Positions 1 through 64,000 of a DNA stretch of 64,000 bases are shown here, one piece after another. Location: the NCBI RefSeq assembly GCF_009746125.1, contig NZ_CP041352.1, positions 895,847 to 959,846 on the forward strand, in the 5' to 3' direction. Position 1 is the stretch's first letter. Every line of letters starts with the position of its first letter. The notes beneath the pieces were generated by a model. That model was not told the origin of the DNA and made no database searches. It worked only from the letters and a program-made list of their open reading frames with translations. The stretch is from Casimicrobium huifangae. GTDB lineage: Bacteria > Pseudomonadota > Gammaproteobacteria > Burkholderiales > Casimicrobiaceae. The position numbers were made by a program, and so were the translations under genes.

Positions 1-701
1 TGAGGGAATCCGGCGCGCACGCGCTTCAGGCCGGTCTCCGTTGCCATCATCCACGACACCAGCAGATCGTGAGACGCCGGCTTGAGCCAATTCGCGGTCA
101 GCATGTGGGCAATGGTTTGACACATGGCAGCCGGCGTCGTGGTGTCGCGCAGGTCACCCGGCGTCACCAGGTTCAGACTCGGCTCGGTACGGTCAAGGCG
201 GGTGGTGCTGTCGCCGAGGGAGCGCAGGGTGGACGTAAACCCTGCCGGCCCTCCGATGAGCGACAGCAGCAGGTTGGCTGCGACGTTGTCACTTTCCATT
301 TGCGCAGCACGCGCGAGTGCCTCGATGGACATGCCGCCGTCGGCGAGTTGGCGGCTGGTGATCGGGGCGTGCGCCACGATGTCACGCTTGCTGTATGGCA
401 CGAACTGATCGAGTCGCAAATTGCCGCGATCGACCTCGCGGAGGATGATTGCCGCCAGCGGCAACTTGAAGGTCGAACACATCGCGAATCGCTCCGCCAG
501 GCGATGGCCGGTGTACCGCCCGGTGCCCGTATCCAAAATGGCGACACCGAGACGGCCTCCAGCCTTGCGCTCGAGTGTGGCCAGCTCCGACGCAGCGATG
601 CTTCTCGATCCGGGGGCGTCGCTGGCGGGCACGCGTGCCGAAAGGAGCGTTGCGATCGTTGCGAAGAGAATTTGTCGCCGGTTGCGCTGGTTGATATCCA
701 T
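1..701 (-). CDS. class A beta-lactamase (C-terminus beyond window)
   Basis: Serine beta-lactamase, expected to hydrolyse beta-lactam antibiotics in the periplasm. Reading the minus strand from the ATG at 701, residues 76-79 are STFK (the active-site Ser-x-x-Lys, preceded by Cys75), residues 137-139 are SDN, and residues 171-177 are RTEPSLN, the omega loop with the general-base glutamate. The KTG box lies past the window edge. The N-terminus carries twin arginines (NRRQILF) before a hydrophobic stretch, so Tat export is likely. The gene diverges from an AmpR-like regulator across 101 bases, the classic inducible-lactamase arrangement. The family call is firm; the substrate spectrum cannot be read, and Cys at ABL position 69 is not diagnostic of carbapenemases. 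Confidence 0.93.
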   Translation of the reverse strand, partial: MDINQRNRRQILFATIATLLSARVPASDAPGSRSIAASELATLERKAGGRLGVAILDTGTGRYTGHRLAERFAMCSTFKLPLAAIILREVDRGNLRLDQFVPYSKRDIVAHAPITSRQLADGGMSIEALARAAQMESDNVAANLLLSLIGGPAGFTSTLRSLGDSTTRLDRTEPSLNLVTPGDLRDTTTPAAMCQTIAHMLTANWLKPASHDLLVSWMMATETGLKRVRAGFP

Positions 702-802
702 GTTTATGCCATTGATGAGGTGGCGCTCATTCTTGGCACGAGCGGCATCGAGCGCAATGTATGATCTTTGAGATCAGCCAATACTTTTTCTAATGTCTTG
801 CC
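702..802. promoter_or_regulatory. divergent bla / LysR control region with inverted repeat
   Basis: The gap between the beta-lactamase start (701) and the LysR regulator start (803) contains a perfect inverted repeat at 762-776: TGATCT, spacer TTG, AGATCA. LysR-type regulators usually bind such interrupted dyads between divergent genes, so this is the best candidate operator. The assignment is by position and symmetry only. Confidence 0.55.
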
Positions 803-1684
803 ATGCCACTCTCGGGCATTTCGTTGAACGCGCTGCGTGCCTTCGAGGCAGCAGCGCGGCATCTCAACTTCACGCGCGCGGCGGATGAGTTGTGTGTCAC
901 CCAAGCGGCGGTGAGCCATCAGGTGAAAACGCTGGAGGATCAGTTGGGCAACGTGCTATTCCGCAGGACTGCGCGTGGGCTGGTGCTGACTGACGAGGGA
1001 GCGGTGCTGATGCCTGCGGTGGCCGACAGCTTCCTGCGGCTCGAACGCGCGCTGGATGCAGTGAGGCAAGGTGGCCCGCAGGAGGTGTTGACGGTGGGTG
1101 TCGTTGGCACCTTCGCCACCGGATTCCTGTTGCCACGTGTGGGTGGCTTTCGAGCGCAACATCCGCGTATCGATCTGCGGCTGCTGGGCAACAACAATAA
1201 GGTCGACCTGGCAAGCGACAACCTCGACTATGCAATCCGGTTTGGGGACGGCGCGTGGCGCAGCGTCGAGGCGCAGCACTTGATGAATGCGCCGCTGGCA
1301 CCGCTGTGTTCGCCAGCGGCGGCGAAGCTGCTACGTCACCCGGACGACTTGAGCAGGTTTGCGCTGCTACGCTCGTACCGGCCCGACGATTGGGCGACGT
1401 GGCTGGCCGCTGCGGGCGTAAAGCAGGTGTTCGCGCGTGGCGCCATGTTTGATTCATCATCCACGATGGTGCAGGCTGCGATGGCGGGGCTCGGCATTGC
1501 ATTGGCGCCGCCGTGCATGTTCACGCGCGAACTCGATCAGGGGCGTCTGGTGCAACCATTTCCATTGATGGTGGACGTGGGCAGTTATTGGCTCACACGG
1601 CTGACTTCAAGGCAGCAGACGCCGGCAATGACCGCATTTCGGACGTGGCTGGCCGAAGCGCTACGACCGGATCAGGCCGGCTAA
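803..1684 (+). CDS. LysR-family regulator, AmpR/GcvA-like
   Basis: A 293-residue transcription factor. Residues about 6-65 form the winged helix-turn-helix (LNALRAFEAAARHLNFTRAA, then ELCVTQAAVSHQVKTLE), a pattern typical of the AmpR/GcvA branch. The rest is a substrate-binding-like effector domain. It diverges from the class A beta-lactamase at 1-701, so it probably controls that gene in response to cell-wall fragments, as AmpR/PenR proteins do. Its 3' end overlaps the convergent aldolase gene by 24 bases. The LysR call is certain; the AmpR role is inferred from context. Confidence 0.9.
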   Translation: MPLSGISLNALRAFEAAARHLNFTRAADELCVTQAAVSHQVKTLEDQLGNVLFRRTARGLVLTDEGAVLMPAVADSFLRLERALDAVRQGGPQEVLTVGVVGTFATGFLLPRVGGFRAQHPRIDLRLLGNNNKVDLASDNLDYAIRFGDGAWRSVEAQHLMNAPLAPLCSPAAAKLLRHPDDLSRFALLRSYRPDDWATWLAAAGVKQVFARGAMFDSSSTMVQAAMAGLGIALAPPCMFTRELDQGRLVQPFPLMVDVGSYWLTRLTSRQQTPAMTAFRTWLAEALRPDQAG

Positions 1685-2413
1685 CGCCACCTTCGCGCGG
1701 GCTTTCCAGAAATCCCACGGCCGGTCGACGACGGTTTCGTTGATGGTCATTGAGCCGGTCGCCTCGCCGGGCGTGAGGTAGTTCACACCGCTGTCGCCGC
1801 CGGCGATGCGCATGGCCTCGGTTTGCAGCTTGGCGTTCATCTCGGCCCAGATGGCGCGGGCGACCACCAGCTTGAGCGAATGCGCCACCGTCACCGAGCC
1901 ATGCCCGCGCATCAGGGCAAACAGATGTGGCCCGAGTGATTCCGCGAGCGCGCGGCCGAGCGCGGCGTTCTTCACCAGCATGTCGTTGTTCTCGCCCGCC
2001 GTGTCGCGAATTTCGAACACCGCCGTTGAGAAGCCGAGAAAGCCGCTCATGTGGCACACCGGTCGCAGCGTGGCGCGGGTGATGCCGAACGGGATGATCG
2101 CCGGCGAGTGGCTGTGCACAATCGCCATCACGTCCGGCCGCGCCTTGTAGATCTCGCTGTGGATGAAGCGCTCGAGGTAGCTGCGGCGGCCGGCGGCGTC
2201 GTGCACGGTGCCTTCGTAATCCACCTCGACGATGTCGTCCGCCGTGACCGTGGCGGGCGCCACGCCGCAGGCGAGCAGAAAGCGGTCGTCGCGGCCATCA
2301 TGGCGCACGCTGACGTGGCCGAAGCCATCCACCACGCCCTCGACAAACAGGATGTGATTGGCGCTCACCAGATCGTCTACCAGCGCCTTCGAGGCCGTTG
2401 TTGCTGCGGTCAC
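1661..2413 (-). CDS. class II aldolase/adducin-family protein
   Basis: A 250-residue protein of the zinc-dependent class II aldolase/adducin family (fuculose-phosphate aldolase-like), probably cleaving or decarboxylating a small sugar-acid or hydroxyketone substrate in the cytoplasm. Visible metal-site residues are Glu87, His100 and His102 (VHSHSPAI) and His171 (RGHGSV). The start is GTG at 2413 with a GCGGAG ribosome-binding site. It lies 13 bases downstream of a TctC receptor gene, so the two are probably co-transcribed and the receptor may deliver its substrate or precursor. The substrate is unknown. Confidence 0.85.
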   Translation of the reverse strand: MTAATTASKALVDDLVSANHILFVEGVVDGFGHVSVRHDGRDDRFLLACGVAPATVTADDIVEVDYEGTVHDAAGRRSYLERFIHSEIYKARPDVMAIVHSHSPAIIPFGITRATLRPVCHMSGFLGFSTAVFEIRDTAGENNDMLVKNAALGRALAESLGPHLFALMRGHGSVTVAHSLKLVVARAIWAEMNAKLQTEAMRIAGGDSGVNYLTPGEATGSMTINETVVDRPWDFWKARAKVALAGLIRS

Positions 2414-2426
2414 GAACGCGCTCCGC

Positions 2427-3491
2427 TCAGTCGGCCTTGATGTTGATGGTCTTGATGATTTTGGCGAAGCGTTCGGCTTCTTCCGCCAGCACCTTGGCCA
2501 GCTCGTCGCTGCTGCTGCCGATCACTTCCACGCCCGAGTTGAGCAGCGTCTCGGCGACGGCCGGCGTGCGAATCGCGGTGGCAATGTCGGTGGACAATTG
2601 CTTGAGCACCGTCGGCGGCGTGCCCGACGGCGCCATCACGATGGTGGTGGGGGCGAAATCGAAGCCGGGGATCGCCGTCTCGGCGATGGTGGGAATATTC
2701 GGCGCCTGCGAGAAGCGCTTGTTCGAGTTCTGCGCCAGCAGCTTGACGCGGTTGTCCTTGACGAACCCGGCGATGGCGGGCAGCGCCGAGAAGATCATCT
2801 GCACCTGGCCGCCCACCAGCGCCGGTGTGGCTTGCCCCATGCCCTTGAACGGCACGTGAACCATGTTGATGCCGAGCGCGGCGGAAAACGATTCGCCGGT
2901 GAGGTGATGGGTGCTGCCTATGCCCGAGGTACCGTAGTTCACCTTGCCGGGATTGGCCTTGACGTAGGCGATGAACTCGGCGAGCGTGTTGGCCGGCACG
3001 CTTGGGTGGATGGTGACGAACAGGGGCGCCTTGCCCAGCGCCGAGACCGGCACGAAATCCTTTTTGTGGTCGTATTCGAGCTTGCTGTAGAGCGCCGGGT
3101 TGATGGTGAACATCGAGCCATCGGTCACCAGCAGGGTGTAGCCGTCACTGCCAGCGGACTTGATCGTTTGCGCCGCGACTGCGCCGTTGCCGCCGGGGCG
3201 GTTGTCGATGATGACCTGCTGGTTCCACTTCTCGGTCAATGCCTTGGCCAGCACGCGGGCGACGGTATCGGGGAAGCCACCGGCCGGGTAGGGCACCACC
3301 AGCTTCACCGGCTTGGATGGAAATGCCTGAGCGGCTGCGAACGCTGGCAGCGTCAGCGTCATGGCTGCGAGGGCGGCGCGCAGCAGGTCGGCGCGCCCGA
3401 AGCGCCGGGGCCGAAGCGATACATCGCGCAGGCAGCCGGCGGGGGGGGCGGACGATGCGGGGGCAAAGCAGGACAAGAAACGGGACAACAT
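2427..3491 (-). CDS. Bug-family (TctC) periplasmic solute receptor
   Basis: Tripartite tricarboxylate transporter receptor of the Bug family, which binds carboxylates in the periplasm. The ATG at 3491 follows a GGAGGA site seven bases upstream; a further in-frame ATG at 3518 lacks one. There is a long N-terminus (about 55 residues) ending in a signal-like segment, LAAMTLTLPAFAAAQ. The mature part opens with FPSKPVKLVVPYPAGG, the usual Bug start, and the family length fits. No TctA/TctB membrane subunits are encoded nearby. An aldolase follows directly, and a TctD/TctE-like sensor system diverges upstream. Confidence 0.9.
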   Translation of the reverse strand: MLSRFLSCFAPASSAPPAGCLRDVSLRPRRFGRADLLRAALAAMTLTLPAFAAAQAFPSKPVKLVVPYPAGGFPDTVARVLAKALTEKWNQQVIIDNRPGGNGAVAAQTIKSAGSDGYTLLVTDGSMFTINPALYSKLEYDHKKDFVPVSALGKAPLFVTIHPSVPANTLAEFIAYVKANPGKVNYGTSGIGSTHHLTGESFSAALGINMVHVPFKGMGQATPALVGGQVQMIFSALPAIAGFVKDNRVKLLAQNSNKRFSQAPNIPTIAETAIPGFDFAPTTIVMAPSGTPPTVLKQLSTDIATAIRTPAVAETLLNSGVEVIGSSSDELAKVLAEEAERFAKIIKTINIKAD

Positions 3492-3582
3492 GATGACTTC
3501 CTCCAATATGGCAACCATAGCACTGCGTCCCCGGCCCGAATGTAGGGCTGGTCCGCAATTTTGTTGCGTCAGCGAGGCTAAT

Positions 3583-3710
3583 CAGCTTTGCAAATTTTCC
3601 CGCTGAAAGCCTTATTCAATAAGGGCTACGTCGCATATGTACCAAGAAGTCGACTTTTTATCGAATACGCGCCGTGGCCCTTGCTCCATGCAATTTGCGA
3701 GACAAAGCTG
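3583..3710. repeat. GTCGAC-centred palindromic intergenic element, copy A
   Basis: Copy of the symmetrical repeat described in the findings. GTCGAC is at 3649-3654. An AGGGC block begins 27 bases before it (3622), a GCCCT block begins 28 bases after it (3677), and CAGCTTT (3583) and AAAGCTG (3704-3710) are the outer ends. The left hairpin is AGCCTTATT / AATAAGGGCT. It lies in the divergent gap between the TctC receptor and the TctD-like regulator. The right arm is about ten bases shorter than in the other copies. Confidence 0.8.
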
Positions 3711-3758
3711 ATGCCGAAATCGTGGCGAAACACTACACTTGTACGAGGAGGAAACATC

Positions 3759-4502
3759 GTGCGAATTTTGCTGGTGGAGGATGACGCCGAGCTTGGTAGC
3801 GGCGTCTGCGCGAGCCTGAAGCGCGAGCACTACGCGGTGGACTGGGTGACCGACGGTCCCGCAGCGTCCACGGCGCTCAGCACAGGCCAGTACGATCTGG
3901 TCATTCTCGATCTCGGGTTGCCGAAAATGTCGGGGCTGCAGGTGTTGCGCCAGTTGCGCTCGCGGGGCGAGGCGCAGAAGGCGGTGCCGGTGCTGATTAC
4001 CACGGCGATGGATTCGGTGACCGACCGTGTCGAAGGCCTAGACGCCGGTGCCGACGATTACCTGGTCAAGCCCTTCGCGCTGGACGAGTTGCACGCCAGG
4101 GTGCGCGCGCTGATCCGCCGCCGCAACGCCGCGACCAGCAATCTGCTGGCGCATGGCCGCCTCACCTTTGATATTGCCTCGCGGCAAGCGTCCTCGGACG
4201 GCACGCCGCTGGAACTGTCAGTGCGCGAGGCGGGCATCCTCGAAGTGCTGCTACTGCGCGCCGGACGTGCAGTGACCAAAGAGCAGTTGATGGAAGGCCT
4301 CTGCGCGTGGGACAGCGACATTTCGCTGAACGCCATCGAGGTTTACGTGCATCGCCTGCGCAAGAAGCTGGAGCCCGCTGGCATTCAGGTGCGCACCTTC
4401 CGCGGCCTCGGTTATTGCATCGACAAGCCCCTGGTCAACGGCACCGACAAACCCATCAACGGTCACGACGAGGCGCCGCGCGCCGCTGCCCGCACGCAAT
4501 GA
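3759..4502 (+). CDS. OmpR-family response regulator, TctD-like
   Basis: A 247-residue two-component regulator. The receiver domain spans residues 1-115 with phospho-acceptor Asp51 (LVILDLGLPKMSG), acidic pair Asp8-Asp9, Thr81/82 and Lys104 (VKPF). A winged-helix DNA-binding domain fills about 128-225, followed by a polar tail. The start chosen is GTG at 3759, because GAGGAGG lies just upstream (3745-3751) and the protein then begins MRILLVEDD; upstream in-frame codons run through repeat copy A. It overlaps the sensor kinase by ATGA. Family and context resemble TctD, which controls carboxylate uptake. Confidence 0.92.
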   Translation: MRILLVEDDAELGSGVCASLKREHYAVDWVTDGPAASTALSTGQYDLVILDLGLPKMSGLQVLRQLRSRGEAQKAVPVLITTAMDSVTDRVEGLDAGADDYLVKPFALDELHARVRALIRRRNAATSNLLAHGRLTFDIASRQASSDGTPLELSVREAGILEVLLLRAGRAVTKEQLMEGLCAWDSDISLNAIEVYVHRLRKKLEPAGIQVRTFRGLGYCIDKPLVNGTDKPINGHDEAPRAAARTQ

Positions 4503-5941
4503 GTCTTGCCGCGCGGCTGCTGGAATGGCTGCTCGCGCCCCTGCTGTCGATCTGGCTGGTGAGTCTGGGCATCTCGTTCATGAGTGCCCGCACCACCGTC
4601 GACACTGCGCTTGACGACGGCCTGAGCGCGGTATCGGCGATGCTGATGTCGGAGTGGGAGCAGCGCGCCACCACGCGCCCTGACCTGGCGATCCCGTCGG
4701 AGCCCACCAAGCAGTGGATGAATCTGGCGCCGGAGTTTCCGGTGCTCTACCTGATCGTCGATGAAGCGGGCGTCGCCGTCGCTGGCGATGATTCGCTACA
4801 GTCGTTTCTGCGTGCGACCGCCGATGCCGACAGCCCGGAAGCAGCGCCGGTCATTCCGCGCGAATTCCGCCATGTGCACGGCTTCAATACCGTCATGGAT
4901 GACGCGGTGATGCGTGTCGTCCGCCTGCGTTTCACCGCAGGTCCGAAGGAGTTTGTCCTCGCCGTCGCGCAGTCGCGCGAGCGGCAGGCGGCGTTGCTGC
5001 GGACTGGCATGCTGCACGAGGCGCTGGCGCAGTCGGCCGTGCTGCTGGTGGCCTTCTACCTGCTCTGGTACGGGCTCACCTATGTGGCGCGCCCGATGAA
5101 GGCTTTACAGCAGCATCTCGACGCGCGCTCTGCTGACGACTGGACGCCGCTTCCCGAGCAGCTGGCCCCGCACGAAATCGCGCCACTGATTGCATCGACC
5201 AATGCGCTGATCGAGCGATTGCAGACCTCGCTCGGTGCCCAGAAACGGTTCATCGCCAACGCTGCCCATCAGTTGCGTACGCCGCTGGCGGCGCTGCGTA
5301 CCCAGAGCGAACTGCTGCAGCGTTTGCCGGAAGGACCTGAGCGCGACCAAGCGATGCAGCGCCTGGTCGCCACCGGGCGCCGGGCCAGCCGTCTGGCCAA
5401 CCAGTTGCTGGCACTTGCCCGCGCCGAAAGCATGGGCACGACGGGGGTTCGCCAGCCGGTGCCGCTGAATGCCTTGTGCGAGAGTGTCGCGCGCGACGTC
5501 CTGCCGCAGGCGATTGAACGCGAAATTGACTTCGCCTTCGAACCGGCACCCGCCGAACTCGCCGTGATGGGCGATGCCACGCTGCTCGGTGAGCTGACAC
5601 GCAACCTGGTCGACAACGCGTTCAAGTACACGCCACGGGGTGGTTCAGTGGTGCTGGCGGTCCTCGGCGAGCCGTCGCGCATCGTGGTCGATGACTCCGG
5701 CCCCGGCGTGGCGGAGGCTGATCGCGAGCGTGTCTTTGCGCCCTTCTCGCGGGTGGCGCAGCTCGACACCGAGTCGGGCACGCCGATACCGGGCACCGGT
5801 CTTGGGCTTGCGATCGTGCGCGAGGTGGCGCAGGCGCATGGCGCCACGGTCGGCATCGAGACCTCCTCGATGAATGGCGCCCGATTTGTTGTCAGCTTCG
5901 CGTCAGTCGCTCGTCAGAGCACCGTAAGCCCCGCTCTCTAA
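4499..5941 (+). CDS. sensor histidine kinase, TctE-like
   Basis: A 480-residue inner-membrane kinase paired with the preceding regulator. Membrane segments are at about 10-29 and 177-197, enclosing a periplasmic sensor domain of about 145 residues. A HAMP-like linker follows, then the phospho-acceptor His257 in FIANAAHQLRTPLAAL. Catalytic N box NLVDNAFKYTP, G1 DSGPGV and G2 GTGLGL are all present. Start and stop overlap the regulator by four bases, giving translational coupling. TctE proteins of this layout sense tri- or dicarboxylates; the divergent TctC/aldolase genes and downstream MHS symporter are plausible targets. Confidence 0.92.
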   Translation: MSLAARLLEWLLAPLLSIWLVSLGISFMSARTTVDTALDDGLSAVSAMLMSEWEQRATTRPDLAIPSEPTKQWMNLAPEFPVLYLIVDEAGVAVAGDDSLQSFLRATADADSPEAAPVIPREFRHVHGFNTVMDDAVMRVVRLRFTAGPKEFVLAVAQSRERQAALLRTGMLHEALAQSAVLLVAFYLLWYGLTYVARPMKALQQHLDARSADDWTPLPEQLAPHEIAPLIASTNALIERLQTSLGAQKRFIANAAHQLRTPLAALRTQSELLQRLPEGPERDQAMQRLVATGRRASRLANQLLALARAESMGTTGVRQPVPLNALCESVARDVLPQAIEREIDFAFEPAPAELAVMGDATLLGELTRNLVDNAFKYTPRGGSVVLAVLGEPSRIVVDDSGPGVAEADRERVFAPFSRVAQLDTESGTPIPGTGLGLAIVREVAQAHGATVGIETSSMNGARFVVSFASVARQSTVSPAL

Positions 5942-6002
5942 CTTTCACTCCGCTATCGCCACGCCAGGTTCGAGCGTGCGGTTTTCACCGAAGGGGATTT
6001 TT

Positions 6003-7682
6003 ATGGCAACTGCAACTGCGGGCGCAACGCGTCCGATGACCGCCGAGGAGAAGAAGGTCATCTTTGCGTCGTCACTCGGCACTGTGTTCGAGTGGTACGA
6101 CTTTTATCTCTACGGCTCTCTCGCCGCTGTTATCGCGAAGCAATTCTTTGCCGGCCTTGATCCGACGTCTGCATACATCTTCGCGCTGCTTGCCTTTGCT
6201 GCGGGCTTCCTGGTTCGCCCGTTCGGCGCGCTGGTGTTCGGTCGCCTCGGCGACATGATCGGCCGCAAATACACCTTCCTGGTGACGATTCTCATCATGG
6301 GCTCGGCCACCTTCATCGTCGGCTGTCTGCCAAACTACAACTCGATCGGTGTGGCGGCGCCAATCATTCTGATTGCGTTGCGCATGCTGCAGGGCCTCGC
6401 GCTCGGCGGTGAATACGGCGGCGCGGCAACCTACGTGGCCGAGCACGCACCGCAAGGCCGTCGCGGTCTCTACACCAGCTGGATTCAGACCACGGCAACG
6501 CTTGGCCTCTTCCTGTCGCTGATCGTGATTCTGCTGACCCGCGAATTCACGGGCAAGGAGTTCGACGACTGGGGCTGGCGTATTCCGTTCCTGGTCTCGA
6601 TCTTCCTGCTTGCGATCTCGGTCTGGATCCGGCTGTCGATGAACGAGTCGCCTGCCTTCCAGAAGATGAAGGAAGAGGGCAAAGTCTCCAAGGCACCGCT
6701 GTCGGAATCGTTCGGCCAGTGGAAGAACCTGAAGATCGTGATCCTGGCGCTGCTCGGCCTTACCGCCGGTCAGGCCGTGGTGTGGTATTCGGGCCAGTTC
6801 TACGCGCTGTTCTTCCTGACCAGCCTTGCCAAGGTTGATGGCAAGACGGCCAACCTGCTGATCGCTGCTTCACTGGTGATCGGTACGCCGGGCTTCATTT
6901 TCTTCGGCTGGCTGTCTGACAAGATCGGTCGCAAGATCATCATCATGGCGGGTTGCTTGCTGGCCGTGCTCACGTACTTCTACGTGTTCCCGGCGATGCT
7001 CAAGTACGCCAACCCGGCGCTTGCTGCAGCGCAGGCAAAGGCAACGGTAACCGTCACTGCGGATCCGGGCACCTGCTCGTTCCAGGGCAGCCCGATTGCC
7101 CGCGAGATCGACTTCCGGACCTCCTGTGACATCGCCAAGCGTACGATGGCGCAATCGTTCGTTCCGTACGTGAACGCGAAAGCGGCTGCAGGTGCTCCGG
7201 CGGTGATCAAGATCGGTGACAAGGAAATCACCGCACCGACGGCCAAGCTGAACGAAAAGAGCGACGGCTTTGACAAGGACAGTGCCGCCGCGATCGCTGC
7301 GTTCAAGAAGGACGTCGCTGCCGCTGTTGCCGGCGCTGGTCTGAGCACCAAGGCCGACGACAAGGCGATGAATACGCCGATGGTGCTGGCGCTTCTGGTC
7401 TACCTGGTGATTCTGGTGACCATGGTCTACGGTCCGATCGCAGCGATGCTGGTCGAACTGTTCCCGACCCGCATCCGCTACACCTCGATGAGCTTGCCCT
7501 ATCACATCGGTAACGGCTGGTTCGGCGGTCTCTTGCCCACTACCGCATTCGCGATGGTTGCCGCGACCGGTGACATCTACTACGGCCTCTGGTATCCGGT
7601 GATCGTGGCAGCGATGACGTTTGTCATCGGCATGCTGTTCATCCGTGAAACCAAGGATGTGGACATCTACGCAAAGGACTAA
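6003..7682 (+). CDS. MHS-family (major facilitator) metabolite:proton symporter
   Basis: A 559-residue inner-membrane transporter of the metabolite:H+ symporter branch (ProP, KgtP, CitA relatives). Near the N-terminus is the family signature GTVFEWYDFYLYG, then GRLGDMIGRK and ALGGEYGGAATYVAEHAP, and later GWLSDKIGRK. Unusually, about 120 residues (roughly 336-459) are inserted between the membrane segment after GWLSDKIGRK and the next. By topology that loop is periplasmic; it is Ala/Lys-rich and has two cysteines. The start is ATG at 6003 after GAAGGGGA; an upstream in-frame ATG (5976) lacks a site. A 46-residue membrane peptide follows after three bases. The substrate is probably an organic acid. 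Confidence 0.9.
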   Translation: MATATAGATRPMTAEEKKVIFASSLGTVFEWYDFYLYGSLAAVIAKQFFAGLDPTSAYIFALLAFAAGFLVRPFGALVFGRLGDMIGRKYTFLVTILIMGSATFIVGCLPNYNSIGVAAPIILIALRMLQGLALGGEYGGAATYVAEHAPQGRRGLYTSWIQTTATLGLFLSLIVILLTREFTGKEFDDWGWRIPFLVSIFLLAISVWIRLSMNESPAFQKMKEEGKVSKAPLSESFGQWKNLKIVILALLGLTAGQAVVWYSGQFYALFFLTSLAKVDGKTANLLIAASLVIGTPGFIFFGWLSDKIGRKIIIMAGCLLAVLTYFYVFPAMLKYANPALAAAQAKATVTVTADPGTCSFQGSPIAREIDFRTSCDIAKRTMAQSFVPYVNAKAAAGAPAVIKIGDKEITAPTAKLNEKSDGFDKDSAAAIAAFKKDVAAAVAGAGLSTKADDKAMNTPMVLALLVYLVILVTMVYGPIAAMLVELFPTRIRYTSMSLPYHIGNGWFGGLLPTTAFAMVAATGDIYYGLWYPVIVAAMTFVIGMLFIRETKDVDIYAKD

Positions 7683-7685
7683 ATC

Positions 7686-7826
7686 ATGTGGAAGTACATC
7701 GTTGCATTCGTCGTGTTTGCTGCGCTCGCGCTCTGGCTGCTAATGAAAGGTGGCGGGGACATCGATCTGAGTGGTGAGAAGCACGAAGTGCCGGCCACCC
7801 AGTCGGGCGAGAAGGCGCACAAGTAA
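7686..7826 (+). CDS. 46-residue single-pass membrane peptide
   Basis: Small ORF beginning MWKYIVAFVVFAALALWLLM, one hydrophobic helix, followed by a charged tail (GGGDIDLSGEKHEVPATQSG then EKAHK). It starts three bases after the MHS symporter stop and ends just before a strong terminator, so it is almost certainly translated from the same message. The hydrophobic N-terminus could be an anchor or an uncleaved signal. The tight coupling suggests a transporter-associated small protein. No family recognised. Confidence 0.7.
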   Translation: MWKYIVAFVVFAALALWLLMKGGGDIDLSGEKHEVPATQSGEKAHK

Positions 7827-7850
7827 GTAACGGTGTACTGACCGTGAAAC

Positions 7851-7879
7851 AAAAGGCCGGGATTTCCCGGCCTTTTTTA
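7851..7879. terminator. intrinsic terminator, bidirectional
   Basis: GC-rich stem AAAGGCCGGGA / TCCCGGCCTTT with a two-base loop, followed by TTT on the plus strand and flanked by A residues for the minus strand. It ends the symporter operon and may also serve the convergent FHA gene. Confidence 0.85.
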
Positions 7880-7931
7880 TTGCTGCCGCACCCAATGCTG
7901 CGCTGGCGCAGGTAGCGGCTGTGGTGCCCGC

Positions 7932-9050
7932 TCAGGTGGCGAGCGTGACCTCGAAGCGCAGTCGCACGCCGATCAGCTCGATGACATCACCGGCCACCAG
8001 ATCACGGTTTCCGGCGAGGGCGTCGCCATTGACGTAGGCAGGCGTGACGCCTTCGCGCTGCCGCAGTTGCCAGCGCGTCGGGCTGGTACGGACCAGTTCA
8101 ATCACCTGCTTGCCTTCCTTGCCCAGCGTGACTGAGGGCTGGTCCAGTGGGTAGCGCTTGCCCACGGCCGGCCCCGACAGCACCGCGACGCTCGCTGTCA
8201 GCGAGTGTGCGCGCGGCGCAGGCGGTGCGATGCTGCTGCTGGCGGCTGGTGCACGCGCGGGCGGGCTTGCAGACACTGGTGGTGCGGCCGAAGGAAGCGG
8301 ACTCACGGCTGGTTGTGGTGCCGGAACAGCAGCAGCCTCCGCCACGACGCCGGCAGGGGCTGACACGGCTGCGCTAGCGCGCGGCATTGCCGGCGAAGAT
8401 GTCAGTACGGTGCCGCGGGGTAGTGATGCGAGCAGTGCCGGGTCAAGTTCGGGCATGCCGTCGGCTGCGGCCGCAGCCGGTGTTGTCGGCGCGGGGGGGG
8501 CTTCGGCGACGGATCGTGACCGCTTTGCCGGTTGCGCCGCAGGGGCGACTGCCTCGGTCACCGGCAGATCCAGCTCCACATTCAGCGCCGTGACGGGAGG
8601 CGCACCCGCAGCTGGTGCTAGCGCTGGCGACGGCATGGGCAGTTCGGCGCTGCTACTGCTGACAACAGCAACGCCGGTGTCAGTGTTCACTGTTTCACCG
8701 CCGGGTGCCGGCTGCGCAAAGGGCTCAATGGACTCCGGTTGGGCGAACCGCGATGCTTCATCCAATTCAGCGAAATACATGAGACGCTCGCGACCGACAC
8801 CAATCTGGTCGCCGTGGCGTAGCGTATGGCTTTCGACGCGACGTCCATTGACGCGTGTGCCATTGGTGCTGTTGAGATCTTCAACCGTGGCCGAGCCTGG
8901 CAGCACGCGGATCAGCGCGTGCTCGGCGCTGATGCCGGGATGCTTGATGCGTACATCGCAGCGGCTGCTGCGCCCAATCAGATTTTGTTCCGCCTTGAGC
9001 GGAAACTCGACGATCGTGTTGTCTGGTTGCAACCAGAAAAGCTTTGCCAT
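7932..9050 (-). CDS. FHA-domain protein
   Basis: A 372-residue cytoplasmic protein with a forkhead-associated (phosphothreonine-binding) domain at about residues 20-90: IGRSSRCDVRI, then SAEHALIRV and LNSTNGTRVNG carry the Gly-Arg, Ser-x-x-His and Asn-Gly recognition residues. A Pro/Ala-rich linker of about 170 residues follows. The last 90 residues (SVAVLSGPAVGKRYPLDQPS through VTLGKEGKQVIELV) look like a second, degenerate FHA fold lacking the Ser-x-x-His motif. It sits ten bases after a PP2C phosphatase gene, so it likely reads the phosphorylation state that phosphatase erases. The partner kinase is not in this window. Confidence 0.85.
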   Translation of the reverse strand: MAKLFWLQPDNTIVEFPLKAEQNLIGRSSRCDVRIKHPGISAEHALIRVLPGSATVEDLNSTNGTRVNGRRVESHTLRHGDQIGVGRERLMYFAELDEASRFAQPESIEPFAQPAPGGETVNTDTGVAVVSSSSAELPMPSPALAPAAGAPPVTALNVELDLPVTEAVAPAAQPAKRSRSVAEAPPAPTTPAAAAADGMPELDPALLASLPRGTVLTSSPAMPRASAAVSAPAGVVAEAAAVPAPQPAVSPLPSAAPPVSASPPARAPAASSSIAPPAPRAHSLTASVAVLSGPAVGKRYPLDQPSVTLGKEGKQVIELVRTSPTRWQLRQREGVTPAYVNGDALAGNRDLVAGDVIELIGVRLRFEVTLAT

Positions 9051-9059
9051 GGTTCTGCG

Positions 9060-9935
9060 TTACTTCTTGTCGGCGGGCTTCTTGAGGAACTTTTGCCACC
9101 ACAGGTCAGCGATCGGCGGATCCCCCACCCGCACAATGATGACCGAAATATTGTCACGGCCACCGTTAGCGTTTGCCGCGTCGATCAGCCGTTTGGTGTA
9201 ATCGCCGGGTGGTCGTTCGGTTGACAGGTGTGTCAGCAGTGCCTCGGGATTGACCAGGTCGGACAAGCCGTCGGAACACAGCAAATAGATGTCGCCCGGC
9301 CGCGTGCGAAACTCCTGTACATCCGCCTCGGCAATCGCATCGATGCCAAGCGCTCGGGTAATCAGGTTTTTTTGCGGCGAATTCTTGGCGTCCTCTTCGG
9401 AAATCAGACCCTTTTCGAGTTGGTCCTGTACATACGAGTGATCGCGCGTCAACTGCTCGAGCGAGTGGTCGCGAAACCGGTAGCAGCGGGAATCGCCGAC
9501 GTGGGCGATGCCGACCCGACCATCATAGAAGCGGGCGGCGACGATGGTAGTGCCCATCCCGTTCAGCTCTTCCTTGCCACGGGCCACGCTGCAGATTCGG
9601 TTGTTGGCCTTTTCGATGGCGCTGCGCAACTGGCGCATGGCGACCGACATCCCGGTGTCGGGGTCAATCCGGCCCAATTCGCTGTCGGAAATGCTCAGAT
9701 CCGCTGATTCTTCGCGCACCACATCCACCGCCAGTTGGCTGGCAACCTCGCCTGCCTGGTACCCGCCCATACCGTCCGCCAACACCACCAGCTTGCGCTC
9801 CGGATCAACCAGAATCGCGTCTTCGTTGTGTGCTCGTTCGCGCCCGACGTCACTACCGCCAGCAAACGCCCACGGGCGGGTGACGGCTCCTTTGGTTTTC
9901 GGGGCGGACGACGGGCGTGGCGATGACATCTGCAT
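9060..9935 (-). CDS. PP2C-type Ser/Thr protein phosphatase
   Basis: A 291-residue metal-dependent phosphatase of the PP2C/Stp1 family. Metal-binding motifs are visible: SDVGRERAHNEDA near the start, VVLADGMGGYQAGEVAS, GMGTTIV, HVGDSRCYRF, LCSDGLSDLV, and near the end GGRDNISVIIV. It acts on phospho-Ser/Thr proteins in the cytoplasm. Two in-frame ATGs (9935 and two codons later) are possible starts, with no clear ribosome-binding site to choose between them. It directly precedes the FHA gene. Confidence 0.92.
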   Translation of the reverse strand: MQMSSPRPSSAPKTKGAVTRPWAFAGGSDVGRERAHNEDAILVDPERKLVVLADGMGGYQAGEVASQLAVDVVREESADLSISDSELGRIDPDTGMSVAMRQLRSAIEKANNRICSVARGKEELNGMGTTIVAARFYDGRVGIAHVGDSRCYRFRDHSLEQLTRDHSYVQDQLEKGLISEEDAKNSPQKNLITRALGIDAIAEADVQEFRTRPGDIYLLCSDGLSDLVNPEALLTHLSTERPPGDYTKRLIDAANANGGRDNISVIIVRVGDPPIADLWWQKFLKKPADKK

Positions 9936-9979
9936 AATGTACTAAAGCTGTCGCTGTCTTGCGACTGCGGCGTTCTGAA

Positions 9980-10465
9980 TCACGCCGCGGCGTCCACCAG
10001 TGTGGGTTTCAGCACACGTACAAGATCGTCGGCAGCGATGCCGACCAGAAACCCGCGCTTGCCGCCGTTGATGTAGATGCGAGGCAGCACGGTGATACTT
10101 TCCTGCAGGTAAATCGGGATCGGTTTGCGGGTGCCGAATGGTGAGGTACCACCGACCAGATAACCGGTGTGGCGGTTGGCAACCTCGGGCGTGCAGGGGG
10201 TGATGGCCTTGCAGCCAATCGCACGTGCCAGATTTTTTGTTGAGACCTCGCGGTCGCCGTGTTGCAGGCAAATCAGCGGCTGCTTGCGTTCGTCCTCAAG
10301 CACGATGGTCTTGATGACCATATGCTCATCCACGCCGAGGCTGGCCGCCGAATGCGCCGTGCCCCCGTGTTCCACGTAGTCGTAGACATGCGGCGTGAAC
10401 TCAACCCTTGCGCTGCGCAGCGCCCGGACCGCCTGGGTAATGGGAAAGTCTTCGCTTTTGGACAT
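9980..10465 (-). CDS. ybaK: Cys-tRNA(Pro)/Cys-tRNA(Cys) deacylase YbaK
   Basis: A 161-residue protein of the YbaK/EbsC family, which hydrolyses mischarged Cys-tRNA(Pro). Family landmarks are AAASLGVDEHMVIKTIVLE-like sequence (here AHSAASLGVDEHMVIKTIVL), the Lys of KTIV, and GYLVGGTSPFG. The length matches the family. It starts seven bases after the xerD stop, so it is probably co-transcribed with xerD. Confidence 0.92.
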   Translation of the reverse strand: MSKSEDFPITQAVRALRSARVEFTPHVYDYVEHGGTAHSAASLGVDEHMVIKTIVLEDERKQPLICLQHGDREVSTKNLARAIGCKAITPCTPEVANRHTGYLVGGTSPFGTRKPIPIYLQESITVLPRIYINGGKRGFLVGIAADDLVRVLKPTLVDAAA

Positions 10466-10472
10466 GGTGGCA

Positions 10473-11387
10473 TTATTTCCCGCGCGGATGATGTTGCTGA
10501 TGCAACTGCTTCAGACGTTCGCGCGCAACGTGGGTGTAGATCTGGGTGGTCGTGATGTCACTGTGACCCAGCAGCATCTGCACCACGCGCAGGTCGGCGC
10601 CGTGATTGAGCAGGTGCGTCGCGAATGCATGGCGAAGGGTATGGGGTGACAGGCTGCCCGGATCAATTCCGGCAACCAGGGCATGACGCTTGATCAGATG
10701 CCAGAAAGTCTGCCTCGTCATCGGCTCGCCACGAGCGGTCAGGAACAGGTAGTCGCTGCGCCGTGGCGGCGGAAGCCAATCCAGCCTGGCCCCCGCCAGA
10801 TGGCGCTGGATTGCCGCAACAGCAACCTCACCCAACGGCACCAGCCGCTCCTTGGAGCCTTTGCCGATAATCTTCACCAGCCCGAGTTCGAGGTTGATCT
10901 GCTGCACCTTCAACCCGACCAGTTCGCTGACGCGCAGCCCGGTTGCGTACAGCGTTTCCAGCATCGCGGCATCGCGCTCGCCAAGCGCCGTTGCCGTATC
11001 CGGCGCCGCCAGCAATGCTTCGACCTGCTGTTCGGACAGGGTCTTTGGCAAATAGCGGGCCGCTCGCGGCGCATCAACCAGATCACAGGGACTGCTGGCG
11101 ATCGCCCCCGCTTCCAGTCGCCATCGGTAGAAGCGACGCAGCGACGACAGTCGCCGGTTGACCGACGCCGCGCGGGCGCCGTCGGCAAACTGCATGGCCA
11201 GATAGCGTTCAATGTCGCTACGCACAGCCAGCAACGGATCAACTTTGTTCCCGGTGCACCACTCGACGTAGCGCATCATGTCCTGCCGGTAGTTGGCGAG
11301 AGTGGTTGTTGCCAGGCCGTCGCCGAGCCAGAGGTGATCGCAGAACTGGTCGATCAGCTCGCCGATCGGTGCGGTCGTCGCCGTCAT
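10473..11387 (-). CDS. xerD: tyrosine recombinase XerD
   Basis: A 304-residue site-specific recombinase that resolves chromosome dimers at dif with XerC. An N-terminal SAM-like core-binding domain (residues 1-90) precedes the catalytic domain, which shows Arg in TGLRVSELVGL, HTLRHAFATHLL, GHSDITTTQIYTHV (catalytic Tyr) and ends RERLKQLHQQHHPRG, the XerD-type tail. The ATG at 11387 overlaps the racemase stop as TGATG; an in-frame TTG two codons earlier is less likely. It is housekeeping, not a phage integrase: no att duplication or mobile cargo was seen. Confidence 0.93.
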   Translation of the reverse strand: MTATTAPIGELIDQFCDHLWLGDGLATTTLANYRQDMMRYVEWCTGNKVDPLLAVRSDIERYLAMQFADGARAASVNRRLSSLRRFYRWRLEAGAIASSPCDLVDAPRAARYLPKTLSEQQVEALLAAPDTATALGERDAAMLETLYATGLRVSELVGLKVQQINLELGLVKIIGKGSKERLVPLGEVAVAAIQRHLAGARLDWLPPPRRSDYLFLTARGEPMTRQTFWHLIKRHALVAGIDPGSLSPHTLRHAFATHLLNHGADLRVVQMLLGHSDITTTQIYTHVARERLKQLHQQHHPRGK

Positions 11388-12091
11388 CAACAAGTCCTGG
11401 CGTGCAGGTTGCGACCCATGGTCAGTGCATCGAACACCGGCAAGCCAGTGGCACGACGTACCGCGTCAGCGTAGGGCGGCATGTTGGCGCACTCGAACAG
11501 CCATATTCCGACGTCCGGGTGTTGGCGCTGCACCTTGACGGCGAGATCGACCCACTCGGCTTCAGCACGTTGCAGGTCCAACGGTGCGGTCGTATCCATA
11601 ATTGCCGTCACGAAGTGTGCTCCGGCCGGGAGCGAAAAGACCAATGCGTCGCCTTCAATCCCCGCCGCCGCACGGACGCTCGCATCAATTGCCTCAGCGC
11701 TGATGGTCAGGATGGCGACCCGTTTTCCGGTCCCGACCTGACGCTGCAGCTCGATGTAGTGCATCAGGGTCGACGTCTCCACCGGGACCGACAGCGCAGC
11801 TGCAAGTTCTTTCTGGTGGCGCACCAGAAAACCGCAGGTGGTAATGATGGCCGCGACGCCGTTTTCTATCAGCCGATTTCCGGCCGCAATGAACTCGCTG
11901 ATCGCGACAAATTCGCCGCTGACAACCGGTCGCGCGAGTGCACCCGGCACCCGTTCAATCCGCACCGGGAACGGCCACGAGGCGGGGTTGCCCGCGTCCC
12001 CATCTGGTCGGTCAAAGGTGGTGTCGAGCATGAGGATGCCCAAGCCTGCGGGCGGCTTGGGTGCATGTTGCGCAGATGGCGACTCGGGCAT
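11387..12091 (-). CDS. aspartate/glutamate/hydantoin racemase-family protein
   Basis: A 234-residue protein of the Asp/Glu racemase superfamily. The two catalytic cysteines are present: IITTCGFLVRH in the first half and LFECANMPPYADAV in the second. The start is taken as ATG at 12091; in-frame TTG at 12166 would add 25 atypical residues. It is translationally coupled to xerD (TGATG). It lies back-to-back with a gene cluster for TRAP uptake and 5-oxoprolinase/hydantoinase chemistry, so a role in racemising glutamate, hydantoin or a related compound is attractive, but only inferred. Confidence 0.8.
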   Translation of the reverse strand: MPESPSAQHAPKPPAGLGILMLDTTFDRPDGDAGNPASWPFPVRIERVPGALARPVVSGEFVAISEFIAAGNRLIENGVAAIITTCGFLVRHQKELAAALSVPVETSTLMHYIELQRQVGTGKRVAILTISAEAIDASVRAAAGIEGDALVFSLPAGAHFVTAIMDTTAPLDLQRAEAEWVDLAVKVQRQHPDVGIWLFECANMPPYADAVRRATGLPVFDALTMGRNLHARTC

Positions 12092-12368
12092 GGTGCAAAT
12101 TATCCGATAGCCGGTAGCCTCCAGTAGGTCTTTGCGTCGGCGCTCAATTACGCGGGGCGTACGCAATTTCCGGGGCGAACCGCGACATCCAATTTGCTGT
12201 GGCAGCGCCTTTTGTTAAATTGCCGCAATGCGCGGGACAACGACGCGCGAACTGGAAAACTGTGACGGTGCCAGCGGCGCTATCCGTCAAAATGGACCGT
12301 TCCTTGCTTTCGTCCTCTCATACCGGCGCTCCACGACCGCGCCTTCAACATCAACCGGAGACCCAACC
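12092..12368. promoter_or_regulatory. divergent promoter region, racemase / dctP1
   Basis: A 277-base gap between the racemase start and the first TRAP receptor. A ribosome-binding site (GGAG at 12357-12360) serves dctP1. Promoters for both directions should lie here, but I could not pick convincing -35/-10 pairs or a clear operator dyad. Confidence 0.4.
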
Positions 12369-13346
12369 ATGAAACTGCACAAGACGATTCTTGCTGCGAC
12401 GGCGCTGACCGGCGCGATAGCCTCGATGTCTGCTTTCGCCCAGACCAAATGGGATCTGGCGTCGGCGTACCCGCCGGCCAACTTTCACACGCAGAATCTG
12501 ACCCAATTCGCCAGCGACGTCGACAAGGCCACGGGCGGCAAGCTGAAGATTACGGTGCACTCGAACGCGTCGCTGTTCAAGGCACCCGAGATCAAGCGCG
12601 CGGTGCAGACCGGTGGCGCGCAGATGGGTGAGATCCTGCTGGTCAACTTCCAGAACGAGTGGCAGCTTTTCGGCGCTGATGGCGTCCCCTTTCTCGCCGA
12701 TAGCTATGACAGCTCGATGAAACTGTACGGCGCCCAGAAGCCGATGATGGACAAGAAGCTTGGCGAGCAGGGCATGATGCTGCTCTATGCAGTGCCGTGG
12801 CCGCCGCAGGGCATCTATTCGAAGAAGCCGCTGGCGAGCGCTGCCGACCTGAAGGGCAGCAAGTGGCGCGCCTATAGCCCGGCAACTGCCCGCATTGCAG
12901 AGCTGGTCGGTGCACAACCGGTGACGGTGCAGGCCGCAGAGCTCTCGCAGGCGCTCGCGACCGGGGTGGTGGAGAGTTACATGAGCTCCGGTTCGACGGG
13001 GGTTGACAGCAAGACCTATGAACACATCAAGAACTGGTACGACACTCAGGCCTGGTTGCCGAAGAACGGCGTACTGATCAACAAGAAGGCTTTTGATGCG
13101 CTCGACAAAGCGACACAAGACGCCGTGCTGAAGGCTGGCCGCGACGCCGAAGCCCGAGGCTGGGAACTGTCCAAAAAGACCAATACCGAATCGCTGGAGC
13201 AACTGAAGAAAGGTGGCCTGGTGGTGCATCAGCCGTCGCCTCAACTGAAGGCAGATATGAAGAAAGTGGGCGAAACCCTGCTGGCCGAGTGGCTGAAAAA
13301 CGCCGGCGCCGAGGGGCAGGCGCTGGTCGACGCCTACCGCAAGTAG
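12369..13346 (+). CDS. TRAP transporter substrate-binding protein (DctP), system 1
   Basis: A 325-residue periplasmic receptor of the DctP family. The signal peptide is MKLHKTILAATALTGAIASM then SAFAQ, and the mature start is TKWDLASAYPPANFHTQNLT. The pocket-region segment VPWPPQGIYSKKPL is shared with two more receptors in this window (at 17145 and 20162), so all three probably bind related ligands. The ATG at 12369 follows GGAG. The membrane genes dctQ1 and dctM1 follow, separated by a hairpin terminator that would favour receptor over membrane subunits. Confidence 0.93.
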   Translation: MKLHKTILAATALTGAIASMSAFAQTKWDLASAYPPANFHTQNLTQFASDVDKATGGKLKITVHSNASLFKAPEIKRAVQTGGAQMGEILLVNFQNEWQLFGADGVPFLADSYDSSMKLYGAQKPMMDKKLGEQGMMLLYAVPWPPQGIYSKKPLASAADLKGSKWRAYSPATARIAELVGAQPVTVQAAELSQALATGVVESYMSSGSTGVDSKTYEHIKNWYDTQAWLPKNGVLINKKAFDALDKATQDAVLKAGRDAEARGWELSKKTNTESLEQLKKGGLVVHQPSPQLKADMKKVGETLLAEWLKNAGAEGQALVDAYRK

Positions 13347-13357
13347 GCTGCAAACAG

Positions 13358-13381
13358 AAAGGCAGGGTAACCTGCCTTTTT
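13358..13381 (+). terminator. intra-operon terminator/attenuator after dctP1
   Basis: Stem AAAGGCAGG / CCTGCCTTT with GTAA loop and a short T run, 12 bases after the dctP1 stop and 48 bases before dctQ1. It should stop part of the transcripts, giving more receptor than permease. Confidence 0.75.
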
Positions 13382-13428
13382 CGTCCGCAACAAGCGCTCA
13401 GCAAGAAGCAAAGCCCGGGGAAGTTCGA

Positions 13429-13938
13429 ATGCGCTCTGCACTGGATCGGATGTACATGACTGCCGCCTGGCTGGCGGCATTGCTGATGATCGGGCTCCTG
13501 ATCATGGTGTTGCTGTCCATCCTGGGCCGGCAATTCGGCTTTCATGTCCGGGGAACGGATGCCTACGCTGGCTACATGATGGCGGGCGCCGGATTCCTCG
13601 CGCTTGCCCACACACTCAAGCGCGGCGAACATATTCGCGTGACACTGCTGCTGCAGGCCCTATCCCCCAAAGCGAAGCGTCGGCTTGAGTTGCTGGCGCT
13701 TGCAGCGGCATTGTTGCTGGCTTTGTTGCTCGCAATATTCAGCGTCAAGCTGTGCTGGCAGTCGCTGCAATTCAACGATATCTCCACCGGTAACGACGCT
13801 ACGCCGCTGTGGATTCCGCAAATCGCTATGGCGCTGGGAACGGTCATTCTTGCGGTCGCATTCCTCGATGAACTTGTTCTTGAGTGGCAGGGCAGGCGGG
13901 TCGTCGCCACCAGCGACGAAGCCTTGCACAACGAATAG
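13429..13938 (+). CDS. TRAP transporter small membrane subunit (DctQ), system 1
   Basis: A 169-residue inner-membrane protein with four predicted helices, the size and pattern of DctQ subunits that join receptor to permease. Landmarks are LGRQFGFHVRGTDAYAGYMM and LAHTLKRGEHIRVTLLLQ. The ATG at 13429 follows GGGGAAG. dctM1 begins 17 bases after its stop. Confidence 0.9.
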   Translation: MRSALDRMYMTAAWLAALLMIGLLIMVLLSILGRQFGFHVRGTDAYAGYMMAGAGFLALAHTLKRGEHIRVTLLLQALSPKAKRRLELLALAAALLLALLLAIFSVKLCWQSLQFNDISTGNDATPLWIPQIAMALGTVILAVAFLDELVLEWQGRRVVATSDEALHNE

Positions 13939-13955
13939 CGCGAAGGGAGCCTGAC

Positions 13956-15254
13956 ATGGATTTACTGATTACCGCGCTGCTCATTGTCGTGTTGTTTGCG
14001 CTGCTTGCCGGTGGCGTCTGGATTGGCCTGACGCTCGCAGGAGTAGCGTGGGTTGCCATGGAGCTGTTCTCGTCGCGTCCGGCCGGCGATGCGATGGCAG
14101 TTACGATTTGGGGGGCCTCGTCAAGCTGGACGCTCACGGCATTGCCGCTCTTTGTCTGGATGGGCGAAATCCTGTTCCGCACTCGTCTGTCGCAGGACAT
14201 GTTCAAGGGGCTTGCTCCCTGGGTGGAGCGCTTGCCCGGCCGTCTGCTGCATACCAACGTGATCGGCTGTGCCATCTTCGCCGCTGTGTCGGGCTCCTCC
14301 GCCGCCACCTGCGCCACCATTGGCAAGATGACATTGCCTGAACTCAAGTCGCGCGGCTATCCGGACGATATGGTGATTGGTACGTTGTCCGGCTCCGGCA
14401 CGCTCGGCTTGTTGATCCCCCCGTCCATCATCATGATCGTCTATGGCGTGGCGGCAGATGTGTCAATTTCCAAGCTGTTCATTGCCGGCGTGATTCCAGG
14501 CATCGTGCTGGCGACGCTGTTCTCGGGCTACATCGCGGTGTGGGCTCTGCTGAACCCCAGCAAGATTCCGGCGGCTACGGCCCGTTATACGTTCATCGAG
14601 AAGCTGCGTGAATCACGGCACCTGATCCCGGTTGTGCTGTTGATAGTGGCCGTGCTTGGGTCAATCTATGCGGGCATCGCCACGGCAACGGAGGCGGCTG
14701 CTGTCGGCGTTGTCGGCTCGCTGGTGCTGTCGGCAGCGCAAGGTGCGCTGTCCTGGCAGACGTTCAAGGAGAGCCTGCTGGGAGCCACCCGGCTCTACTG
14801 CATGATTGCGATGATCCTGACCGGTGCCGCTTTCCTGACACTGGCGATGGGCTATCTCGGTCTGCCCCGCCACCTGGCGGAATTCATTCAAGGTCTTGGT
14901 CTGTCGCAGTTCACGCTGGTGATCGCACTGGCGATTTTCTACATCATTCTCGGCTGCTTTCTTGATGGCATTTCGATGGTGGTGCTGACGATGGGGGTTA
15001 TCCTGCCCACGGTCACGGGGGCCGGGCTCGACCTGATCTGGTTTGGTATCTTCATCACGCTGGTGGTCGAGATGGCGCAGATCACGCCGCCGGTCGGCTT
15101 CAATCTGTTCGTGCTGCAGGGCATGACCAAGCGCGAGCTCACCTACATCGCGCGGGTGTCACTGCCGATGTTCTTCCTGATGTGCGCCGCGGTGCTGCTC
15201 ATCTATTTCGTGCCGGGGCTGGTCACCTGGTTGCCCACCAACATGAAGCTCTAG
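13956..15254 (+). CDS. TRAP transporter large permease (DctM), system 1
   Basis: A 432-residue, roughly 12-helix permease of the DctM family that drives sodium-dependent uptake. Landmarks include FVWMGEILFRTRLSQDMFKG, AAVSGSSAATCATIGKM and LLIPPSIIMIVYGVAADVSI. The start is ATG at 13956, with GAAGGGA upstream. It is closely similar to dctM2 at 18756 over its whole length, so the two transporters appear to be paralogues from a local duplication. Confidence 0.93.
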   Translation: MDLLITALLIVVLFALLAGGVWIGLTLAGVAWVAMELFSSRPAGDAMAVTIWGASSSWTLTALPLFVWMGEILFRTRLSQDMFKGLAPWVERLPGRLLHTNVIGCAIFAAVSGSSAATCATIGKMTLPELKSRGYPDDMVIGTLSGSGTLGLLIPPSIIMIVYGVAADVSISKLFIAGVIPGIVLATLFSGYIAVWALLNPSKIPAATARYTFIEKLRESRHLIPVVLLIVAVLGSIYAGIATATEAAAVGVVGSLVLSAAQGALSWQTFKESLLGATRLYCMIAMILTGAAFLTLAMGYLGLPRHLAEFIQGLGLSQFTLVIALAIFYIILGCFLDGISMVVLTMGVILPTVTGAGLDLIWFGIFITLVVEMAQITPPVGFNLFVLQGMTKRELTYIARVSLPMFFLMCAAVLLIYFVPGLVTWLPTNMKL

Positions 15255-15300
15255 ACACGACGAAAAGCGCTGCTGCAAAGGCATTCCACGCTGCTGCCTA

Positions 15301-16200
15301 ATGAATCTCCGCTTTGTCGAGGCTTTCTACTGGGTCGCCACACTCAAGTCCGTATCGCGCGCTGCCGAGAAGCTGTTCATCACACAGTCCGCGATGTCGG
15401 CGCGCGTCGCTGCACTCGAGGATGAGCTCGGCGCGCTGTTGCTTGACCGGCGTGACAAGACCTTCCGTCTGACCGTCGCCGGGTCGCGCTTCCTGGTACA
15501 CGCCCAGAAGCTGCTGGAGCTGCAGCGTACCGCAAAGGCCGAGGTTGGCTCTGAGCTTGCGCCGGAGATGACAGTACGTCTCGGCGCCATCGAATCAGTG
15601 CTGCACTCGTGGCTGATCCCCTGGGTAGAAGCCCTGCGCCAGCAGTATCCCTCGCTCGAACTTGAACTGACCGTTGAAACAACGCCGGTGCTGATCGACC
15701 AGATGCGGCGCGGCGTTCTCGACATTGCCTTCGCCGCCCTGCCTGCGAGCGGGGATGGCATCCGCACGAGCACGTTCCCGACCATGGAGATGTGTTTCGT
15801 CGGCAACAGGACCATTCATGCCAGGCGCAAGTACAGCCTTGAGGAAATTGCCGCATTTGACCTTCTGACCTTTCAGCGTGGTTCACAGCCGCATGTCGGT
15901 CTGCTCGACCTGCTCAGGTCAAAGCGGATCCAGCCGCGCAAGGTGCACACCATCTCGTCGATCTCCGCGATGCTGCAACTGGTACACGGCGGCTTTGGCG
16001 TGGCGACCCTGCCAAAGGCCGCCGTCGAGCGCCTGAGCGAGACGCGCCACATTCGGCCGCTCGTCTGTACCAGTGCGTTGCTGCCGCTGCCAATTCATGT
16101 CAGCTATCGGCTGGATCCGGTGGCATTGACGGCGGAGCAACTGCTTGCCGGCGCTGCTGACTACGCTGGGAAAAAGTCCAGCTATCGAAAAAATCGATGA
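15301..16200 (+). CDS. LysR-family regulator in the TRAP/oxoprolinase cluster
   Basis: A 299-residue LysR-type regulator. Helix-turn-helix at residues 1-60 (FYWVATLKSVSRAAEKLFIT, QSAMSARVAALE); the C-terminal effector domain starts about residue 90. It lies 46 bases after dctM1 in the same direction and just before the D-glutamate cyclase-family gene, so it is the likely local regulator of both TRAP systems. No clear ribosome-binding site precedes the ATG at 15301. Confidence 0.9.
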   Translation: MNLRFVEAFYWVATLKSVSRAAEKLFITQSAMSARVAALEDELGALLLDRRDKTFRLTVAGSRFLVHAQKLLELQRTAKAEVGSELAPEMTVRLGAIESVLHSWLIPWVEALRQQYPSLELELTVETTPVLIDQMRRGVLDIAFAALPASGDGIRTSTFPTMEMCFVGNRTIHARRKYSLEEIAAFDLLTFQRGSQPHVGLLDLLRSKRIQPRKVHTISSISAMLQLVHGGFGVATLPKAAVERLSETRHIRPLVCTSALLPLPIHVSYRLDPVALTAEQLLAGAADYAGKKSSYRKNR

Positions 16201-16290
16201 GTTGACAAAAAAATTTTGTGTTTGCCCTGCGAAATGTGACCGCTTAAAAATCGCTACCAGTTCATCCGGTAACGAAAGCAGACGATCCGC

Positions 16291-17112
16291 ATGTCGGTAC
16301 AACCGATCCAATCAGGGACACAGTCTCCCGCCAATTCGGCGCTTGCCGCCAGCGTTCGGGCACGCATTCGCGCTGGCATCTGGACTAGCCATACCAGTGG
16401 TCTGGCCGACCAGCACGTACAGGGTAATGTGGTCATCCTGCCGGAAGCACAAGCCAACGACTTCCTTCGCTTCTGCCAGCAAAACCCCAAGCCCTGCCCA
16501 CTGCTCGCGGTATCGGAGCCAGGACAATACCTGCTGCCTACGCTCGGCCAACAGGTGGACATCCGCACCGATGTGCCGCGCTATCGCGTCTGGCAGCACG
16601 GACAACTGACCGACGAACCAACCGATATCGCATCAATCTGGCGCGACGATCTGGTCACCTTCATCATCGGTTGCTCGTTCTCGTTCGAGCAGGCACTGCT
16701 TGAGGCAGGATTGCCCTTGCGTCACGTCGAGCAGGGCCGAAACGTTGCCATGTTCCGCTCCAGCATCGCGACGAACGCCGTGGGGCCATTTCATGGGCCG
16801 ATGGTGGTCTCAATGCGGCCGTTCAAGCCAGCCGCTGCCATACGTGCGATCCAGATTACCTCGCGTTTTCCGCAGGTGCACGGCTCGCCCGTTCACGTGG
16901 GCTTGCCGCATCTGATTGGTATCCATGATCTGTCGCGTCCGGACTACGGCGATGCCGCCGAGGTTCGTGATGATGAACTGCCAGTGTTCTGGGCTTGTGG
17001 CGTTACCCCGCAGGCGGTCGTTGCACAGGCCAAACCCGACTTCTGCATTACGCACGCACCGGGTGCGATGCTGATCACCGATTTGCTTAACCACCAACTC
17101 GCGAGCTTCTGA
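16291..17112 (+). CDS. D-glutamate cyclase / DUF1445-family putative hydro-lyase
   Basis: A 273-residue protein of family PF07286 (formerly DUF1445, YcsI-like). The human member of this family converts D-glutamate to 5-oxo-D-proline and water. Landmarks are the N-terminal [20 protein letters not shown] with [13 protein letters not shown], then [48 protein letters not shown] and, near the end, WACGVTPQ and [11 protein letters not shown]. The next gene (dctP2) starts 32 bases later. Its presence among TRAP receptors and a 5-oxoprolinase ties this locus to glutamate/5-oxoproline chemistry. Confidence 0.85.
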
Positions 17113-17144
17113 CGTTGCTCGCTAATCAATTGACAGGGGATTAC

Positions 17145-18110
17145 ATGAAAACAACACTCGCGTTGGTCGTCGCGTGCCTTGCCACGGTACCAAGCTTCGC
17201 ACAAACGAAGTGGGATTTGCCGACGGGTTACGCCACGGGCAGTTTCCAGACTGAGAATGTGCAGGCATTTGCCAACGATGTTGACAAGGCTACAGCGGGA
17301 AAACTGAAAATCACGCTGCACGCCAACGGTTCGCTCTACAAGGCGAACGAAATCAAGCGGGCGGTGCAGACGGGTCAGACGCAGGCGGGCGAGTTCATTC
17401 TCTCCGGTGCGGCAAACGAGAACGCACTGTTTGGCGTCGACTCCATTCCGTTTCTCGCGACCAGCTACGACGACGCACGTCGCCTGTACAGCGCGCAGAA
17501 GCCCGCGCTAGAAAAGCTGCTGGCCACCCAGGGAATGAAGCTGCTCTTCTCGGTACCCTGGCCGCCGCAATCGCTGTACTCGGTCAAGCCGATCAACGGC
17601 CCCGACGATCTGAAGGGCACCAAGATGCGCGCCTACAACCCCGCGACAACGCGTATCGCCCAATTGCTGAAGGCACAGCCGACGACGATCCAGTTGGCTG
17701 AATTGGGGCAAGCCCTGGCGACCGGCACCGTCGAAAACTTTCTGACGTCGAGCGCCAGTGGCATCGAGAACAAACTGTTCGAGCAGACCAAATACTTCTA
17801 TTCAGTGGCAGCCTGGTTGCCGCGCAACGCGACGGTCGTCAGCCAGAAGGCGTTTGACGCGCTCGACCGCCCGACGCAGGATGCTGTGCTGAAGGCTGCT
17901 TCCGCTGCCGAGCAACGCGGCTGGCAGATCAGCGAGCAGAAGGACGCGGAATTCATCAGAGAACTGACAGCGAAGGGCATGAAGGTCAGCGTACCGCCGG
18001 ATGCGCTCAAGAAGGAGCTTGTCACCATCGGCGATTCGATGACTGCAGACTGGCTCAAGTCAGCAGGCGCTGACGGCCAGGCCATTATCGCGACTTACCG
18101 CAAGAAGTAG
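17145..18110 (+). CDS. TRAP transporter substrate-binding protein (DctP), system 2
   Basis: A 321-residue periplasmic receptor. Signal peptide MKTTLALVVACLATVPSFAQ; mature start TKWDLPTGYATGSFQTENVQ, very similar to dctP1. It shares FSVPWPPQSLYSVKPI with the other two receptors. The start ATG at 17145 follows CAGGGGA; an earlier in-frame TTG would extend it by ten residues. dctQ2 and dctM2 follow. Confidence 0.93.
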   Translation: MKTTLALVVACLATVPSFAQTKWDLPTGYATGSFQTENVQAFANDVDKATAGKLKITLHANGSLYKANEIKRAVQTGQTQAGEFILSGAANENALFGVDSIPFLATSYDDARRLYSAQKPALEKLLATQGMKLLFSVPWPPQSLYSVKPINGPDDLKGTKMRAYNPATTRIAQLLKAQPTTIQLAELGQALATGTVENFLTSSASGIENKLFEQTKYFYSVAAWLPRNATVVSQKAFDALDRPTQDAVLKAASAAEQRGWQISEQKDAEFIRELTAKGMKVSVPPDALKKELVTIGDSMTADWLKSAGADGQAIIATYRKK

Positions 18111-18129
18111 GCGTCCTGCAGACACCGCT

Positions 18130-18148
18130 GCCGGGCAAAGCACCCGGC
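18130..18148. other. hairpin between dctP2 and dctQ2
   Basis: GCCGGG / CCCGGC stem with a seven-base loop, 20 bases after the dctP2 stop, without a T run. By analogy with the terminator after dctP1 it may stabilise the receptor message or weaken read-through into dctQ2. Confidence 0.45.
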
Positions 18149-18240
18149 GCAGCCTCCCGGTACGAACTTGGCACACACCGCTGCGGTGGCCAAGCGTGTA
18201 GCGGACACAACATAAACAAATCTTACAGTCGGGGTGTGAC

Positions 18241-18747
18241 GTGGGGAATGCTTTATCCAAAATCTATGACGGCCTGATGCTGCTCGCCTGCGTGTCAATG
18301 CTGGCTGCCTTTGCGACCATCATGCTCGGTGTGGTGGCGCGTGAGGCAGGCTGGGACATTCAGGGGCTCGATGCATACGCCGGCTACTCCATTGCTGCAG
18401 CGCTCTCTCTGGCGCTACCCGGCACGCTGCAAAATGGCGATCACATCCGCGTGTCGCTGATCCTGCAGCGCTCGCCCGCTCGCATACAGAACATCCTCGA
18501 ATACTGGGCCTTGCTGGCCGGGCTGACGCTGGCGCTGTTCATGGCTTGGTACGCGGCGCGGCTGGCCTGGGTGTCATGGTCAACCCATGACATATCCCCG
18601 GCGGCAGACGCGACACCACTGTGGATCCCGCAGCTAAGCATGGTGATCGGCTGTGTTGGCTTCGCGCTCGCCATGTTGCACGCGCTGGTCGCCCGAATCA
18701 CTGGCAGCACATTCTTCGCTGCCAGTGGCGCGGCAAACGTCGAGTAG
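18241..18747 (+). CDS. TRAP transporter small membrane subunit (DctQ), system 2
   Basis: A 168-residue inner-membrane protein with four hydrophobic segments, matching dctQ1 in layout (LGVVAREAGWDIQGLDAYAG, NGDHIRVSLILQ). The start is GTG at 18241, with only a weak GGGGTG ribosome-binding site upstream. dctM2 starts nine bases after its stop. Confidence 0.88.
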   Translation: MGNALSKIYDGLMLLACVSMLAAFATIMLGVVAREAGWDIQGLDAYAGYSIAAALSLALPGTLQNGDHIRVSLILQRSPARIQNILEYWALLAGLTLALFMAWYAARLAWVSWSTHDISPAADATPLWIPQLSMVIGCVGFALAMLHALVARITGSTFFAASGAANVE

Positions 18748-18755
18748 AGGCCATC

Positions 18756-20048
18756 ATGGAAGTCGTTATCGCGTTCGCGCTGATCGTTGCCCTACTGGTC
18801 GTTCTTGGCTCGGGCTTGTGGATCGGCCTGTCCCTGCTTGGTGTCGCGGTACTTGCCATGCAGTTGTTCACCTCGCGGCCAGTGGGGGACAGCATGATGC
18901 TCACCATCTGGGGCTCCACTTCCAGCTGGACGCTGACGGCGCTGCCGCTATTTCTGTGGATGGGTGAAATTCTGTTCCGCAGCAAACTCAGCAGCGACAT
19001 GTTCAGGGGCCTGGCTCCCTGGCTCAACCGTCTCCCTGGTCGCCTGCTGCACACCAATGTGATTGGCTGCACCATCTTTGCGGCAGTATCCGGATCAAGT
19101 GCGGCGACCTGCGCGACCATCGGCAAGATCACATTGCCTGAACTAAAACGTCGCGGCTATCCCGATGACATTGCGATAGGCACGCTGGCTGGAGCGGGAA
19201 CACTTGGCCTGCTGATACCACCGTCCATCATCATGATCGTCTACGGCGTGGCGGCCAACGTGTCGATCGCGAAACTCTTTATCGCCGGGGTGATTCCGGG
19301 CCTCATGCTGGCTGCATTGTTCATGGGCTACATCATTGTCTGGGCATTGTTCAACAAGGACAAAGTGCCTGCCGCAGACAGCGAGTTGTCGTTTCGCGAC
19401 AAGCTCTACGAATCGCGCCATCTGATCCCGGTGGTCTCGCTGATCGCCGTGGTGCTGGGTTCCATCTACAGCGGGCTAGCCACGGCAACCGAGGCGGCTG
19501 CCCTTGGCGTTGCAGGTTCACTGGTGCTGTCAGCCATCGAGCGTTCACTTAGCTGGCAGACCTTCAAGGAAGGGCTGGTTGCCGCGTGCCGTGTTTACTG
19601 CATGATCGGCCTGATACTCGCGGGCGCGGCCTTCCTGACGCTGGCGATGGGCTTCATGGGGATGCCGCGACATCTGGCGGAGTTCATCGGCGGCCTCAAC
19701 CTGTCGCCGTTCGTACTGATTCTGATGCTGACCGGTTTCTTCATCGTGCTGGGATGCTTCCTCGATGGCATCTCGATGGTGGTGCTGACGATGGCGGTGT
19801 TGCTGCCCACGGTACAAAAGGCCGGCTTCGACCTGATCTGGTTCGGAATTTTCATCGTTCTGGTGGTCGAGATGGCGCAGATCACGCCCCCGGTTGGCTT
19901 CAACTTGTTCGTACTGCAAAACCTTACCAAGCGGGAGATCACGTATCTCGCGCGTACGGCCCTGCCGCTGTTCGTGCTGATGCTGGTGGCGGTGTTGGCC
20001 ACCTACTTCGTACAGGACATCGTGCTCTGGCTTCCGGGGCACATGTAG
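18756..20048 (+). CDS. TRAP transporter large permease (DctM), system 2
   Basis: A 430-residue DctM permease, nearly collinear with dctM1 (FLWMGEILFRSKLSSDMFRG, AAVSGSSAATCATIGKI, LLIPPSIIMIVYGVAANVSI). The start is ATG at 18756; the upstream in-frame region belongs to the end of dctQ2. It probably also serves the third receptor, which has no membrane subunits of its own. Confidence 0.93.
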   Translation: MEVVIAFALIVALLVVLGSGLWIGLSLLGVAVLAMQLFTSRPVGDSMMLTIWGSTSSWTLTALPLFLWMGEILFRSKLSSDMFRGLAPWLNRLPGRLLHTNVIGCTIFAAVSGSSAATCATIGKITLPELKRRGYPDDIAIGTLAGAGTLGLLIPPSIIMIVYGVAANVSIAKLFIAGVIPGLMLAALFMGYIIVWALFNKDKVPAADSELSFRDKLYESRHLIPVVSLIAVVLGSIYSGLATATEAAALGVAGSLVLSAIERSLSWQTFKEGLVAACRVYCMIGLILAGAAFLTLAMGFMGMPRHLAEFIGGLNLSPFVLILMLTGFFIVLGCFLDGISMVVLTMAVLLPTVQKAGFDLIWFGIFIVLVVEMAQITPPVGFNLFVLQNLTKREITYLARTALPLFVLMLVAVLATYFVQDIVLWLPGHM

Positions 20049-20161
20049 GCACGCCAAAGGCGGTTGCTGCCACATTTTGGCAAGCGGATTTGAGAAGCCG
20101 CGGCAGCATCCACCCCAAGCGAGCAACCCGTAGTCAACAAAACCAACTGAGGGCTGTCATC

Positions 20162-21145
20162 ATGTCGTTACGTCACGTCCTGGTTACTTTGCTGCTGCTC
20201 GCCTGTGCATCGCGTTCAGCGATTGCTCAGGTCACCTGGAAACTGGCGACCGGCTATCGGGCCGAGTCCTTTCATACGCAAAATATCCAGTCGTTCGCCG
20301 CCGAGGTGGTGAAGACCACGGACGGTGCACTGAAAATAGATGTGCACCCGGGAAACAGTCTCGTCGCATTGAACGATGTGCGTCAAGCCGTGCAGGACGG
20401 CCGTGTCGATGCCGGTGAGACCATCATGACCAGCATGGTCAAGGACTTGAGTCTGGCGGGGGCTGACTCCGTGCCGTTTGTCGTGGGCAGTTACGCTGAC
20501 GCCCGCCGTCTGTGGGCGCTGCAGCGGCCGACGATGGAGCGGCTGCTCGCCCAGCGCGGTCTGAAACTTCTGTATTCGGTGCCGTGGCCGCCGCAAGGGC
20601 TGTATTCGAAACGACCCATTGCCGATGCCAAGGACTTTCGCGGCTCCAACATGCGAACCTACAACGACACTACGGTGCGCATTGCGCAGTTCCTCGGCGC
20701 TACGCCAGTCAATGTTGCAATGGTTGACGTTGGCAAGGCGCTGGCCGACGGCCGCGTGGACAGCATGATCACCTCGGCTGTCACTGGCGTGGAAAATCGT
20801 GTCTGGGATCATGTGCGCTACTACTACGAAATCAACGCGTGGTATCCGAAGAACATCGTGATGGTCAACCAGAAGCGCTTCGATGCTCTGTCGAAAGAAG
20901 CAAAGGCTGCGCTGATGCGCGCGGCCGAAAGCGCCGAGTTGCGTGGGTGGAACGCCAGTGAACGGGCCGCGCAGGAGTCGGTCGAAACGCTGCGACGCAA
21001 CGGCGTTAAGATCGGCGCTACACCGCCGGGACTGGAGCGCGAAATCCAGCGTATCGGTGAAAGATTTTCCAGCGAGTGGGTAAAGGCGGTAGGGGCCGAC
21101 GCACTCGAAGTATTCATTCCCTATTTCATGGCGTCGAGTAAATGA
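20162..21145 (+). CDS. third TRAP substrate-binding protein (DctP), coupled to oxoprolinase
   Basis: A 327-residue periplasmic receptor with signal peptide [20 protein letters not shown] then IAQ; mature start [20 protein letters not shown]. It is more diverged than dctP1 and dctP2 but keeps [16 protein letters not shown]. It has no DctQM of its own; dctQM2 lie immediately upstream. Its stop overlaps the start of the oxoprolinase gene as ATGA, which directly couples import and hydrolysis and is the best evidence that its ligand is the enzyme's substrate. Confidence 0.92.
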
Positions 21146-24100
21146 AAACAAGTGACAGCGGTCGGCCCGCAAGCAGCAGTCAGTGGCAATTCTGGGTCGA
21201 CCGCGGCGGCACCTTCACCGACATCGTCGCCCGCCGTCCTGACGGCAGCCTGGTGACGCACAAGCTGCTGTCCGAAAACCCGGAGCGCTATCGCGACGCT
21301 GCCGTGCAAGGCGTGCGCGAGCTGCTGGGCGTCAAGCCCGGCGACGCGATCCCGGCCGAGCTCATCGAGGCCGTCAAGATGGGTACCACCGTCGCCACCA
21401 ACGCGCTGCTCGAACGCAAGGGTGAGCGCACGCTGCTGGTCGTCTCGCGCGGCTTCCGTGACCAGCTGCGCATTGCCTACCAGGCGCGACCGAAGCTCTT
21501 CGTGCGCAAGATCGAGCTGCCCGAGCTGCTCTACGAGTCGGTGGTCGAAGTTGATGAGCGCGTCGGCGCACACGGTGATGTCGTAACCCCTCTCAACGAA
21601 GCCGCTGCTCGCGCTGATCTACAAGCAGCATTCAATAAGGGCTTCCGGGCCGTCGCCATCTGCCTGATGCACGGTTACCGCTACAGTGCCCACGAAAATG
21701 CGCTGAAGGCGATTGCGCAACAGATTGGCTTCCCCCAGATCAGCGTGTCGCACGAGGTGTCGCCGCTCATGAAGTTCGTGTCGCGTGGCGACACCACGGT
21801 GGTCGACGCCTACCTTTCACCGATCCTGCGCCGCTATGTCGAGCAGGTGCAATCGTCGCTCGGCGACGTGCGGCTGCAGTTCATGCAGAGCTCGGGCGGG
21901 CTGACCGATGCCCACCGCTTTCAAGGCAAGGACGCGATCCTGTCCGGCCCGGCCGGCGGCATCGTCGGTGCCGCAGCCGTGACCCAGCTCGCCGGCTTCG
22001 ACAAGATGATCGGCTTCGACATGGGCGGCACCTCGACCGACGTGACGCACTTCGCGGGCGAGTACGAGCGCGCGTTCGAGACCGAGGTCGCCGGGGTGCG
22101 GCTGCGCGCCCCGATCATGCAGATCCACACCGTCGCGGCGGGCGGCGGCTCGATCTGCACGTTCGACGGCAGCAAGTTCCGCGTCGGCCCCGAGAGCGCC
22201 GGCGCCAACCCGGGGCCGGCCGCGTATCGCCGTGGCGGACCGCTGACCGTGACCGACTGCAACGTGATGGTCGGCAAACTGCGGCCCGAGCTGTTCCCGG
22301 CCGTGTTCGGCCCGGGCGGCGACCAGCCGCTCGACACCGGCGCCGTGATCGCCAAGTTCGCGCAGCTCGCGGCCGAGGTCGAGCGTGCGACCGGACAGAA
22401 GAAGACGCCCGAGGCGATCGCGGCGGGCTTCCTGCGCATCGCCGTTGAGAACATGGCCAACGCGATCAAGCACATCAGTGTGCAGCGCGGCTACGACGTC
22501 ACCGAATACACGCTGACCTGCTTCGGCGGCGCCGGCGGCCAGCACGCCTGCCTGGTGGCCGACGCGCTCGGCATGCAGCGTGTCTACATCCACCCGTTCG
22601 CAGGCGTGCTGTCGGCCTACGGCATGGGGCTCGCCGACGTGCGCACGCTGCGTCAGGCGGCCGTCGAGAAGCCGCTCAGCGATGAGCTGCTGGCGGCGCT
22701 GGGCAGCGAGTTCACCACCCTGGGCAGCGGCGCGCGCGGCGACGTCGAGGCGCAGGGCCTCGCGCCGGCGCAGGTGCGCGTGGTCAACACCGTCGCGCTC
22801 AAGTACGACGGCACCGACACCACGATCGAGCTGCCGGTGACGGCCACGACGCGCCAGGCCACGCTGGTCGAGGCGTTCGAGACGACCTACCGCCAGCGCT
22901 ACGGCTTTTTGATGCCGGGCCGCGCGCTGGTCATCGAGGCGATCTCGGCCGAGGCGATCGGGCAGACGCAGTCGGCCAGCGAGGCTGCGCCGGTGCTGGC
23001 CGCGCGCCCCGCGGGCCTGCTGGCCCGCGCGCAGGTGCACGCCTGGATGGACGATGCCGACCGCGAGACCGGCGTCTACTACCGCGAGGATTTGCGGCCC
23101 GGCGACGTGATCACCGGCCCGGCGATCATCAAGGAGCCGATCGCGACGACGGTCGTCGAGCCCGAGTGGCGCGCGCTGGTGACGCCGCTCAATCATCTGG
23201 TGCTCGAACGCACCCAGGTCAAGCAGCGCGCGCATGCCATCGGCACCACGGCCGACCCGGTGCTGCTCGAGGTGTTCAACAACCTGTTCATGGCGATCGC
23301 CGAGCAGATGGGCGTCACGCTCGCCAACACCAGCTATTCGGTCAACATCAAGGAGCGGCTCGACTTCTCGTGCGCGATCTTCGACCCCGAGGGCAACCTG
23401 GTCGCCAACGCGCCGCACATGCCGGTGCACCTCGGGTCGATGGGCGAGAGCGTGCGCGTAATCCTCGAAAAGCGCGCCGGCCAGATGAAGCCGGGTGACG
23501 CCTTCGTGCTCAACGCGCCGTACGCCGGCGGCACCCACATCCCCGACGTCACGGTGGTGACGCCCGTTTTCCTCAAGGGCGAGTCCTCGCCTCTTTTTTA
23601 TACGGCCGCGCGCGGCCACCATGCCGACATTGGCGGCATCACGCCGGGCTCGATGCCGCCGTTCTCGAAGCACATCAGCGAAGAGGGCGTGCTGCTCGAC
23701 AACGTGCAGCTGGTGCGCGAGGGCATCTTTCTCGAGGACGAGCTGACCGCGATCCTGACCCACGACGCCCACCCGGTGCGCAACGTCACGCAGAACATCG
23801 CCGACCTGCGCGCGCAGGTTGCCAGCTGCAACAAGGGCGCGACCGAGCTGGCCAAGATGGTCGAGCATTTCGGCCGCGAGGTCGTCGTGGCGTACATGAA
23901 GCACGTGCAGGACAACGCCGAGGAGAGCGTGCGCCGCGTGATCCACAAGCTGACCGATGGCGAGTTCGGCGTCGACCTCGACGACGGCAGCCACATCCAC
24001 GTCAAGGTGTCGATCGACCGCGCATCGCGCTCGGCGACCGTCGACTTCACGGGCACCTCGGCGCAGCGGCCCAGCAACTTCAACGCGCCACGCAGCGTCA

Positions 24101-24783
24101 GCCGCGCCGTGGTCCTGTATGTGTTCCGCACGCTGGTCGACGACGAGATCCCGATGAACGCCGGCTGCCTGAAGCCGATCGAGATCGTGATCCCGGACGG
24201 CAGCATGCTGTCGCCGGTCTACCCGGCGGCGGTGGTCGCCGGCAACGTCGAGGTGTCGCAGGCCGCAACCAACTGCCTGTACGGCGCGCTGGGCGTGCTG
24301 GCCGGTGCGTACGGCACGATGACCAATTTCACGTTCGGCAACGAGGCCTATCAGTATTACGAGACGATCTCGGGCGGCTCGGGCGCGGGCCCGACCTTCG
24401 ACGGCACCAGCGTCGTGCAGTGCCACATGACCAATTCGCGGCTGACTGACCCCGAGGTGCTCGAATTCCGCTATCCGGTGCGCGTCGATTCGCACACTAT
24501 CCATCCGGGCACCGGCGGCCGCGGCGCGCATCACGGCGGCGACGGTGCCGACCGCCGCATCCGCTTTCTCGAGCCGATGACCGCCGCGATCCTCGGCAAC
24601 AACCGCGTCAACCGGCCGCATGGCATGGCGGGCGGCGAACCGGGCGCGCCGGCCAAAAACTGGGTCGAGCGCGCCGGCGGCGGCCGCGAAGACTTCGGTC
24701 ACATCTGCGAGGTCGAGATGCAGCGCGACGACGTGTTCGTGATCCAGACGCCGGGCGGCGGCGGCTTCGGCAAGCCGCACTAG
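21142..24783 (+). CDS. fused 5-oxoprolinase/hydantoinase (HyuA-HyuB)
   Basis: A 1213-residue ATP-dependent amidohydrolase of the 5-oxoprolinase/N-methylhydantoinase family, with HyuA-like (about 1-690) and HyuB-like (about 700-1213) halves joined as in eukaryotic OPLAH. Visible landmarks are [68 protein letters not shown], then [66 protein letters not shown] and the glycine-rich C-terminus [10 protein letters not shown]. It starts inside the dctP3 stop (ATGA). From about codon 230 onward third positions become almost uniformly G/C, unlike the first part. Confidence 0.92.
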
Positions 24784-24799
24784 GTCGGGCGCCGGAGCG

Positions 24800-25363
24800 T
24801 TACTGCTTCGGCAACCGTTCCTTGAGCAGCGCGCTGATCTCCTCCAGGCTCTTCTGGATGGCGCGCAGCGCCTCGGCCTGAGCGCGGTCGGCGGCGTCCA
24901 TGGCGGCCGGGGCGGTGGCGCGCGGACGCTTGAGCGCCTGCCGCGCCGCCAGGATCTGCGAGCGGTAATGGTGGGCGTCGATGATGCCGATCAGCTTCAT
25001 GTCGTGCGCCTGGCCGGCGCTCTGGCCCGCGGTCTCGAACTTCAGGATGCTCAGGTGGAAGCGCTTGAGCAGCGGCCCCTCGATGAAGGTCACGTCCTGG
25101 ATGTTCTCGAGCGGGATGGTCTTTTCGACCTGGAAGATGATGCCCTTGCGATAGCGCAGCGAGTTCTCCGACAGCACGCATTCGAGCTTTTCGAAGTAGT
25201 GGCGCGCCCACCATTGCCCGACGCCGAGAAACCAGATCAGCGCGACTGGAAGTCCGATGATCGTCATCGCGATCGAAAAGCCGATGGTGATGACCAGATA
25301 AGGTTTGATCAGCGGGTTGAATTCGGCGTGCAGCGGCAAGTCGTCAGCGTTTTGGGCATTCAT
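24800..25363 (-). CDS. PH-domain (bacterial pleckstrin-like, YdbS/DUF304-type) membrane protein
   Basis: A 187-residue protein with two hydrophobic segments (VITIGFSIAMTIIGLPVALI at about 24-44), then a YdbS-type PH domain about 60-140 (LECVLSENSLRYRKGIIF, TIPLENIQDVTFIEGPLLKR), and an Ala/Glu-rich amphipathic C-terminal helix. Function in this family is not established; membrane-surface roles are assumed. Codon use is as GC-skewed as the adjoining oxoprolinase gene, to which it is convergent. Confidence 0.78.
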   Translation of the reverse strand: MNAQNADDLPLHAEFNPLIKPYLVITIGFSIAMTIIGLPVALIWFLGVGQWWARHYFEKLECVLSENSLRYRKGIIFQVEKTIPLENIQDVTFIEGPLLKRFHLSILKFETAGQSAGQAHDMKLIGIIDAHHYRSQILAARQALKRPRATAPAAMDAADRAQAEALRAIQKSLEEISALLKERLPKQ

Positions 25364-25452
25364 TGTTGGCGTTCAGGTCGGTCGGCAATGCGCGATTGTG
25401 CGGCAAATGTGGCCGGGCATGCCGGCATTGCGACGGCAGGCAAAATAGCGCG

Positions 25453-26478
25453 ATGAAAACGATCTACAACGCGGTGCACGCCGCGCATCGGGCCGAATAC
25501 GAATTTTTCCGTGGCGAGAAAGTCCCGGCATTTGAGAAGCCAGAACGTGCCGACTGGGTGCACGCTGCTGTGCAACGCGCAGGCTTGGGCGAGGTGCTGT
25601 CGCCGCAGGCGCACGACGACGCGGCGATCCTCAAAGTCCATGCTGAGCCTTACGTCCGCTTTCTGCGTGGTGCGCACGATGAGTTTCTGGCCCTTGGCGG
25701 GCAAGGCTCGGCGTTTCCCGCAGTGTGGGCGATTCGCGGTATGCGCAGTGACATTGAGCCGAAGAATTTCGCGGCGCGTATGGGGCTCTACTCGTTCGAT
25801 GCCGGTTCTCCGCTGACTGCCGGCACCTGGCAGGCGACCCGAACGGGGGCCGACTGCGCGCTGACTGCGGTTGACCTGCTCAATGCCGGTGAGCGGAGCG
25901 CGTTCGTGCTGACGCGGCCACCAGGACATCACGCCGGGCGTGACTTCTTCGGTGGTTATTGCTTTCTGAACCACGCTGCCATCGCCGCGCAGGCGCTACG
26001 CGATGCGGGTTGCGCGCGGGTAGCGATTCTTGACGTCGATTACCACCACGGCAACGGCACGCAGGACATTTTCTACGACCGCGCCGACGTACTGTTCGTC
26101 AGCATTCATGGTGACCCGCTGACCGAGTACCCGTTCTTTCTCGGTCACGCCGACGAGACGGGGCGTGGCGCCGGGCTTGGCTTCAATTGCAATTTGCCGT
26201 TGCCAGCTGGCACCACGGCAGACGCGTGGTTTGCTGCGCTCGATCAGGCGCTCGCGCGAATTGCAGCTTTCAAGCCGGACGCGCTGGTGGTGTCGCTCGG
26301 TGTCGACACCTTCGAGGGCGATCCGATTTCGCACTTCAAGCTGAAAACCGCCGACTATCCACGCATGGGCGAACGCATCGCGGCGCTCAGGCTGCCGACG
26401 CTGTTTGCCATGGAAGGTGGCTACGCGGTCGCGGAGATTGGCGATAACGTTGTCGGCGTGTTGACCGGCGCCGCCTGA
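25453..26478 (+). CDS. acetylpolyamine amidohydrolase (class II HDAC-like)
   Basis: A 341-residue zinc deacetylase, the same length as the characterised acetylpolyamine amidohydrolases. Active-site motifs are RPPGHHAGRDFFGGYCFLNH (catalytic His159/His160), ILDVDYHHGNGTQDIFY (zinc ligands Asp196 and His198), SLGVDTFEGDP (third zinc ligand) and MEGGYAVAEIG (transition-state Tyr). Likely substrate: acetylated putrescine, cadaverine or spermidine in the cytoplasm. The start is ATG at 25453; upstream in-frame sequence is atypical. Substrate assignment is by family resemblance. Confidence 0.88.
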   Translation: MKTIYNAVHAAHRAEYEFFRGEKVPAFEKPERADWVHAAVQRAGLGEVLSPQAHDDAAILKVHAEPYVRFLRGAHDEFLALGGQGSAFPAVWAIRGMRSDIEPKNFAARMGLYSFDAGSPLTAGTWQATRTGADCALTAVDLLNAGERSAFVLTRPPGHHAGRDFFGGYCFLNHAAIAAQALRDAGCARVAILDVDYHHGNGTQDIFYDRADVLFVSIHGDPLTEYPFFLGHADETGRGAGLGFNCNLPLPAGTTADAWFAALDQALARIAAFKPDALVVSLGVDTFEGDPISHFKLKTADYPRMGERIAALRLPTLFAMEGGYAVAEIGDNVVGVLTGAA

Positions 26479-26503
26479 CAGTCATTTCTCAGGTGACGAA
26501 GCC

Positions 26504-26523
26504 AGGGCGTGTTAACACGCCCT
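26504..26523. terminator. 20-bp perfect palindrome between convergent genes
   Basis: AGGGCGTGTT / AACACGCCCT, a perfect palindrome located between the deacetylase stop and the convergent hypothetical gene, whose stop codon lies within it. No T run, so terminator function is plausible but not certain. Confidence 0.5.
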
Positions 26524-26977
26524 AGATGCGACCAGCAGCGGCAATTGAAACCGCCTTGAGCTGTGGTGGGCAGAGCGGGTGCTTGTCGATACGAGGAAAG
26601 GTTTCCGGCAACGCGCCGCGAATGCTGAAGTTGAGACCCACGATGATGAATGGATGATCCTGCCCGTAGGTGCCCCCGGCGAAGTTGGTCAGCACGCTGA
26701 TATGGCCATCCTGCGTGCTGCCGCGGCGATCCTTCTGGTCCGCGATGATCGCGATGGTCAACGGATCGTTGGGGAGCCCCGTGTACGGCGCGCCGGGTAC
26801 GACTGCGGCGAAGATCGGCCGCATCTTGGCGTCAACGGCGGGATCTTTCGCAGCGCAGGCATAGCCGAGTTGTACGAGCTGCACATCATCTGGCCGATTG
26901 GGCGAGGTTCGCCCAACATTCGCGCTCAGGTTCCAGAAAAACAGCGTTCCATTCCTGACGACAACTTGGACAGCCAT
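26522..26977 (-). CDS. hypothetical protein, 151 aa
   Basis: No family recognised and no signal peptide. It begins MAVQVVVRNGTLFFWNLSAN and has a central region mentioning YTGLPNDPLTIAIIADQKDR and a GTYGQDHPFIIVGLNF strand. A GGAG ribosome-binding site lies upstream of the ATG at 26977. Codon use looks normal. The gene downstream of it on the other strand is the deacetylase; upstream on the same strand is a secreted hypothetical. Confidence 0.6.
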   Translation of the reverse strand: MAVQVVVRNGTLFFWNLSANVGRTSPNRPDDVQLVQLGYACAAKDPAVDAKMRPIFAAVVPGAPYTGLPNDPLTIAIIADQKDRRGSTQDGHISVLTNFAGGTYGQDHPFIIVGLNFSIRGALPETFPRIDKHPLCPPQLKAVSIAAAGRI

Positions 26978-27043
26978 GTGAGCGCTCCGGTCAATGGGTG
27001 ACCATTCGATAGACGCACTTCGCCGGCTGAAAGCGCCACGCTG

Positions 27044-27541
27044 TCAATTGCGCTTTGGCATTGGCTTCGGCGTCACGCCACCTGTGGCCTTGTTGAGCAG
27101 CATCAGACCAACGTCGAACAGGAAGTCGATGATGCCGTAACTACGGTCGTTTTCCTTGTTGACACCGACGACTTCGCAGTAGGCGCCAGTGGCGAACAGC
27201 AGCGCGTTCTCGCCACCGTCTTCACTGGTTTGCATGATTGCCTCTTCATCGCGCACGTACTCGTGGCAGTACTTGGTCTTGATGACGATGGTCCCATTGC
27301 CTACGTTGGCAACGGCGTATTCGTCAGCCGCCTTGCGCGTGATGCGGATGGTCGCCTGGTTGGCCTGCGCGGTCGCGATCTGCTTTTTCGCGGCGGCTTC
27401 ATTCGCTGGTGGCGGGCTGGCCGGAGGCTGCACGGTGCCCGGCCCCATCGACTGCTGCGCCAGTGCGATCGGCGCAGGCACCACCAGTGATGCAGCGAGG
27501 ACGTAGACGAGCGAGTGGCGAAGCGCGATGCGGGATATCAT
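27044..27541 (-). CDS. secreted hypothetical protein, 165 aa
   Basis: Starting at ATG 27541, residues MISRIALRHSLVYVLAASLV plus VPAPIALAQ form a clear Sec signal peptide. A Pro/Ala-rich spacer follows, then a globular part with two cysteines (KTKYCHEYVRDEEAIMQTSE, ATGAYCEVVGVNKENDR) that could form a disulfide. An upstream in-frame ATG at 27592 would put 17 residues before the signal and is less likely. No family recognised. Confidence 0.65.
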   Translation of the reverse strand: MISRIALRHSLVYVLAASLVVPAPIALAQQSMGPGTVQPPASPPPANEAAAKKQIATAQANQATIRITRKAADEYAVANVGNGTIVIKTKYCHEYVRDEEAIMQTSEDGGENALLFATGAYCEVVGVNKENDRSYGIIDFLFDVGLMLLNKATGGVTPKPMPKRN

Positions 27542-27603
27542 GCTCGCAACGCTATCACGATGCCACCAGCATGGCGAGCCTGCCATCGGCACATTGCACC
27601 CTT

Positions 27604-27720
27604 CAGCTTTGCGGTGTCGCCTTTATTGCATTGGGCGTCAGCGCTGAAAACGTCAAAAGTCGACATTTGTGAAAAATGTTAATTCAGCCCAGTATCAATG
27701 GGCTTTTCGCGCGAAAGCTG
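27604..27720. repeat. GTCGAC-centred palindromic intergenic element, copy B
   Basis: GTCGAC at 27659-27664. TGGGC starts 27 bases before (27632-27636) and GCCCA starts 28 bases after (27687-27691); they are exactly symmetrical about the centre. The second half of the right hairpin is TGGGC at 27699-27703. Outer ends are CAGCTTT (27604) and AAAGCTG (27714-27720). It lies between the secreted hypothetical start and the mnmA stop. Confidence 0.85.
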
Positions 27721-27752
27721 TCTGCGATCGCTGATCGTCAGAGCTGCAGCTC

Positions 27753-28835
27753 TCAGGCAATCACGCCGCCGCCCAGACACACGTTCCTCTGGTAGAGCAC
27801 AGCGTACTGGCCGGGGGTTGGCGCCCACTGGGCATCATGGAAGTGCAATGTCGCGTGTGAGTGGGTAGCGTCGGCAGGCGTGTACTCGCAGGCGGCGTCG
27901 GGCTGGCGGTAGCGTGTCTTGCCACCGTAGCCGCTACCCGCTGCGGGTTCGCTGCCGGCGATCCAGTGCGTGTTGACCAGCGGCACGTCAGTGCGACGCA
28001 GGGCCGGATGTTCGCGGCCCTGCACGACGATCAGCCGATTGCCTGCCATGTCCTTGCCGGCCACGTACCAGGGCTCACCCGAGCCTGCGCGCGAGCCGCC
28101 AATATGAAGCCCGCCGCGCTGGCCCAGCGTGTAGTACGCGAGCCCCTGATGGGCGCCGACGTCCTCGCCTTCGGACGTGACCATGCGGCCCGGCGTCTTG
28201 GGCAGGTAGCGCTCGAGAAATTCACGGAACGGCCGCTCGCCGATGAAGCAGATGCCGGTCGAATCCTTCTTGGCGAAATTCGGGATGCGTTCGCGCTCGG
28301 CGATCACGCGCACCTCACGCTTGGGGATGTTGGCCAGCGGGAACATCGCTTTGGACAGCTGCGCCTGATTCAAACGGTGCAGAAAATACGACTGGTCCTT
28401 GCTGTCGTCGTCGCCCTTGAGCAGTTCGAAACGCCCCGAACCATCGGCCGCCTCGCGTACGCCGGCGTAGTGGCCGGTCGCGATCTTGTCGGCGCCCAGA
28501 CGCATGGCGTGGTCGAGGAAGGCTGCGAACTTGATCTCGGTGTTGCACAGCACGTCAGGGTTCGGCGTGCGGCCGGCCTGGTATTCGGCCAGGAAGTACG
28601 AGAACACGCGGTCCTTGTATTCGGTGGCGAAGTTGACGACTTCGATGTCAATGCCGATGTGGTCGGCGACGCTGACGGCGTCGACCAGGTCCTCGCGCGA
28701 CGAGCAGTATTCGCTGTTGTCGTCGTCTTCCCAGTTTTTCATGAAGATGCCCAGCACCTCATGGCCCTGCTGCTTGAGCAGCCAGGCAGAGACGGCGGAA
28801 TCGACGCCGCCGGAGAGACCAACAATGACTTTCAT
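27753..28835 (-). CDS. mnmA: tRNA-specific 2-thiouridylase MnmA
   Basis: A 360-residue enzyme that thiolates U34 of Lys, Glu and Gln tRNAs. The PP-loop is [20 protein letters not shown] near the N-terminus. Catalytic cysteines lie in [12 protein letters not shown] and [13 protein letters not shown], and GHYAG matches the family. The length is normal. No Shine-Dalgarno precedes the ATG; instead the complement CCTCCC lies there. Downstream (28.85-29.05 kb side is its 5' flank) is the modular hairpin array. Confidence 0.95.
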
Positions 28836-28849
28836 AGGGAGGTGGCCGA

Positions 28850-29050
28850 GGACGTCGCTGCGCTAAGACGACGCCCTGCTGCGCAGGCTATGACGACGCG
28901 CTGCGCGCTAGGACGCAAGAGAAGGGAGCGTTGGCTGTTCTTTGGCATTTCTGTATTTTCGTGCAACCTGATTCCGTCCTAGGTTGCGCGAATGCGCAAC
29001 CGTCGTCCTGGCGCGCAGCGCGTCGTCCTGGCCCGCGCAGCGGGCGACGT
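28850..29050. repeat. modular hairpin array, locus 1
   Basis: Two facing clusters of short modules: 28850-28918 contains GACGACGC...TAGGACG units, and 28975-29050 contains the reverse-complement form. The constant linker is close to CGTCGTCCTGG; between linkers are tiny palindromes such as GCGCAGCGC, GTTGCGC/GCGCAAC and CCCGC/GCGGG. A 26-base stretch (28890-28915) is identical to 60792-60817 in the second array. No coding potential was seen. Confidence 0.7.
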
Positions 29051-29053
29051 CCT

Positions 29054-29090
29054 GAAACAAAAAAGGCACCCGGAGGTGCCTTTTTGTTTC
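29054..29090. terminator. strong intrinsic terminator of the Lys/Ala-rich gene
   Basis: Long stem GAAACAAAAAAGGCACC / GGTGCCTTTTTGTTTC with a CGGA loop and one bulged base. It is placed 26 bases after the stop of the minus-strand gene at 29116-29346 and is symmetrical enough to work in both directions. Confidence 0.85.
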
Positions 29091-29115
29091 GAAGCGTCCG
29101 AAGGACGCCGTCGAA

Positions 29116-29346
29116 TTAAGCAGCTTTCTTTTCAGCTTTCTTGGCTTTTTTCTTGGCCTTCTTGGCCTTCTTTTCAGCCTTGGCCGGAGCGGCTTCTTTC
29201 TTGGCTTCTTCTTTCTTGGCTTCCGGAGCCTTAGCCGGAGCGGCAGCTGCCGGAGCAGCAGCCGGAGCTGCCGGGGCGGCCGGAGCCTGGGCGAAAGAAA
29301 CAGCGGCGAAAGCCGTAGCGATGAGGGCGGTCAACAGTTTGCTCAT
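29116..29346 (-). CDS. Ala/Lys-rich secreted protein, 76 aa
   Basis: Signal peptide MSKLLTALIATAFAAVSFAQ, then an Ala/Pro stretch and a highly basic tail alternating Lys, Ala and Glu (EAKKEEAKKEAAPAKAEKKA and further KKAKK repeats). It is composition-biased like histone H1 tails, but the signal peptide places it in the periplasm or outside. The start is ATG at 29346 with AGAGGA upstream; a TTG two codons earlier is less likely. Strong terminator and ribosome-binding site suggest high expression. Function unknown. Confidence 0.7.
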   Translation of the reverse strand: MSKLLTALIATAFAAVSFAQAPAAPAAPAAAPAAAAPAKAPEAKKEEAKKEAAPAKAEKKAKKAKKKAKKAEKKAA

Positions 29347-29575
29347 TTTCAAATCCTCTATAGAGTTGGTTTTTTGCGCGGCTCACATTGCTGCGAGCTT
29401 GAGCCGATAACGAAGACACTTTCTGGTCGGTTGACACAGAAAGTAACAAAAACACAAACCGGAGCTCCCCTGCTTGCGCTTATCTTCTGTGACGAAGTTC
29501 TTTTTTCTAGCTCAACCTGCAATTTTAGCGTTGTCTTAAGGGAAAACGCTAATTTGGCCGGCGTGCTCGGCCTTT
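29347..29575. promoter_or_regulatory. AT-richer gap carrying the promoter of the Lys/Ala-rich gene
   Basis: This 229-base stretch between the 29346 start and the hda stop is noticeably less GC-rich than the surroundings and has runs of T and A. The promoter for the minus-strand gene must lie here; I did not find an unambiguous -35/-10 pair. No further ORF seen. Confidence 0.4.
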
Positions 29576-30298
29576 TCAGACTTCTGACGCCCCCGAGTCG
29601 GACAGGTTGTTGCGCGCCAGATACTCTCGCAACAGTGGAACGGTGACCGCGCGTTTGCGCGCGAGTGACAGGGCGTCGATACCGTTCACAATCTGCCAGA
29701 GCGACGCAACATCCCGTCTGGAGCGGCTCAATATGTAAGTAAGCACTTCGTCACTGAGCTGGAAACCTCGTCTTGCCGCGTGTTCCACTAGCGCGCCGGG
29801 CAGCGCATCCTGCGGGATCGCGACCAGCTCGAAAATCAGCCCGCTGCCGAGTCGGGTGCGCAGATCATCACGTAAAGGCCACTGCGCTGGCGGTGTGCGA
29901 CCACTCACTACAACGGTTCCACCGGAGGGAACGATGTGGTTGAAGGCGGTGAACAGCCAGCCCTGCTGCGCAGCGGTGAGTCGGTCGGCGTCGTCAACGC
30001 AGATCAAGCGGGCAGACACGAAGGGATCGGCGGGGAAGGCGTCGCCGGCGGCAAGCAGCACGGCCGCGCCCGGATTGTCGGCATTCGTCGCTGCTGCGGT
30101 CGCCGCCAGCAGATGACTCTTCCCGACAGTAGGCCCGCCCCAGATTGCGACCGCAGGCGGCGGTTTGACCGGCGATGCCCGGTCAGTCAACGCATACAGG
30201 CTAGTGACAACTTCGGCGTTGTCACCAACGACAAAACTGTCAAAACTCGCCGGCGTGGGCGCAAAAAAGTCGAACGGAATCTGCGGGGCCTGAACCAT
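29576..30298 (-). CDS. hda: DnaA regulatory inactivator Hda
   Basis: A 240-residue DnaA-related AAA+ protein that, with the beta clamp, triggers ATP hydrolysis by DnaA to prevent over-initiation. N-terminal QIPFDFF matches a clamp-binding/family start, Walker A is WGGPTVGKSHLL, Walker B is LICVDDADRL, and the C-terminal helix lacks the DnaA DNA-binding domain. It begins 21 bases after the AI-2E permease gene, the arrangement seen in many Betaproteobacteria. Confidence 0.92.
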   Translation of the reverse strand: MVQAPQIPFDFFAPTPASFDSFVVGDNAEVVTSLYALTDRASPVKPPPAVAIWGGPTVGKSHLLAATAAATNADNPGAAVLLAAGDAFPADPFVSARLICVDDADRLTAAQQGWLFTAFNHIVPSGGTVVVSGRTPPAQWPLRDDLRTRLGSGLIFELVAIPQDALPGALVEHAARRGFQLSDEVLTYILSRSRRDVASLWQIVNGIDALSLARKRAVTVPLLREYLARNNLSDSGASEV

Positions 30299-30319
30299 GG
30301 CGGATGCGGAGGACGATGC

Positions 30320-31642
30320 TCAAGCCTGTGGCGACGCGGTTTCGCCAGCCGCTGCCGCTTGCGCTTCCCGCGCTTCTGCCTCCAGCAGCCGGCGCTGCAT
30401 GACGCGCAGCGCCACCAGCAGCGCCGCGCTGGCCGGCAACGCCAGCAGCACGCCGACAAACCCGAACAATTGGCCGAATGCCATCAGGGCAAAGATGACC
30501 GACAGCGGATGCAGGCCAATGCGATCGCCCACCAGATAGGGCACCAGCACGAAGCCTTCCAGTATTTGGCCCACCATGAAAACCGCTGCCACCGCAATGA
30601 TCGGCCCCGGCGCGGTGAACTGGGTCAGCGCGGCCAGCATGCCCAGCATCAGGCCGAGCCCGAAGCCAACGTAGGGAATGAATACCAGCAATCCGGTCAC
30701 CAGACCGACCGGCAGCGCGAACTCCAGCCCGGCGATTTTGAGTGCAACACAGTAATAGGTGGCCAGCGCCAGCATCACCATGCCCTGACCACGCAGGAAT
30801 TCCGACAGCACGGCGTCGATCTCGCGCGCCATGTCACGCACCGTCGGCCGCACCGGGCGCGGCAGCATGCGGTCGATACCGGCAATCATTTGCGGCCAGT
30901 CGCGCAGCACGTAGAACATGACCACCGGCACCAGCGTCAGATTGACGACGAGGCCGATCACCACTTGTCCGCCAAACTGCAGTGAGCCGGCCAGTTTGGC
31001 CGACAGACCGCCGACGGCACCCGCGTTGTCCTTGGCCAGCGTCTTCAGTTGTGACAGGTCGAACGAGAACGCGGTGCCCAGCGTCTGGTTGATCCACGGC
31101 AGCCACTGGTCCTGAATCTTGGTCAGCAGGTCGGGCATCTTCTCGGCAATCCGCGTCACCTCGGACGACACCAGCGGCGCCACCACCAGCACCATGCCGC
31201 CCACAAAAGCAGCGATCGCCAGAATCACCAGCACCGCGCCGGCAGCTCGCGGGACACGCCGCGCTTCTAGCCAGGCCACCACCGGCGTGCCAACGTACGA
31301 CAGGATGGCACCGAACATGAACGGCGTCAGCACCGGCGCCAGCGCGCCCAGCAGATAACCCAGCGCCACCAGCACGGCAATGATGGCCAGCGCGCGATGG
31401 CCGGGGGCCAGCTCGCTCCACCAGTTGGTGCGGGCCACAGCATTGGCGATCGGTGCGATCGGTCCGGTGGCTGGGGCTTTCGCAGCAACTGGCGGCGCCG
31501 CATCGCTGGCAGTGGACAGCTCGTTGACGGTTGCCGGGCTAAAATTTTCGCTTGCCGCGCGTTGGTCGCGGCCCTTGCTGGCAGCGCCCGGCGTGCCGGC
31601 GTCGCTTCCGTCTTTTTGGTTGTTGTTCGCGTCTGCGTTCAT
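30320..31642 (-). CDS. AI-2E-family (PerM-like) membrane transporter
   Basis: A 440-residue protein of the AI-2E/PerM permease family with about eight transmembrane segments, from GHRALAIIAVLVALGYLLGA to the C-terminal LFGFVGVLLALPASAALLVA. The N-terminal 75 residues are polar and Ala/Pro-rich, longer than usual. Starts at 31642 or 31654 are both possible; the ORF continues upstream without a stop but would then overlap divergent purM. Co-oriented with hda. Confidence 0.88.
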   Translation of the reverse strand: MNADANNNQKDGSDAGTPGAASKGRDQRAASENFSPATVNELSTASDAAPPVAAKAPATGPIAPIANAVARTNWWSELAPGHRALAIIAVLVALGYLLGALAPVLTPFMFGAILSYVGTPVVAWLEARRVPRAAGAVLVILAIAAFVGGMVLVVAPLVSSEVTRIAEKMPDLLTKIQDQWLPWINQTLGTAFSFDLSQLKTLAKDNAGAVGGLSAKLAGSLQFGGQVVIGLVVNLTLVPVVMFYVLRDWPQMIAGIDRMLPRPVRPTVRDMAREIDAVLSEFLRGQGMVMLALATYYCVALKIAGLEFALPVGLVTGLLVFIPYVGFGLGLMLGMLAALTQFTAPGPIIAVAAVFMVGQILEGFVLVPYLVGDRIGLHPLSVIFALMAFGQLFGFVGVLLALPASAALLVALRVMQRRLLEAEAREAQAAAAGETASPQA

Positions 31643-31681
31643 GGTGGGCGGCATTACAACACGTTCACCCAAGAACTCCCT

Positions 31682-32821
31682 ATGTCCACCCCGGCCGCCC
31701 CGTCTGCGACAAATCCGAATCCCGACACCCTTACCTACGAGCAGGCAGGGGTCAATTACGATCAGGTCGATCCGGTCAAATTGCTCGCACAGCAATCGGC
31801 CCGTGCCACCGCAGTGCAACTCGCGCAGCACGGCGTCAGCGAAATCGCGGCGTCGCGGGGCGAATCGGCTTATGTGGTTGATGCCGGGCCGTTCTACTTG
31901 GCCTCCATCGTGGAGTGCCTTGGCACCAAGATCCTGGTTGCCGACGCCGTGTACCGCGAGACTGGCAAAAGCTTCTACGGGGCCATCGCGCAGGACACCA
32001 TCGCCATGGCGGTGAACGATCTGATCACTGTCGGTGCCACGCCGCTGGTCGTGCAGGCGTACTGGGCTGCGGGCGGCAGCGACTGGTTCGCCGACCGCCA
32101 GCGTGCATCCGATCTGATCGCTGGCTGGAAGGCGGCCTGCGATGTCTGCGGCGTGTCCTGGGGCGGCGGCGAAACTCCGGCGCTGGCGGGGGTGGTGGAG
32201 GGCGGCACCATTGATCTGGGCGCCAGTTGTACCGGCATCGTGCAGCCCAAGTCGCGGCTTTCACTGGGCGACAAGCTGGCGGCGGGCGATGCCATCGTGC
32301 TGCTGGCCTCCAGCGGCATCCACGCCAACGGCGTGTCGCTGGCGCGCAAGCTGGCCGAGCGCCTGCCGCAGGGCTATCAGACCGACGTTGGTAATGGCCA
32401 ACGCTTCGGTGAAGCCATCCTTGCGCCCACCGTACTTTACGTGCCGGTCACCGAGGCGCTGGCCAAGGCGGGCGTCGATGTGCACTACTGTGTCAACGTC
32501 ACCGGCCACGGCTGGCGCAAGCTATTGCGGCACCCGTCGGCGCTGACCTACCGTATTCACACCGTGCCGCCAGTGCCACCGGTGCTGGCCTTCATGCAGC
32601 GCGAAGCGAAGCTCGACAGCACCGAGGCGTACGGCACGCTCAATATGGGCGCCGGTTTCGCTTTTTTTGTGCGGCCCGACCAGGCCGAGCAGACCGTGGC
32701 CATCGCCAAAGCCTGCGGTATCGACGCCTGGGTCGCAGGCCAGGTTGAAGCTGGCCCCAAACAAGCGATCATCGAGCCGATCGGCGTGACCTACAGCGCC
32801 GACGATCTGAAGCTGCGATGA
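31682..32821 (+). CDS. purM: divergent AIR synthetase (PurM-like)
   Basis: A 379-residue PurM-superfamily protein expected to make aminoimidazole ribonucleotide in purine synthesis. It retains YEQAGVNYDQVDPVKLLAQQ at the start, the motif GGGETPALAG and SSGIHANGVSLARKL. However the canonical DGVGTK loop is replaced by IVECLGTKIL, and the central region (VVQAYWAAGGSDWFADRQRA) differs from the usual proteobacterial enzyme. The ATGA overlap with purN strongly supports the purine role. Annotated as purM on context and family; biochemically unproven. Confidence 0.82.
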   Translation: MSTPAAPSATNPNPDTLTYEQAGVNYDQVDPVKLLAQQSARATAVQLAQHGVSEIAASRGESAYVVDAGPFYLASIVECLGTKILVADAVYRETGKSFYGAIAQDTIAMAVNDLITVGATPLVVQAYWAAGGSDWFADRQRASDLIAGWKAACDVCGVSWGGGETPALAGVVEGGTIDLGASCTGIVQPKSRLSLGDKLAAGDAIVLLASSGIHANGVSLARKLAERLPQGYQTDVGNGQRFGEAILAPTVLYVPVTEALAKAGVDVHYCVNVTGHGWRKLLRHPSALTYRIHTVPPVPPVLAFMQREAKLDSTEAYGTLNMGAGFAFFVRPDQAEQTVAIAKACGIDAWVAGQVEAGPKQAIIEPIGVTYSADDLKLR

Positions 32822-33444
32822 GCGCACCCGACAATCAACGCAAGCGCATTGCGGTGCTGATCTCGGGCCGCGGCTCGAACATGGCTGCCCTGTTGCGCAA
32901 CGACTGCGGCGGCGATGTGGTGGTGGTCGGCAGCAACAAGGCCGATGCGAAGGGGCTCGACGTTGCGCGTGATGCCGGCATCGCAACCTTCGCCATCAGC
33001 CACCGCGACTACGCCGATCGCGAAGCCTTCGACGCTGCGCTGGTTGCCGCCCTGAACGAATACCAGCCCGATCTGGTCGTACTCGCCGGTTTCATGCGCA
33101 TTCTCACGCCGGTGTTCGTCAATGCCTTTGCTGGTCGGCTGATCAATATCCATCCGTCCTTGCTGCCGAGCTTTCCGGGGCTCGACACCCATGAGCGCGC
33201 GCTGGCCGATGGCGTCAAGCTGCACGGCTGCACGGTGCATTTCGTCACTCCCGAACTCGATCGCGGCCCGATCATTGCGCAGGCGGCGGTGCAGGTGGAC
33301 GATGAGGACACGCCCGACACACTGGCGGCCAAGGTGCTCACCCAGGAGCATCAGATCCTGCCTTACGCAGTTCGGCTGTTCTGCGAAGGGCGACTGGCCG
33401 TCGAAGGGTTACGGGTGCGTACCCGCCCAGCGCGTGGTGGATAA
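32818..33444 (+). CDS. purN: phosphoribosylglycinamide formyltransferase 1
   Basis: A 208-residue GAR transformylase, transferring formyl from 10-formyl-THF in purine synthesis. Motifs are LISGRGSNMAALL near the N-terminus, LAGFMRILTP, INIHPSLLPSFPG (catalytic Asn and His) and VTPELDRGPII (catalytic Asp). It overlaps purM by four bases. Confidence 0.95.
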   Translation: MSAPDNQRKRIAVLISGRGSNMAALLRNDCGGDVVVVGSNKADAKGLDVARDAGIATFAISHRDYADREAFDAALVAALNEYQPDLVVLAGFMRILTPVFVNAFAGRLINIHPSLLPSFPGLDTHERALADGVKLHGCTVHFVTPELDRGPIIAQAAVQVDDEDTPDTLAAKVLTQEHQILPYAVRLFCEGRLAVEGLRVRTRPARGG

Positions 33445-33486
33445 CCCTGTCATCGTGCGCGGCGAAGCGGGCGTTTAGCCGCAGCC

Positions 33487-34656
33487 ATGGCCGACGCCGT
33501 CTCCAGCTTTGAAAGTGCCAGTCCGGCGGCTGCGGAGTCGACCCGGTTTGATCTTGCGCGCGGATTGGCGCGCCGTCGCGGCCTGCTCGCCACCCCACGC
33601 CGCAAGCTGACGCTGGCGCTGGCGGCATCGCTGGTGCTGCACCTGCTGATTGGCGCGGCAGCCGACGTCGAGCCACCCGAGGATAAGAGCATCACGCTGG
33701 CGGCCAAGCTGATGCCGCTGCCGCCGCCACCGGTGCCAGTGGCCACGCCGCCAGCGCCGAAGCCGAAGCAGAAGCCGAAAAGACCGAAACCGGTGGTGGC
33801 CGCGTCGGCGCCAGTGGCCATCGTGGCCGATCCCGTGCCTGACCTTTCGCCGGTTGCACCGACCGCCCCGGAGAGCGCGCCCGCCGCCGAGCCACAAGTT
33901 GCTGCCGCGCCGCCACCGCCACAACCAACGCCACCCCCGCCCGCACCCGAGCCAGCGCCGCCGCCCGCGCGGATGCCGCCAAAGAAGATCAATCTTGGTT
34001 ACACGGCTTTCCTTGGCGAGCAGAAATTCGAGGTCGGGCCCGTAGTGCTGCAGTTCAACCACGACAACGGGCGCTACAAGTTGCGTGTCGTTGGTCGCGG
34101 TCGCGGCATCGCGGCCTTGCTCTATCCGGGCACCTTCACCGGCGAGTCCGAGGGGCAGATTACGTCGGAAGGGTTGCGCCCAGACAAATTCACCGAGGAA
34201 CGCGGCAATCCGGACAAGCGCCGCGAGACGATCTTCGATCACGAAAAGCGGCTGCTGCGCGTACCCGACAAGGAGCCGATTCCGTTTGAAGGTTCACCGC
34301 ATGACCCGCTCACCTGGATCGTGCAGTTCTACTTTTCCACGCCGAAGACCGACCGGGTGACAATCAGCGTCGGCACGTCACGCCGGATGGACGTCTACAC
34401 CCTCGAACGCGCGGGTGAGGAAGAGATCGAGCTGCCCACGGGCGACGCCGATCCGGTGACCGGTCAGCGCGCGGTCAAGAGGGTAGCGACGCAAGTGTGG
34501 AAGGGCACGCGCAAGCCCGATGCCGACGGCAAGCCCAATGGCAACGCGACGTTCTGGCTGTCACCTGAGTGGCACTACATCCCGATGCGGATCAAGGTGG
34601 TCAATGCGCAGGGTCGCAGCGCCTCGTTTGAGCTGACGGCGATCAGCACGGAATAG
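33487..34656 (+). CDS. DUF3108-domain protein with TonB-like proline-rich linker
   Basis: A 389-residue envelope protein. A cytoplasmic stub with an RGLLATPRRKLTLAL segment leads into one membrane helix (about 39-57). Residues 75-160 are Pro/Ala/Lys-rich like TonB. The rest is a DUF3108 beta-rich domain (INLGYTAFLGEQKFEVGPVV through the C-terminus). It follows purN by 42 bases. Function of the family is unknown; the spacer suggests reach across the periplasm. Confidence 0.8.
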   Translation: MADAVSSFESASPAAAESTRFDLARGLARRRGLLATPRRKLTLALAASLVLHLLIGAAADVEPPEDKSITLAAKLMPLPPPPVPVATPPAPKPKQKPKRPKPVVAASAPVAIVADPVPDLSPVAPTAPESAPAAEPQVAAAPPPPQPTPPPPAPEPAPPPARMPPKKINLGYTAFLGEQKFEVGPVVLQFNHDNGRYKLRVVGRGRGIAALLYPGTFTGESEGQITSEGLRPDKFTEERGNPDKRRETIFDHEKRLLRVPDKEPIPFEGSPHDPLTWIVQFYFSTPKTDRVTISVGTSRRMDVYTLERAGEEEIELPTGDADPVTGQRAVKRVATQVWKGTRKPDADGKPNGNATFWLSPEWHYIPMRIKVVNAQGRSASFELTAISTE

Positions 34657-34659
34657 CAT

Positions 34660-34777
34660 TGGCTATTTGTTGAATCGCGCATTGGCATTGGGCGATAGTC
34701 GTCAAATGACTAAAAGTCGACTTAGGGTGAAATAGCCAAATGAGCCCAATTCGGCTGCGGGTTACGCGAAAAAGTTG
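34660..34777. repeat. GTCGAC-centred palindromic intergenic element, copy C
   Basis: GTCGAC at 34716-34721. TGGGC (34689-34693) and GCCCA (34744-34748) are exactly symmetrical about it. Right outer end AAAAAGTTG at 34769-34777; the left counterpart TGGCTATTT at 34660 is degenerate. It lies between the DUF3108 stop and the convergent LysR stop. Confidence 0.82.
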
Positions 34778-34831
34778 ATCAACGCAGAAACGCTGGCTGA
34801 CCGCTACTGCGGCAGGAGACAGACTGCTGCG

Positions 34832-35803
34832 TCACGCGCCCCTGGCCACCCGCCACAGCGCCTCGGCTGTCTCCGACAGCGCAGCGCGTGGCCGAAACAG
34901 CCGCACTTCGATCGGCACCGTCCAGCTGTCGTCACCGGCACGGGTGAGCGCGCCGCTGGCCAGCTCCGGCGCGATCAGGCTGGCGGGGAGCCAGGCCACA
35001 CCGCGTCCCTCTATCGCCATCGTCTTCAGCAAGACGGCGTGATGCGCGGTAAACACGATTCGCATGGCGAGATCGCTGCGTTCACCGAAGGCGCTACCCA
35101 TCACCGCGCGCATGATCTGCCCGATGCCTGAAGCCTCGCCGTAAGTCAGCACGGGTAGTGCTGTCTTCGCTTTGCCACTCCTGCGCACATTGCCGGTAGC
35201 CTCCGCCGGGATTGCGTGTTGCGGCTTTCCGTCGGCATTCGCGGCGGACACTGGAAGCAGGCGGTCTTCGCCGACGACGGCGAACTCGAACTGCGCCGGG
35301 TCAAGCCGGTTTGCTACCTCGGGGTGACCGTGGCACAGCAGAAACTGCGCGCGCCGTTGCAGCATCAGGTCTTCGCACGCGGCAAAACTGTCTGACACCA
35401 TCTGGATCGGGCCCATTTTGCGTCCGACGTGCAACCGCGCTTCCACCTTGCCCAGCCAGGTCGGGAAGAAAGTGAGCGAGAGCGCATGCGTCGCTGCAAA
35501 TTGCAGGCTCACCGCCGCCTGCTCGTGTGCGGCGCGCGCCTGCGAGCGGGCCGCTTCCAGCCGCTGCAGCACGTCTTCGATCTCCGGCAGCAGGCGTTTG
35601 CCGGCGGCGGTCAGCGATACCGGATGCGTGGTGCGGTCGAACAGGTCAACGCCAGCCCATTCCTCGAGCGATTTGATGTGGCGGCTGAATGCCGGTTGCG
35701 CGATGTGCCGGGCCTGCGCCGCCCGCGAGAAGTTGCCGCTGTCGGCGAGGACGATGAAATCCTCCAGCCAGTCCAGGTCAAGCGGTCTGTTTCCTGGCCC
35801 CAT
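34832..35803 (-). CDS. LysR-family regulator of the D-tartrate dehydratase operon
   Basis: A 323-residue LysR regulator with helix-turn-helix residues 8-67 (LEDFIVLADSGNFSRAAQAR, HIAQPAFSRHIKSLEEWAGV). It is transcribed away from the operon of aldolase, Bug receptor, SDR and D-tartrate dehydratase genes and is its probable regulator, responding to a sugar acid. ATG start at 35803. The intergenic operator lies in 35804-35918. Confidence 0.88.
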   Translation of the reverse strand: MGPGNRPLDLDWLEDFIVLADSGNFSRAAQARHIAQPAFSRHIKSLEEWAGVDLFDRTTHPVSLTAAGKRLLPEIEDVLQRLEAARSQARAAHEQAAVSLQFAATHALSLTFFPTWLGKVEARLHVGRKMGPIQMVSDSFAACEDLMLQRRAQFLLCHGHPEVANRLDPAQFEFAVVGEDRLLPVSAANADGKPQHAIPAEATGNVRRSGKAKTALPVLTYGEASGIGQIMRAVMGSAFGERSDLAMRIVFTAHHAVLLKTMAIEGRGVAWLPASLIAPELASGALTRAGDDSWTVPIEVRLFRPRAALSETAEALWRVARGA

Positions 35804-35918
35804 CGCCGACGCGATGCCTCCTCTTTTTGAATAGTTCTATCTGTTTCGGGTATTGGACGGCGACGCCGGGGTGCGACAACAATTCGCCACCCTTTCGATG
35901 ACGTCCAACCGAGTACGC

Positions 35919-36854
35919 ATGCCCACCATCGCCAACTATCGCGGCATTATCCCCGCAATCTCCACCCCGTTCACCAACGACAACCGCATTGACGAGCCGG
36001 CGCTGCGCAAGCTCGCCTCGTGGCTGGCCACGCACGACGGCATCGTCGCAGTGATGACCAATGGCCACACGGGTGAAGTGTTCGCACTTGATCCCGAGGA
36101 ACGCGCCGAAGTGACGCGTATCGTTGCTGACGAACTGAAGGGCAAGCTGCCGGTCATTTCCTCGGTCGTCTGCGAAGGCCTCACCGACGCAGCGCATCAC
36201 GCCAAGCTCGCCAAGCAGGCCGGCGCCGTCGGCATCGACGTGATGCCGCCGCACCACTGGCTGCGCTTCGGCTTTCATGCTGACCACGCGACCACCTACT
36301 TCCAGAACATCTACGACGCAGTCGGGCTAGACCTGATCTGCCACGTCTACCCGGCGTGGACGCGCGCGTCCTATTCGTCGGCCTTGCTCGCCGATCTCGC
36401 GCGGTTGCCCTATGTGCAGGCATTCAAGGTTGGCCAGCGGGACATGAGCAAATATGCACGCGACATCAAGGCCATTCGCGATGCCGATGCCACCAAGGCA
36501 ATCCTGACCTGCCACGACGAATACCTGCTTGCCTCGATGGTGCAGGGCGTTGATGGCGCACTGGTTGGCTTTGCGAGCGCCATCCCGCAGCTCATCATCG
36601 ACCTCTGGAACGCGGTGAAAGCGGGTGATCTGCACAGGGCGATGGCCGTGCAGGCGAAGATCACGCCGATCAAGGAAGCCGTCTACGGCGCCGGCGAGCC
36701 CACGGGTGAAGCGCATGCCCGTATGAAGGCCGCGATGCGCCACGCGGGTGTGATCGCCAACGACCATGTGCGCCCGCCGACGCATGCGCCGAGTGCGCAG
36801 GAGCTTGAGGTGATCAAGGCCGCGCTGGCGCAGGCGGGATTGCTCAAGGCTTAG
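35919..36854 (+). CDS. dihydrodipicolinate synthase/N-acetylneuraminate lyase-family aldolase
   Basis: A 311-residue class I aldolase fold protein. Counting from ATG 35919, the Schiff-base lysine is Lys170 (VQAFKVGQRD), the catalytic tyrosine Tyr144 (CHVYPAW), and the phosphate/carboxylate loop GHTGEVFALDPEE replaces the DapA GTTGE motif. It therefore likely acts on a 2-keto-3-deoxy sugar acid, not lysine precursors. It opens the operon with TctC, SDR and TarD. An in-frame ATG at 35898 is an alternative start; neither has a good ribosome-binding site. Confidence 0.82.
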   Translation: MPTIANYRGIIPAISTPFTNDNRIDEPALRKLASWLATHDGIVAVMTNGHTGEVFALDPEERAEVTRIVADELKGKLPVISSVVCEGLTDAAHHAKLAKQAGAVGIDVMPPHHWLRFGFHADHATTYFQNIYDAVGLDLICHVYPAWTRASYSSALLADLARLPYVQAFKVGQRDMSKYARDIKAIRDADATKAILTCHDEYLLASMVQGVDGALVGFASAIPQLIIDLWNAVKAGDLHRAMAVQAKITPIKEAVYGAGEPTGEAHARMKAAMRHAGVIANDHVRPPTHAPSAQELEVIKAALAQAGLLKA

Positions 36855-36864
36855 TCGCAAGTCG

Positions 36865-36888
36865 GGTGGGCAACCAGTTGCCCACCCT
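36865..36888. other. perfect hairpin between aldolase and receptor genes
   Basis: GGGTGGGCAAC / GTTGCCCACCC with a two-base loop, ten bases after the aldolase stop and lacking a T tract. It probably protects the upstream message or modulates read-through; the downstream receptor has its own AGGAGG site. Confidence 0.6.
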
Positions 36889-36920
36889 ACGGCAAAACAA
36901 CAGGAATCCAGGAGGACTCA

Positions 36921-37889
36921 ATGCAATACAAATCATTCATCGCCAGGCTACTCGCGATTGGTCTGTTGGCGGCGCTCTCGGCGACGGCCAGCGCGCAGGG
37001 CTATCCGAACAAACAAGTCCGCGTGATCATTCCGTTCCCGCCGGGCGGCACGCTGGATACCGTCGGCCGACTGCTCGCACAGAAGCTGGGCGACCAGACC
37101 GGTCAGGTGTTTGTGGTGGAGAACCGCCCGGGCGGTAACGGCACCATTGGCGCCGACGCGGTGGCCAAGGCGCCGGCCGATGGCTACACGCTGCTGTTCA
37201 ACGCCTCTACCTTCACTACCTCCACGCTACCACTGAAATCGCCACCGTACGACACGGTGAAGGACTTCGCGCCCATTGCGCTGGTGGCCAAAGCACCGCT
37301 CGCGGTTGCCACCGCCAAGGAGCTGCCGGTGACCGACGTCAAGTCGCTGATCGCGTACGCCAAGGCCAACCCCGGCAAGCTCTCGTTCGCCATCGGCTCC
37401 GCAGCATCGGCTGGCCACCTTGCCACCGAGCAGTTGCGCCGCGCAGCCGGGATGGAGCTGTTCATCGTTCCTTACAAAGGCTCGACACCGGCGTATCAGG
37501 ATCTGCTCGGCAGCCGTATCGCCGGCTTCATTGACCCGATCCTCGGCTCACAGGGCTACGCCAAGGCGGGGCAGTTGCGCGTGATCGCCGTCACCTCGGC
37601 CAAGCGCGTGCCGTCGATGCCGGATGTGCCAACCGTTGGCGAAACGGTGCCGGGTTACGAGGCCTATAGCTGGTACGGTTTGTGGGCACCGGCGAAGACG
37701 GCACCCGAAATCATCAAGAAGCTCAACGCCGAGACCAACAAGGCGCTCGCTGGTGATATGAAGGACCGTCTGCTCGGCAACGGCCTGCTGATTGAGGCGG
37801 GCAGTCCGGAAGACTTTGCAAAATTCCAGAAGGACGATACCGCGCGATCCATGAAGATCATTCAGGACGCCGGCATCAAGTTCGAGTAG
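36921..37889 (+). CDS. Bug-family (TctC) periplasmic solute receptor
   Basis: A 322-residue periplasmic receptor. Signal peptide MQYKSFIARLLAIGLLAALS then ATASAQ; mature start GYPNKQVRVIIPFPPGGTLD, the Bug hallmark. CCAGGAGGAC precedes the ATG. No TctAB genes are nearby, so it must borrow membrane subunits or act as a sensor. Placed in an operon with D-tartrate dehydratase, so it likely binds a sugar acid. Confidence 0.92.
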   Translation: MQYKSFIARLLAIGLLAALSATASAQGYPNKQVRVIIPFPPGGTLDTVGRLLAQKLGDQTGQVFVVENRPGGNGTIGADAVAKAPADGYTLLFNASTFTTSTLPLKSPPYDTVKDFAPIALVAKAPLAVATAKELPVTDVKSLIAYAKANPGKLSFAIGSAASAGHLATEQLRRAAGMELFIVPYKGSTPAYQDLLGSRIAGFIDPILGSQGYAKAGQLRVIAVTSAKRVPSMPDVPTVGETVPGYEAYSWYGLWAPAKTAPEIIKKLNAETNKALAGDMKDRLLGNGLLIEAGSPEDFAKFQKDDTARSMKIIQDAGIKFE

Positions 37890-37902
37890 TCGCAGCATCG
37901 CC

Positions 37903-38589
37903 ATGCAACACGCGCTCGTTACCGGCAGCAGCTCCGGCATCGGTCATGCCATCGCCACCGCATTGCTTGATGCGGGCTGGCAGGTCACCGGCCTTGATCG
38001 CGCCGACGCCACCATCGCTCACGCGGCTTATGACCATCACGCCGTCGACCTCACCGATAGCGCTGCCTTGCACGCTGCTGCACTCGCTTGCGCGAACGTG
38101 GACGCCTTTGCGCATGCCGCCGGTGTGTTGCGCGTCGGCAAGGTGGGTGAACTGGATCACGCGGGCGGCGAGCTGATGTGGAAGTTGCATGTTGATGCAG
38201 CAGCCCGTCTCGCCGACGTGCTGATTCCGGCAATGGCTGCGCGCGGCAACGGACGCGTGGTGCTGATCGGCAGCCGCGTTGCGGGGGGCAAGGCGGGGCG
38301 CGGCCAGTACGCTGCCACGAAAGCAGCGCTGATCGCGCTCGCCAAAAGCTGGGCGGCAGAGGTCGCCGCGCAGGGCGTGACGGTCAACGTGGTTTCCCCG
38401 GCGGCCACGGCCACCGGAATGCTCGCCGACCCTAAGCGCGCAGCCGAGACACCAGTGTTGCCGCCCATCGGTCGCCTGATCCAGCCCGAAGAAGTGGCCG
38501 CACTCGTTGCCTTCCTGATGTCGGCAAACGCTGCCGCCATCACCGGGCAGGACATCCAGATTTGCGGCGGATCGTCGCTCAACAAATAG
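37903..38589 (+). CDS. short-chain dehydrogenase/reductase
   Basis: A 228-residue NAD(P)-dependent classical SDR: nucleotide-binding ALVTGSSSGIGHA, catalytic Ser in LIGSRVAGGKAG, and YAATK active-site Tyr/Lys. It lies 13 bases after the Bug receptor and 16 before D-tartrate dehydratase. Probably oxidises a hydroxy-acid in the same pathway; substrate not readable. Confidence 0.87.
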   Translation: MQHALVTGSSSGIGHAIATALLDAGWQVTGLDRADATIAHAAYDHHAVDLTDSAALHAAALACANVDAFAHAAGVLRVGKVGELDHAGGELMWKLHVDAAARLADVLIPAMAARGNGRVVLIGSRVAGGKAGRGQYAATKAALIALAKSWAAEVAAQGVTVNVVSPAATATGMLADPKRAAETPVLPPIGRLIQPEEVAALVAFLMSANAAAITGQDIQICGGSSLNK

Positions 38590-38605
38590 ATTCACGCTTC
38601 TCCTC

Positions 38606-39772
38606 ATGAAAATCACCCAGATCCTCGAATCCACCCGTCCGATCAAGTCGAACATCCGCAACGCTTACATCGACTTCAGCAAGATGACGCTGAGCCTTGT
38701 CGCGGTGGTGACCGACGTCATCCGCGACGGCAAGCCGGTGATCGGCTACGGCTTCAACTCCAATGGCCGCTACGGCCAGGGCAACCTGATGCGCGAGCGC
38801 TTCATCCCGCGCGTGCTCGAAGCCGCGCCGGAATCACTGGTCAACGCGGCAGGTGACAACCTTGACCCGCACAAGGTCTGGGCCTGCATGATGACCAACG
38901 AGAAGCCCGGCGGCCACGGCGAGCGCTCGGTGGCGGTCGGCACGATTGACATGGCGGTGTGGGACGCGGTCGCCAAGATTGCCGGGCTGCCACTGCACGA
39001 GCTGCTTGCGAAGCAGTACGGCACCGGCAAGGCCAATCCGAAGGTCTTCGTCTACGCGGCGGGCGGTTACTACCACCCCGGCAAAGGCCTTGATGGCTTG
39101 CGTGGCGAGATGCAGGGCTACCTTGATCGCGGCTACTCGGTGGTCAAGATGAAGATTGGCGGCGCGCCGCTCAAGGACGACATCGAGCGCATCGAAGCGG
39201 TGCTGAAAATGCTCAAGCCGGGCCAGCAACTGGCGGTGGATGCCAATGGCCGCTTTGATCTCAAGACCGCGATTGAGTACGGCAAGGCAATGGCGCAGTA
39301 CCCGCTGTTCTGGTACGAGGAGGCGGGCGATCCGCTTGACTATGAACTGCAGGCGCGACTCGGTGAGAGCTACGCCGGCCCGCTTGCCACCGGCGAAAAC
39401 CTGTTCTCGATGCAGGACGCGCGCAACCTGATCCGCCACGGCGGCATGCGCAAGGATCGCGACTGGCTGCAGTTCGACTGCGCGCTGTCGTACGGCCTCG
39501 TCGAATACCTGCGCACGCTCGACATGCTCAAGGAGTACGGCTGGTCGCCCAGTCGCTGCATTCCGCACGGCGGCCACCAGATGTCGCTGGCGATTGCCGC
39601 AGGCCTGGGGCTCGGCGGCAACGAGAGCTACCCGGATTTGTTCCAGCCCTACGGCGGCTTCCCGGATGGCGTGCGCGTCGAGAACGGCTACGTCACGCTG
39701 CCGTCGCTGCCGGGCATCGGTTTTGAGGGCAAGAGCGACCTGATCGCCGAGATGCACGCGCTGGCGAAGTAG
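38606..39772 (+). CDS. tarD: D(-)-tartrate dehydratase (enolase superfamily)
   Basis: A 388-residue enolase-superfamily enzyme converting D-tartrate to oxaloacetate and water. It matches the characterised Bradyrhizobium TarD in length and motifs, from RPIKSNIRNAYIDFSKMT onward. Catalytic residues fit with a one-residue offset: the KxK pair Lys181/Lys183 (VVKMKIGG), metal ligands Asp212 (VDANG), Glu238/239 (WYEEAGD) and Glu264 (TGENL), and general base His321 (CIPHGGHQ). Last gene of the operon before the 39.8 kb inverted repeat. Confidence 0.9.
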   Translation: MKITQILESTRPIKSNIRNAYIDFSKMTLSLVAVVTDVIRDGKPVIGYGFNSNGRYGQGNLMRERFIPRVLEAAPESLVNAAGDNLDPHKVWACMMTNEKPGGHGERSVAVGTIDMAVWDAVAKIAGLPLHELLAKQYGTGKANPKVFVYAAGGYYHPGKGLDGLRGEMQGYLDRGYSVVKMKIGGAPLKDDIERIEAVLKMLKPGQQLAVDANGRFDLKTAIEYGKAMAQYPLFWYEEAGDPLDYELQARLGESYAGPLATGENLFSMQDARNLIRHGGMRKDRDWLQFDCALSYGLVEYLRTLDMLKEYGWSPSRCIPHGGHQMSLAIAAGLGLGGNESYPDLFQPYGGFPDGVRVENGYVTLPSLPGIGFEGKSDLIAEMHALAK

Positions 39773-39784
39773 GCTTCGTTGCGA

Positions 39785-39935
39785 GCCTCTCCTGCGGAGC
39801 AGGGGAGGTGCCGCGTAGCGGCGGAGGGGTGACATAGCTGTTGCTCCGCACCGTGCTTACTCACCGCCTCAGCAACCCCTCTGTCGGCTGCGCCGACATC
39901 TCCCCTGTTGTACAGGGGAGACTTGCATTCCCGCT
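39785..39935. repeat. large inverted repeat between operons
   Basis: The left arm (from CTCTCCTGCGGAGCAGGGGA, ending near GGCGGAGGGGT at 39829) and right arm (from AACCCCTCTGTCGGC to CTCCCCTG...CAGGGGAGAC at 39932) are roughly complementary and each contains smaller hairpins (TGCGGAGCA, GTCGGCTGCGCCGAC, CCCCTGTTGTACAGGGG). This resembles widespread proteobacterial REP-like spacers. No coding potential seen. Confidence 0.7.
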
Positions 39936-39980
39936 ACTCACCCATTGTTGGGCCGTACCGTCTCCTCTACGATTGCGTGC

Positions 39981-40882
39981 ATGACCGATGCCGCTTCTTC
40001 GTCGCCTTCACCTTCACTCAGGCCGTCAGCGCAATCGCATTGCCGCAACTGCGGCACGCCGGCGCCCGGAAAGTATTGTCCGGAGTGTGGTCAGGAAACC
40101 TCACTGCATCCCCCTTCGGTCCGCGAGTTTGTTGATCACTTTCTTGGCAACTACGTCGCGGTCAGGAGCACGCTGGCGCAGACGCTATGGGCGCTGGTCA
40201 GCAAGCCGGGTCAACTGACGGTCGACTATCTCGCTGGCCGCAAGCGCCGGTACGTTTTGCCGCTGAAGCTCTATCTCACGGTCAGCATCGTCTCGCTGCT
40301 GCTGATCAGCCTGTTTGCGGGGCTGGGCACTGGTACACCACCAGTGCAGGTGAGCCGTGAAATGAACGGCAGCTTCATCGACATAAACGGCGCGATTGTG
40401 CGCTACGACAAGGGCAAATTTGTCTGCGAGGGGCTGCCGGATCGCGTCTGCAACCACCTGCGCAAGCGGTTCGACCACAGCCCCGCCGAGTTGCGCGCGG
40501 CGTTCGCCGATATGCCGCAGCGCATGCTCAAGTTCTGGGGCTATGCGATGTTTGTGCTGATTCCAGCGTTCGCGCTGATGCTGCACTGGCTCTACCGCAA
40601 CCGCCGCATGGTCTACGGCGAGCATCTGGTGTTCGCGCTGCATCTGCACGCGTTCTGGATGCTCGCGGTGCTCGTTCTGGTGCTGTTGCCCGACGCAGCA
40701 CCTGCCATTGTCGTTCCGCCATTGCGTTCGCGGTGCCGGTGTACGCGCTGCTCGCCATGCAGCGCGTGTACGGCGGTCGCTGGTGGCCGCGCCTGTTGCG
40801 CGCTGGATTGATGTCGGTCTGCTACGAAGTCATCGCCCTGATGGTGCTGGTAATCGTGACCGCACTGGCGGTCATTTTCTGA
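39981..40882 (+). pseudogene. DUF3667 membrane protein, frameshifted near its C-terminus
   Basis: Begins MTDAASSSPSPSLRPSAQSH followed by a zinc-ribbon CRNCGTPAPGKYCPECGQ and two clear membrane segments, the DUF3667 layout. The open frame runs to 40811, but after about 40720 its residues turn Cys/Arg-rich nonsense, while the next frame reads IAFAVPVYALLAMQRVYGGR and on to LMVLVIVTALAVIF, stopping at 40882. One base appears missing between about 40690 and 40722. This may be a true decay or a sequencing error. Confidence 0.75.
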
Positions 40883-40884
40883 AC

Positions 40885-41000
40885 AGCATTCAGCAAAGAT
40901 CCCCATTTGATATGGGCTGCAGCGGCAAAACGGCAGAAAGTCGACATGAAGCGATTTTCCCCGTGAAGCCCAGTTTGAATAGGGCTTTCAGCAAAAAGCC
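40885..41000. repeat. GTCGAC-centred palindromic intergenic element, copy D
   Basis: GTCGAC at 40940-40945, with TGGGC (40913-40917) and GCCCA (40968-40972) exactly symmetrical. The right hairpin is GCCCAGTTTGAATAGGGC, the left one CCCATTTGATATGGGC. Outer AAAAAGCC at 40993-41000; the left end is degenerate. It directly precedes the RsmB-type gene. Confidence 0.82.
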
Positions 41001-41026
41001 ATAGGTTCGGCCTCTACAATGCCACC

Positions 41027-42265
41027 ATGCTGTTACGACCCTCTGCGCTGAGCGCACTTGCCTTCGCCATTCAGTCCGCGGCGAAGTTTGACTACCCTGC
41101 CGACCGCACACTCTCTTACGTGCTGCGCGAAAAGCGCGTCGGCTCGCTGGATCGTCAGCTGGTGGCCGAGGGCTACTACGCGTGGCTTCGGCATCGTCTG
41201 TCGGTCGAAGCGATTGCTGGCGACGGCGCCAAGTTCGACGCGATTGCACTGGCCGCGCTGGCGCGCCAGTTCCGCCGCCGCGTCAAGGTGCCGCCGGGCG
41301 AAGAAGATCGTTACGCGAAATTTCTGAAGGCCGACGAAGCACTCGGCCCGCATCCGCGCCGTGAACTGCCCACGTGGCTCTGGGACCGGCTCGGCGTGCA
41401 GTACGGCAACGAAGAGCGTCTCGCGCTCGCCGATTCGCTGCTGGAACCGGCCAGCTTCGACCTTCGCGTCAACACGCTGAAGGCCAAGCGTGACGCCATT
41501 CTCGGCCGCTTGCAGAAGGAAGGCTTTCCCGATGCCCGCGCCACGCCGCTGTCACCGGTGGGCATACGGCTGCCGCATCGCGTTGACATCTCGCGCCACC
41601 CGCTGTTTGAGGATGGCACGCTGGAAGTGCAGGATGAAGGCAGCCAGTTGCTGGCGCATATCGTCGGCGCCAAGCGCGGCGAAATGGTCATCGACTTCTG
41701 CGCGGGCGCCGGCGGCAAGACGCTCGCATTGGCAGCGATGATGGCCAGCACCGGTCGGCTGTACGCCTGCGACGTCAGCGAACGCCGGCTCGACAATCTC
41801 GGCCCCCGTCTCGCGCGCAGCGGCGCCAGCAATGTGCAGACTATGCGCATCGAGAACGAGCACGACAAGCGGCTCGACAAATTCATCGGCAAGGCGGACC
41901 GCGTGCTGGTCGATGCGCCGTGCTCGGGCCTGGGCACGCTCAAGCGCAACCCTGACCTGAAGTGGCGGCAATCGCCGACTAGCGTGAAGGAGCTGGTGGA
42001 GAAGCAGAAGAGCATCCTCGCCGCCGCATCGCGCCTGGTGCGACCGGGCGGGCGCCTCGTCTACGCGACTTGCAGCGTGCTCACGGAAGAAAACGAGAAG
42101 ATCGCCGAGAGTTTCCTCGAAGCAAACCCCGGCTGGATCATCGTGCCGTCATCGTTGCGTGGCGAGGAGGCGGGTGAATCGCGTTTTGCCCAACTGCTGC
42201 CACATCGCGATGGCTGTGATGGGTTCTTTGCGGCAGTGTTTGAGCGCAGCACCAGCGAAGACTGA
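41027..42265 (+). CDS. RsmB/NOP-family RNA (cytosine-5) methyltransferase
   Basis: A 412-residue SAM-dependent methyltransferase of the NOL1/NOP2/Sun family, with an N-terminal NusB-like helical region. SAM site VIDFCAGAGGKTLALAAMM; catalytic cysteines in VDAPCSGLGTLKRNPDLKW and VYATCSVLTEENE. Target is probably a 16S rRNA cytosine, but it lacks the full RsmB signature, so the exact base is open. It begins 27 bases after repeat copy D. Confidence 0.88.
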   Translation: MLLRPSALSALAFAIQSAAKFDYPADRTLSYVLREKRVGSLDRQLVAEGYYAWLRHRLSVEAIAGDGAKFDAIALAALARQFRRRVKVPPGEEDRYAKFLKADEALGPHPRRELPTWLWDRLGVQYGNEERLALADSLLEPASFDLRVNTLKAKRDAILGRLQKEGFPDARATPLSPVGIRLPHRVDISRHPLFEDGTLEVQDEGSQLLAHIVGAKRGEMVIDFCAGAGGKTLALAAMMASTGRLYACDVSERRLDNLGPRLARSGASNVQTMRIENEHDKRLDKFIGKADRVLVDAPCSGLGTLKRNPDLKWRQSPTSVKELVEKQKSILAAASRLVRPGGRLVYATCSVLTEENEKIAESFLEANPGWIIVPSSLRGEEAGESRFAQLLPHRDGCDGFFAAVFERSTSED

Positions 42266-42423
42266 ATCGCCCCTCGCCCAATTACTTCTGTCCATGGTAC
42301 CCCAGTCTCGCGGCATGGAATGGAGGTGGCGCGTTCAGGCGACGGCTTTCTATACTCGCGGCCGCCAGGATGTATGCCCCATCGTCTGGCAGTGTTCCGT
42401 ATTGGGGTCTATGGGAAGTTACT

Positions 42424-42873
42424 TTGAAGGTTGTTATCAGTTTGGCCGCCGTAGTAGCGGCGTGCTTTGCCGGCGCTGCAACAGCGCAATCGACGGTCGG
42501 TGAGTTGCTGGAGCAGGGAGGCAAGCAGCTTGCCAAGGCCGATTTCATCGGCCTTATGCCCGTACGCGTCGAACAGAAGTGGGCCAATCGTCAGGGTGAG
42601 GAGAGTTTGCTGCTGTCCGCCGACGGCAAGATCTCCGGCTCGGGATATCACTATGGCAGCCGCAGCGACTCGCCGGTAACGGGCAGCTGGTCGCTGGCCG
42701 ACGATGGCCAGATTTGTACCCCGAAAACTTTCACGGCCTGGAATAACAGCACCAATCTGTGCTGGTACGTGTTCGTCCGCAATGGGACGTACTTCGGTAG
42801 TGCCAAGGCCGAGAAGGACAGCAAGCTGGTGCCGGTGACTTCGTTCAAACCAGCGGGCGACGCGAAGAACTGA
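42424..42873 (+). CDS. secreted hypothetical protein, 149 aa
   Basis: With TTG at 42424 as start (GGGAAG just upstream) the protein opens with a clean signal peptide, MKVVISLAAVVAACFAGAAT-AQ; the in-frame ATG at 42370 would add 18 residues before it. The mature part has a lipocalin-like feel (GSWSLADDGQICTPKTFTAW, CWYVFVRNGTYFGSA) with two cysteines. No family recognised. Confidence 0.6.
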   Translation: MKVVISLAAVVAACFAGAATAQSTVGELLEQGGKQLAKADFIGLMPVRVEQKWANRQGEESLLLSADGKISGSGYHYGSRSDSPVTGSWSLADDGQICTPKTFTAWNNSTNLCWYVFVRNGTYFGSAKAEKDSKLVPVTSFKPAGDAKN

Positions 42874-43106
42874 GCAGAGGCTTGGCGACGCCGGGCGTCG
42901 GGCCGAGCCATCAGTGCAAGCGCTCCGAAAATCGGCCGGAGATCAAGTCCGGCCGCTGCGGGCCAGTCGTCGCGGAGCAGGGTGACGGGAAGCACAGATC
43001 GAATTGACTTCGGGTCTGGCGGCACCACCGCCGCGACCAGCGGGTATGGCGCGTTCCCGCACAACGCTATGCTCTGCGCCCTTCGTCCTTCGCATCGTGC
43101 CCGCCG
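42874..43106. other. 233-base gap, nothing recognised
   Basis: No ORF with normal codon use, no repeat of the local families and no strong terminator seen; it holds the 5' flank of the acyltransferase gene, which begins with TTG. Confidence 0.4.
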
Positions 43107-44240
43107 TTGAATACTACCGACCGCCTCCCTGGCCTCGACCTCCTGCGCAGCATCGCCATTCTCTGGGTGATGCTGTTCCACTCCTTTGTCGTCGGCGGCC
43201 TCGGGCCGTCATGGTCGTGGCTGTCGCGCTATGGCTGGATGGGGGTCGATCTCTTTTTTGTGTTGAGCGGCTTCCTGATCGGCACACAGGTACTGAAGCC
43301 GCTGGCGCGAGGGGAGCGTTTGTCGTTCACCGACTTCTACCTGCGCCGCGCGTTTCGCATCCTGCCCGCGTACTGGGCGGTGCTACTGATCTACCTGCTG
43401 TGGCCCGCCTTTCGCGAGGCACCCGGCATGGAGCCGTGGTGGAAGTTCGTCACCTTCACGATGAACCTCAGTATCGACTACCTGCAAAACACTGCGTTCT
43501 CGCATGCGTGGTCCTTGTGTGTTGAAGAGCATTTCTACTGGGTGTTTCCGCTGCTGGCAGTGTGGCTGACGCGGCGACCGGCGGTCTGGAAGTTTGCCGG
43601 ACTCGCGGCGTTGCTGGTGCTGATCGGTATCGCTGCGCGCAGCGCGGCGTGGCTACACAACGCCACGATTGACCCACAGATGGACGCGCGCAACTGGTTC
43701 GTCGAGGACATTTACTACCCGACCTGGGCGCGGCTTGACGGACTGCTCTGCGGCGTCGCACTGGCCGTGTGGAAAACCTTTCGCCCGGATCACTGGACAA
43801 GAGCGCAGCGCCATGCCAACCTCGCTCTGCTCGCAGGGCTTGCCGTGCTGGCGCTGGCGTTCTGGTTGTTTGCTGATCGCACCGGATTGCTGGCCAACGC
43901 CATCGGCTGGCCCGTGCTCTCGTTGGGCCTCGCGCTGCTGGTGTTCGCCGGCGCCGGGCGCAACGGCATCGTCGGCGGTCGTGCCGTGCCCGGTGCGGGC
44001 TGGCTGGCGGCAATCTCGTACAGCCTGTACCTGGTGCACAAGGCGATGTATCACCTGGTGCAGGCGCACTGGGGCGAACAGTTACAGGGCACCGGCGTGT
44101 TTGCCTTTGTGGTCTATGGTGTAACGGCTATTGTGGCCGGTGCCGTGCTGCACTATCTCATCGAACGGCCGTTCCTGCGATGGCGTGGCCGGTTGCCGTT
44201 CACTGCACGCAAACAGGTGGCGTCGCCAGCGGCGGAGTAA
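43107..44240 (+). CDS. acyltransferase family 3 (OafA/YrhL-like) membrane protein
   Basis: A 377-residue integral membrane acyltransferase with about ten helices. It begins LPGLDLLRSIAILWVMLFHS (catalytic His) and keeps GWMGVDLFFVLSGFLIGTQV, YLRRAFRILPAYW and FSHAWSLCVEEHFYWVFPLL. It probably O-acetylates a surface sugar or glycan. The start is TTG at 43107, no better codon in frame. Confidence 0.85.
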   Translation: MNTTDRLPGLDLLRSIAILWVMLFHSFVVGGLGPSWSWLSRYGWMGVDLFFVLSGFLIGTQVLKPLARGERLSFTDFYLRRAFRILPAYWAVLLIYLLWPAFREAPGMEPWWKFVTFTMNLSIDYLQNTAFSHAWSLCVEEHFYWVFPLLAVWLTRRPAVWKFAGLAALLVLIGIAARSAAWLHNATIDPQMDARNWFVEDIYYPTWARLDGLLCGVALAVWKTFRPDHWTRAQRHANLALLAGLAVLALAFWLFADRTGLLANAIGWPVLSLGLALLVFAGAGRNGIVGGRAVPGAGWLAAISYSLYLVHKAMYHLVQAHWGEQLQGTGVFAFVVYGVTAIVAGAVLHYLIERPFLRWRGRLPFTARKQVASPAAE

Positions 44241-44405
44241 GCCGGGCGCTATCGCCCACATCGGCGGGCGGATAGCCCGACTGGCTCGCGTGGCGCGGTT
44301 ACCCTTGCGTAGCTCGCGCCGTTGTGGCACTGTGCCAGTCCCGCGGCGCTGCGGCAACAAAGCGCGAGGGCGCCGCATCGATGTTCTCACCCGAAGGAGG
44401 AGCAG

Positions 44406-44798
44406 ATGAAGCGATTCGCATGGGCGCTGTTATGCCTCATACCGTTGGTGGCAGCGGCGCAAAATTCACTCGACGGCCGGCGCTTTGATACCCAGGCCGG
44501 ATTCACTGGCAAGCCGGCGCACATCGCCAGGGACATCCTGTCATTCGCCGAAGGCAAATTCCATTCGTCCGACTGCGATCAGTATGGCTACGACAAGGGT
44601 AGTTATCGCACTACCGCCAATGGCGACTCGATCACCTTTGAGGTTGAGACGCGCAGCGAGCAGCACGGCCGCAACGTCTGGAAGGGTGTGATTCGAGGCG
44701 ACAGCGTCGAAGGCACCATGATGTTCTACCGCAAACCGACCTGGTACCGCCCCAATCCGGAGCCACTGGAACACTGGTTCAAGGGCAAGGCGATGTAG
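44406..44798 (+). CDS. secreted hypothetical protein, 130 aa
   Basis: Signal peptide MKRFAWALLCLIPLVAAAQ, then a small beta-rich domain (RDILSFAEGKFHSSDCDQYG, YRTTANGDSITFEVETRS, VWKGVIRGDSVEGTMMFYR) suggestive of a lipocalin-type fold. A good site, AAGGAGGAG, precedes the ATG at 44406. Function unknown; no operon partner recognised. Confidence 0.7.
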   Translation: MKRFAWALLCLIPLVAAAQNSLDGRRFDTQAGFTGKPAHIARDILSFAEGKFHSSDCDQYGYDKGSYRTTANGDSITFEVETRSEQHGRNVWKGVIRGDSVEGTMMFYRKPTWYRPNPEPLEHWFKGKAM

Positions 44799-44885
44799 CG
44801 TCGTGCCGCGCGGGCCGGAAATCGGAACGTTGTTCCGGGCGGCCACGCATGATCGTTGATGATGCCGCCGTATCAGGAGGACATC

Positions 44886-47033
44886 ATGGCGACATTTTCC
44901 AGCGTGACGGGTAGAAGTACGGTTGCGACGGCATCGGCAACAACCATCGCCGGCGCGCTGATAGCGGCGTTGTGTCTGGCTGGTGTCGCACATGCCCGCG
45001 TATCGAAGATCGAAATTGAATCCTCGCTGGATCCAGACACAACGCTAGCGGCGACTGGTCCTGCTGGCGCGATCAAGCGCATCAGCGGTCGCGCGTATGG
45101 CGAGCTTGATCCCGCCAATCCACTCAACGCGATCATTCAGGACATCCAGCTGGCGCCGAAGAACGCGAAGGGCAGGGTGGAGTACATCGCTACCTTTCAG
45201 CTGGTGATGCCGTCCGACCCGGCAAAGCTCTCTGGTCTGATGTGGCACGACGTGCCCAATCGCGGTGGACGGATCACCATCGTTCCGGCGGAACGGAACG
45301 CGGGCGACGTTGGCCTGAGCAGCGGCTGGCAGGGTGACAACGCCGGGCAAACTTCGCACGACCGCAGGGGGCAGGACTTCGTGATCGTGCCGATTGCGAG
45401 GAACGCCGACGGCTCTCCGGTGCGCGGTGAAGTGCTGGGCCGCATTGTCAACCGCAGCGGGCCGGAGTCGCAGCCGATGCTGGTGCAAACGAGCCCGGTG
45501 CCGTACAAACCGTACGATCTCGACACCAGGAAATCGACGCTCACTGCGATCAAGCATGAGACGGTGGACGGCAAGGTTACGGTCGATTCGGTCATGCCGC
45601 CCAGCGATTGGGCATGGGCGAAGTGTGACGCCAAAAATCCCTTCCCCGGCACGCCGGACGCAACGCAGATCTGCCTGAAAAATGGCTTTGATCCGAAGCT
45701 TTTGTATCAGGTGGTGTTCACGGCGGAAAACCCGCCGGTGCTGGGCGTCGGCTTCGCAGCGTTCCGCGATGTGGCGTCGTTCTTCCGCAATGAAGCGAAG
45801 GATGATTTCGGTACCCCCAACCCGCTCGCGGGAAAAATCAAGCACGTCATCTCGCGCGGCAATTCGCAGTCGGGCAACTTCCTGCGCGGCTTCATTCATC
45901 TCGGCTTCAACCAGGACGAAGCGGGTCGACAGGTGCATGATGGCGCATGGCCGATCATCGCCGGACGCCGCATCGCGCTCAACTTCCGCTGGGCGCAGCC
46001 GGACGGTGTACTCGAGCTGTATCAGGCTGGCAGTGAAGGGCCGCAGTGGTGGGTACCGTGGCCGGACAAGGTGCGTGGGCTCCCCGAGCGCGGCATTCTG
46101 GATCGTTGCAACACCACAAAAACCTGCCCGAAGATCATCGAGCATTTCGGCTCGGCCGAAGTGTGGGCGCTCAAGCTCACGCCGGAATGGGTGGGCACTG
46201 ACGGCAAGACTGACATTCCGCTGCCCGACAACGTGCGCCGCTACTACATCGCCAGCAGCAATCACGGTGGCTACATCGTGCCGACGCCGAACACCATGTT
46301 CAACGCGAGCCTTGCGGGGCAGACGCTGCCGCCGCCGAATTGCCCCGGCAACAACTTCGGCACTGCTGTACTCGCGCCCAATGTGATGCCGCACATCCAC
46401 ACCGTCAACGCGCTGCGCCAGCACTTCCGTAACTGGGTGATGCAGGGCGTCGCGCCGCCACCCAGCGTGTGGCCGCGCCTGAGCAAGGGTGAGCTGGTGG
46501 ATTCGAACAAGGCTGCGATGGGCTTCCCGACGATCCCCGGCATTCCGCCGTCGATTCCGGACAACTTCATCATGCCCACCTTCGACTACGACTGGGGGCC
46601 GGACTTCAATGCCAACGATGGCTCGGGTGTGCCGACCAGACTGCCGCCGCCGATCAAGCAGGTGATCAACATGAAGGTGCCGCGCGTGAACGCCGACGGC
46701 AACGAAGTGGGCGGCGTGCCCGTTGTGCTGCACGATGCGCCGCTCGGCACCTATCTCGGCTGGAACATCACGGCAGGTGGCGCCCGGCCGTTCCACGCTG
46801 GACAAATCTGCAACTACGTTGGCGGCATGGTGCCATTCGCCAAGACGAAGGCGGAGCGAGTCGCCAGTGGCGATTCCCGCCTGTCGCTGGAGGAACGCTA
46901 CAAGGACCACGCGGGCTACGTCGCTGCTGTTCGCTCAGCGGCGGCGAATGCCGTGGCAAAGGGCTTTCTGCTGCAAGCAGATGCGGATGCGCTGATCGTT
47001 CAGGCGGAGGCGAGTGCGGTGTTGCGACCGTAA
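44886..47033 (+). CDS. secreted alpha/beta-hydrolase-domain protein (Abhydrolase_10)
   Basis: A 715-residue exported protein (signal segment TTIAGALIAALCLAGVAHA) of the family annotated as alpha/beta hydrolase domain PF20091, common in Burkholderiales. The likely nucleophile motif is ISRGNSQSGNFLRGFIHL; a conserved-looking SSNHGGYIVPTP and GHLGW-like C-terminal region (APLGTYLGWNITAGG) follow. AGGAGG precedes the ATG at 44886. Substrate unknown. Confidence 0.75.
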   Translation: MATFSSVTGRSTVATASATTIAGALIAALCLAGVAHARVSKIEIESSLDPDTTLAATGPAGAIKRISGRAYGELDPANPLNAIIQDIQLAPKNAKGRVEYIATFQLVMPSDPAKLSGLMWHDVPNRGGRITIVPAERNAGDVGLSSGWQGDNAGQTSHDRRGQDFVIVPIARNADGSPVRGEVLGRIVNRSGPESQPMLVQTSPVPYKPYDLDTRKSTLTAIKHETVDGKVTVDSVMPPSDWAWAKCDAKNPFPGTPDATQICLKNGFDPKLLYQVVFTAENPPVLGVGFAAFRDVASFFRNEAKDDFGTPNPLAGKIKHVISRGNSQSGNFLRGFIHLGFNQDEAGRQVHDGAWPIIAGRRIALNFRWAQPDGVLELYQAGSEGPQWWVPWPDKVRGLPERGILDRCNTTKTCPKIIEHFGSAEVWALKLTPEWVGTDGKTDIPLPDNVRRYYIASSNHGGYIVPTPNTMFNASLAGQTLPPPNCPGNNFGTAVLAPNVMPHIHTVNALRQHFRNWVMQGVAPPPSVWPRLSKGELVDSNKAAMGFPTIPGIPPSIPDNFIMPTFDYDWGPDFNANDGSGVPTRLPPPIKQVINMKVPRVNADGNEVGGVPVVLHDAPLGTYLGWNITAGGARPFHAGQICNYVGGMVPFAKTKAERVASGDSRLSLEERYKDHAGYVAAVRSAAANAVAKGFLLQADADALIVQAEASAVLRP

Positions 47034-47123
47034 GGTGATCAGATGCCGGGCGGCGGTTTGCCCTCTCGGCAATGTTTCGCTCGCGGTTGCGTTACGCTCC
47101 GCATTCACCCTCGCGAGCGAATC

Positions 47124-47630
47124 ATGAGTGCATCCACCCTGCTGCTGTCACTGTTCAAATACAAGACTTGGGCGAACGAGGAATTGTTTGTCGGGCTGGC
47201 CAAAGTCGACGCCGAGGCGCACAAGACTGAGCGTCACACGGCCATTCGCCTGCTCAATCACATCTATGTGGTTGATCGTATCTTTGTCGGCCACTTGTCC
47301 GGTGTGCCGCACGGCTACGAAGGCACCAACACGCCGGAGACACCGACGCTGGACGCGCTGCGCGACGCCGTGGCCACGACTGATCGCTGGTATGTGCAGT
47401 ATGTGGAATCGCTTCCACCAGAGAAACTCGCTGAAGCGGTGCCATTCAAGTTCACCGATGGTCTTGGCGCCTGCATGACACGCGAGGAGATGCTGGCGCA
47501 CGTCACAGCGCATGGCGCGTATCACCGCGGCGCAGTCGGCCGCATCATGGCGCAGCTCGGAAATCCGCCGCCGCGTGACCTCTACACCCGCTACCTGCAC
47601 TCGGCCGAACCGGAGCGCCGCGCCGCCTGA
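47124..47630 (+). CDS. DinB-family protein
   Basis: A 168-residue four-helix metalloprotein of the DinB/YfiT superfamily. The three metal histidines fit: His46 (LLNHIYVVDRIF), and the two of THVTAHGAYHRGAVG-type sequence near residue 135. Often linked to damage inducibility or thiol-transferase activity; no specific substrate visible. Upstream in-frame ATG at 47043 gives an atypical Cys-rich leader and is rejected. Confidence 0.85.
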   Translation: MSASTLLLSLFKYKTWANEELFVGLAKVDAEAHKTERHTAIRLLNHIYVVDRIFVGHLSGVPHGYEGTNTPETPTLDALRDAVATTDRWYVQYVESLPPEKLAEAVPFKFTDGLGACMTREEMLAHVTAHGAYHRGAVGRIMAQLGNPPPRDLYTRYLHSAEPERRAA

Positions 47631-47767
47631 ACGCAGGCGGGTAATCACGCGGCGCGTGCTGCGTTAGACCCGCGCGACACGATTTCGCGCCCCCGTTCTG
47701 TCGCAGCAATCAGCGTTTCGTCCGAATGCAGTATCGCGGCGGGCTCGACGGCCACTAGCATCCGCCG

Positions 47768-48691
47768 ATGCGCACCAATTTTCCGTTCTCCGTCGAGCCC
47801 GCCCGCGGCTGGATGCCCTGGGGCATCCTCGTTCCCTTCCTGAGTTTGCTGTTCGTCGTAGTCCCGGCGATCGGGGGCAACGAGCTCCTGCGCCACCTGA
47901 GCGCCCTCAACGCCAAGGGGGATCCGGCAAACCTTCTGGGACTTGTGTTGTTCCTGATCGTGCCTTTCGCGGCGACCGGACTCATCGTGCTCGCCTGGGT
48001 ACGCTGGGTGGAGCGGCGTTCGTTCGCTTCGGTCGGACTCGGCCACGCGGAGGCGCGGCAGCGATTCCTGCGCGGCCTGGCCATTGGCGTCGCGACCGCG
48101 TTGGCCGTGGTCGCTGCGATATGGGCTGCGGGAGGCTATGCCGCGCACGGCTACGCGCCCGCCTTCGCGGCACCTGTGTCGCTCGCACATATCGGGGTTC
48201 TGTTGCTGTGCTTCATCGTGCAGGCCGGGGCGGAGGAGATCCTGTTTCGCGGCTGGATGCTGTCGGCGGTGGCGCGCAAGTTCAACGTGGCGACGGGCAT
48301 CGCGTTCACCACCGCCGTGTTTGCACTGCTGCACTTCGACCGCCAGTCGCCGTGGCATGACGTACTGCTGAGCGTGCTGTTCTCGGTGTTCGCCTGCCTC
48401 TGGGCGCTGCGCGAAGGGAGCATCTGGGGCGTGATGGGCTGGCACGCCACATGGAACTGGCTGCTGGCGGTGGGCTTCGAGGTGCCGATCACCGGCCTCG
48501 ACTCGTATACGCCAGCGCTGCTGGTGAAGCTGGTTCCGCAGGGATCGCGCTATCTCAATGGTGGTCCGGTCGGTCCCGAGGGCAGCCTGCTCTGCCTGGC
48601 GTTCTTCCTGATCGCATCGGCCTGGTTGCTGTGGCGCTATTTTTCGTCATCCGGCTCGTCATCAGGTTCGCCATCCGTCCAGCGTCCGTGA
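47768..48691 (+). CDS. CPBP-family intramembrane metalloprotease
   Basis: A 307-residue protein with about seven helices and the CPBP (Abi) active site: AEEILFRGWMLSAVARK (EExxxR), ALLHFDRQSPWHD and WGVMGWHATWNW (HxxxN). In other bacteria these proteases process membrane proteins or act in bacteriocin immunity. The next gene starts three bases after the stop, so the two are co-transcribed. Confidence 0.87.
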   Translation: MRTNFPFSVEPARGWMPWGILVPFLSLLFVVVPAIGGNELLRHLSALNAKGDPANLLGLVLFLIVPFAATGLIVLAWVRWVERRSFASVGLGHAEARQRFLRGLAIGVATALAVVAAIWAAGGYAAHGYAPAFAAPVSLAHIGVLLLCFIVQAGAEEILFRGWMLSAVARKFNVATGIAFTTAVFALLHFDRQSPWHDVLLSVLFSVFACLWALREGSIWGVMGWHATWNWLLAVGFEVPITGLDSYTPALLVKLVPQGSRYLNGGPVGPEGSLLCLAFFLIASAWLLWRYFSSSGSSSGSPSVQRP

Positions 48692-48693
48692 TC

Positions 48694-49866
48694 ATGACAG
48701 GCGCCACACAGGCGGCGGCACCGCATGAGCGTCGATACGACCTCGACTGGCTGCGCATCATCGCGTTTGCGCTGCTGATTTTCTATCACGTGGGCATGTA
48801 CTACGTGACCTGGGACTTTCACATCAAGAGCCCATACGCATCCGACGCGATCGAGCCGCTGATGATGCTGACCTCGCCCTGGCGGCTGACGCTGCTGTTC
48901 GTGGTGTCGGGCGCGGCGACGCACTTCCTGCTGTTGCGCCGCAGCGCCGGCCCGTTCGTGCGCGAGCGCAGCCGCCGACTGCTGTGGCCGCTGCTGTTTG
49001 CCATGCTGGTGGTGGTGCCGCCGCAGTCGTATTACGAGGTGATCCAGAAGGGCGGCTATTCGCTCGACTATCACGAGTTCTGGCTGCGCTACCTGAAGGC
49101 CGATCACAGCTTTTGCATGGACGGCAAGTGCCTCGATCTGCCGACCTGGAACCACATGTGGTTCGTCGCTTATCTGTGGGTGTACGCGATGCTGCTGGCA
49201 CTGTGGCTCAGGCTCGCGCCCGCGAGCATCGAGCGCGCAACGCGGGTGGGCGAACGCTGGCTGGCCGGCTGGCGGCTGATCGCGCTGCCGGTCGCGTACA
49301 TCGCGCTGACCCGCATCACGCTGCTCAACGCGTTTCCGTCGACGCACAACCTGACGTGGGACTGGATGAACCACGCGACCTTTCTGCCGGCCTTCCTGTT
49401 CGGCGTGCTGTTCCTGCACTCGCCGCAGATCGGCGCCGACCTGCGGCGGCTGCGCTGGCACGCCGCGCTGATCTGGTTGCTGACCTATGTGTTCATGGCC
49501 ATCTATTTCTCGACGTTCAACGAGCAGCGCCCGCCGCCCGACGCGCTGCGCTACTTCCAGCGCGTGATCTGGGCGCTGAACCAATGGTGCGCGATCGTCG
49601 CGGCGTTCGGGCTGGCGCAGGTGTACCTGAACCGCGACGGCCCGGCGCGGCGCTACCTGACCGGCGCCGTGTTTCCGCTCTATCTGTTCCACCAGACGCT
49701 GATCATCGTGTTCGCGTGGAAATTGCAGCCGCTGCAGATCACTCCATTGCCCGAGGGCTTGTTGCTGGTTCTGTTGACCGCTATCGGCAGTTTTGCGCTC
49801 TACGAAGCGGGGCGCCGCGTGCCGTATCTGCGCACGCTGATCGGTGCGCGGGACGGGGGCAAGTGA
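48694..49866 (+). CDS. acyltransferase family 3 protein (OpgC/MdoC-like layout)
   Basis: A 390-residue multipass acyltransferase: RRYDLDWLRIIAFALLIFYH (catalytic His), LTLLFVVSGAATHFLLLRRS, LLWPLLFAMLVVVPPQSYYE and a C-terminal VFPLYLFHQTLIIVFAWKLQ. Start at ATG 48694 or GTG 48688. Third codon positions are almost wholly G/C, distinct from neighbours, which also produces long spurious antisense ORFs here. Likely modifies an exported glycan. Confidence 0.83.
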   Translation: MTGATQAAAPHERRYDLDWLRIIAFALLIFYHVGMYYVTWDFHIKSPYASDAIEPLMMLTSPWRLTLLFVVSGAATHFLLLRRSAGPFVRERSRRLLWPLLFAMLVVVPPQSYYEVIQKGGYSLDYHEFWLRYLKADHSFCMDGKCLDLPTWNHMWFVAYLWVYAMLLALWLRLAPASIERATRVGERWLAGWRLIALPVAYIALTRITLLNAFPSTHNLTWDWMNHATFLPAFLFGVLFLHSPQIGADLRRLRWHAALIWLLTYVFMAIYFSTFNEQRPPPDALRYFQRVIWALNQWCAIVAAFGLAQVYLNRDGPARRYLTGAVFPLYLFHQTLIIVFAWKLQPLQITPLPEGLLLVLLTAIGSFALYEAGRRVPYLRTLIGARDGGK

Positions 49867-49873
49867 TCAAACC

Positions 49874-50296
49874 TCAGATGACCGGGAAGTAGCGCACGCC
49901 CGGCGACCAGCCAAAGTCGGCATCGGTCTTGACCAGTGGTGACGTAAATGTGGTGAGCAGGCCGAACGCGTTGTCGTAGCTCAGCGTCATGTAAAGCCGC
50001 GAAGGGTTCGGACCATTGCGGATGGTGGCAGTGCAACCGTTGCGGATCTTCCACCAGCTTCCGGCCCAGGCTCGCCCGAGCATTGCGCTGGTGCGCGGGT
50101 CCACCCACTCGATCATGATGCCGGGACGAACCGGGCGCACACCATCTACATCCAGTCCGGAGCGCGTCCGCTTGCCCGCAGGCAATTTGCCATGACCCCA
50201 GCTCCACGGGCCGGGCACCGGGCTGTCGAATGCCAGCAGCAGCTCCTCGTTCGAGTTGTTCACCACCACGCCGCCGTAGTCAGCCCAGTTGGTCAT
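49874..50296 (-). CDS. hypothetical protein, 140 aa
   Basis: Begins MTNWADYGGVVVNNSNEELL and has many Trp residues (GPWSWGHGKLPAGKRTRSGL, WAGSWWKIRNG), suggestive of a beta-rich fold. No signal peptide and no family recognised. GAGG lies upstream of the ATG at 50296. It follows the 361-aa unknown gene by about 147 bases, probably in the same operon. Confidence 0.6.
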   Translation of the reverse strand: MTNWADYGGVVVNNSNEELLLAFDSPVPGPWSWGHGKLPAGKRTRSGLDVDGVRPVRPGIMIEWVDPRTSAMLGRAWAGSWWKIRNGCTATIRNGPNPSRLYMTLSYDNAFGLLTTFTSPLVKTDADFGWSPGVRYFPVI

Positions 50297-50443
50297 GTCG
50301 CCGCCTCACAATCTACCAGGGATTGATGAGTGTCTATGCTAATGTCATATAGGGCCCTTCGCAAACACAAGGCTGCGTGGAAGTCTTTCAAGGCCCCGAC
50401 CATCAGCGCAGGGGCGGCGGTGCTGTCCAGACCTGCCAGTTGG

Positions 50444-51529
50444 TCAATCGTCCATCGATTCCATGAACTGGTATCGGACGCCAGGTAGTTGCTGCAGGTG
50501 TCCAACGAATTCGGCGAGGTCACCGGATTGCTCTCGCGACCGCCAGGCCCGGCTGCCAATGAGCGTGCCGATCTCAAGCTGGTCCGAGCCTGGCCCGCGC
50601 GCCGGTGTGACGTGAGTCCACATGCAGTTCGCCGGATCGCCAGTGTGAAATACAACGGTGTCAGTGACACTGGAAGCACCCCAGCAGCCTTGTGCCTTGG
50701 AACGCCACAACCAGAGCCCCTTTCCGTCGTCAAGCGATGCAATCGCAGGCGGGGTCAGCAGGCGATCCGGTGCGTAGAGCAGACGGGCCGCCATTACCAG
50801 TTGGGGATCGGCGTTCGGATTGGCGGGCGCATCGAAGTGGTAACGGCGTTGGGCGCTCGTGGCGGCGCAGGCCATGTGTACGCTGGCGATACGTTCGGCA
50901 TCGGTGATTGAGGCAAGGGCTTCATTGCGCGCCTGCCATTCACTGCGAAACGGCGCGGCCATTGCGACTTCGTCATCCCAGTCCAGCGCAATGAACCCAA
51001 CCGTGTTGGCGCCGTTCTGTGCTCGCGGCGCGCCATAAGTCGAGTAGCGCCAGCGCACACCGCCGCAGCGCCATTCGGCCCACGTAGCAATGCTGCCGGA
51101 CGCTGTTTGCTTTCTGACGTCGAAGCGGGCGCTGCCGGATGGCGGCGCGCCGAACTCGCGTACGAAGCGCTCGTGAATTGTCTTTGCTTGCTGCAAGTGC
51201 GGCACCTGCGGATCACTGCGCACGGCATACCAGACCTGGTTGATCGGCCGGTCCGGCCAGCGCGATGCGCGGCCGACCTGTACCTGCGCAATGTCGAGCC
51301 CGAAGTAGTGCCCGCCCGGTAGCGTCTGCCAGCGCGCATCAGCTGTCGCTTCAGGCGTGATGGCCAGACGCCGGAAGAGCTCGGCCTGGGTGATGCCCCA
51401 GGCATGGTCTTGTCCGTGCAGCGGGAACGCAGTGGCACTTTGCTGCAACGTTGCGGAAGCGGTTGACCCGGCTGTGACAGCATGCACGCTGGCGCCGAAT
51501 GCCCGGTTGAACCAGCCCTTCAATCCCAT
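50444..51529 (-). CDS. hypothetical protein downstream of the LytTR regulator, 361 aa
   Basis: Begins MGLKGWFNRAFGASVHAVTA; a central part reads LPGGHYFGLDIAQVQVGRAS and WAEWRCGGVRWRYSTYGAPR. No clear signal peptide or catalytic motif recognised. The ATG at 51529 follows GGGGCGAG and lies 25 bases after the LytTR gene, so it is probably regulated or expressed together with it. Confidence 0.6.
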   Translation of the reverse strand: MGLKGWFNRAFGASVHAVTAGSTASATLQQSATAFPLHGQDHAWGITQAELFRRLAITPEATADARWQTLPGGHYFGLDIAQVQVGRASRWPDRPINQVWYAVRSDPQVPHLQQAKTIHERFVREFGAPPSGSARFDVRKQTASGSIATWAEWRCGGVRWRYSTYGAPRAQNGANTVGFIALDWDDEVAMAAPFRSEWQARNEALASITDAERIASVHMACAATSAQRRYHFDAPANPNADPQLVMAARLLYAPDRLLTPPAIASLDDGKGLWLWRSKAQGCWGASSVTDTVVFHTGDPANCMWTHVTPARGPGSDQLEIGTLIGSRAWRSREQSGDLAEFVGHLQQLPGVRYQFMESMDD

Positions 51530-51554
51530 CGCTCGCCCCGTGCTGCACCGCCGA

Positions 51555-52340
51555 CTACATCTGCTTGAACAGATGCTGATAGGCGCGCGACACGGTGATC
51601 GGCTTTGCGACGTCCCTGACATTGAGCCAGACCCGCCCGTCACCGTCGCGCTTGCTGGAGAGCACGTTGCGGATATTGACGATGGTGCCGCGATGCACTT
51701 GCCAGAAGTACTCGGCGTCGAGTGAGGAGACGAGCTCTGCCAGCGGCATGCGGATCACGTGTTCCCCGTTCGCGGTGTAGACGATGGTGTACTTGTCGTC
51801 GCTCTGGAAGTACAGCACTTCGTCCACCGCGATCTGGTAAGTCGTGTCGCCACGACTGGCGCGAATCCAGCGCAGCGGCGCTCTGGCAGCGGCACCCGCC
51901 GCCGTGGCGCTACCGCCAGCGCGCGCAAGCAGGTTGAGGATTTGTGCGAGTTCTGGTGCGGGCGCTGCTTCTGGAACGTCAGACGCCACCGCGTTTTTCA
52001 GCCGCGTCACCGTTTGCGCCAGCCGTTCCCGGGTGACGGGCTTCAGCAGATAGTCGATCGCCTCGCGCTCGAAGGCATCGACGGCGTACTGGTCGTAGGC
52101 GGTGACGAACACCACCCGCGTGTCAGTCTCGATGCCCTGTGCGACTTCGATGCCGGTCTGCCCGGGCATCTTGATGTCGAGGAAGGCGATGTCAGGTTCG
52201 TGCCGGGCGATGAGATCGGCGGCTTCGTTGCCGTTGGCGGCTTCGGCGACGATGACCAGGTCCGGCCACAGCGCGGTCAGTTTGTCGCGCAGGTCGTCGC
52301 GCAGCAGGGATTCGTCGTCGGCGATGAGGGCGGTGGTCAT
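51555..52340 (-). CDS. LytTR-family response regulator
   Basis: A 261-residue AlgR/LytR-type regulator. Receiver domain residues 1-120 with phospho-acceptor Asp55 (IAFLDIKMPGQTG), acidic Asp8-Asp9, and Lys in YLLKPV. A linker of about 45 residues leads to the LytTR DNA-binding domain (WIRASRGDTTYQIAVDEVLY to FWQVHRGTIVNIRNV). Partner kinase encoded directly upstream on the same strand. Confidence 0.93.
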   Translation of the reverse strand: MTTALIADDESLLRDDLRDKLTALWPDLVIVAEAANGNEAADLIARHEPDIAFLDIKMPGQTGIEVAQGIETDTRVVFVTAYDQYAVDAFEREAIDYLLKPVTRERLAQTVTRLKNAVASDVPEAAPAPELAQILNLLARAGGSATAAGAAARAPLRWIRASRGDTTYQIAVDEVLYFQSDDKYTIVYTANGEHVIRMPLAELVSSLDAEYFWQVHRGTIVNIRNVLSSKRDGDGRVWLNVRDVAKPITVSRAYQHLFKQM

Positions 52341-52360
52341 TGTCGGATTTGCAAAAAAGC

Positions 52361-52426
52361 TGTGGGAGCGGCGCTACCGCGATGGTAGTGGCCAGATAGT
52401 AAGGTCGCGGCAGAGCCGCTCCTACA
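52361..52426. repeat. REP-type inverted pair overlapping the kinase stop
   Basis: Left arm TGTGGGAGCGGCGCTACCGC (then GA) at 52361-52382 and right arm TCGCGGCAGAGCCGCTCCTA (then CA) at 52405-52426, separated by 22 bases. These are the classical GTAGGAGCGGC-type REP sequence seen in Pseudomonas and Xanthomonadales. The stop codon TAG of the histidine kinase (52422-52424) falls inside the right arm. Confidence 0.8.
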
Positions 52427-53366
52427 TTGGCACCCGGATCGTGATTTCGGTGCCAGGGCTGGCGTCGGCAACGGTGAGCGTGGCGCGACCATCGTAGAGC
52501 ACGGCGAGGCGCTCGCGCAAGTTGGCCAGCCCGACGCCGGTGCCAGCGCTGTCGGCGTGCTCACCAAAGCCGAGACCGTTGTCGCGCACCGTCAGCCGCA
52601 TCTGGCCGCCGGCGCCGTTTGCGACGCCGGACTCACGTGCGATGCGCACGTCCACGCGCCCGCCTTCGACTTTTGGCTCGAGGCCGTGCTTGATTGCGTT
52701 CTCCACCAGCGGTTGCAGCAGCATCGGCGCCAGCGGTGCGGCCTCCAGCGCCGGATCAACCTCAAACCCAAACTGCAGCCGCTCGCCCATGCGGATCTTG
52801 ATGAGTTCAAGGTAATGCCGCAGCAATTCCATTTCCTGTTTGACTGTGCCTTCCTGAGAGCGGCTCGCAGAAAGGCTTTGCCGCAGGTAGGCGATGAAGT
52901 TGTCCAGCATCAGGTTGGCGCGCTCGGGTGAGCGGTTGATCAGGCTCTGGATGTTGGCGAGCGTGTTGAACAGGAAGTGCGGCTCGATCTGGGCCTGCAA
53001 CATGCGCATTTGTGCCTGCATCAGCTGCTTCTCGCTGGAAACCACCTTGAGTTTCTCGCGCGCCATGATCTCGTCAACCTTCTTCTGCTCCCATTCGGTG
53101 CCGAAGAAAGATCGTCCGGCAAACACGGTCAGTCCCTGCACCACGAGCCCGAGCCCCCAGCCGATCGTCGCCCACTGCGCCCAGAGCCGGGTGCCCGTGC
53201 TCAGGTTGATCACCCAGAGGATCGGGATGATCACGGCGTACATTGACGCCGAGATGTAGAAACTGCGGATGTCCTTTACCCGTTTGCGGGCGATGCGCAG
53301 CGACTCCTGATAGTGCGCTTCAGCGTAGGACAGGGGGCGGCTTTCGCCGGTGGTGCTGACGTTCAT
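52422..53366 (-). CDS. sensor histidine kinase (LytS/YpdA-type His_kinase)
   Basis: A 314-residue membrane kinase. Two N-terminal helices (about 39-55 and 66-84) resemble the 2TM domain of the preceding gene, followed by a coiled segment and phospho-acceptor His130 (IEPHFLFNTLANIQSL). The catalytic region has LVENAIKHGLEP and GTGVGLANLRERL. ATG at 53366 overlaps the 2TM gene stop by four bases. Pairs with the LytTR regulator. Confidence 0.92.
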   Translation of the reverse strand: MNVSTTGESRPLSYAEAHYQESLRIARKRVKDIRSFYISASMYAVIIPILWVINLSTGTRLWAQWATIGWGLGLVVQGLTVFAGRSFFGTEWEQKKVDEIMAREKLKVVSSEKQLMQAQMRMLQAQIEPHFLFNTLANIQSLINRSPERANLMLDNFIAYLRQSLSASRSQEGTVKQEMELLRHYLELIKIRMGERLQFGFEVDPALEAAPLAPMLLQPLVENAIKHGLEPKVEGGRVDVRIARESGVANGAGGQMRLTVRDNGLGFGEHADSAGTGVGLANLRERLAVLYDGRATLTVADASPGTEITIRVPM

Positions 53367-53683
53367 TGCCGCTCTTTCTGCATGAGCTCTTTCACCTTGC
53401 GGTCTTCCCACTCTTGCGAGAAGAAGCTCCAGTAGGGCAATACCGACAGCCCGTGCACGAAGACACCGATGCCCCACCAGAACGTCGGCCAGATCGCCCA
53501 GTACGACCAGAATCGCCCGCCGGCGGCGGTGCCCCACAGCATCCAGACGTTGGCGCCCCAGAGCGTGAGGTTGACGATTACGTAGACAAACACGTGCCGA
53601 TAAAACTCCGCCAGCCGGTGCACACGGCGGCGGATGGCGATTTCACGTTCGGACATGCCGGGGAGGATCAATTCGTCGTCCAT
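53363..53683 (-). CDS. 2TM-domain protein
   Basis: A 106-residue membrane protein of the 2TM domain family (PF13239): RRVHRLAEFYRHVFVYVIVN, then WPTFWWGIGVFVHGLSVLPY. It resembles the N-terminal membrane part of the downstream kinase, suggesting a duplicated sensor half or a partner for it. Overlaps the kinase by ATGA. Confidence 0.85.
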   Translation of the reverse strand: MDDELILPGMSEREIAIRRRVHRLAEFYRHVFVYVIVNLTLWGANVWMLWGTAAGGRFWSYWAIWPTFWWGIGVFVHGLSVLPYWSFFSQEWEDRKVKELMQKERQ

Positions 53684-54215
53684 GATCTCAGGTATTCAGC
53701 GCTTTCGGCGGTTCGGGATTGATGGACGCAGTCTAGGTGGCGTCAGCGGCCGGAGCAAAGACGGTTCGACGAATCGACAGGATTGCGCCGCCATTGTCAG
53801 CCGGGTTTCGCCAGCGGCAGTCAGATGGCTGTCGTGCGTCGTGCCTTTTGTGCAGCTTTCGTTGAAAACGACCACTGAATCGGGTTTAGACCCGTAACTG
53901 GCATAAAGTCGACTTTCGATCATATTTGATCCAGGCCCATATTCGATGGTATTTTCGTCAAAAAGCTGTTGCTTGCGAACTCACCGCAAATTCGTGCCAA
54001 TTGCGCCAGATCAAGCGGGGCTCGCTTCGCCAGCGGTTCAAGCGACGTTTGGAGCACTCCGATGGCTGGAAAGACAGTTTTCGAACCTAAAATAACACGC
54101 AGAATTGTCCGGCCCCGGAACAAGGTCTTTGTCAGACTAAGCGCAAGTTGCGTGGCGTTTGAGACTGGCGTTTCCTGCGGCTGCGATATCCGACAGACCT
54201 GAGGGAGAGACTTCC
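53684..54215. promoter_or_regulatory. 532-base gap between divergent units
   Basis: Holds repeat copy E (53853-53968), the promoter for the minus-strand LytTR operon and that for the plus-strand desaturase. Apart from the repeat I see no gene with credible codon use, and no second inverted repeat. Confidence 0.5.
53853..53968. repeat. GTCGAC-centred palindromic intergenic element, copy E
   Basis: GTCGAC at 53908-53913. CAGCTTT (53853) and AAAAAGCTG (ending 53968) are exactly symmetrical outer ends. The left inner block is CGGGT, 27 bases before the centre, with its own hairpin CGGGTTTAGACCCG; the right inner block GCCCA is at 53935, also 27 bases after, one less than in most copies. Confidence 0.83.
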
Positions 54216-55412
54216 TTGATCGATTTTGTTTTGTCCGCCGTTCAGGGCGCCGTTGATTTGCCCTGGTGGGGCTATGTGCTGGTGCTGCTGGGTACCACCC
54301 ACGTCACCATCGCGGCTGTGACCATCTTTCTGCACCGGGCGCAGGCGCATCGTGCGCTGGACTTGCACCCCATCGTCTCGCACTTCTTCCGCATGTGGCT
54401 GTGGCTGACGACCGGCATGGTGACCCGCGAGTGGGTGGCCATCCACCGCAAGCACCACGCCAAGTGCGAAACGGCTGAGGACCCGCACAGCCCAATGGTT
54501 TACGGCCACTGGGGCGTGCTGCGTTTTGGCGTTGACCTCTACCGCAAGGAAGCGAAGAACGCCGAGACCATCTCTCGCTACGGCTACGGTACGCCAGACG
54601 ACTGGATGGAGCGCAATGTCTACGGCAAGTACACCTGGCAGGGCATGGGCGTTTCGCTGATCATTTTCTTCGCGCTGTTCGGCTTTGCCGGGCTTGCCAT
54701 GTGGGCAATCCAGCTGGCCTGGATCCCGATCACGGCGGCCGGCATCATCAACGGTACCGGCCACTTCTGGGGTTATCGCAATTACTCGACGGACGACACC
54801 TCCACCAACATCAGCCCCATCGGCATCATCATCGGTGGCGAAGAGTTGCACAACAACCATCACGCGTTCGGCGCTTCGGCCAAGTTTGCCCACCGCTGGT
54901 ACGAGTTTGACATTGGCTGGATCTACATCCGCATGATGTCGGCCGTGGGCTTGGCTCATGTGCGCAAGGTGGCGCCAGCACTGAAGATTCGCACCACCGA
55001 GGGCGAGGTTGATGAGACGCTGCAGGCGATCATCACCCACCGTTATCGCGTCATGCAGGAATACGCCCGCGTGGTGAAAGCCACCGCGAAGGCCGAATTC
55101 GCCGCCCGCAAGGCTCGCGCTGGCGCCGCGGCGGCCGACCTGCCGAACTTGCGTCAATTGCTCGCGGATTTCCGGGCTGATGCAGCTACGCTCGCGGATG
55201 CACAGCGGGCCCGGCTGGCGGCGGCCTTTGCTGCCAGTGATGCGCTCAAGCAGCTCTACCAGAAGCGCCAGGAGCTGGTCGCACTGTGGGGCCGCTCCAC
55301 GGAGTCGAAGGAGCAGTTGGTTGCCCGCTGGAAGCAGTGGCGCGCCAGTGCGGAAGGCTCGAACATCGCGCCGCTGCAGGCGTTCTCACTGCGTCTGGCG
55401 CGTTACGCCTGA
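54216..55412 (+). CDS. membrane fatty acid (acyl-CoA delta-9 type) desaturase
   Basis: A 398-residue diiron desaturase. Three histidine boxes are present: HRAQAHR, HRKHH and HNNHH, with hydrophobic segments around them (WWGYVLVLLGTTHVTIAAVT, LIIFFALFGFAGLAMWAIQL). It introduces a cis double bond into acyl chains in the inner membrane. Start taken as TTG 54216 after GAGGGAGAG; an upstream in-frame ATG at 54159 lacks a site. About 120 C-terminal residues after the catalytic core are Ala/Arg-rich and helical, longer than typical. Confidence 0.88.
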   Translation: MIDFVLSAVQGAVDLPWWGYVLVLLGTTHVTIAAVTIFLHRAQAHRALDLHPIVSHFFRMWLWLTTGMVTREWVAIHRKHHAKCETAEDPHSPMVYGHWGVLRFGVDLYRKEAKNAETISRYGYGTPDDWMERNVYGKYTWQGMGVSLIIFFALFGFAGLAMWAIQLAWIPITAAGIINGTGHFWGYRNYSTDDTSTNISPIGIIIGGEELHNNHHAFGASAKFAHRWYEFDIGWIYIRMMSAVGLAHVRKVAPALKIRTTEGEVDETLQAIITHRYRVMQEYARVVKATAKAEFAARKARAGAAAADLPNLRQLLADFRADAATLADAQRARLAAAFAASDALKQLYQKRQELVALWGRSTESKEQLVARWKQWRASAEGSNIAPLQAFSLRLARYA

Positions 55413-55438
55413 CGCGCGAAGGCAGCACGCTACTGCTG

Positions 55439-55484
55439 CCAGACAACAAAAAGGCCCGCGACTGCGGGCCTTTTTGTTGTCTGG
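55439..55484. terminator. perfect 21-bp-stem intrinsic terminator
   Basis: CCAGACAACAAAAAGGCCCG-C / its exact complement, with loop GACT and a T run in the 3' arm. It ends the desaturase transcript and, being symmetrical, probably also the convergent gene at 55538. Confidence 0.9.
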
Positions 55485-55537
55485 CGCACCTTAATGCGTG
55501 CGCACTGATCACTCAGCGAATGGCCGCAAGTGGCGCA

Positions 55538-56053
55538 TCACTGGCTCATGTTCTGGATGCCGATGTAGCAGGTTGCGTTGGCGGACACTGCATTGCCGGC
55601 GACGCAGGTCGTGGTCAGCGGCTGCAACGAAAAGGAGCCGGGGTTTGCCAGCGTGATGCTGCGGATCACGATGGTGTTGCCAGTCAGGTTGACAAAGGGA
55701 TACGGTCCCGTCGTGTTCACCATGGCGGTGGCGGGGCTGGTCACCATATTGGTCGTCGGAATCGGCACAAAAGCCTGTGAGGATTGCGGTGCAGTGGCGA
55801 CTGCTCCGACCACGCCGGCGGCGGCAACCGCTCCAAGCAGTCGCGATGCTGCGCGGTTGCGCTTGCGCAGCAACACGGCGGCGCTGGCGACCATCAGCAC
55901 TGCGGCTGCGGTGATACCCCAAGAGCCAACCGGTATCGGACCAGCAAGATCGAACGCAACAACAATACTGGGTTGCACCTGCGCAAACGCTGACTGAGTG
56001 GCGACGAACGCCGCAGCGCCTGCGGAGACCAGAGAACGAACAAACCGATTCAT
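55538..56053 (-). CDS. exported protein with mid-chain IPTL/XrtH-like sorting segment
   Basis: A 171-residue exported protein. Signal peptide MNRFVRSLVSAGAAAFVATQ then SAFAQ; then PIPVGSWGITAAAVLMVASA AVLLRKRNR, a PxxxxWG-hydrophobic-Arg cluster like exosortase (IPTL-CTERM/midcut-by-XrtH) signals, here in the middle of the protein. A second hydrophobic stretch and a Thr/Ser-rich domain with two cysteines follow. ATG at 56053 follows GAAAGG. The assignment rests on motif resemblance only; no exosortase gene lies in the window. Confidence 0.5.
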   Translation of the reverse strand: MNRFVRSLVSAGAAAFVATQSAFAQVQPSIVVAFDLAGPIPVGSWGITAAAVLMVASAAVLLRKRNRAASRLLGAVAAAGVVGAVATAPQSSQAFVPIPTTNMVTSPATAMVNTTGPYPFVNLTGNTIVIRSITLANPGSFSLQPLTTTCVAGNAVSANATCYIGIQNMSQ

Positions 56054-56222
56054 CAACGAAACCTTTCAAAATGGGTCAAAAATCTTCCGACGCGATTTTC
56101 TTTTTCTGATCGTTGCGACGCAACAAATTCCTTCGCGCGATGACGCGTGCGAGTCCGGGTGTGTTGTGAATCTGCCGGTGTGTTAACGCACCATGCTTCC
56201 CGTGCAGCGGCCAACCGACACA

Positions 56223-56249
56223 AAAAAGCCCGCAAAAAGCAGGCTTTTT
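56223..56249. terminator. terminator of the rpmB-rpmG operon
   Basis: AAAAAGCCCGC / GCAGGCTTTTT stem (one mismatch) with a short A-rich loop, 37 bases after the rpmG stop on the minus strand. Confidence 0.75.
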
Positions 56250-56285
56250 CGGAGCCGGCACGGTGTACGTGCCGACGAAGGACGA

Positions 56286-56441
56286 CTATTTGAGCTTCGT
56301 CTCTTTATAGAGCACGTGCTTGCGGGCAACGGGATCGAACTTCTTGATTTCGAACTTGCCGCTCATCGTTTTCTTGTTCTTGGTCGTCGTGTAGAAGTGG
56401 CCGGTGCCGGCAGACGATTCGAGTTTGATTTTTTCACGCAT
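56286..56441 (-). CDS. rpmG: 50S ribosomal protein L33
   Basis: A 51-residue ribosomal protein, [20 protein letters not shown] then [20 protein letters not shown] and [11 protein letters not shown], the standard betaproteobacterial L33. A GGAGG site precedes the ATG at 56441, 18 bases after rpmB. It lacks zinc-binding cysteines, so it is the C-minus form. Confidence 0.97.
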
Positions 56442-56459
56442 GATTCAAAACCTCCGGAA

Positions 56460-56693
56460 TTAGATCGTGCCTTTGGCGCGCAGGTCGGCGAGAACGGCGT
56501 CGATGCCCTTCTTGTCGATCAGGCGGATGCCGGCGGTGGTCAGACGAAGGCTGACAAAGCGGTTTTCGCTTTCGACCCAGAAACGGCGCTGCTGCAGATT
56601 GGGCAGGAAGCGGCGCTTGGTTTTGTTGTTGGCGTGGGAAACATTGTTGCCCACCATCGGCTTCTTGCCGGTGACTTGACATACGCGAGCCAT
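56460..56693 (-). CDS. rpmB: 50S ribosomal protein L28
   Basis: A 77-residue ribosomal protein, [20 protein letters not shown] with [20 protein letters not shown] following. AGAGGAG precedes the ATG. Forms the conserved rpmB-rpmG pair. Confidence 0.97.
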
Positions 56694-56883
56694 GCTCGAA
56701 CTCCTCTGGCGTCTCGCCGTGTGGGCGATTGCCGGTACTTCAGTGACGTCCCTGGGCGGCTGAAGGGTCTGGCGCGCCGCAAACGTCGAGTGGACAGCAG
56801 GCGGGCCGGGTTTGGCGATTCAGGGAAAGCCGATAATTATAGCCCGAAAGCGGGCGTGTCGCAATCGCTACGTTAGTGGGCGC

Positions 56884-57816
56884 TTACCAGAGCCACGCGG
56901 CGCCACGTACGCCACTCGAGTCGCCATGCACGTTGCGCACAAAGCGCGTGGCCACGTATTCGCTGAACACGTACTTGGGCAACAGTGGCGGCACGCTGGC
57001 GTAGAAGCGCTCGATGTTCGATACGCCACCACCGAGCACGATGACGTCCGGGTCGAGCACGTTGATGATGGTCGCAAAGGCGCGCGCCATGCGGTCCTCA
57101 ACACGTCGCAGGTAGCTCTCCGAAGCAACGTCACCGGCTGCAGCACGGGTCACGATATCAGCCGAATGGATTGAACCGTCACCAAAGTGCGCCTGAATGC
57201 CGGTGCCGGAGAGCCAGGTTTCGATGCAGCCCGGCTTGCCGCAATAGCAAACGTTGGCACGGCCGCCGAGCGCTACGGGCAGCTCATCGCCTTCCGGCCA
57301 CGGCAGCGGGTTGTGCCCCCATTCGCCGCCGATGCCGTGCAGCCCCTCCAGTACCTTGCCGTCGATGACGACGCCGGCACCGACCCCGGTGCCGAGAATG
57401 GCGCCGAACACTGTCTTGGCGCCACGACCGGCACCGTCGACCGCCTCCGACAGCGCAAAGCAGTTGGCGTCGTTGGCGATGCGCACTTCGCGGCCGAGGC
57501 GTTGCTCAAGCATCTGCCTGACTGGCTTGCCATTGAGCACGACGGTATTGGAACCGCGCAGCAGGCCACTGTGCGGCGACAGCGATCCCGGCGTGCCGAT
57601 GCCCACGCTGCAACGGCCCGCGACTGCAGCCTCAGCATCGGCCACCAGCCCGGCAATGGCGTCGCAAATGCTTTCCGCCGTCTGTTTGGGGGTGGCGATG
57701 CGGTGCCGCCAGCGCTCGGCGCCATCGGCGTCGAGTACCACCGCCTCGGTCTTGGTGCCGCCAAGATCGACGCCGAGCCGCAGCGAGGCCTGCGGTTGTG
57801 CGGCCAACGCCGTCAC
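56884..57816 (-). CDS. ROK-family sugar kinase
   Basis: A 310-residue ATP-dependent hexose kinase: phosphate loop LGVDLGGTKTEAVVLD, GTPGSLSPHSG, catalytic Asp in IANDANCFALSEA, and zinc-binding CYCGKPGCIETWLSGTG with GHNPLPWPEG before it. It is close to fructokinase/N-acetylglucosamine kinase in layout; the exact sugar is open. GTG start overlaps the GntR gene stop (GTGA), so they are one operon. Confidence 0.88.
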   Translation of the reverse strand: MTALAAQPQASLRLGVDLGGTKTEAVVLDADGAERWRHRIATPKQTAESICDAIAGLVADAEAAVAGRCSVGIGTPGSLSPHSGLLRGSNTVVLNGKPVRQMLEQRLGREVRIANDANCFALSEAVDGAGRGAKTVFGAILGTGVGAGVVIDGKVLEGLHGIGGEWGHNPLPWPEGDELPVALGGRANVCYCGKPGCIETWLSGTGIQAHFGDGSIHSADIVTRAAAGDVASESYLRRVEDRMARAFATIINVLDPDVIVLGGGVSNIERFYASVPPLLPKYVFSEYVATRFVRNVHGDSSGVRGAAWLW

Positions 57817-58547
57817 AGCAATTCCGCGAAGTATTCGTGCGCGGCGGTGTTGACCGTGGATATCCGCAATTCGACCGGCTCGTCGCGCATGTCGATCGCC
57901 GTGCGGCGTATTGTCAACACGGGCATGCCGGGCTTGATTTTCAGCAGCTTCGCATGGTCGATTGACGCAGCTTCTGCCCGCAGCCGCTCCTCGGTGCGCA
58001 CGACCGTGATGCCGAAGACTTCCTGATAAAGGTTGTAGATGGTGTTGGGCCGTTCCTTGAACTGCGCGGCTGACAGGCCCGCAAAGCGTGCCAGGTCAAG
58101 CGTGATGTCGTCCACCAGCACCACCGCGCCCTGCAGCGAGAGCTTGTTGCGGATGTGCAGGGTCGGTGTACCGACGGCGATGTTCAGGCGCGCTGCCGCT
58201 TCGGCATCTGCCGTGCTCTTGTGGAAGAACACGAACTCAACCAGCGGATAGCTCTTGATGCCCTTGTGCGGCACGATGTGGAAGAAGTAGAACAGCAACC
58301 GTTCGCGATCATGCGAGGCGACGTAGGTGCCCTTGCCCTGCTGGCGGATCAGGATGCGGTTCTCGACCAGCTCATCAATTGCCTTGCGCAAGGTGCCGAT
58401 CGAGACGCTGAACTCGATGGCGAGCTGCCGCTCGGAGGGGATCAGTTGCCCCGGTTTCAGCTCACCCGATGCCAGTTGCTCCATCAGCGCACGCTGTACG
58501 CCCTTGTAAAGCGGCCCGCCATCGGGGTTGTTCAATGAAGTTGCCAT
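57813..58547 (-). CDS. GntR-family regulator with UTRA domain
   Basis: A 244-residue HutC-type repressor: winged helix residues 12-75 (PLYKGVQRALMEQLASGELK, LIPSERQLAIEFSVSIGTLR, QQGKGTYVAS) and a UTRA effector domain from about 95. The downstream ROK kinase suggests a phospho-sugar or amino-sugar effector; upstream lies an SDR/sulfolactate-type operon, also a possible target. ATG at 58547. Confidence 0.9.
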   Translation of the reverse strand: MATSLNNPDGGPLYKGVQRALMEQLASGELKPGQLIPSERQLAIEFSVSIGTLRKAIDELVENRILIRQQGKGTYVASHDRERLLFYFFHIVPHKGIKSYPLVEFVFFHKSTADAEAAARLNIAVGTPTLHIRNKLSLQGAVVLVDDITLDLARFAGLSAAQFKERPNTIYNLYQEVFGITVVRTEERLRAEAASIDHAKLLKIKPGMPVLTIRRTAIDMRDEPVELRISTVNTAAHEYFAELL

Positions 58548-58593
58548 AACTTTGCAGTATCGCTTGCGGTGAACCGACTGTCGATGGACGCTT

Positions 58594-58711
58594 CAGCTTT
58601 TTCGCAAGAAGTCCATTTTATGTGGGCATGAAGCTGGAAAGAGGATGAAGTCGACTTTGCGTTGAATGTAATGCGAAGCCCAGATATATTGGGTGTTAGT
58701 GTGAAAAGCTG
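58594..58711. repeat. GTCGAC-centred palindromic intergenic element, copy F
   Basis: GTCGAC at 58650-58655. TGGGC (58623) and GCCCA (58678) are exactly symmetrical, as are outer CAGCTTTTT (58594) and AAAAGCTG (ending 58711). This copy shows the complete outer left arm, TTTTTCGC, matching the right-arm TTTTCGCG of copy B in reverse. Between the GntR start and the SDR stop. Confidence 0.87.
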
Positions 58712-58769
58712 TACGGTTGCAACGGGGCATCGCGGCGCCGGTTCAGACAGCCTGCTGGCCACGGCGCGC

Positions 58770-59543
58770 TCACTTGGCGCCGTAGCCACCATCGACAAAC
58801 AGTGTGTGGCCCGTCACAAAGGCACTGGCGTCGGACGCCAGAAAGATGGCCGCGCCGTGGAAGTCCTCGGGCAGCCCGTTGCGCCCGACCATCGATGCAG
58901 CCGCATGGCGCTCGGCAAAGCCGGGGATGGTGTTCACCGCCTGCTCAGTCAGCGGCGTGACGACGAAGCCCGGCGCCAGCGCGTTGCAGGTCACACCGAA
59001 ACGCCCGTAGTGCTCGGCGGTGGAGCGCGTCAGCGAGACGATGCCGCCCTTCGAAATGCCGTAGACGCCGCTATTGTTGAAGGCGCGGAATGACTGCTGC
59101 GAGGCGAGGTTGATGATGCGACCCCAGCCCCTTGCCTGCATGGCTGGCGCCAGCGCGCGGATCAACGCCAGCGGGGCTTCTAGGTTGAGCGCCAGCGTGG
59201 CGCGAATTTCATCCTCGCTCAATTCGGGCAGGGGTTTGCGGATGTTGTTGGCTGCCGCATTGACCAGGATGTCGGGCGCGCCGAACGCGGCATTGATCTC
59301 GCCTATTGCCTGCGTCCGCCGCGCTGCATCGCCAAGGTCGGCAGCAACGGCCTTCGCTTCGATATTTTCGGCGGCGAATTCGCGCACCGTGCGTTCAAGC
59401 GCGTCCCCGCTGCGGGCGACGAGTACGAGCTTCGCGCCTTGCGCGCCCATGGCATAGGCCATTGCGCGGCCGATGCCGGAACTGCCGCCAGTAACGACGG
59501 CGACCCGGTGGTCGAGACGGAAGAGGCTGGCGAGTGATTTCAT
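58770..59543 (-). CDS. short-chain dehydrogenase (gluconate 5-dehydrogenase-like)
   Basis: A 257-residue classical SDR: VAVVTGGSSGIGRAMAYAMG, NAAANN, catalytic Ser in INLASQQSFRAFNN, YGISK Tyr/Lys, and C-terminal VTGHTLFVDGGYGAK. Follows the SuyB-like gene by 31 bases in the same direction, so it is probably in that operon. Substrate may be a sulfonated or ordinary sugar-acid; not readable. Confidence 0.85.
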   Translation of the reverse strand: MKSLASLFRLDHRVAVVTGGSSGIGRAMAYAMGAQGAKLVLVARSGDALERTVREFAAENIEAKAVAADLGDAARRTQAIGEINAAFGAPDILVNAAANNIRKPLPELSEDEIRATLALNLEAPLALIRALAPAMQARGWGRIINLASQQSFRAFNNSGVYGISKGGIVSLTRSTAEHYGRFGVTCNALAPGFVVTPLTEQAVNTIPGFAERHAAASMVGRNGLPEDFHGAAIFLASDASAFVTGHTLFVDGGYGAK

Positions 59544-59574
59544 GGTCGAAGCCTAAACCACCCGCCGGTAGCAG

Positions 59575-60744
59575 TTACGCCGATTCGTACAGGCGCGTCA
59601 GCACGAACTCGCGATGGCCGAGTGCTTCCGCCGACGTCAGGCGGCCGTTGATGGTGCGCATCATGCAGTCGAGCAGGGCGTCGCCCGCGTCGCTCATGGT
59701 CATCTCGCGGCGCAGCAGACCGGAGGTGTCAACGTCGACGTGCTCGCTCATCGTGCGCACGGTCTTCGGGTTGGCGCAGATCTTGATCACTGGCAGGATC
59801 GGGTTGCCGATCACGTTGCCCTGGCCAGTCGGGAAGAAGTGCACCACGTAGCCCGAGGCCGCGCACAGCGTCACCATTTCGGCCGCAGCGGACGATGAAT
59901 CCATGAACCACAGGCCCGGACCGGTGGGCGCCTCCGCCTTGTCGAGCACGCCGTCGATCTTGCAGGTGCGACCAATCTTCTGGATGTTGCCAAGCGCTTT
60001 TTCTTCGATGGTGGTCAGGCCACCGGCGATATTGCCCTTGGTCGGCTGCGAGTCGGAGAGATCGCTGGTCTTGTGCCGTTCGATCATCGCCTGATAGCGG
60101 TCGAACATGGTCATGAAGTCTTTCCAGACTTTCGGCGAGCGGCAGCGCGCTTCGAGCAACTTCTCGCCACCGGTGATCTCGGACGTCTCACCGAACAACA
60201 GCGTGGTCTTCAGCGGATACAGCTTGTCGAACGCGTTGCCGACGGTCGGGTTGGCGCCGCAGCCGGACGTGGTGTCCGATTCGCCGCATTTGGTCGAGAT
60301 CCAGAGCTCGCTGATCGGGCATTCAACGCGGTGCAGTTCGCTGGCGTTCTGCAGGAATTTCTTCGCAGCCGCGGAGGCGCGGCGAATCGTCTCATGGTCG
60401 CCGTGACCTTCGATGCCGAAGCCGACGACCGGCTTGCCGGTGGTGGCGATACCTTCGACCACCTTTTGCGTCCAGCCGCCCTCAATGCCGATCACCACGA
60501 CGGCCGCAACATTGGGGTTGCAGCCGGTACCGATCAGCGTGCGGAAATGCAGCTCAAGGTCGGCACCGAATTGCAGGCGACCGTACGGGTGCGGGATCGC
60601 CATGGTGCCCTTGATGTTGTGGGCAACGGCTTCAGCTGCGGCGTTCGACAGGTCGTCCACCGGCAGGATGATGACGTGGTTACGCACGCCGACGCGACCG
60701 TTTTCGCGACGGTAGCCCCAGAATTTTGATTTTTTGCTGAGCAT
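59575..60744 (-). CDS. UxaA-family hydro-/sulfo-lyase large subunit, SuyB-like
   Basis: A 389-residue UxaA C-terminal-type enzyme. Landmarks are [40 protein letters not shown] (metal-site Cys residues) and [20 protein letters not shown]. Such a large subunit encoded apart from a small SAF-domain subunit is the organisation of (R)-sulfolactate sulfo-lyase, which releases sulfite and pyruvate; altronate/galactarate dehydratase is the alternative. ATG at 60744 chosen, with AGGAAC upstream. Context with two 2-hydroxyacid dehydrogenases favours the sulfolactate role. Confidence 0.75.
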
Positions 60745-60785
60745 TTGGATTGTTCCTGGCAAAAGTGGTGAGGGCAAAAAATCAA

Positions 60786-61083
60786 GGACGAATGACGACG
60801 CGCTGCGCGCTAGGACGACGCTTCGCTAGGACGCAAAGCGGGGTCGATACAGATAGGTCATTCATGCTTGACTGATTGCTGAAAAGAATTGGTTGAGAGC
60901 AGTGTTACGTTGACTAAGTCTTGCGTCGTAGCGACCAACGGGAGCGTCGTCTTAGCGAAGCGTCGTCATTCGTCCTGCGCCAAAGGCGCGTGAAGCCTTG
61001 CGTCATAGCGACCGAAGGGCGCGTCGTCCTAGCGCAAAGCGCGACGTCCTGGCGAAGCGTCGTCCTGCCCTGGTAGCGCTCCG
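60786..61083. repeat. modular hairpin array, locus 2, between the SuyB-like and SuyA-like genes
   Basis: About 300 bases built of CGTCGTCCTRG-type linkers and mini-palindromes, e.g. GCGCTGCGCGC, GCGCAAAGCGC, GCGCCAAAGGCGC and, at the right end, GGTAGCGCTCCGCGCTACC. Units appear in one orientation at 60786-60834 and in the other from 60935 to 61076. The stretch 60792-60817 is identical to 28890-28915. It interrupts an otherwise compact operon. Confidence 0.7.
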
Positions 61084-61085
61084 CG

Positions 61086-61367
61086 CTACCAGCGCTTGGT
61101 CTTGACGTTATGGACGTGCAAATGCTCGCCCTTCTTGATCGGAGCGACGACCTTGCCGATGTCGACGCCGTACTTGATCACGGTGTCGCCGACCTTGAAG
61201 TCCTTCAAGGCGACCTTGTGGCCGATCGGAATATCGTTCTTCAGTTCCACCTTGACCGTGGAGTCGGGCTCCATGATCCAGCCGGTAGCCTTGCTGCCCT
61301 TGGCGCAGCCTTCCACGACGACGACGCCGACGCCATCGCCCTTTTCATGCACAACAAAATGAATCAT
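61086..61367 (-). CDS. SAF-domain small subunit, SuyA-like
   Basis: A 93-residue SAF-domain protein: MIHFVVHEKGDGVGVVVVEG, DIPIGHKVALKDFKVGDTVI, KYGVDIGKVVAPIKKGEHLH then VHNVKTKRW, the usual small subunit of UxaA-type lyases. Length and terminal HVHNxKTxRW-type ending match SuyA. It is separated from the large subunit by a hairpin array. Divergent from SlcC-like and ComC-like genes. Confidence 0.78.
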   Translation of the reverse strand: MIHFVVHEKGDGVGVVVVEGCAKGSKATGWIMEPDSTVKVELKNDIPIGHKVALKDFKVGDTVIKYGVDIGKVVAPIKKGEHLHVHNVKTKRW

Positions 61368-61436
61368 CGTTTTTCCTCACACGCCGGGCGCGGCACTGCC
61401 ATCAGGCCGCGGGAGGCGATTTCTGTCGCAACAAGT

Positions 61437-61480
61437 TTATTCTAAGTCATATAGATGATATAGATGACTTGCTTAGAATA
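61437..61480. promoter_or_regulatory. candidate operator between divergent SuyA-like and SlcC-like genes
   Basis: An AT-rich dyad within otherwise GC-rich DNA: outer arms TTCTAAG / CTTAGAA, inner GTCAT / ATGAC, and in the middle a direct repeat of TATAGATGA. Its place between two divergent transcription units and its symmetry make it the best candidate binding site for the local GntR regulator. Not proven. Confidence 0.55.
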
Positions 61481-61515
61481 CAAAATCGAAACCGACAACA
61501 ACCCACCTGCCTGCC

Positions 61516-62448
61516 ATGCGAATAGTCATTTCCGAATTCATGGATGAAGCCGCCGTAGACACCTTGCGGCAGCGCTTCGGTCCCGATGCCATCCATTACG
61601 ACGCCAATCTGGTCGACAACCCTGCCGCACTCGCGGCCGCGGTCGCTGATTGCGATGCCTTCATCGTGCGCAATCGCACCCAGGTGCGTGGCGCACTGCT
61701 AGCTGCCTGCGGCAAGGTCAAAGTGATTGGCCGTCTCGGTGTCGGTCTCGACAATATTGACGTGCCCGCCTGCGAAGCGCGCGGCATTCGTGTGATCCCG
61801 GCCACCGGCGCCAACGCCCTGGCCGTAGCGGAGTATGTGATTGGCACCGCGATGCTGCTGCGGCGTGCGAGCTATCTGAGCACGGCAGAGGTGATCGCCG
61901 GGAAATGGCCACGCAACAAGCTCTCCGCCGGACGCGAAACGGCGGGTGCCGTGATGGGCCTGATCGGCTTCGGTTCCATCGGTCAACTCACGGCACGTCT
62001 CGCCCGCGCGCTGGGAATGCACGTGATCGCCTATGACCCGGCTTTGCCAGCGACTCATACGGCGTGGCAGGACATCGGCGTGCAGCCGAAAACGCTGGAG
62101 CAGATCACGACCGAGGCTGATGTGATCAGCTTGCACGTCCCGCTGCTGGACGCCACGCGCAATCTGTTCGACGCCAACCGCATAGCCGCGATGAAGCCAG
62201 GCGCGGTGCTGATCAATACCTCGCGCGGCGGCATCATTGACGAAGCAGCGGTGGTGGCAGCCCTGAAGCTTGGCTCATTGCGCGGCGCGGCGCTCGACGT
62301 GTTCACGCAGGAGCCACTGCCGGCAACGGCGGACTGGGCTGATTGCCCGAACCTCGTGCTGACGCCGCATATCGCTGGCGTGTCGTTCGAGGCCAACATC
62401 CGCGTGTCGTCGATGATCGCCGCCGCAGTCATTGACGCATTGAAGTAG
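61516..62448 (+). CDS. D-2-hydroxyacid dehydrogenase, SlcC-like
   Basis: A 310-residue NAD-dependent dehydrogenase of the phosphoglycerate dehydrogenase/2-hydroxyacid family: IGRLGVGLDNIDVPACEARG, nucleotide loop GLIGFGSIGQLTARLARALG, catalytic Arg in INTSRGGIIDEAAV, Glu in FTQEPLP and His in LTPHIAGVSFEA. Beside SuyAB-like and ComC-like genes this is the family of SlcC, (S)-sulfolactate dehydrogenase. Eight bases separate it from the next gene. Confidence 0.78.
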   Translation: MRIVISEFMDEAAVDTLRQRFGPDAIHYDANLVDNPAALAAAVADCDAFIVRNRTQVRGALLAACGKVKVIGRLGVGLDNIDVPACEARGIRVIPATGANALAVAEYVIGTAMLLRRASYLSTAEVIAGKWPRNKLSAGRETAGAVMGLIGFGSIGQLTARLARALGMHVIAYDPALPATHTAWQDIGVQPKTLEQITTEADVISLHVPLLDATRNLFDANRIAAMKPGAVLINTSRGGIIDEAAVVAALKLGSLRGAALDVFTQEPLPATADWADCPNLVLTPHIAGVSFEANIRVSSMIAAAVIDALK

Positions 62449-62456
62449 GGAACATC

Positions 62457-63461
62457 ATGGCACTTATTTCAATCGCTGACGCTGAATCACTCGCAGCACG
62501 TGCGCTGGAGCGCGCTGGCGCGTCCGCTGCCGCCGCGCAGGCCACCGCACGCGCACTGGTCTACGCCGAAGCGCAGGGCACGGTGTCGCACGGCCTGTCG
62601 CGCGTGGCGCAATACGCTGGTCACATGGGCGCCGGGCGGGTGGATGGAAAAGCCACGGCCGTGGTGCGCCGCGAACAGGGCGCGACGGTGATCGTGGATG
62701 CGGCCGACGGTCTGGCCTTCCCGGCCTGCGCACTTGCGATTGATCACGCGATGACCAAGGCCCGTGAGCTGGGTGTTGCGGTGGCCGCAGTGACCAACAG
62801 CTATCACTTCGGCGCGGCGATCTATCACCTCGAAGCAATCGCCGCTGCCGGAATGGTCGGCCTCGCGTTTTCCAATTCACCGGCGGCAATCAACGCCTGG
62901 GGTGGCAAGCGGCCGTTGTTCGGTACCAACCCGATTGCCGCGATATTCCCGCGTCGAGGCGGTGAACCGCTGGCCATTGACCTCGCGTTGTCAGAAGTGG
63001 CGCGTGGCAAGTTGATGGTGGCCGCAAAGGAGGGCAAGGCGATTCCCACCGGCTGGGCGCTAGATGAAGACGGACAACCCACGACCGACCCGGCGCGCGG
63101 CCTCAAGGGCAGCATGGCGCCGGCCGGCGGTGTCAAGGGCGCGATGCTGGCGCTGACGGTGGAATTGCTGGTGACGGCGTTCACCGGCGCCCACTTCGGC
63201 TTCGAGGCAGACTCGTTCTTCGAAGTGCCCGGCAACCAGCCCAAGCTTGGACAACTCTTTCTGGTCATCGACCCCGCCGCGATGGGCGGCGGCGAGGTCT
63301 TTGCCGAACGCATCGAGACGCTGGTGGCTGCCATGCTTGCTGACGACGGCGTGCGGCTGCCCGGTGCTCGCCGCTACGCGCTGGCGCGCAAGGCGGCCAG
63401 CGACGGTCTCGACGTCGCCGACGCAACTCTCGCACAGATGCGGGCACTCGCCGGCGCCTGA
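62457..63461 (+). CDS. Ldh2/malate-type dehydrogenase, ComC-like
   Basis: A 334-residue NAD(P)-dependent dehydrogenase of the malate/L-lactate family PF02615: VYAEAQGTVSHGLSRVAQY, VAAVTNSYHFGAAIYHLEAI (catalytic His), FGTNPIAAIFPRRGGEPLAI and GVKGAMLALTVELLVTAFTG. ComC, a (R)-sulfolactate dehydrogenase, belongs here. With the preceding SlcC-like enzyme it could interconvert sulfolactate enantiomers through sulfopyruvate. Confidence 0.78.
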   Translation: MALISIADAESLAARALERAGASAAAAQATARALVYAEAQGTVSHGLSRVAQYAGHMGAGRVDGKATAVVRREQGATVIVDAADGLAFPACALAIDHAMTKARELGVAVAAVTNSYHFGAAIYHLEAIAAAGMVGLAFSNSPAAINAWGGKRPLFGTNPIAAIFPRRGGEPLAIDLALSEVARGKLMVAAKEGKAIPTGWALDEDGQPTTDPARGLKGSMAPAGGVKGAMLALTVELLVTAFTGAHFGFEADSFFEVPGNQPKLGQLFLVIDPAAMGGGEVFAERIETLVAAMLADDGVRLPGARRYALARKAASDGLDVADATLAQMRALAGA

Positions 63462-63468
63462 GCAACGC

Positions 63469-64000
63469 TTACAGAAACCCGAGGTTCTTCGTCGGAAACG
63501 CCGAGAGGTTTGGCAACACCGCTGACAGCTGGGCGTCGGTTACGCCGAACCAGGTCGCCAGCGTGGCGGCGTATTGATCGACTGACGTTGACGGCAACCA
63601 GCGCCCCTCACTGCTGACGTCATCGGGACCAGTGAGTGCGAGCGTGGGGAAGGTGCCGTACATGGCACCGCCCTTGACCGCGCCACCCATGATGAAGTGA
63701 TGGTTGCCCCAGGCGTGATCGGAACCACCGCCCGCAGCCGGCTTGAAGGTACGCCCGAAATCTGACAGCGTGAACGAGGTCACCTTGTCGGCAACGCCGA
63801 GCGTAGCGGTGGCGTCGTAGAACGATTTCATCGCATCCCCGACCTGCGTCAACAGGTTGACCTGAGTATTGAGCTGCCCGGTGTGGGTATCGAACCCACC
63901 CAGCGAGACGAAAAATACCTGACGCTTGACGCCGAAGGTGTCGCGCGCGGCTATCAGTTTGGCCACCTGCTGCAACTGCAGCGCGAGCGAATTTCCGTTG
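63469..64000 (-). CDS. DUF1501-family protein (N-terminus beyond window)
   Basis: The last 177 residues of a DUF1501 protein, from NGNSLALQLQQVAKLIAARD to the end. Family signatures are VFFVSLGGFDTHTGQ, FTLSDFGRTFKPAAGGGSDH and WGNHHFIMGGAVKGGAMYGT. These exported proteins usually accompany DUF1800 proteins; function unknown. Convergent with the ComC-like gene, seven bases between stops. Confidence 0.88.
   Translation of the reverse strand, partial: NGNSLALQLQQVAKLIAARDTFGVKRQVFFVSLGGFDTHTGQLNTQVNLLTQVGDAMKSFYDATATLGVADKVTSFTLSDFGRTFKPAAGGGSDHAWGNHHFIMGGAVKGGAMYGTFPTLALTGPDDVSSEGRWLPSTSVDQYAATLATWFGVTDAQLSAVLPNLSAFPTKNLGFL

Follow-up and report, generated by a model that had tools for sequence, protein, structure and literature searches.

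The intergenic DNA of Casimicrobium huifangae carries a genome-wide family of ~120-bp elements, each made of two ~60-bp half-sites mirrored around TCGA, which judging from their sequence may well be composite double-stranded DNA sites for a putative large or multimeric DNA-binding protein, with chromosome organisation as the likeliest use. Six of them lie in the 64,000-nucleotide stretch analyzed here (the window).

Results

Architecture of the element

All six copies with a central GTCGAC that an earlier note on the window had reported were found as described (none is assigned a strand):

Element A, 3592..3711: dyad after 3651; profile score 64.7 bits; genome positions 899443-899558
Element B, 27602..27721: dyad after 27661; 72.6 bits; next to a minus-strand gene for an MnmA-type tRNA methyltransferase, on its 3' side
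Element C, 34659..34778: dyad after 34718; 66.9 bits; adjoining the DUF3108 gene 33487-34656 at its 3' end, with a LysR-type gene opposite
Element D, 40883..41002: dyad after 40942; 76.5 bits; flanked by a DUF3667 gene and an RsmB/F-type methyltransferase gene
Element E, 53851..53970: dyad after 53910; 69.9 bits; in a divergent-gene gap (our own gene calls)
Element F, 58593..58712: dyad after 58652; 60.9 bits; in a tandem minus-strand gene gap (our own gene calls)

Each half-site carries GACTT at the dyad, an A/T tract at +13-15, AGCCC at +25-29, a G-rich block at +39-41, TTT at +44-46, and AAAAGCTG at +52-59. The spacing of these landmarks is constant within 1 bp in nearly all copies, at a mean pairwise identity of 48%, which bears out the earlier view that geometry is conserved above sequence. 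For example, an exact GCCC lies near the expected place in 177 of 202 halves from genome G000 (150 at +26 and 25 at +25), and the distance from GCCC to AAAG is 27 bp in 126 of 146; among the six window copies, the right-arm GCCC begins 26 bp out from the dyad, with copy E alone at 25 bp. Of the outer ends CAGCTTT and AAAGCTG proposed previously, the left CAGCTTT of element A (3583-3589) is shifted ~10 bp outward of the family register, the aligned extent of this copy being 3597-3712. A hairpin opened by the right-hand GCCC had also been proposed; a G-rich block often lies further out than GCCC, and on both sides of the dyad, and 53 of the 177 exact-GCCC halves have an exact GGGC close enough to pair with it, mostly 9-10 bp away. 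The positions occupied by A/T only suggest shape readout, and the two arms behave like independent half-sites. Four features go beyond the earlier note: the A/T tract at 13-15 bp, the evenness of the spacing, half-sites that stand alone, and dialects that differ by clade.

Family size, placement, and spacing

The family is not a chance one. A profile built from 32 copies matched 71 distinct places at E<1e-3 in 864 kb (about 57 kb of it covered twice) and none at this threshold in dinucleotide-model random DNA or in reversed DNA. The strict half pattern occurred at 46 genome places, as against 0 for the reversed pattern. Contiguous DNA of 464 kb held 38 places, 4 of them partial matches, and a 400-kb sample held 36, from which we extrapolate ~370-400 sites for the 4.47-Mb genome. 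The half-site matrix gave a training median of 41.6 bits and a 5th percentile of 12.9, the best score in one shuffled 464 kb being 11.4 bits; because the 101 G000 elements behind it are strict-pattern copies plus the best model matches, the matrix is biased to strong copies. There are no near-identical copies, the highest identity among 3000 sampled pairs being 67.5%.

All 38 elements in the 464 kb are intergenic by gene calls from a simple codon-usage script (19 in tandem, 10 in divergent, and 9 in convergent gaps), which agrees with the intergenic family of about one copy per 10 kb described previously. In tandem gaps, the element is closer to the 3' end of the upstream gene in 13 of 19 cases (medians 57 and 158 bp), a bias also expected from a transcription-linked role. 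Convergent gaps of at least 125 bp were occupied in 8 of 22 cases and the others in 29 of 160 (P 0.085); this excess is not significant, and a convergent-gap preference was dropped. Spacing is more even than chance, with none of 37 gaps below 3.5 kb where simulations average 8-9, and the observed minimum was reached in 0 of 5000 simulations under each of three nulls. Sites occur at ~1 per 8-12 kb and rarely less than ~2.5 kb apart; in G009, for example, 25 gaps have a minimum of 2.7 kb and a CV of 0.56. Exceptions are a 1.65-kb gap in G015, a 2.48-kb gap in G017, and gaps of 251 and 884 bp in G018, both between partial-element matches, the former being one site split at the dyad. The minimum-distance rule is therefore not absolute across relatives.

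Recurrence and dialects in relatives

Part of the genus has elements at orthologous positions. Of the 11 relatives where the tRNA methyltransferase gene was found, 5 have an element at locus B and 6 have none detected; locus C is occupied in 8 of 16 relatives (weakly in G011 and by a partial match in G009), with none detected in the remaining 8. Among the matches listed, G014 has no element and G020 few. A site was found at all six G000-G018 loci examined. These are places of overlapping sequence, and for five of them the stretch had been picked to surround a G000 element. In one G018 copy, ~198 bp separate the two halves at the dyad, its G000 orthologue being intact. Across six orthologous pairs from these two genomes, each taken in the better of two orientations and with two loci left out (1642407, which is split in G018, and 2583783, which has diverged), 176 of 228 high-information and 102 of 264 low-information positions were identical, the same treatment of unrelated G000 copies giving 0.70 and 0.32, respectively. 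Landmarks are thus kept across orthologues, and elsewhere the agreement is close to that between unrelated copies.

The landmark sequence itself varies by clade. All 60 resamplings placed the nine G013 elements with G013, and at loci B and C, each of the 10 orthologues, which come from five species, had its best fit to its own clade. The T run is absent from the G009 consensus, and in G013 the GGGC side is replaced and the rest kept; the G015 set of 13 includes one element counted twice. Within the order, related sites were found among the matches listed in 1 of 158 genera sampled, solely this uncultured Burkholderiales genus, some of the searches having stricter filters by which weak matches were lost.

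Some half-sites occur alone, without a mirrored partner, and several terminate at the dyad; our list of 23 solo matches includes weak ones and one duplicate. In 9 of 16 genomes, a single half persists as such upstream of mraZ, and its reading as a broken element was rejected because of this conservation.

Pairing between the arms

It had been proposed that base-pairing geometry is under selection. Arm-swap controls speak against this: cross-arm complementarity is 0.468 as against 0.454 with arms swapped between copies (all columns, z 2.2) and 0.305 as against 0.299 in low-information columns (z 0.55), and whole-arm pairing by runs gives z 0.4. With almost no copy-specific pairing in these controls, an RNA or cruciform reading was rejected. 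A weak signal of copy-specific pairing is left in hairpin 1 (GCCC..GGGC; z 3.2, reached by 0 of 500 shuffles), and on dissection it resides in the GCCC/GGGC part (z 2.5 alone) and not in the inner part (z 0.3). Single copies are also more stably folded than their shuffles (10 sequences, z -1.6 to -5.5), as expected from the mirror consensus; together with the hairpin 1 signal, this leaves room for a structural role. An RNA stability element, another earlier suggestion, is disfavored by the 10 of 38 elements between divergent genes and by the 0 Rfam matches at gathering score in the window; in 27400-41200, Rfam gave four weak sub-threshold matches, none on B, C, or D.

Discussion

Among the three roles suggested in the earlier note, a site for a nucleoid or segregation protein is the one that survives, the protein itself being putative. 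Protein binding, a dedicated protein that co-evolves with the dialect, and an architectural role are all what we infer from these patterns. A sequence-specific DNA-binding protein, as a single copy or a single multimer, would read each half, with fixed contact points along some six helical turns of the DNA; several hundred such sites could form a lattice along the chromosome and might anchor, bridge, or insulate ~10-kb domains. A bolder and more tentative proposal, to which we give somewhat less than even weight, is that of an undescribed genus-level chromosome-organizing system, in which a dedicated putative protein would occupy hundreds of evenly spaced 120-bp mirror sites as a near-regular lattice with a built-in minimum distance, the positions being inherited, the protein and its sites co-evolving into dialects, and halves such as that at mraZ acting as oriented single units. 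We know of no described bacterial counterpart with evenly spaced, position-conserved intergenic sites this long and a distance rule, and literature searches, with most subscription papers outside reach, returned no counterpart to evenly spaced long intergenic sites. If a protein does bind the elements, they would offer a direct test of how bacterial chromosomes maintain ~10-kb domains and of how hundreds of sites alter sequence together with positions retained. The consensus element, set against a landmark-scrambled control, provides a defined DNA bait for the putative protein.

An unlikely alternative is a selfish element resembling REPINs or MITEs, which a transposase would mobilize and vertical descent would keep in place, although the intergenic placement, inverted half-unit pairs, stand-alone halves, and dialects changing in concert would suit it. 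Y1 transposases, several of which read as RAYT type from sequence, were found in 15 of 17 genomes (four in G000) and not in G014 or G020, the genomes with no or few elements among the matches listed. As described in the REPIN literature (PMC3116915, PMC8049555), REPINs likewise are intergenic symmetric pairs of units present in several hundred copies per genome, with singles and long persistence. They differ in having near-invariant 16-mers and compensatory arm changes, random extragenic distribution, RAYT association, and singlets that decay (PMC3116915, PMC8049555), whereas our elements average 48% identity, share their commonest 16-mer among 5 of 101 G000 copies, show almost no arm covariation, are evenly spaced, and include the conserved mraZ half. 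No element was detected within ~2.3 kb of the four G000 Y1 genes (nearest at ~2.3-3.1 kb for two, and none in a stretch of ~8 kb for the other two); a different, IS200-like Y1 gene in G015 does have a partial element ~130 bp away. The low identity, with positions common to several species, also tells against the mobile palindrome of the earlier note.

It is less probable still, indeed quite doubtful, that the elements are strong DNA gyrase sites, in which a ~130-bp dyad would be wrapped and cut in the central TCGA at about one per topological domain. The published gyrase motif is 130 bp long and symmetric, with a center and two 47-bp wings of periodic GC (PMC6379681); the elements resemble it in length (~120-130 bp), dyad symmetry, degeneracy, alternation of A/T and G/C, and the AT period, which over the whole element is roughly 9.5 bp, and a ~10-kb spacing would suit supercoil domains. 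On the other hand, the element wings peak at 7.4 bp and not at the published wing period of 10.75 bp (PMC6379681), where their power is 0.21 as against 0.85 for the Mu strong gyrase site. Their A/T phase is also unlike that of this one Mu site (wing correlation -0.07, null sd 0.25), whose dyad was taken from the cut-site feature of its record and the cut sequence in PMC9886550. Wing period and phase ruled out a gyrase wrap as first choice; the elements moreover carry the base-specific landmarks GTCGAC, AGCCC, and AAAAGCTG, and restriction to one genus would be odd for a universal enzyme.

A bidirectional transcription terminator or mRNA 3'-end element is very unlikely. Read outward, a half often runs through AGCCC-N9-GGGC into a T-rich stretch, one stem of copy D scores terminator-like, and the tandem-gap bias (13 of 19) points the same way, but 10 of 38 elements lie between divergent genes, the convergent-gap excess (8 of 22 versus 29 of 160, P 0.085) is not significant, the T run is absent from the G009 consensus and the GGGC side is replaced in G013, and a 15-kb scan predicted 13 terminators versus 12.4 in shuffles. 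Least probable is a target at which a site-specific nuclease or recombinase would act on TCGA, dialects then being spread through gene conversion as repair draws on other copies: half-sites ending at the dyad, the split G018 copy with its intact G000 orthologue, and concerted dialect change would fit, but conversion tracts were not seen, low-information positions are not homogenized (~0.30 identity between copies), and the conserved mraZ half is not breakage debris.

Integron attC sites and DNA uptake sequences were considered and set aside. The uptake sequences of Neisseria are about 12 bp long and more numerous than the elements; they share with them lineage-specific dialects of a genome-wide repeat, whereas the element is a long composite dyad. 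ERIC sequences are likewise intergenic imperfect palindromes of ~120-130 bp, but they are enterobacterial and their copies are similar along the whole length; by this description they are set apart from elements that share landmarks only and belong to one Burkholderiales genus. The sites of SlmA, Noc (NBS), MatP (matS), and parS are dispersed palindromes as well, each kind serving one architectural or division protein, but they span about 12-16 bp, whereas the element described here is 120 bp long, intergenic in 38 of 38 cases, and evenly spaced.

A genome-wide family with fixed internal geometry

All six ~117-bp copies that the earlier note had described, with their central GTCGAC and characteristic spacings, are present in the window, and the genome scan it had proposed extends the family to the whole genome of Casimicrobium huifangae (G000; one contig of 4,465,898 bp, with the window at 895,847-959,846). 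A strict half pattern matched 46 places in G000 and none when read backwards. A profile built from 32 copies (E<1e-3) picked out 71 distinct sites across 864 kb of G000 DNA (~57 kb of it covered twice), with no match in dinucleotide-model random DNA or in reversed DNA. A contiguous 464 kb carried 38 elements, four of them partial matches, and twenty evenly placed 20-kb samples carried 36, so that ~370-400 elements per chromosome can be extrapolated. Samples held 0-4 elements each, with no obvious density gradient along the chromosome. From GC skew, which is mainly positive over the first half of the contig and mainly negative over the second, the origin is placed near coordinate 1 and the terminus near 2.3 Mb.

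The anatomy was derived from 101 elements, i.e. 202 halves of mirror symmetry about a dyad in TCGA.

Landmarks of the half-site (positions outward from the dyad; 101 elements)
+1-5: GACTT
+13-15: A/T tract
+25-29: AGCCC
+39-41: G-rich block
+44-46: TTT
+52-59: AAAAGCTG

Exact GCCC occurs near its expected place in 177 halves, at +26 in 150 and at +25 in 25, although mean identity between two copies is 48%, which bears out the suggestion that geometry is conserved beyond sequence. The GCCC-to-AAAG distance equals 27 bp in 126/146 cases, and an exact GGGC follows GCCC in 53/177 halves, usually 9 or 10 bp on. A half-site matrix trained on 260 halves from G000 and its relative G018 discriminated sharply, giving the training halves a median of 41.6 bits versus 11.4 for the best match in one shuffled 464 kb.

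Two other repeats lie in the window. A short palindromic repeat unrelated to the elements, GACGACGCGCTGCGCGCTAGGACG and variants, occurs in facing pairs (five copies within four mismatches in 864 kb) and may be a REP family with CGTC ends:
28892-28915
29004-29027
60794-60817
61025-61048
Between 12228 and 21145, stretches repeat ~4.8 kb apart, with DNA identities of 76% and 70% in two 300-bp segments; they resemble duplicated TRAP transporter genes.

Placement and spacing

On our own gene calls, the restriction to gaps at about one element per 10 kb held over the contiguous 464 kb, where 38/38 elements are intergenic, one of them overlapping gene ends, by 3 bp and 16 bp. Gaps were tandem for 19, divergent for 10, and convergent for 9; in the tandem gaps the element lay closer to the end of the upstream gene in 13 of 19, and a preference for convergent gaps was not significant (8/22 versus 29/160 others among gaps of >=125 bp, P 0.085). 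No neighbor spacing was below 3.5 kb (0/37, versus ~8 expected from random intergenic placement), and the observed minimum was matched by 0/5000 simulations in each of three nulls. The relative G009 behaves alike, its 26 elements in 200 kb having a minimum gap of 2.7 kb (CV 0.56). The minimum-spacing rule is not absolute, with exceptions in G015 (1.65 kb), G017 (2.48 kb), and G018 (251 and 884 bp, each between partial matches).

Conserved positions, changing dialects

Around elements B and C, proteins of G000 and G018 are 74-97% identical, and elements lie between the same genes in both at 6/6 examined loci, one element being split at the dyad and one having ~2 kb of extra DNA alongside. The split one is a full element separated by ~198 bp of other DNA:
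G018, C79 ~196123-196321 (L166-L171): dyad-split element
G000, 1642407-1642526: intact orthologue
Across six pairs of orthologues, namely B, C, and four from the examined loci, high-information positions agree at 176/228 and low-information positions at 102/264 (0.39), versus 0.70 and 0.32 for unrelated G000 copies treated alike; non-landmark positions have thus come close to the divergence seen between unrelated copies, whereas landmarks and position are kept. The element C position, at the 3' end of a DUF3108 gene, holds a site in 8/16 relatives (weak in G011; partial in G009, where the protein is 52% identical), with none found in G005, G006, G007, G008, G010, G012, G014, and G019; among these are genomes with short contigs or with another gene downstream. 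The element B position holds one in 5 of 11 relatives in which the neighbor gene was found.

Landmark sequences vary by clade. G013 has CAAGCCCGT.aTGGAtGcg in place of the AGCCC..GGG part, and G009 has GCCCAATTWAATTGGGC twice, 50 bp apart, flanking an A/T-rich TCGA center. Matrices were built from eight elements per species, and assignment was repeated over 60 resamplings for each: G013 elements went to G013 in 60/60, G000 elements to G000 or G018 in 53/60 and G018 elements likewise in 48/60, and G017 elements to G017 or G015 in 57/60 and G015 elements likewise in 55/60; at loci B and C, 10/10 orthologues from G000, G013, G015, G017, and G018 best fit their own clade. Such concerted change at hundreds of sites would require co-evolution with a putative binding protein, or some drive.

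Sites were found by the first profile in 3/300 genomes of the order, all in one genus of 135, by a geometry-only pattern in 3/399, all in one genus of 158, and by a G009-based profile in at least 9 of 64 family genomes, all of the same genus, newly adding G006 and G007. A strict pattern over 84,980 genomes returned 23 stretches, from four Betaproteobacteria/Burkholderiales/Proteobacteria MAGs plus single places in an Anaerolineales MAG and in Actinomadura, these two taken as chance. At E<=0.001, both strands counted, G000, G013, and G015-G018 have at least 150 matches each and G014 has none.

Half-sites and arm pairing

Some halves are solitary, ending at the dyad. One lies ~210-250 bp upstream of mraZ, in the cell-division gene cluster, its TCGA end facing the gene:
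G000 963017-963079 (L088:3171-3233): mraZ-upstream half
L239-L254: mraZ loci
It is kept as a half in 9/16 genomes with an mraZ match (>=17 bits; eight by profile at E<0.05), and no partner half scored above 8 bits at its dyad, so that the half-site seems to be an independent unit, here at least.

A selected hairpin or cruciform predicts better complementarity between arms of one copy than between swapped arms. The values hardly differed (0.468 versus 0.454 when every column is counted, z 2.2; 0.305 versus 0.299 in low-information columns, z 0.55; z 0.4 for runs over the whole arm), which does not support the proposal that base-pairing geometry is under selection. The GCCC/GGGC hairpin gave a weak copy-specific signal (z 3.2) and the second hairpin of the arm none. 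Folded singly, ten copies scored better than shuffled sequence (z -1.6 to -5.5), an excess that mirror symmetry alone produces. An RNA element, also proposed earlier, finds little support in this near-absence of copy-specific pairing or in Rfam, which gave no match at gathering score in the window and none on elements B, C, and D at E<=1. A terminator is countered by divergent placement and by dialects that have lost the stem or the T run.

A proposed protein-read site, and known systems

The surviving explanation is a double-stranded DNA site read by a putative protein as two independent halves and repeated along the chromosome as a near-regular lattice; of the three roles first suggested, it is the nucleoid or segregation protein site that this continues. 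An architectural role would most simply account for sites that are evenly spaced, confined to intergenic DNA, and conserved in position.

The published gyrase motif is likewise symmetric, at 130 bp, but in the available text of PMC6379681 its wings have a 10.75-bp period, whereas those of the elements peak at 7.4 bp. The A/T phase also departs from that of the Mu strong gyrase site (for the wings, correlation -0.07 against a null sd of 0.25; one Mu site), and on both counts a strong gyrase site was set aside as the leading reading.

Y1 transposase genes occur in 15/17 genomes and do not flank elements in G000; none turned up in G014 and G020, relatives with small genomes in which elements are absent or few. 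Four G000 genes (L255-L258), three over the family cut-off, are:
4154873
2013791
3570710
3283946
As far as the available text of PMC3116915 and PMC8049555 describes them, REPINs are near-invariant 16-mers with compensatory changes, random spread, and decaying singlets, and the elements, sharing none of these traits, differ from them in each.
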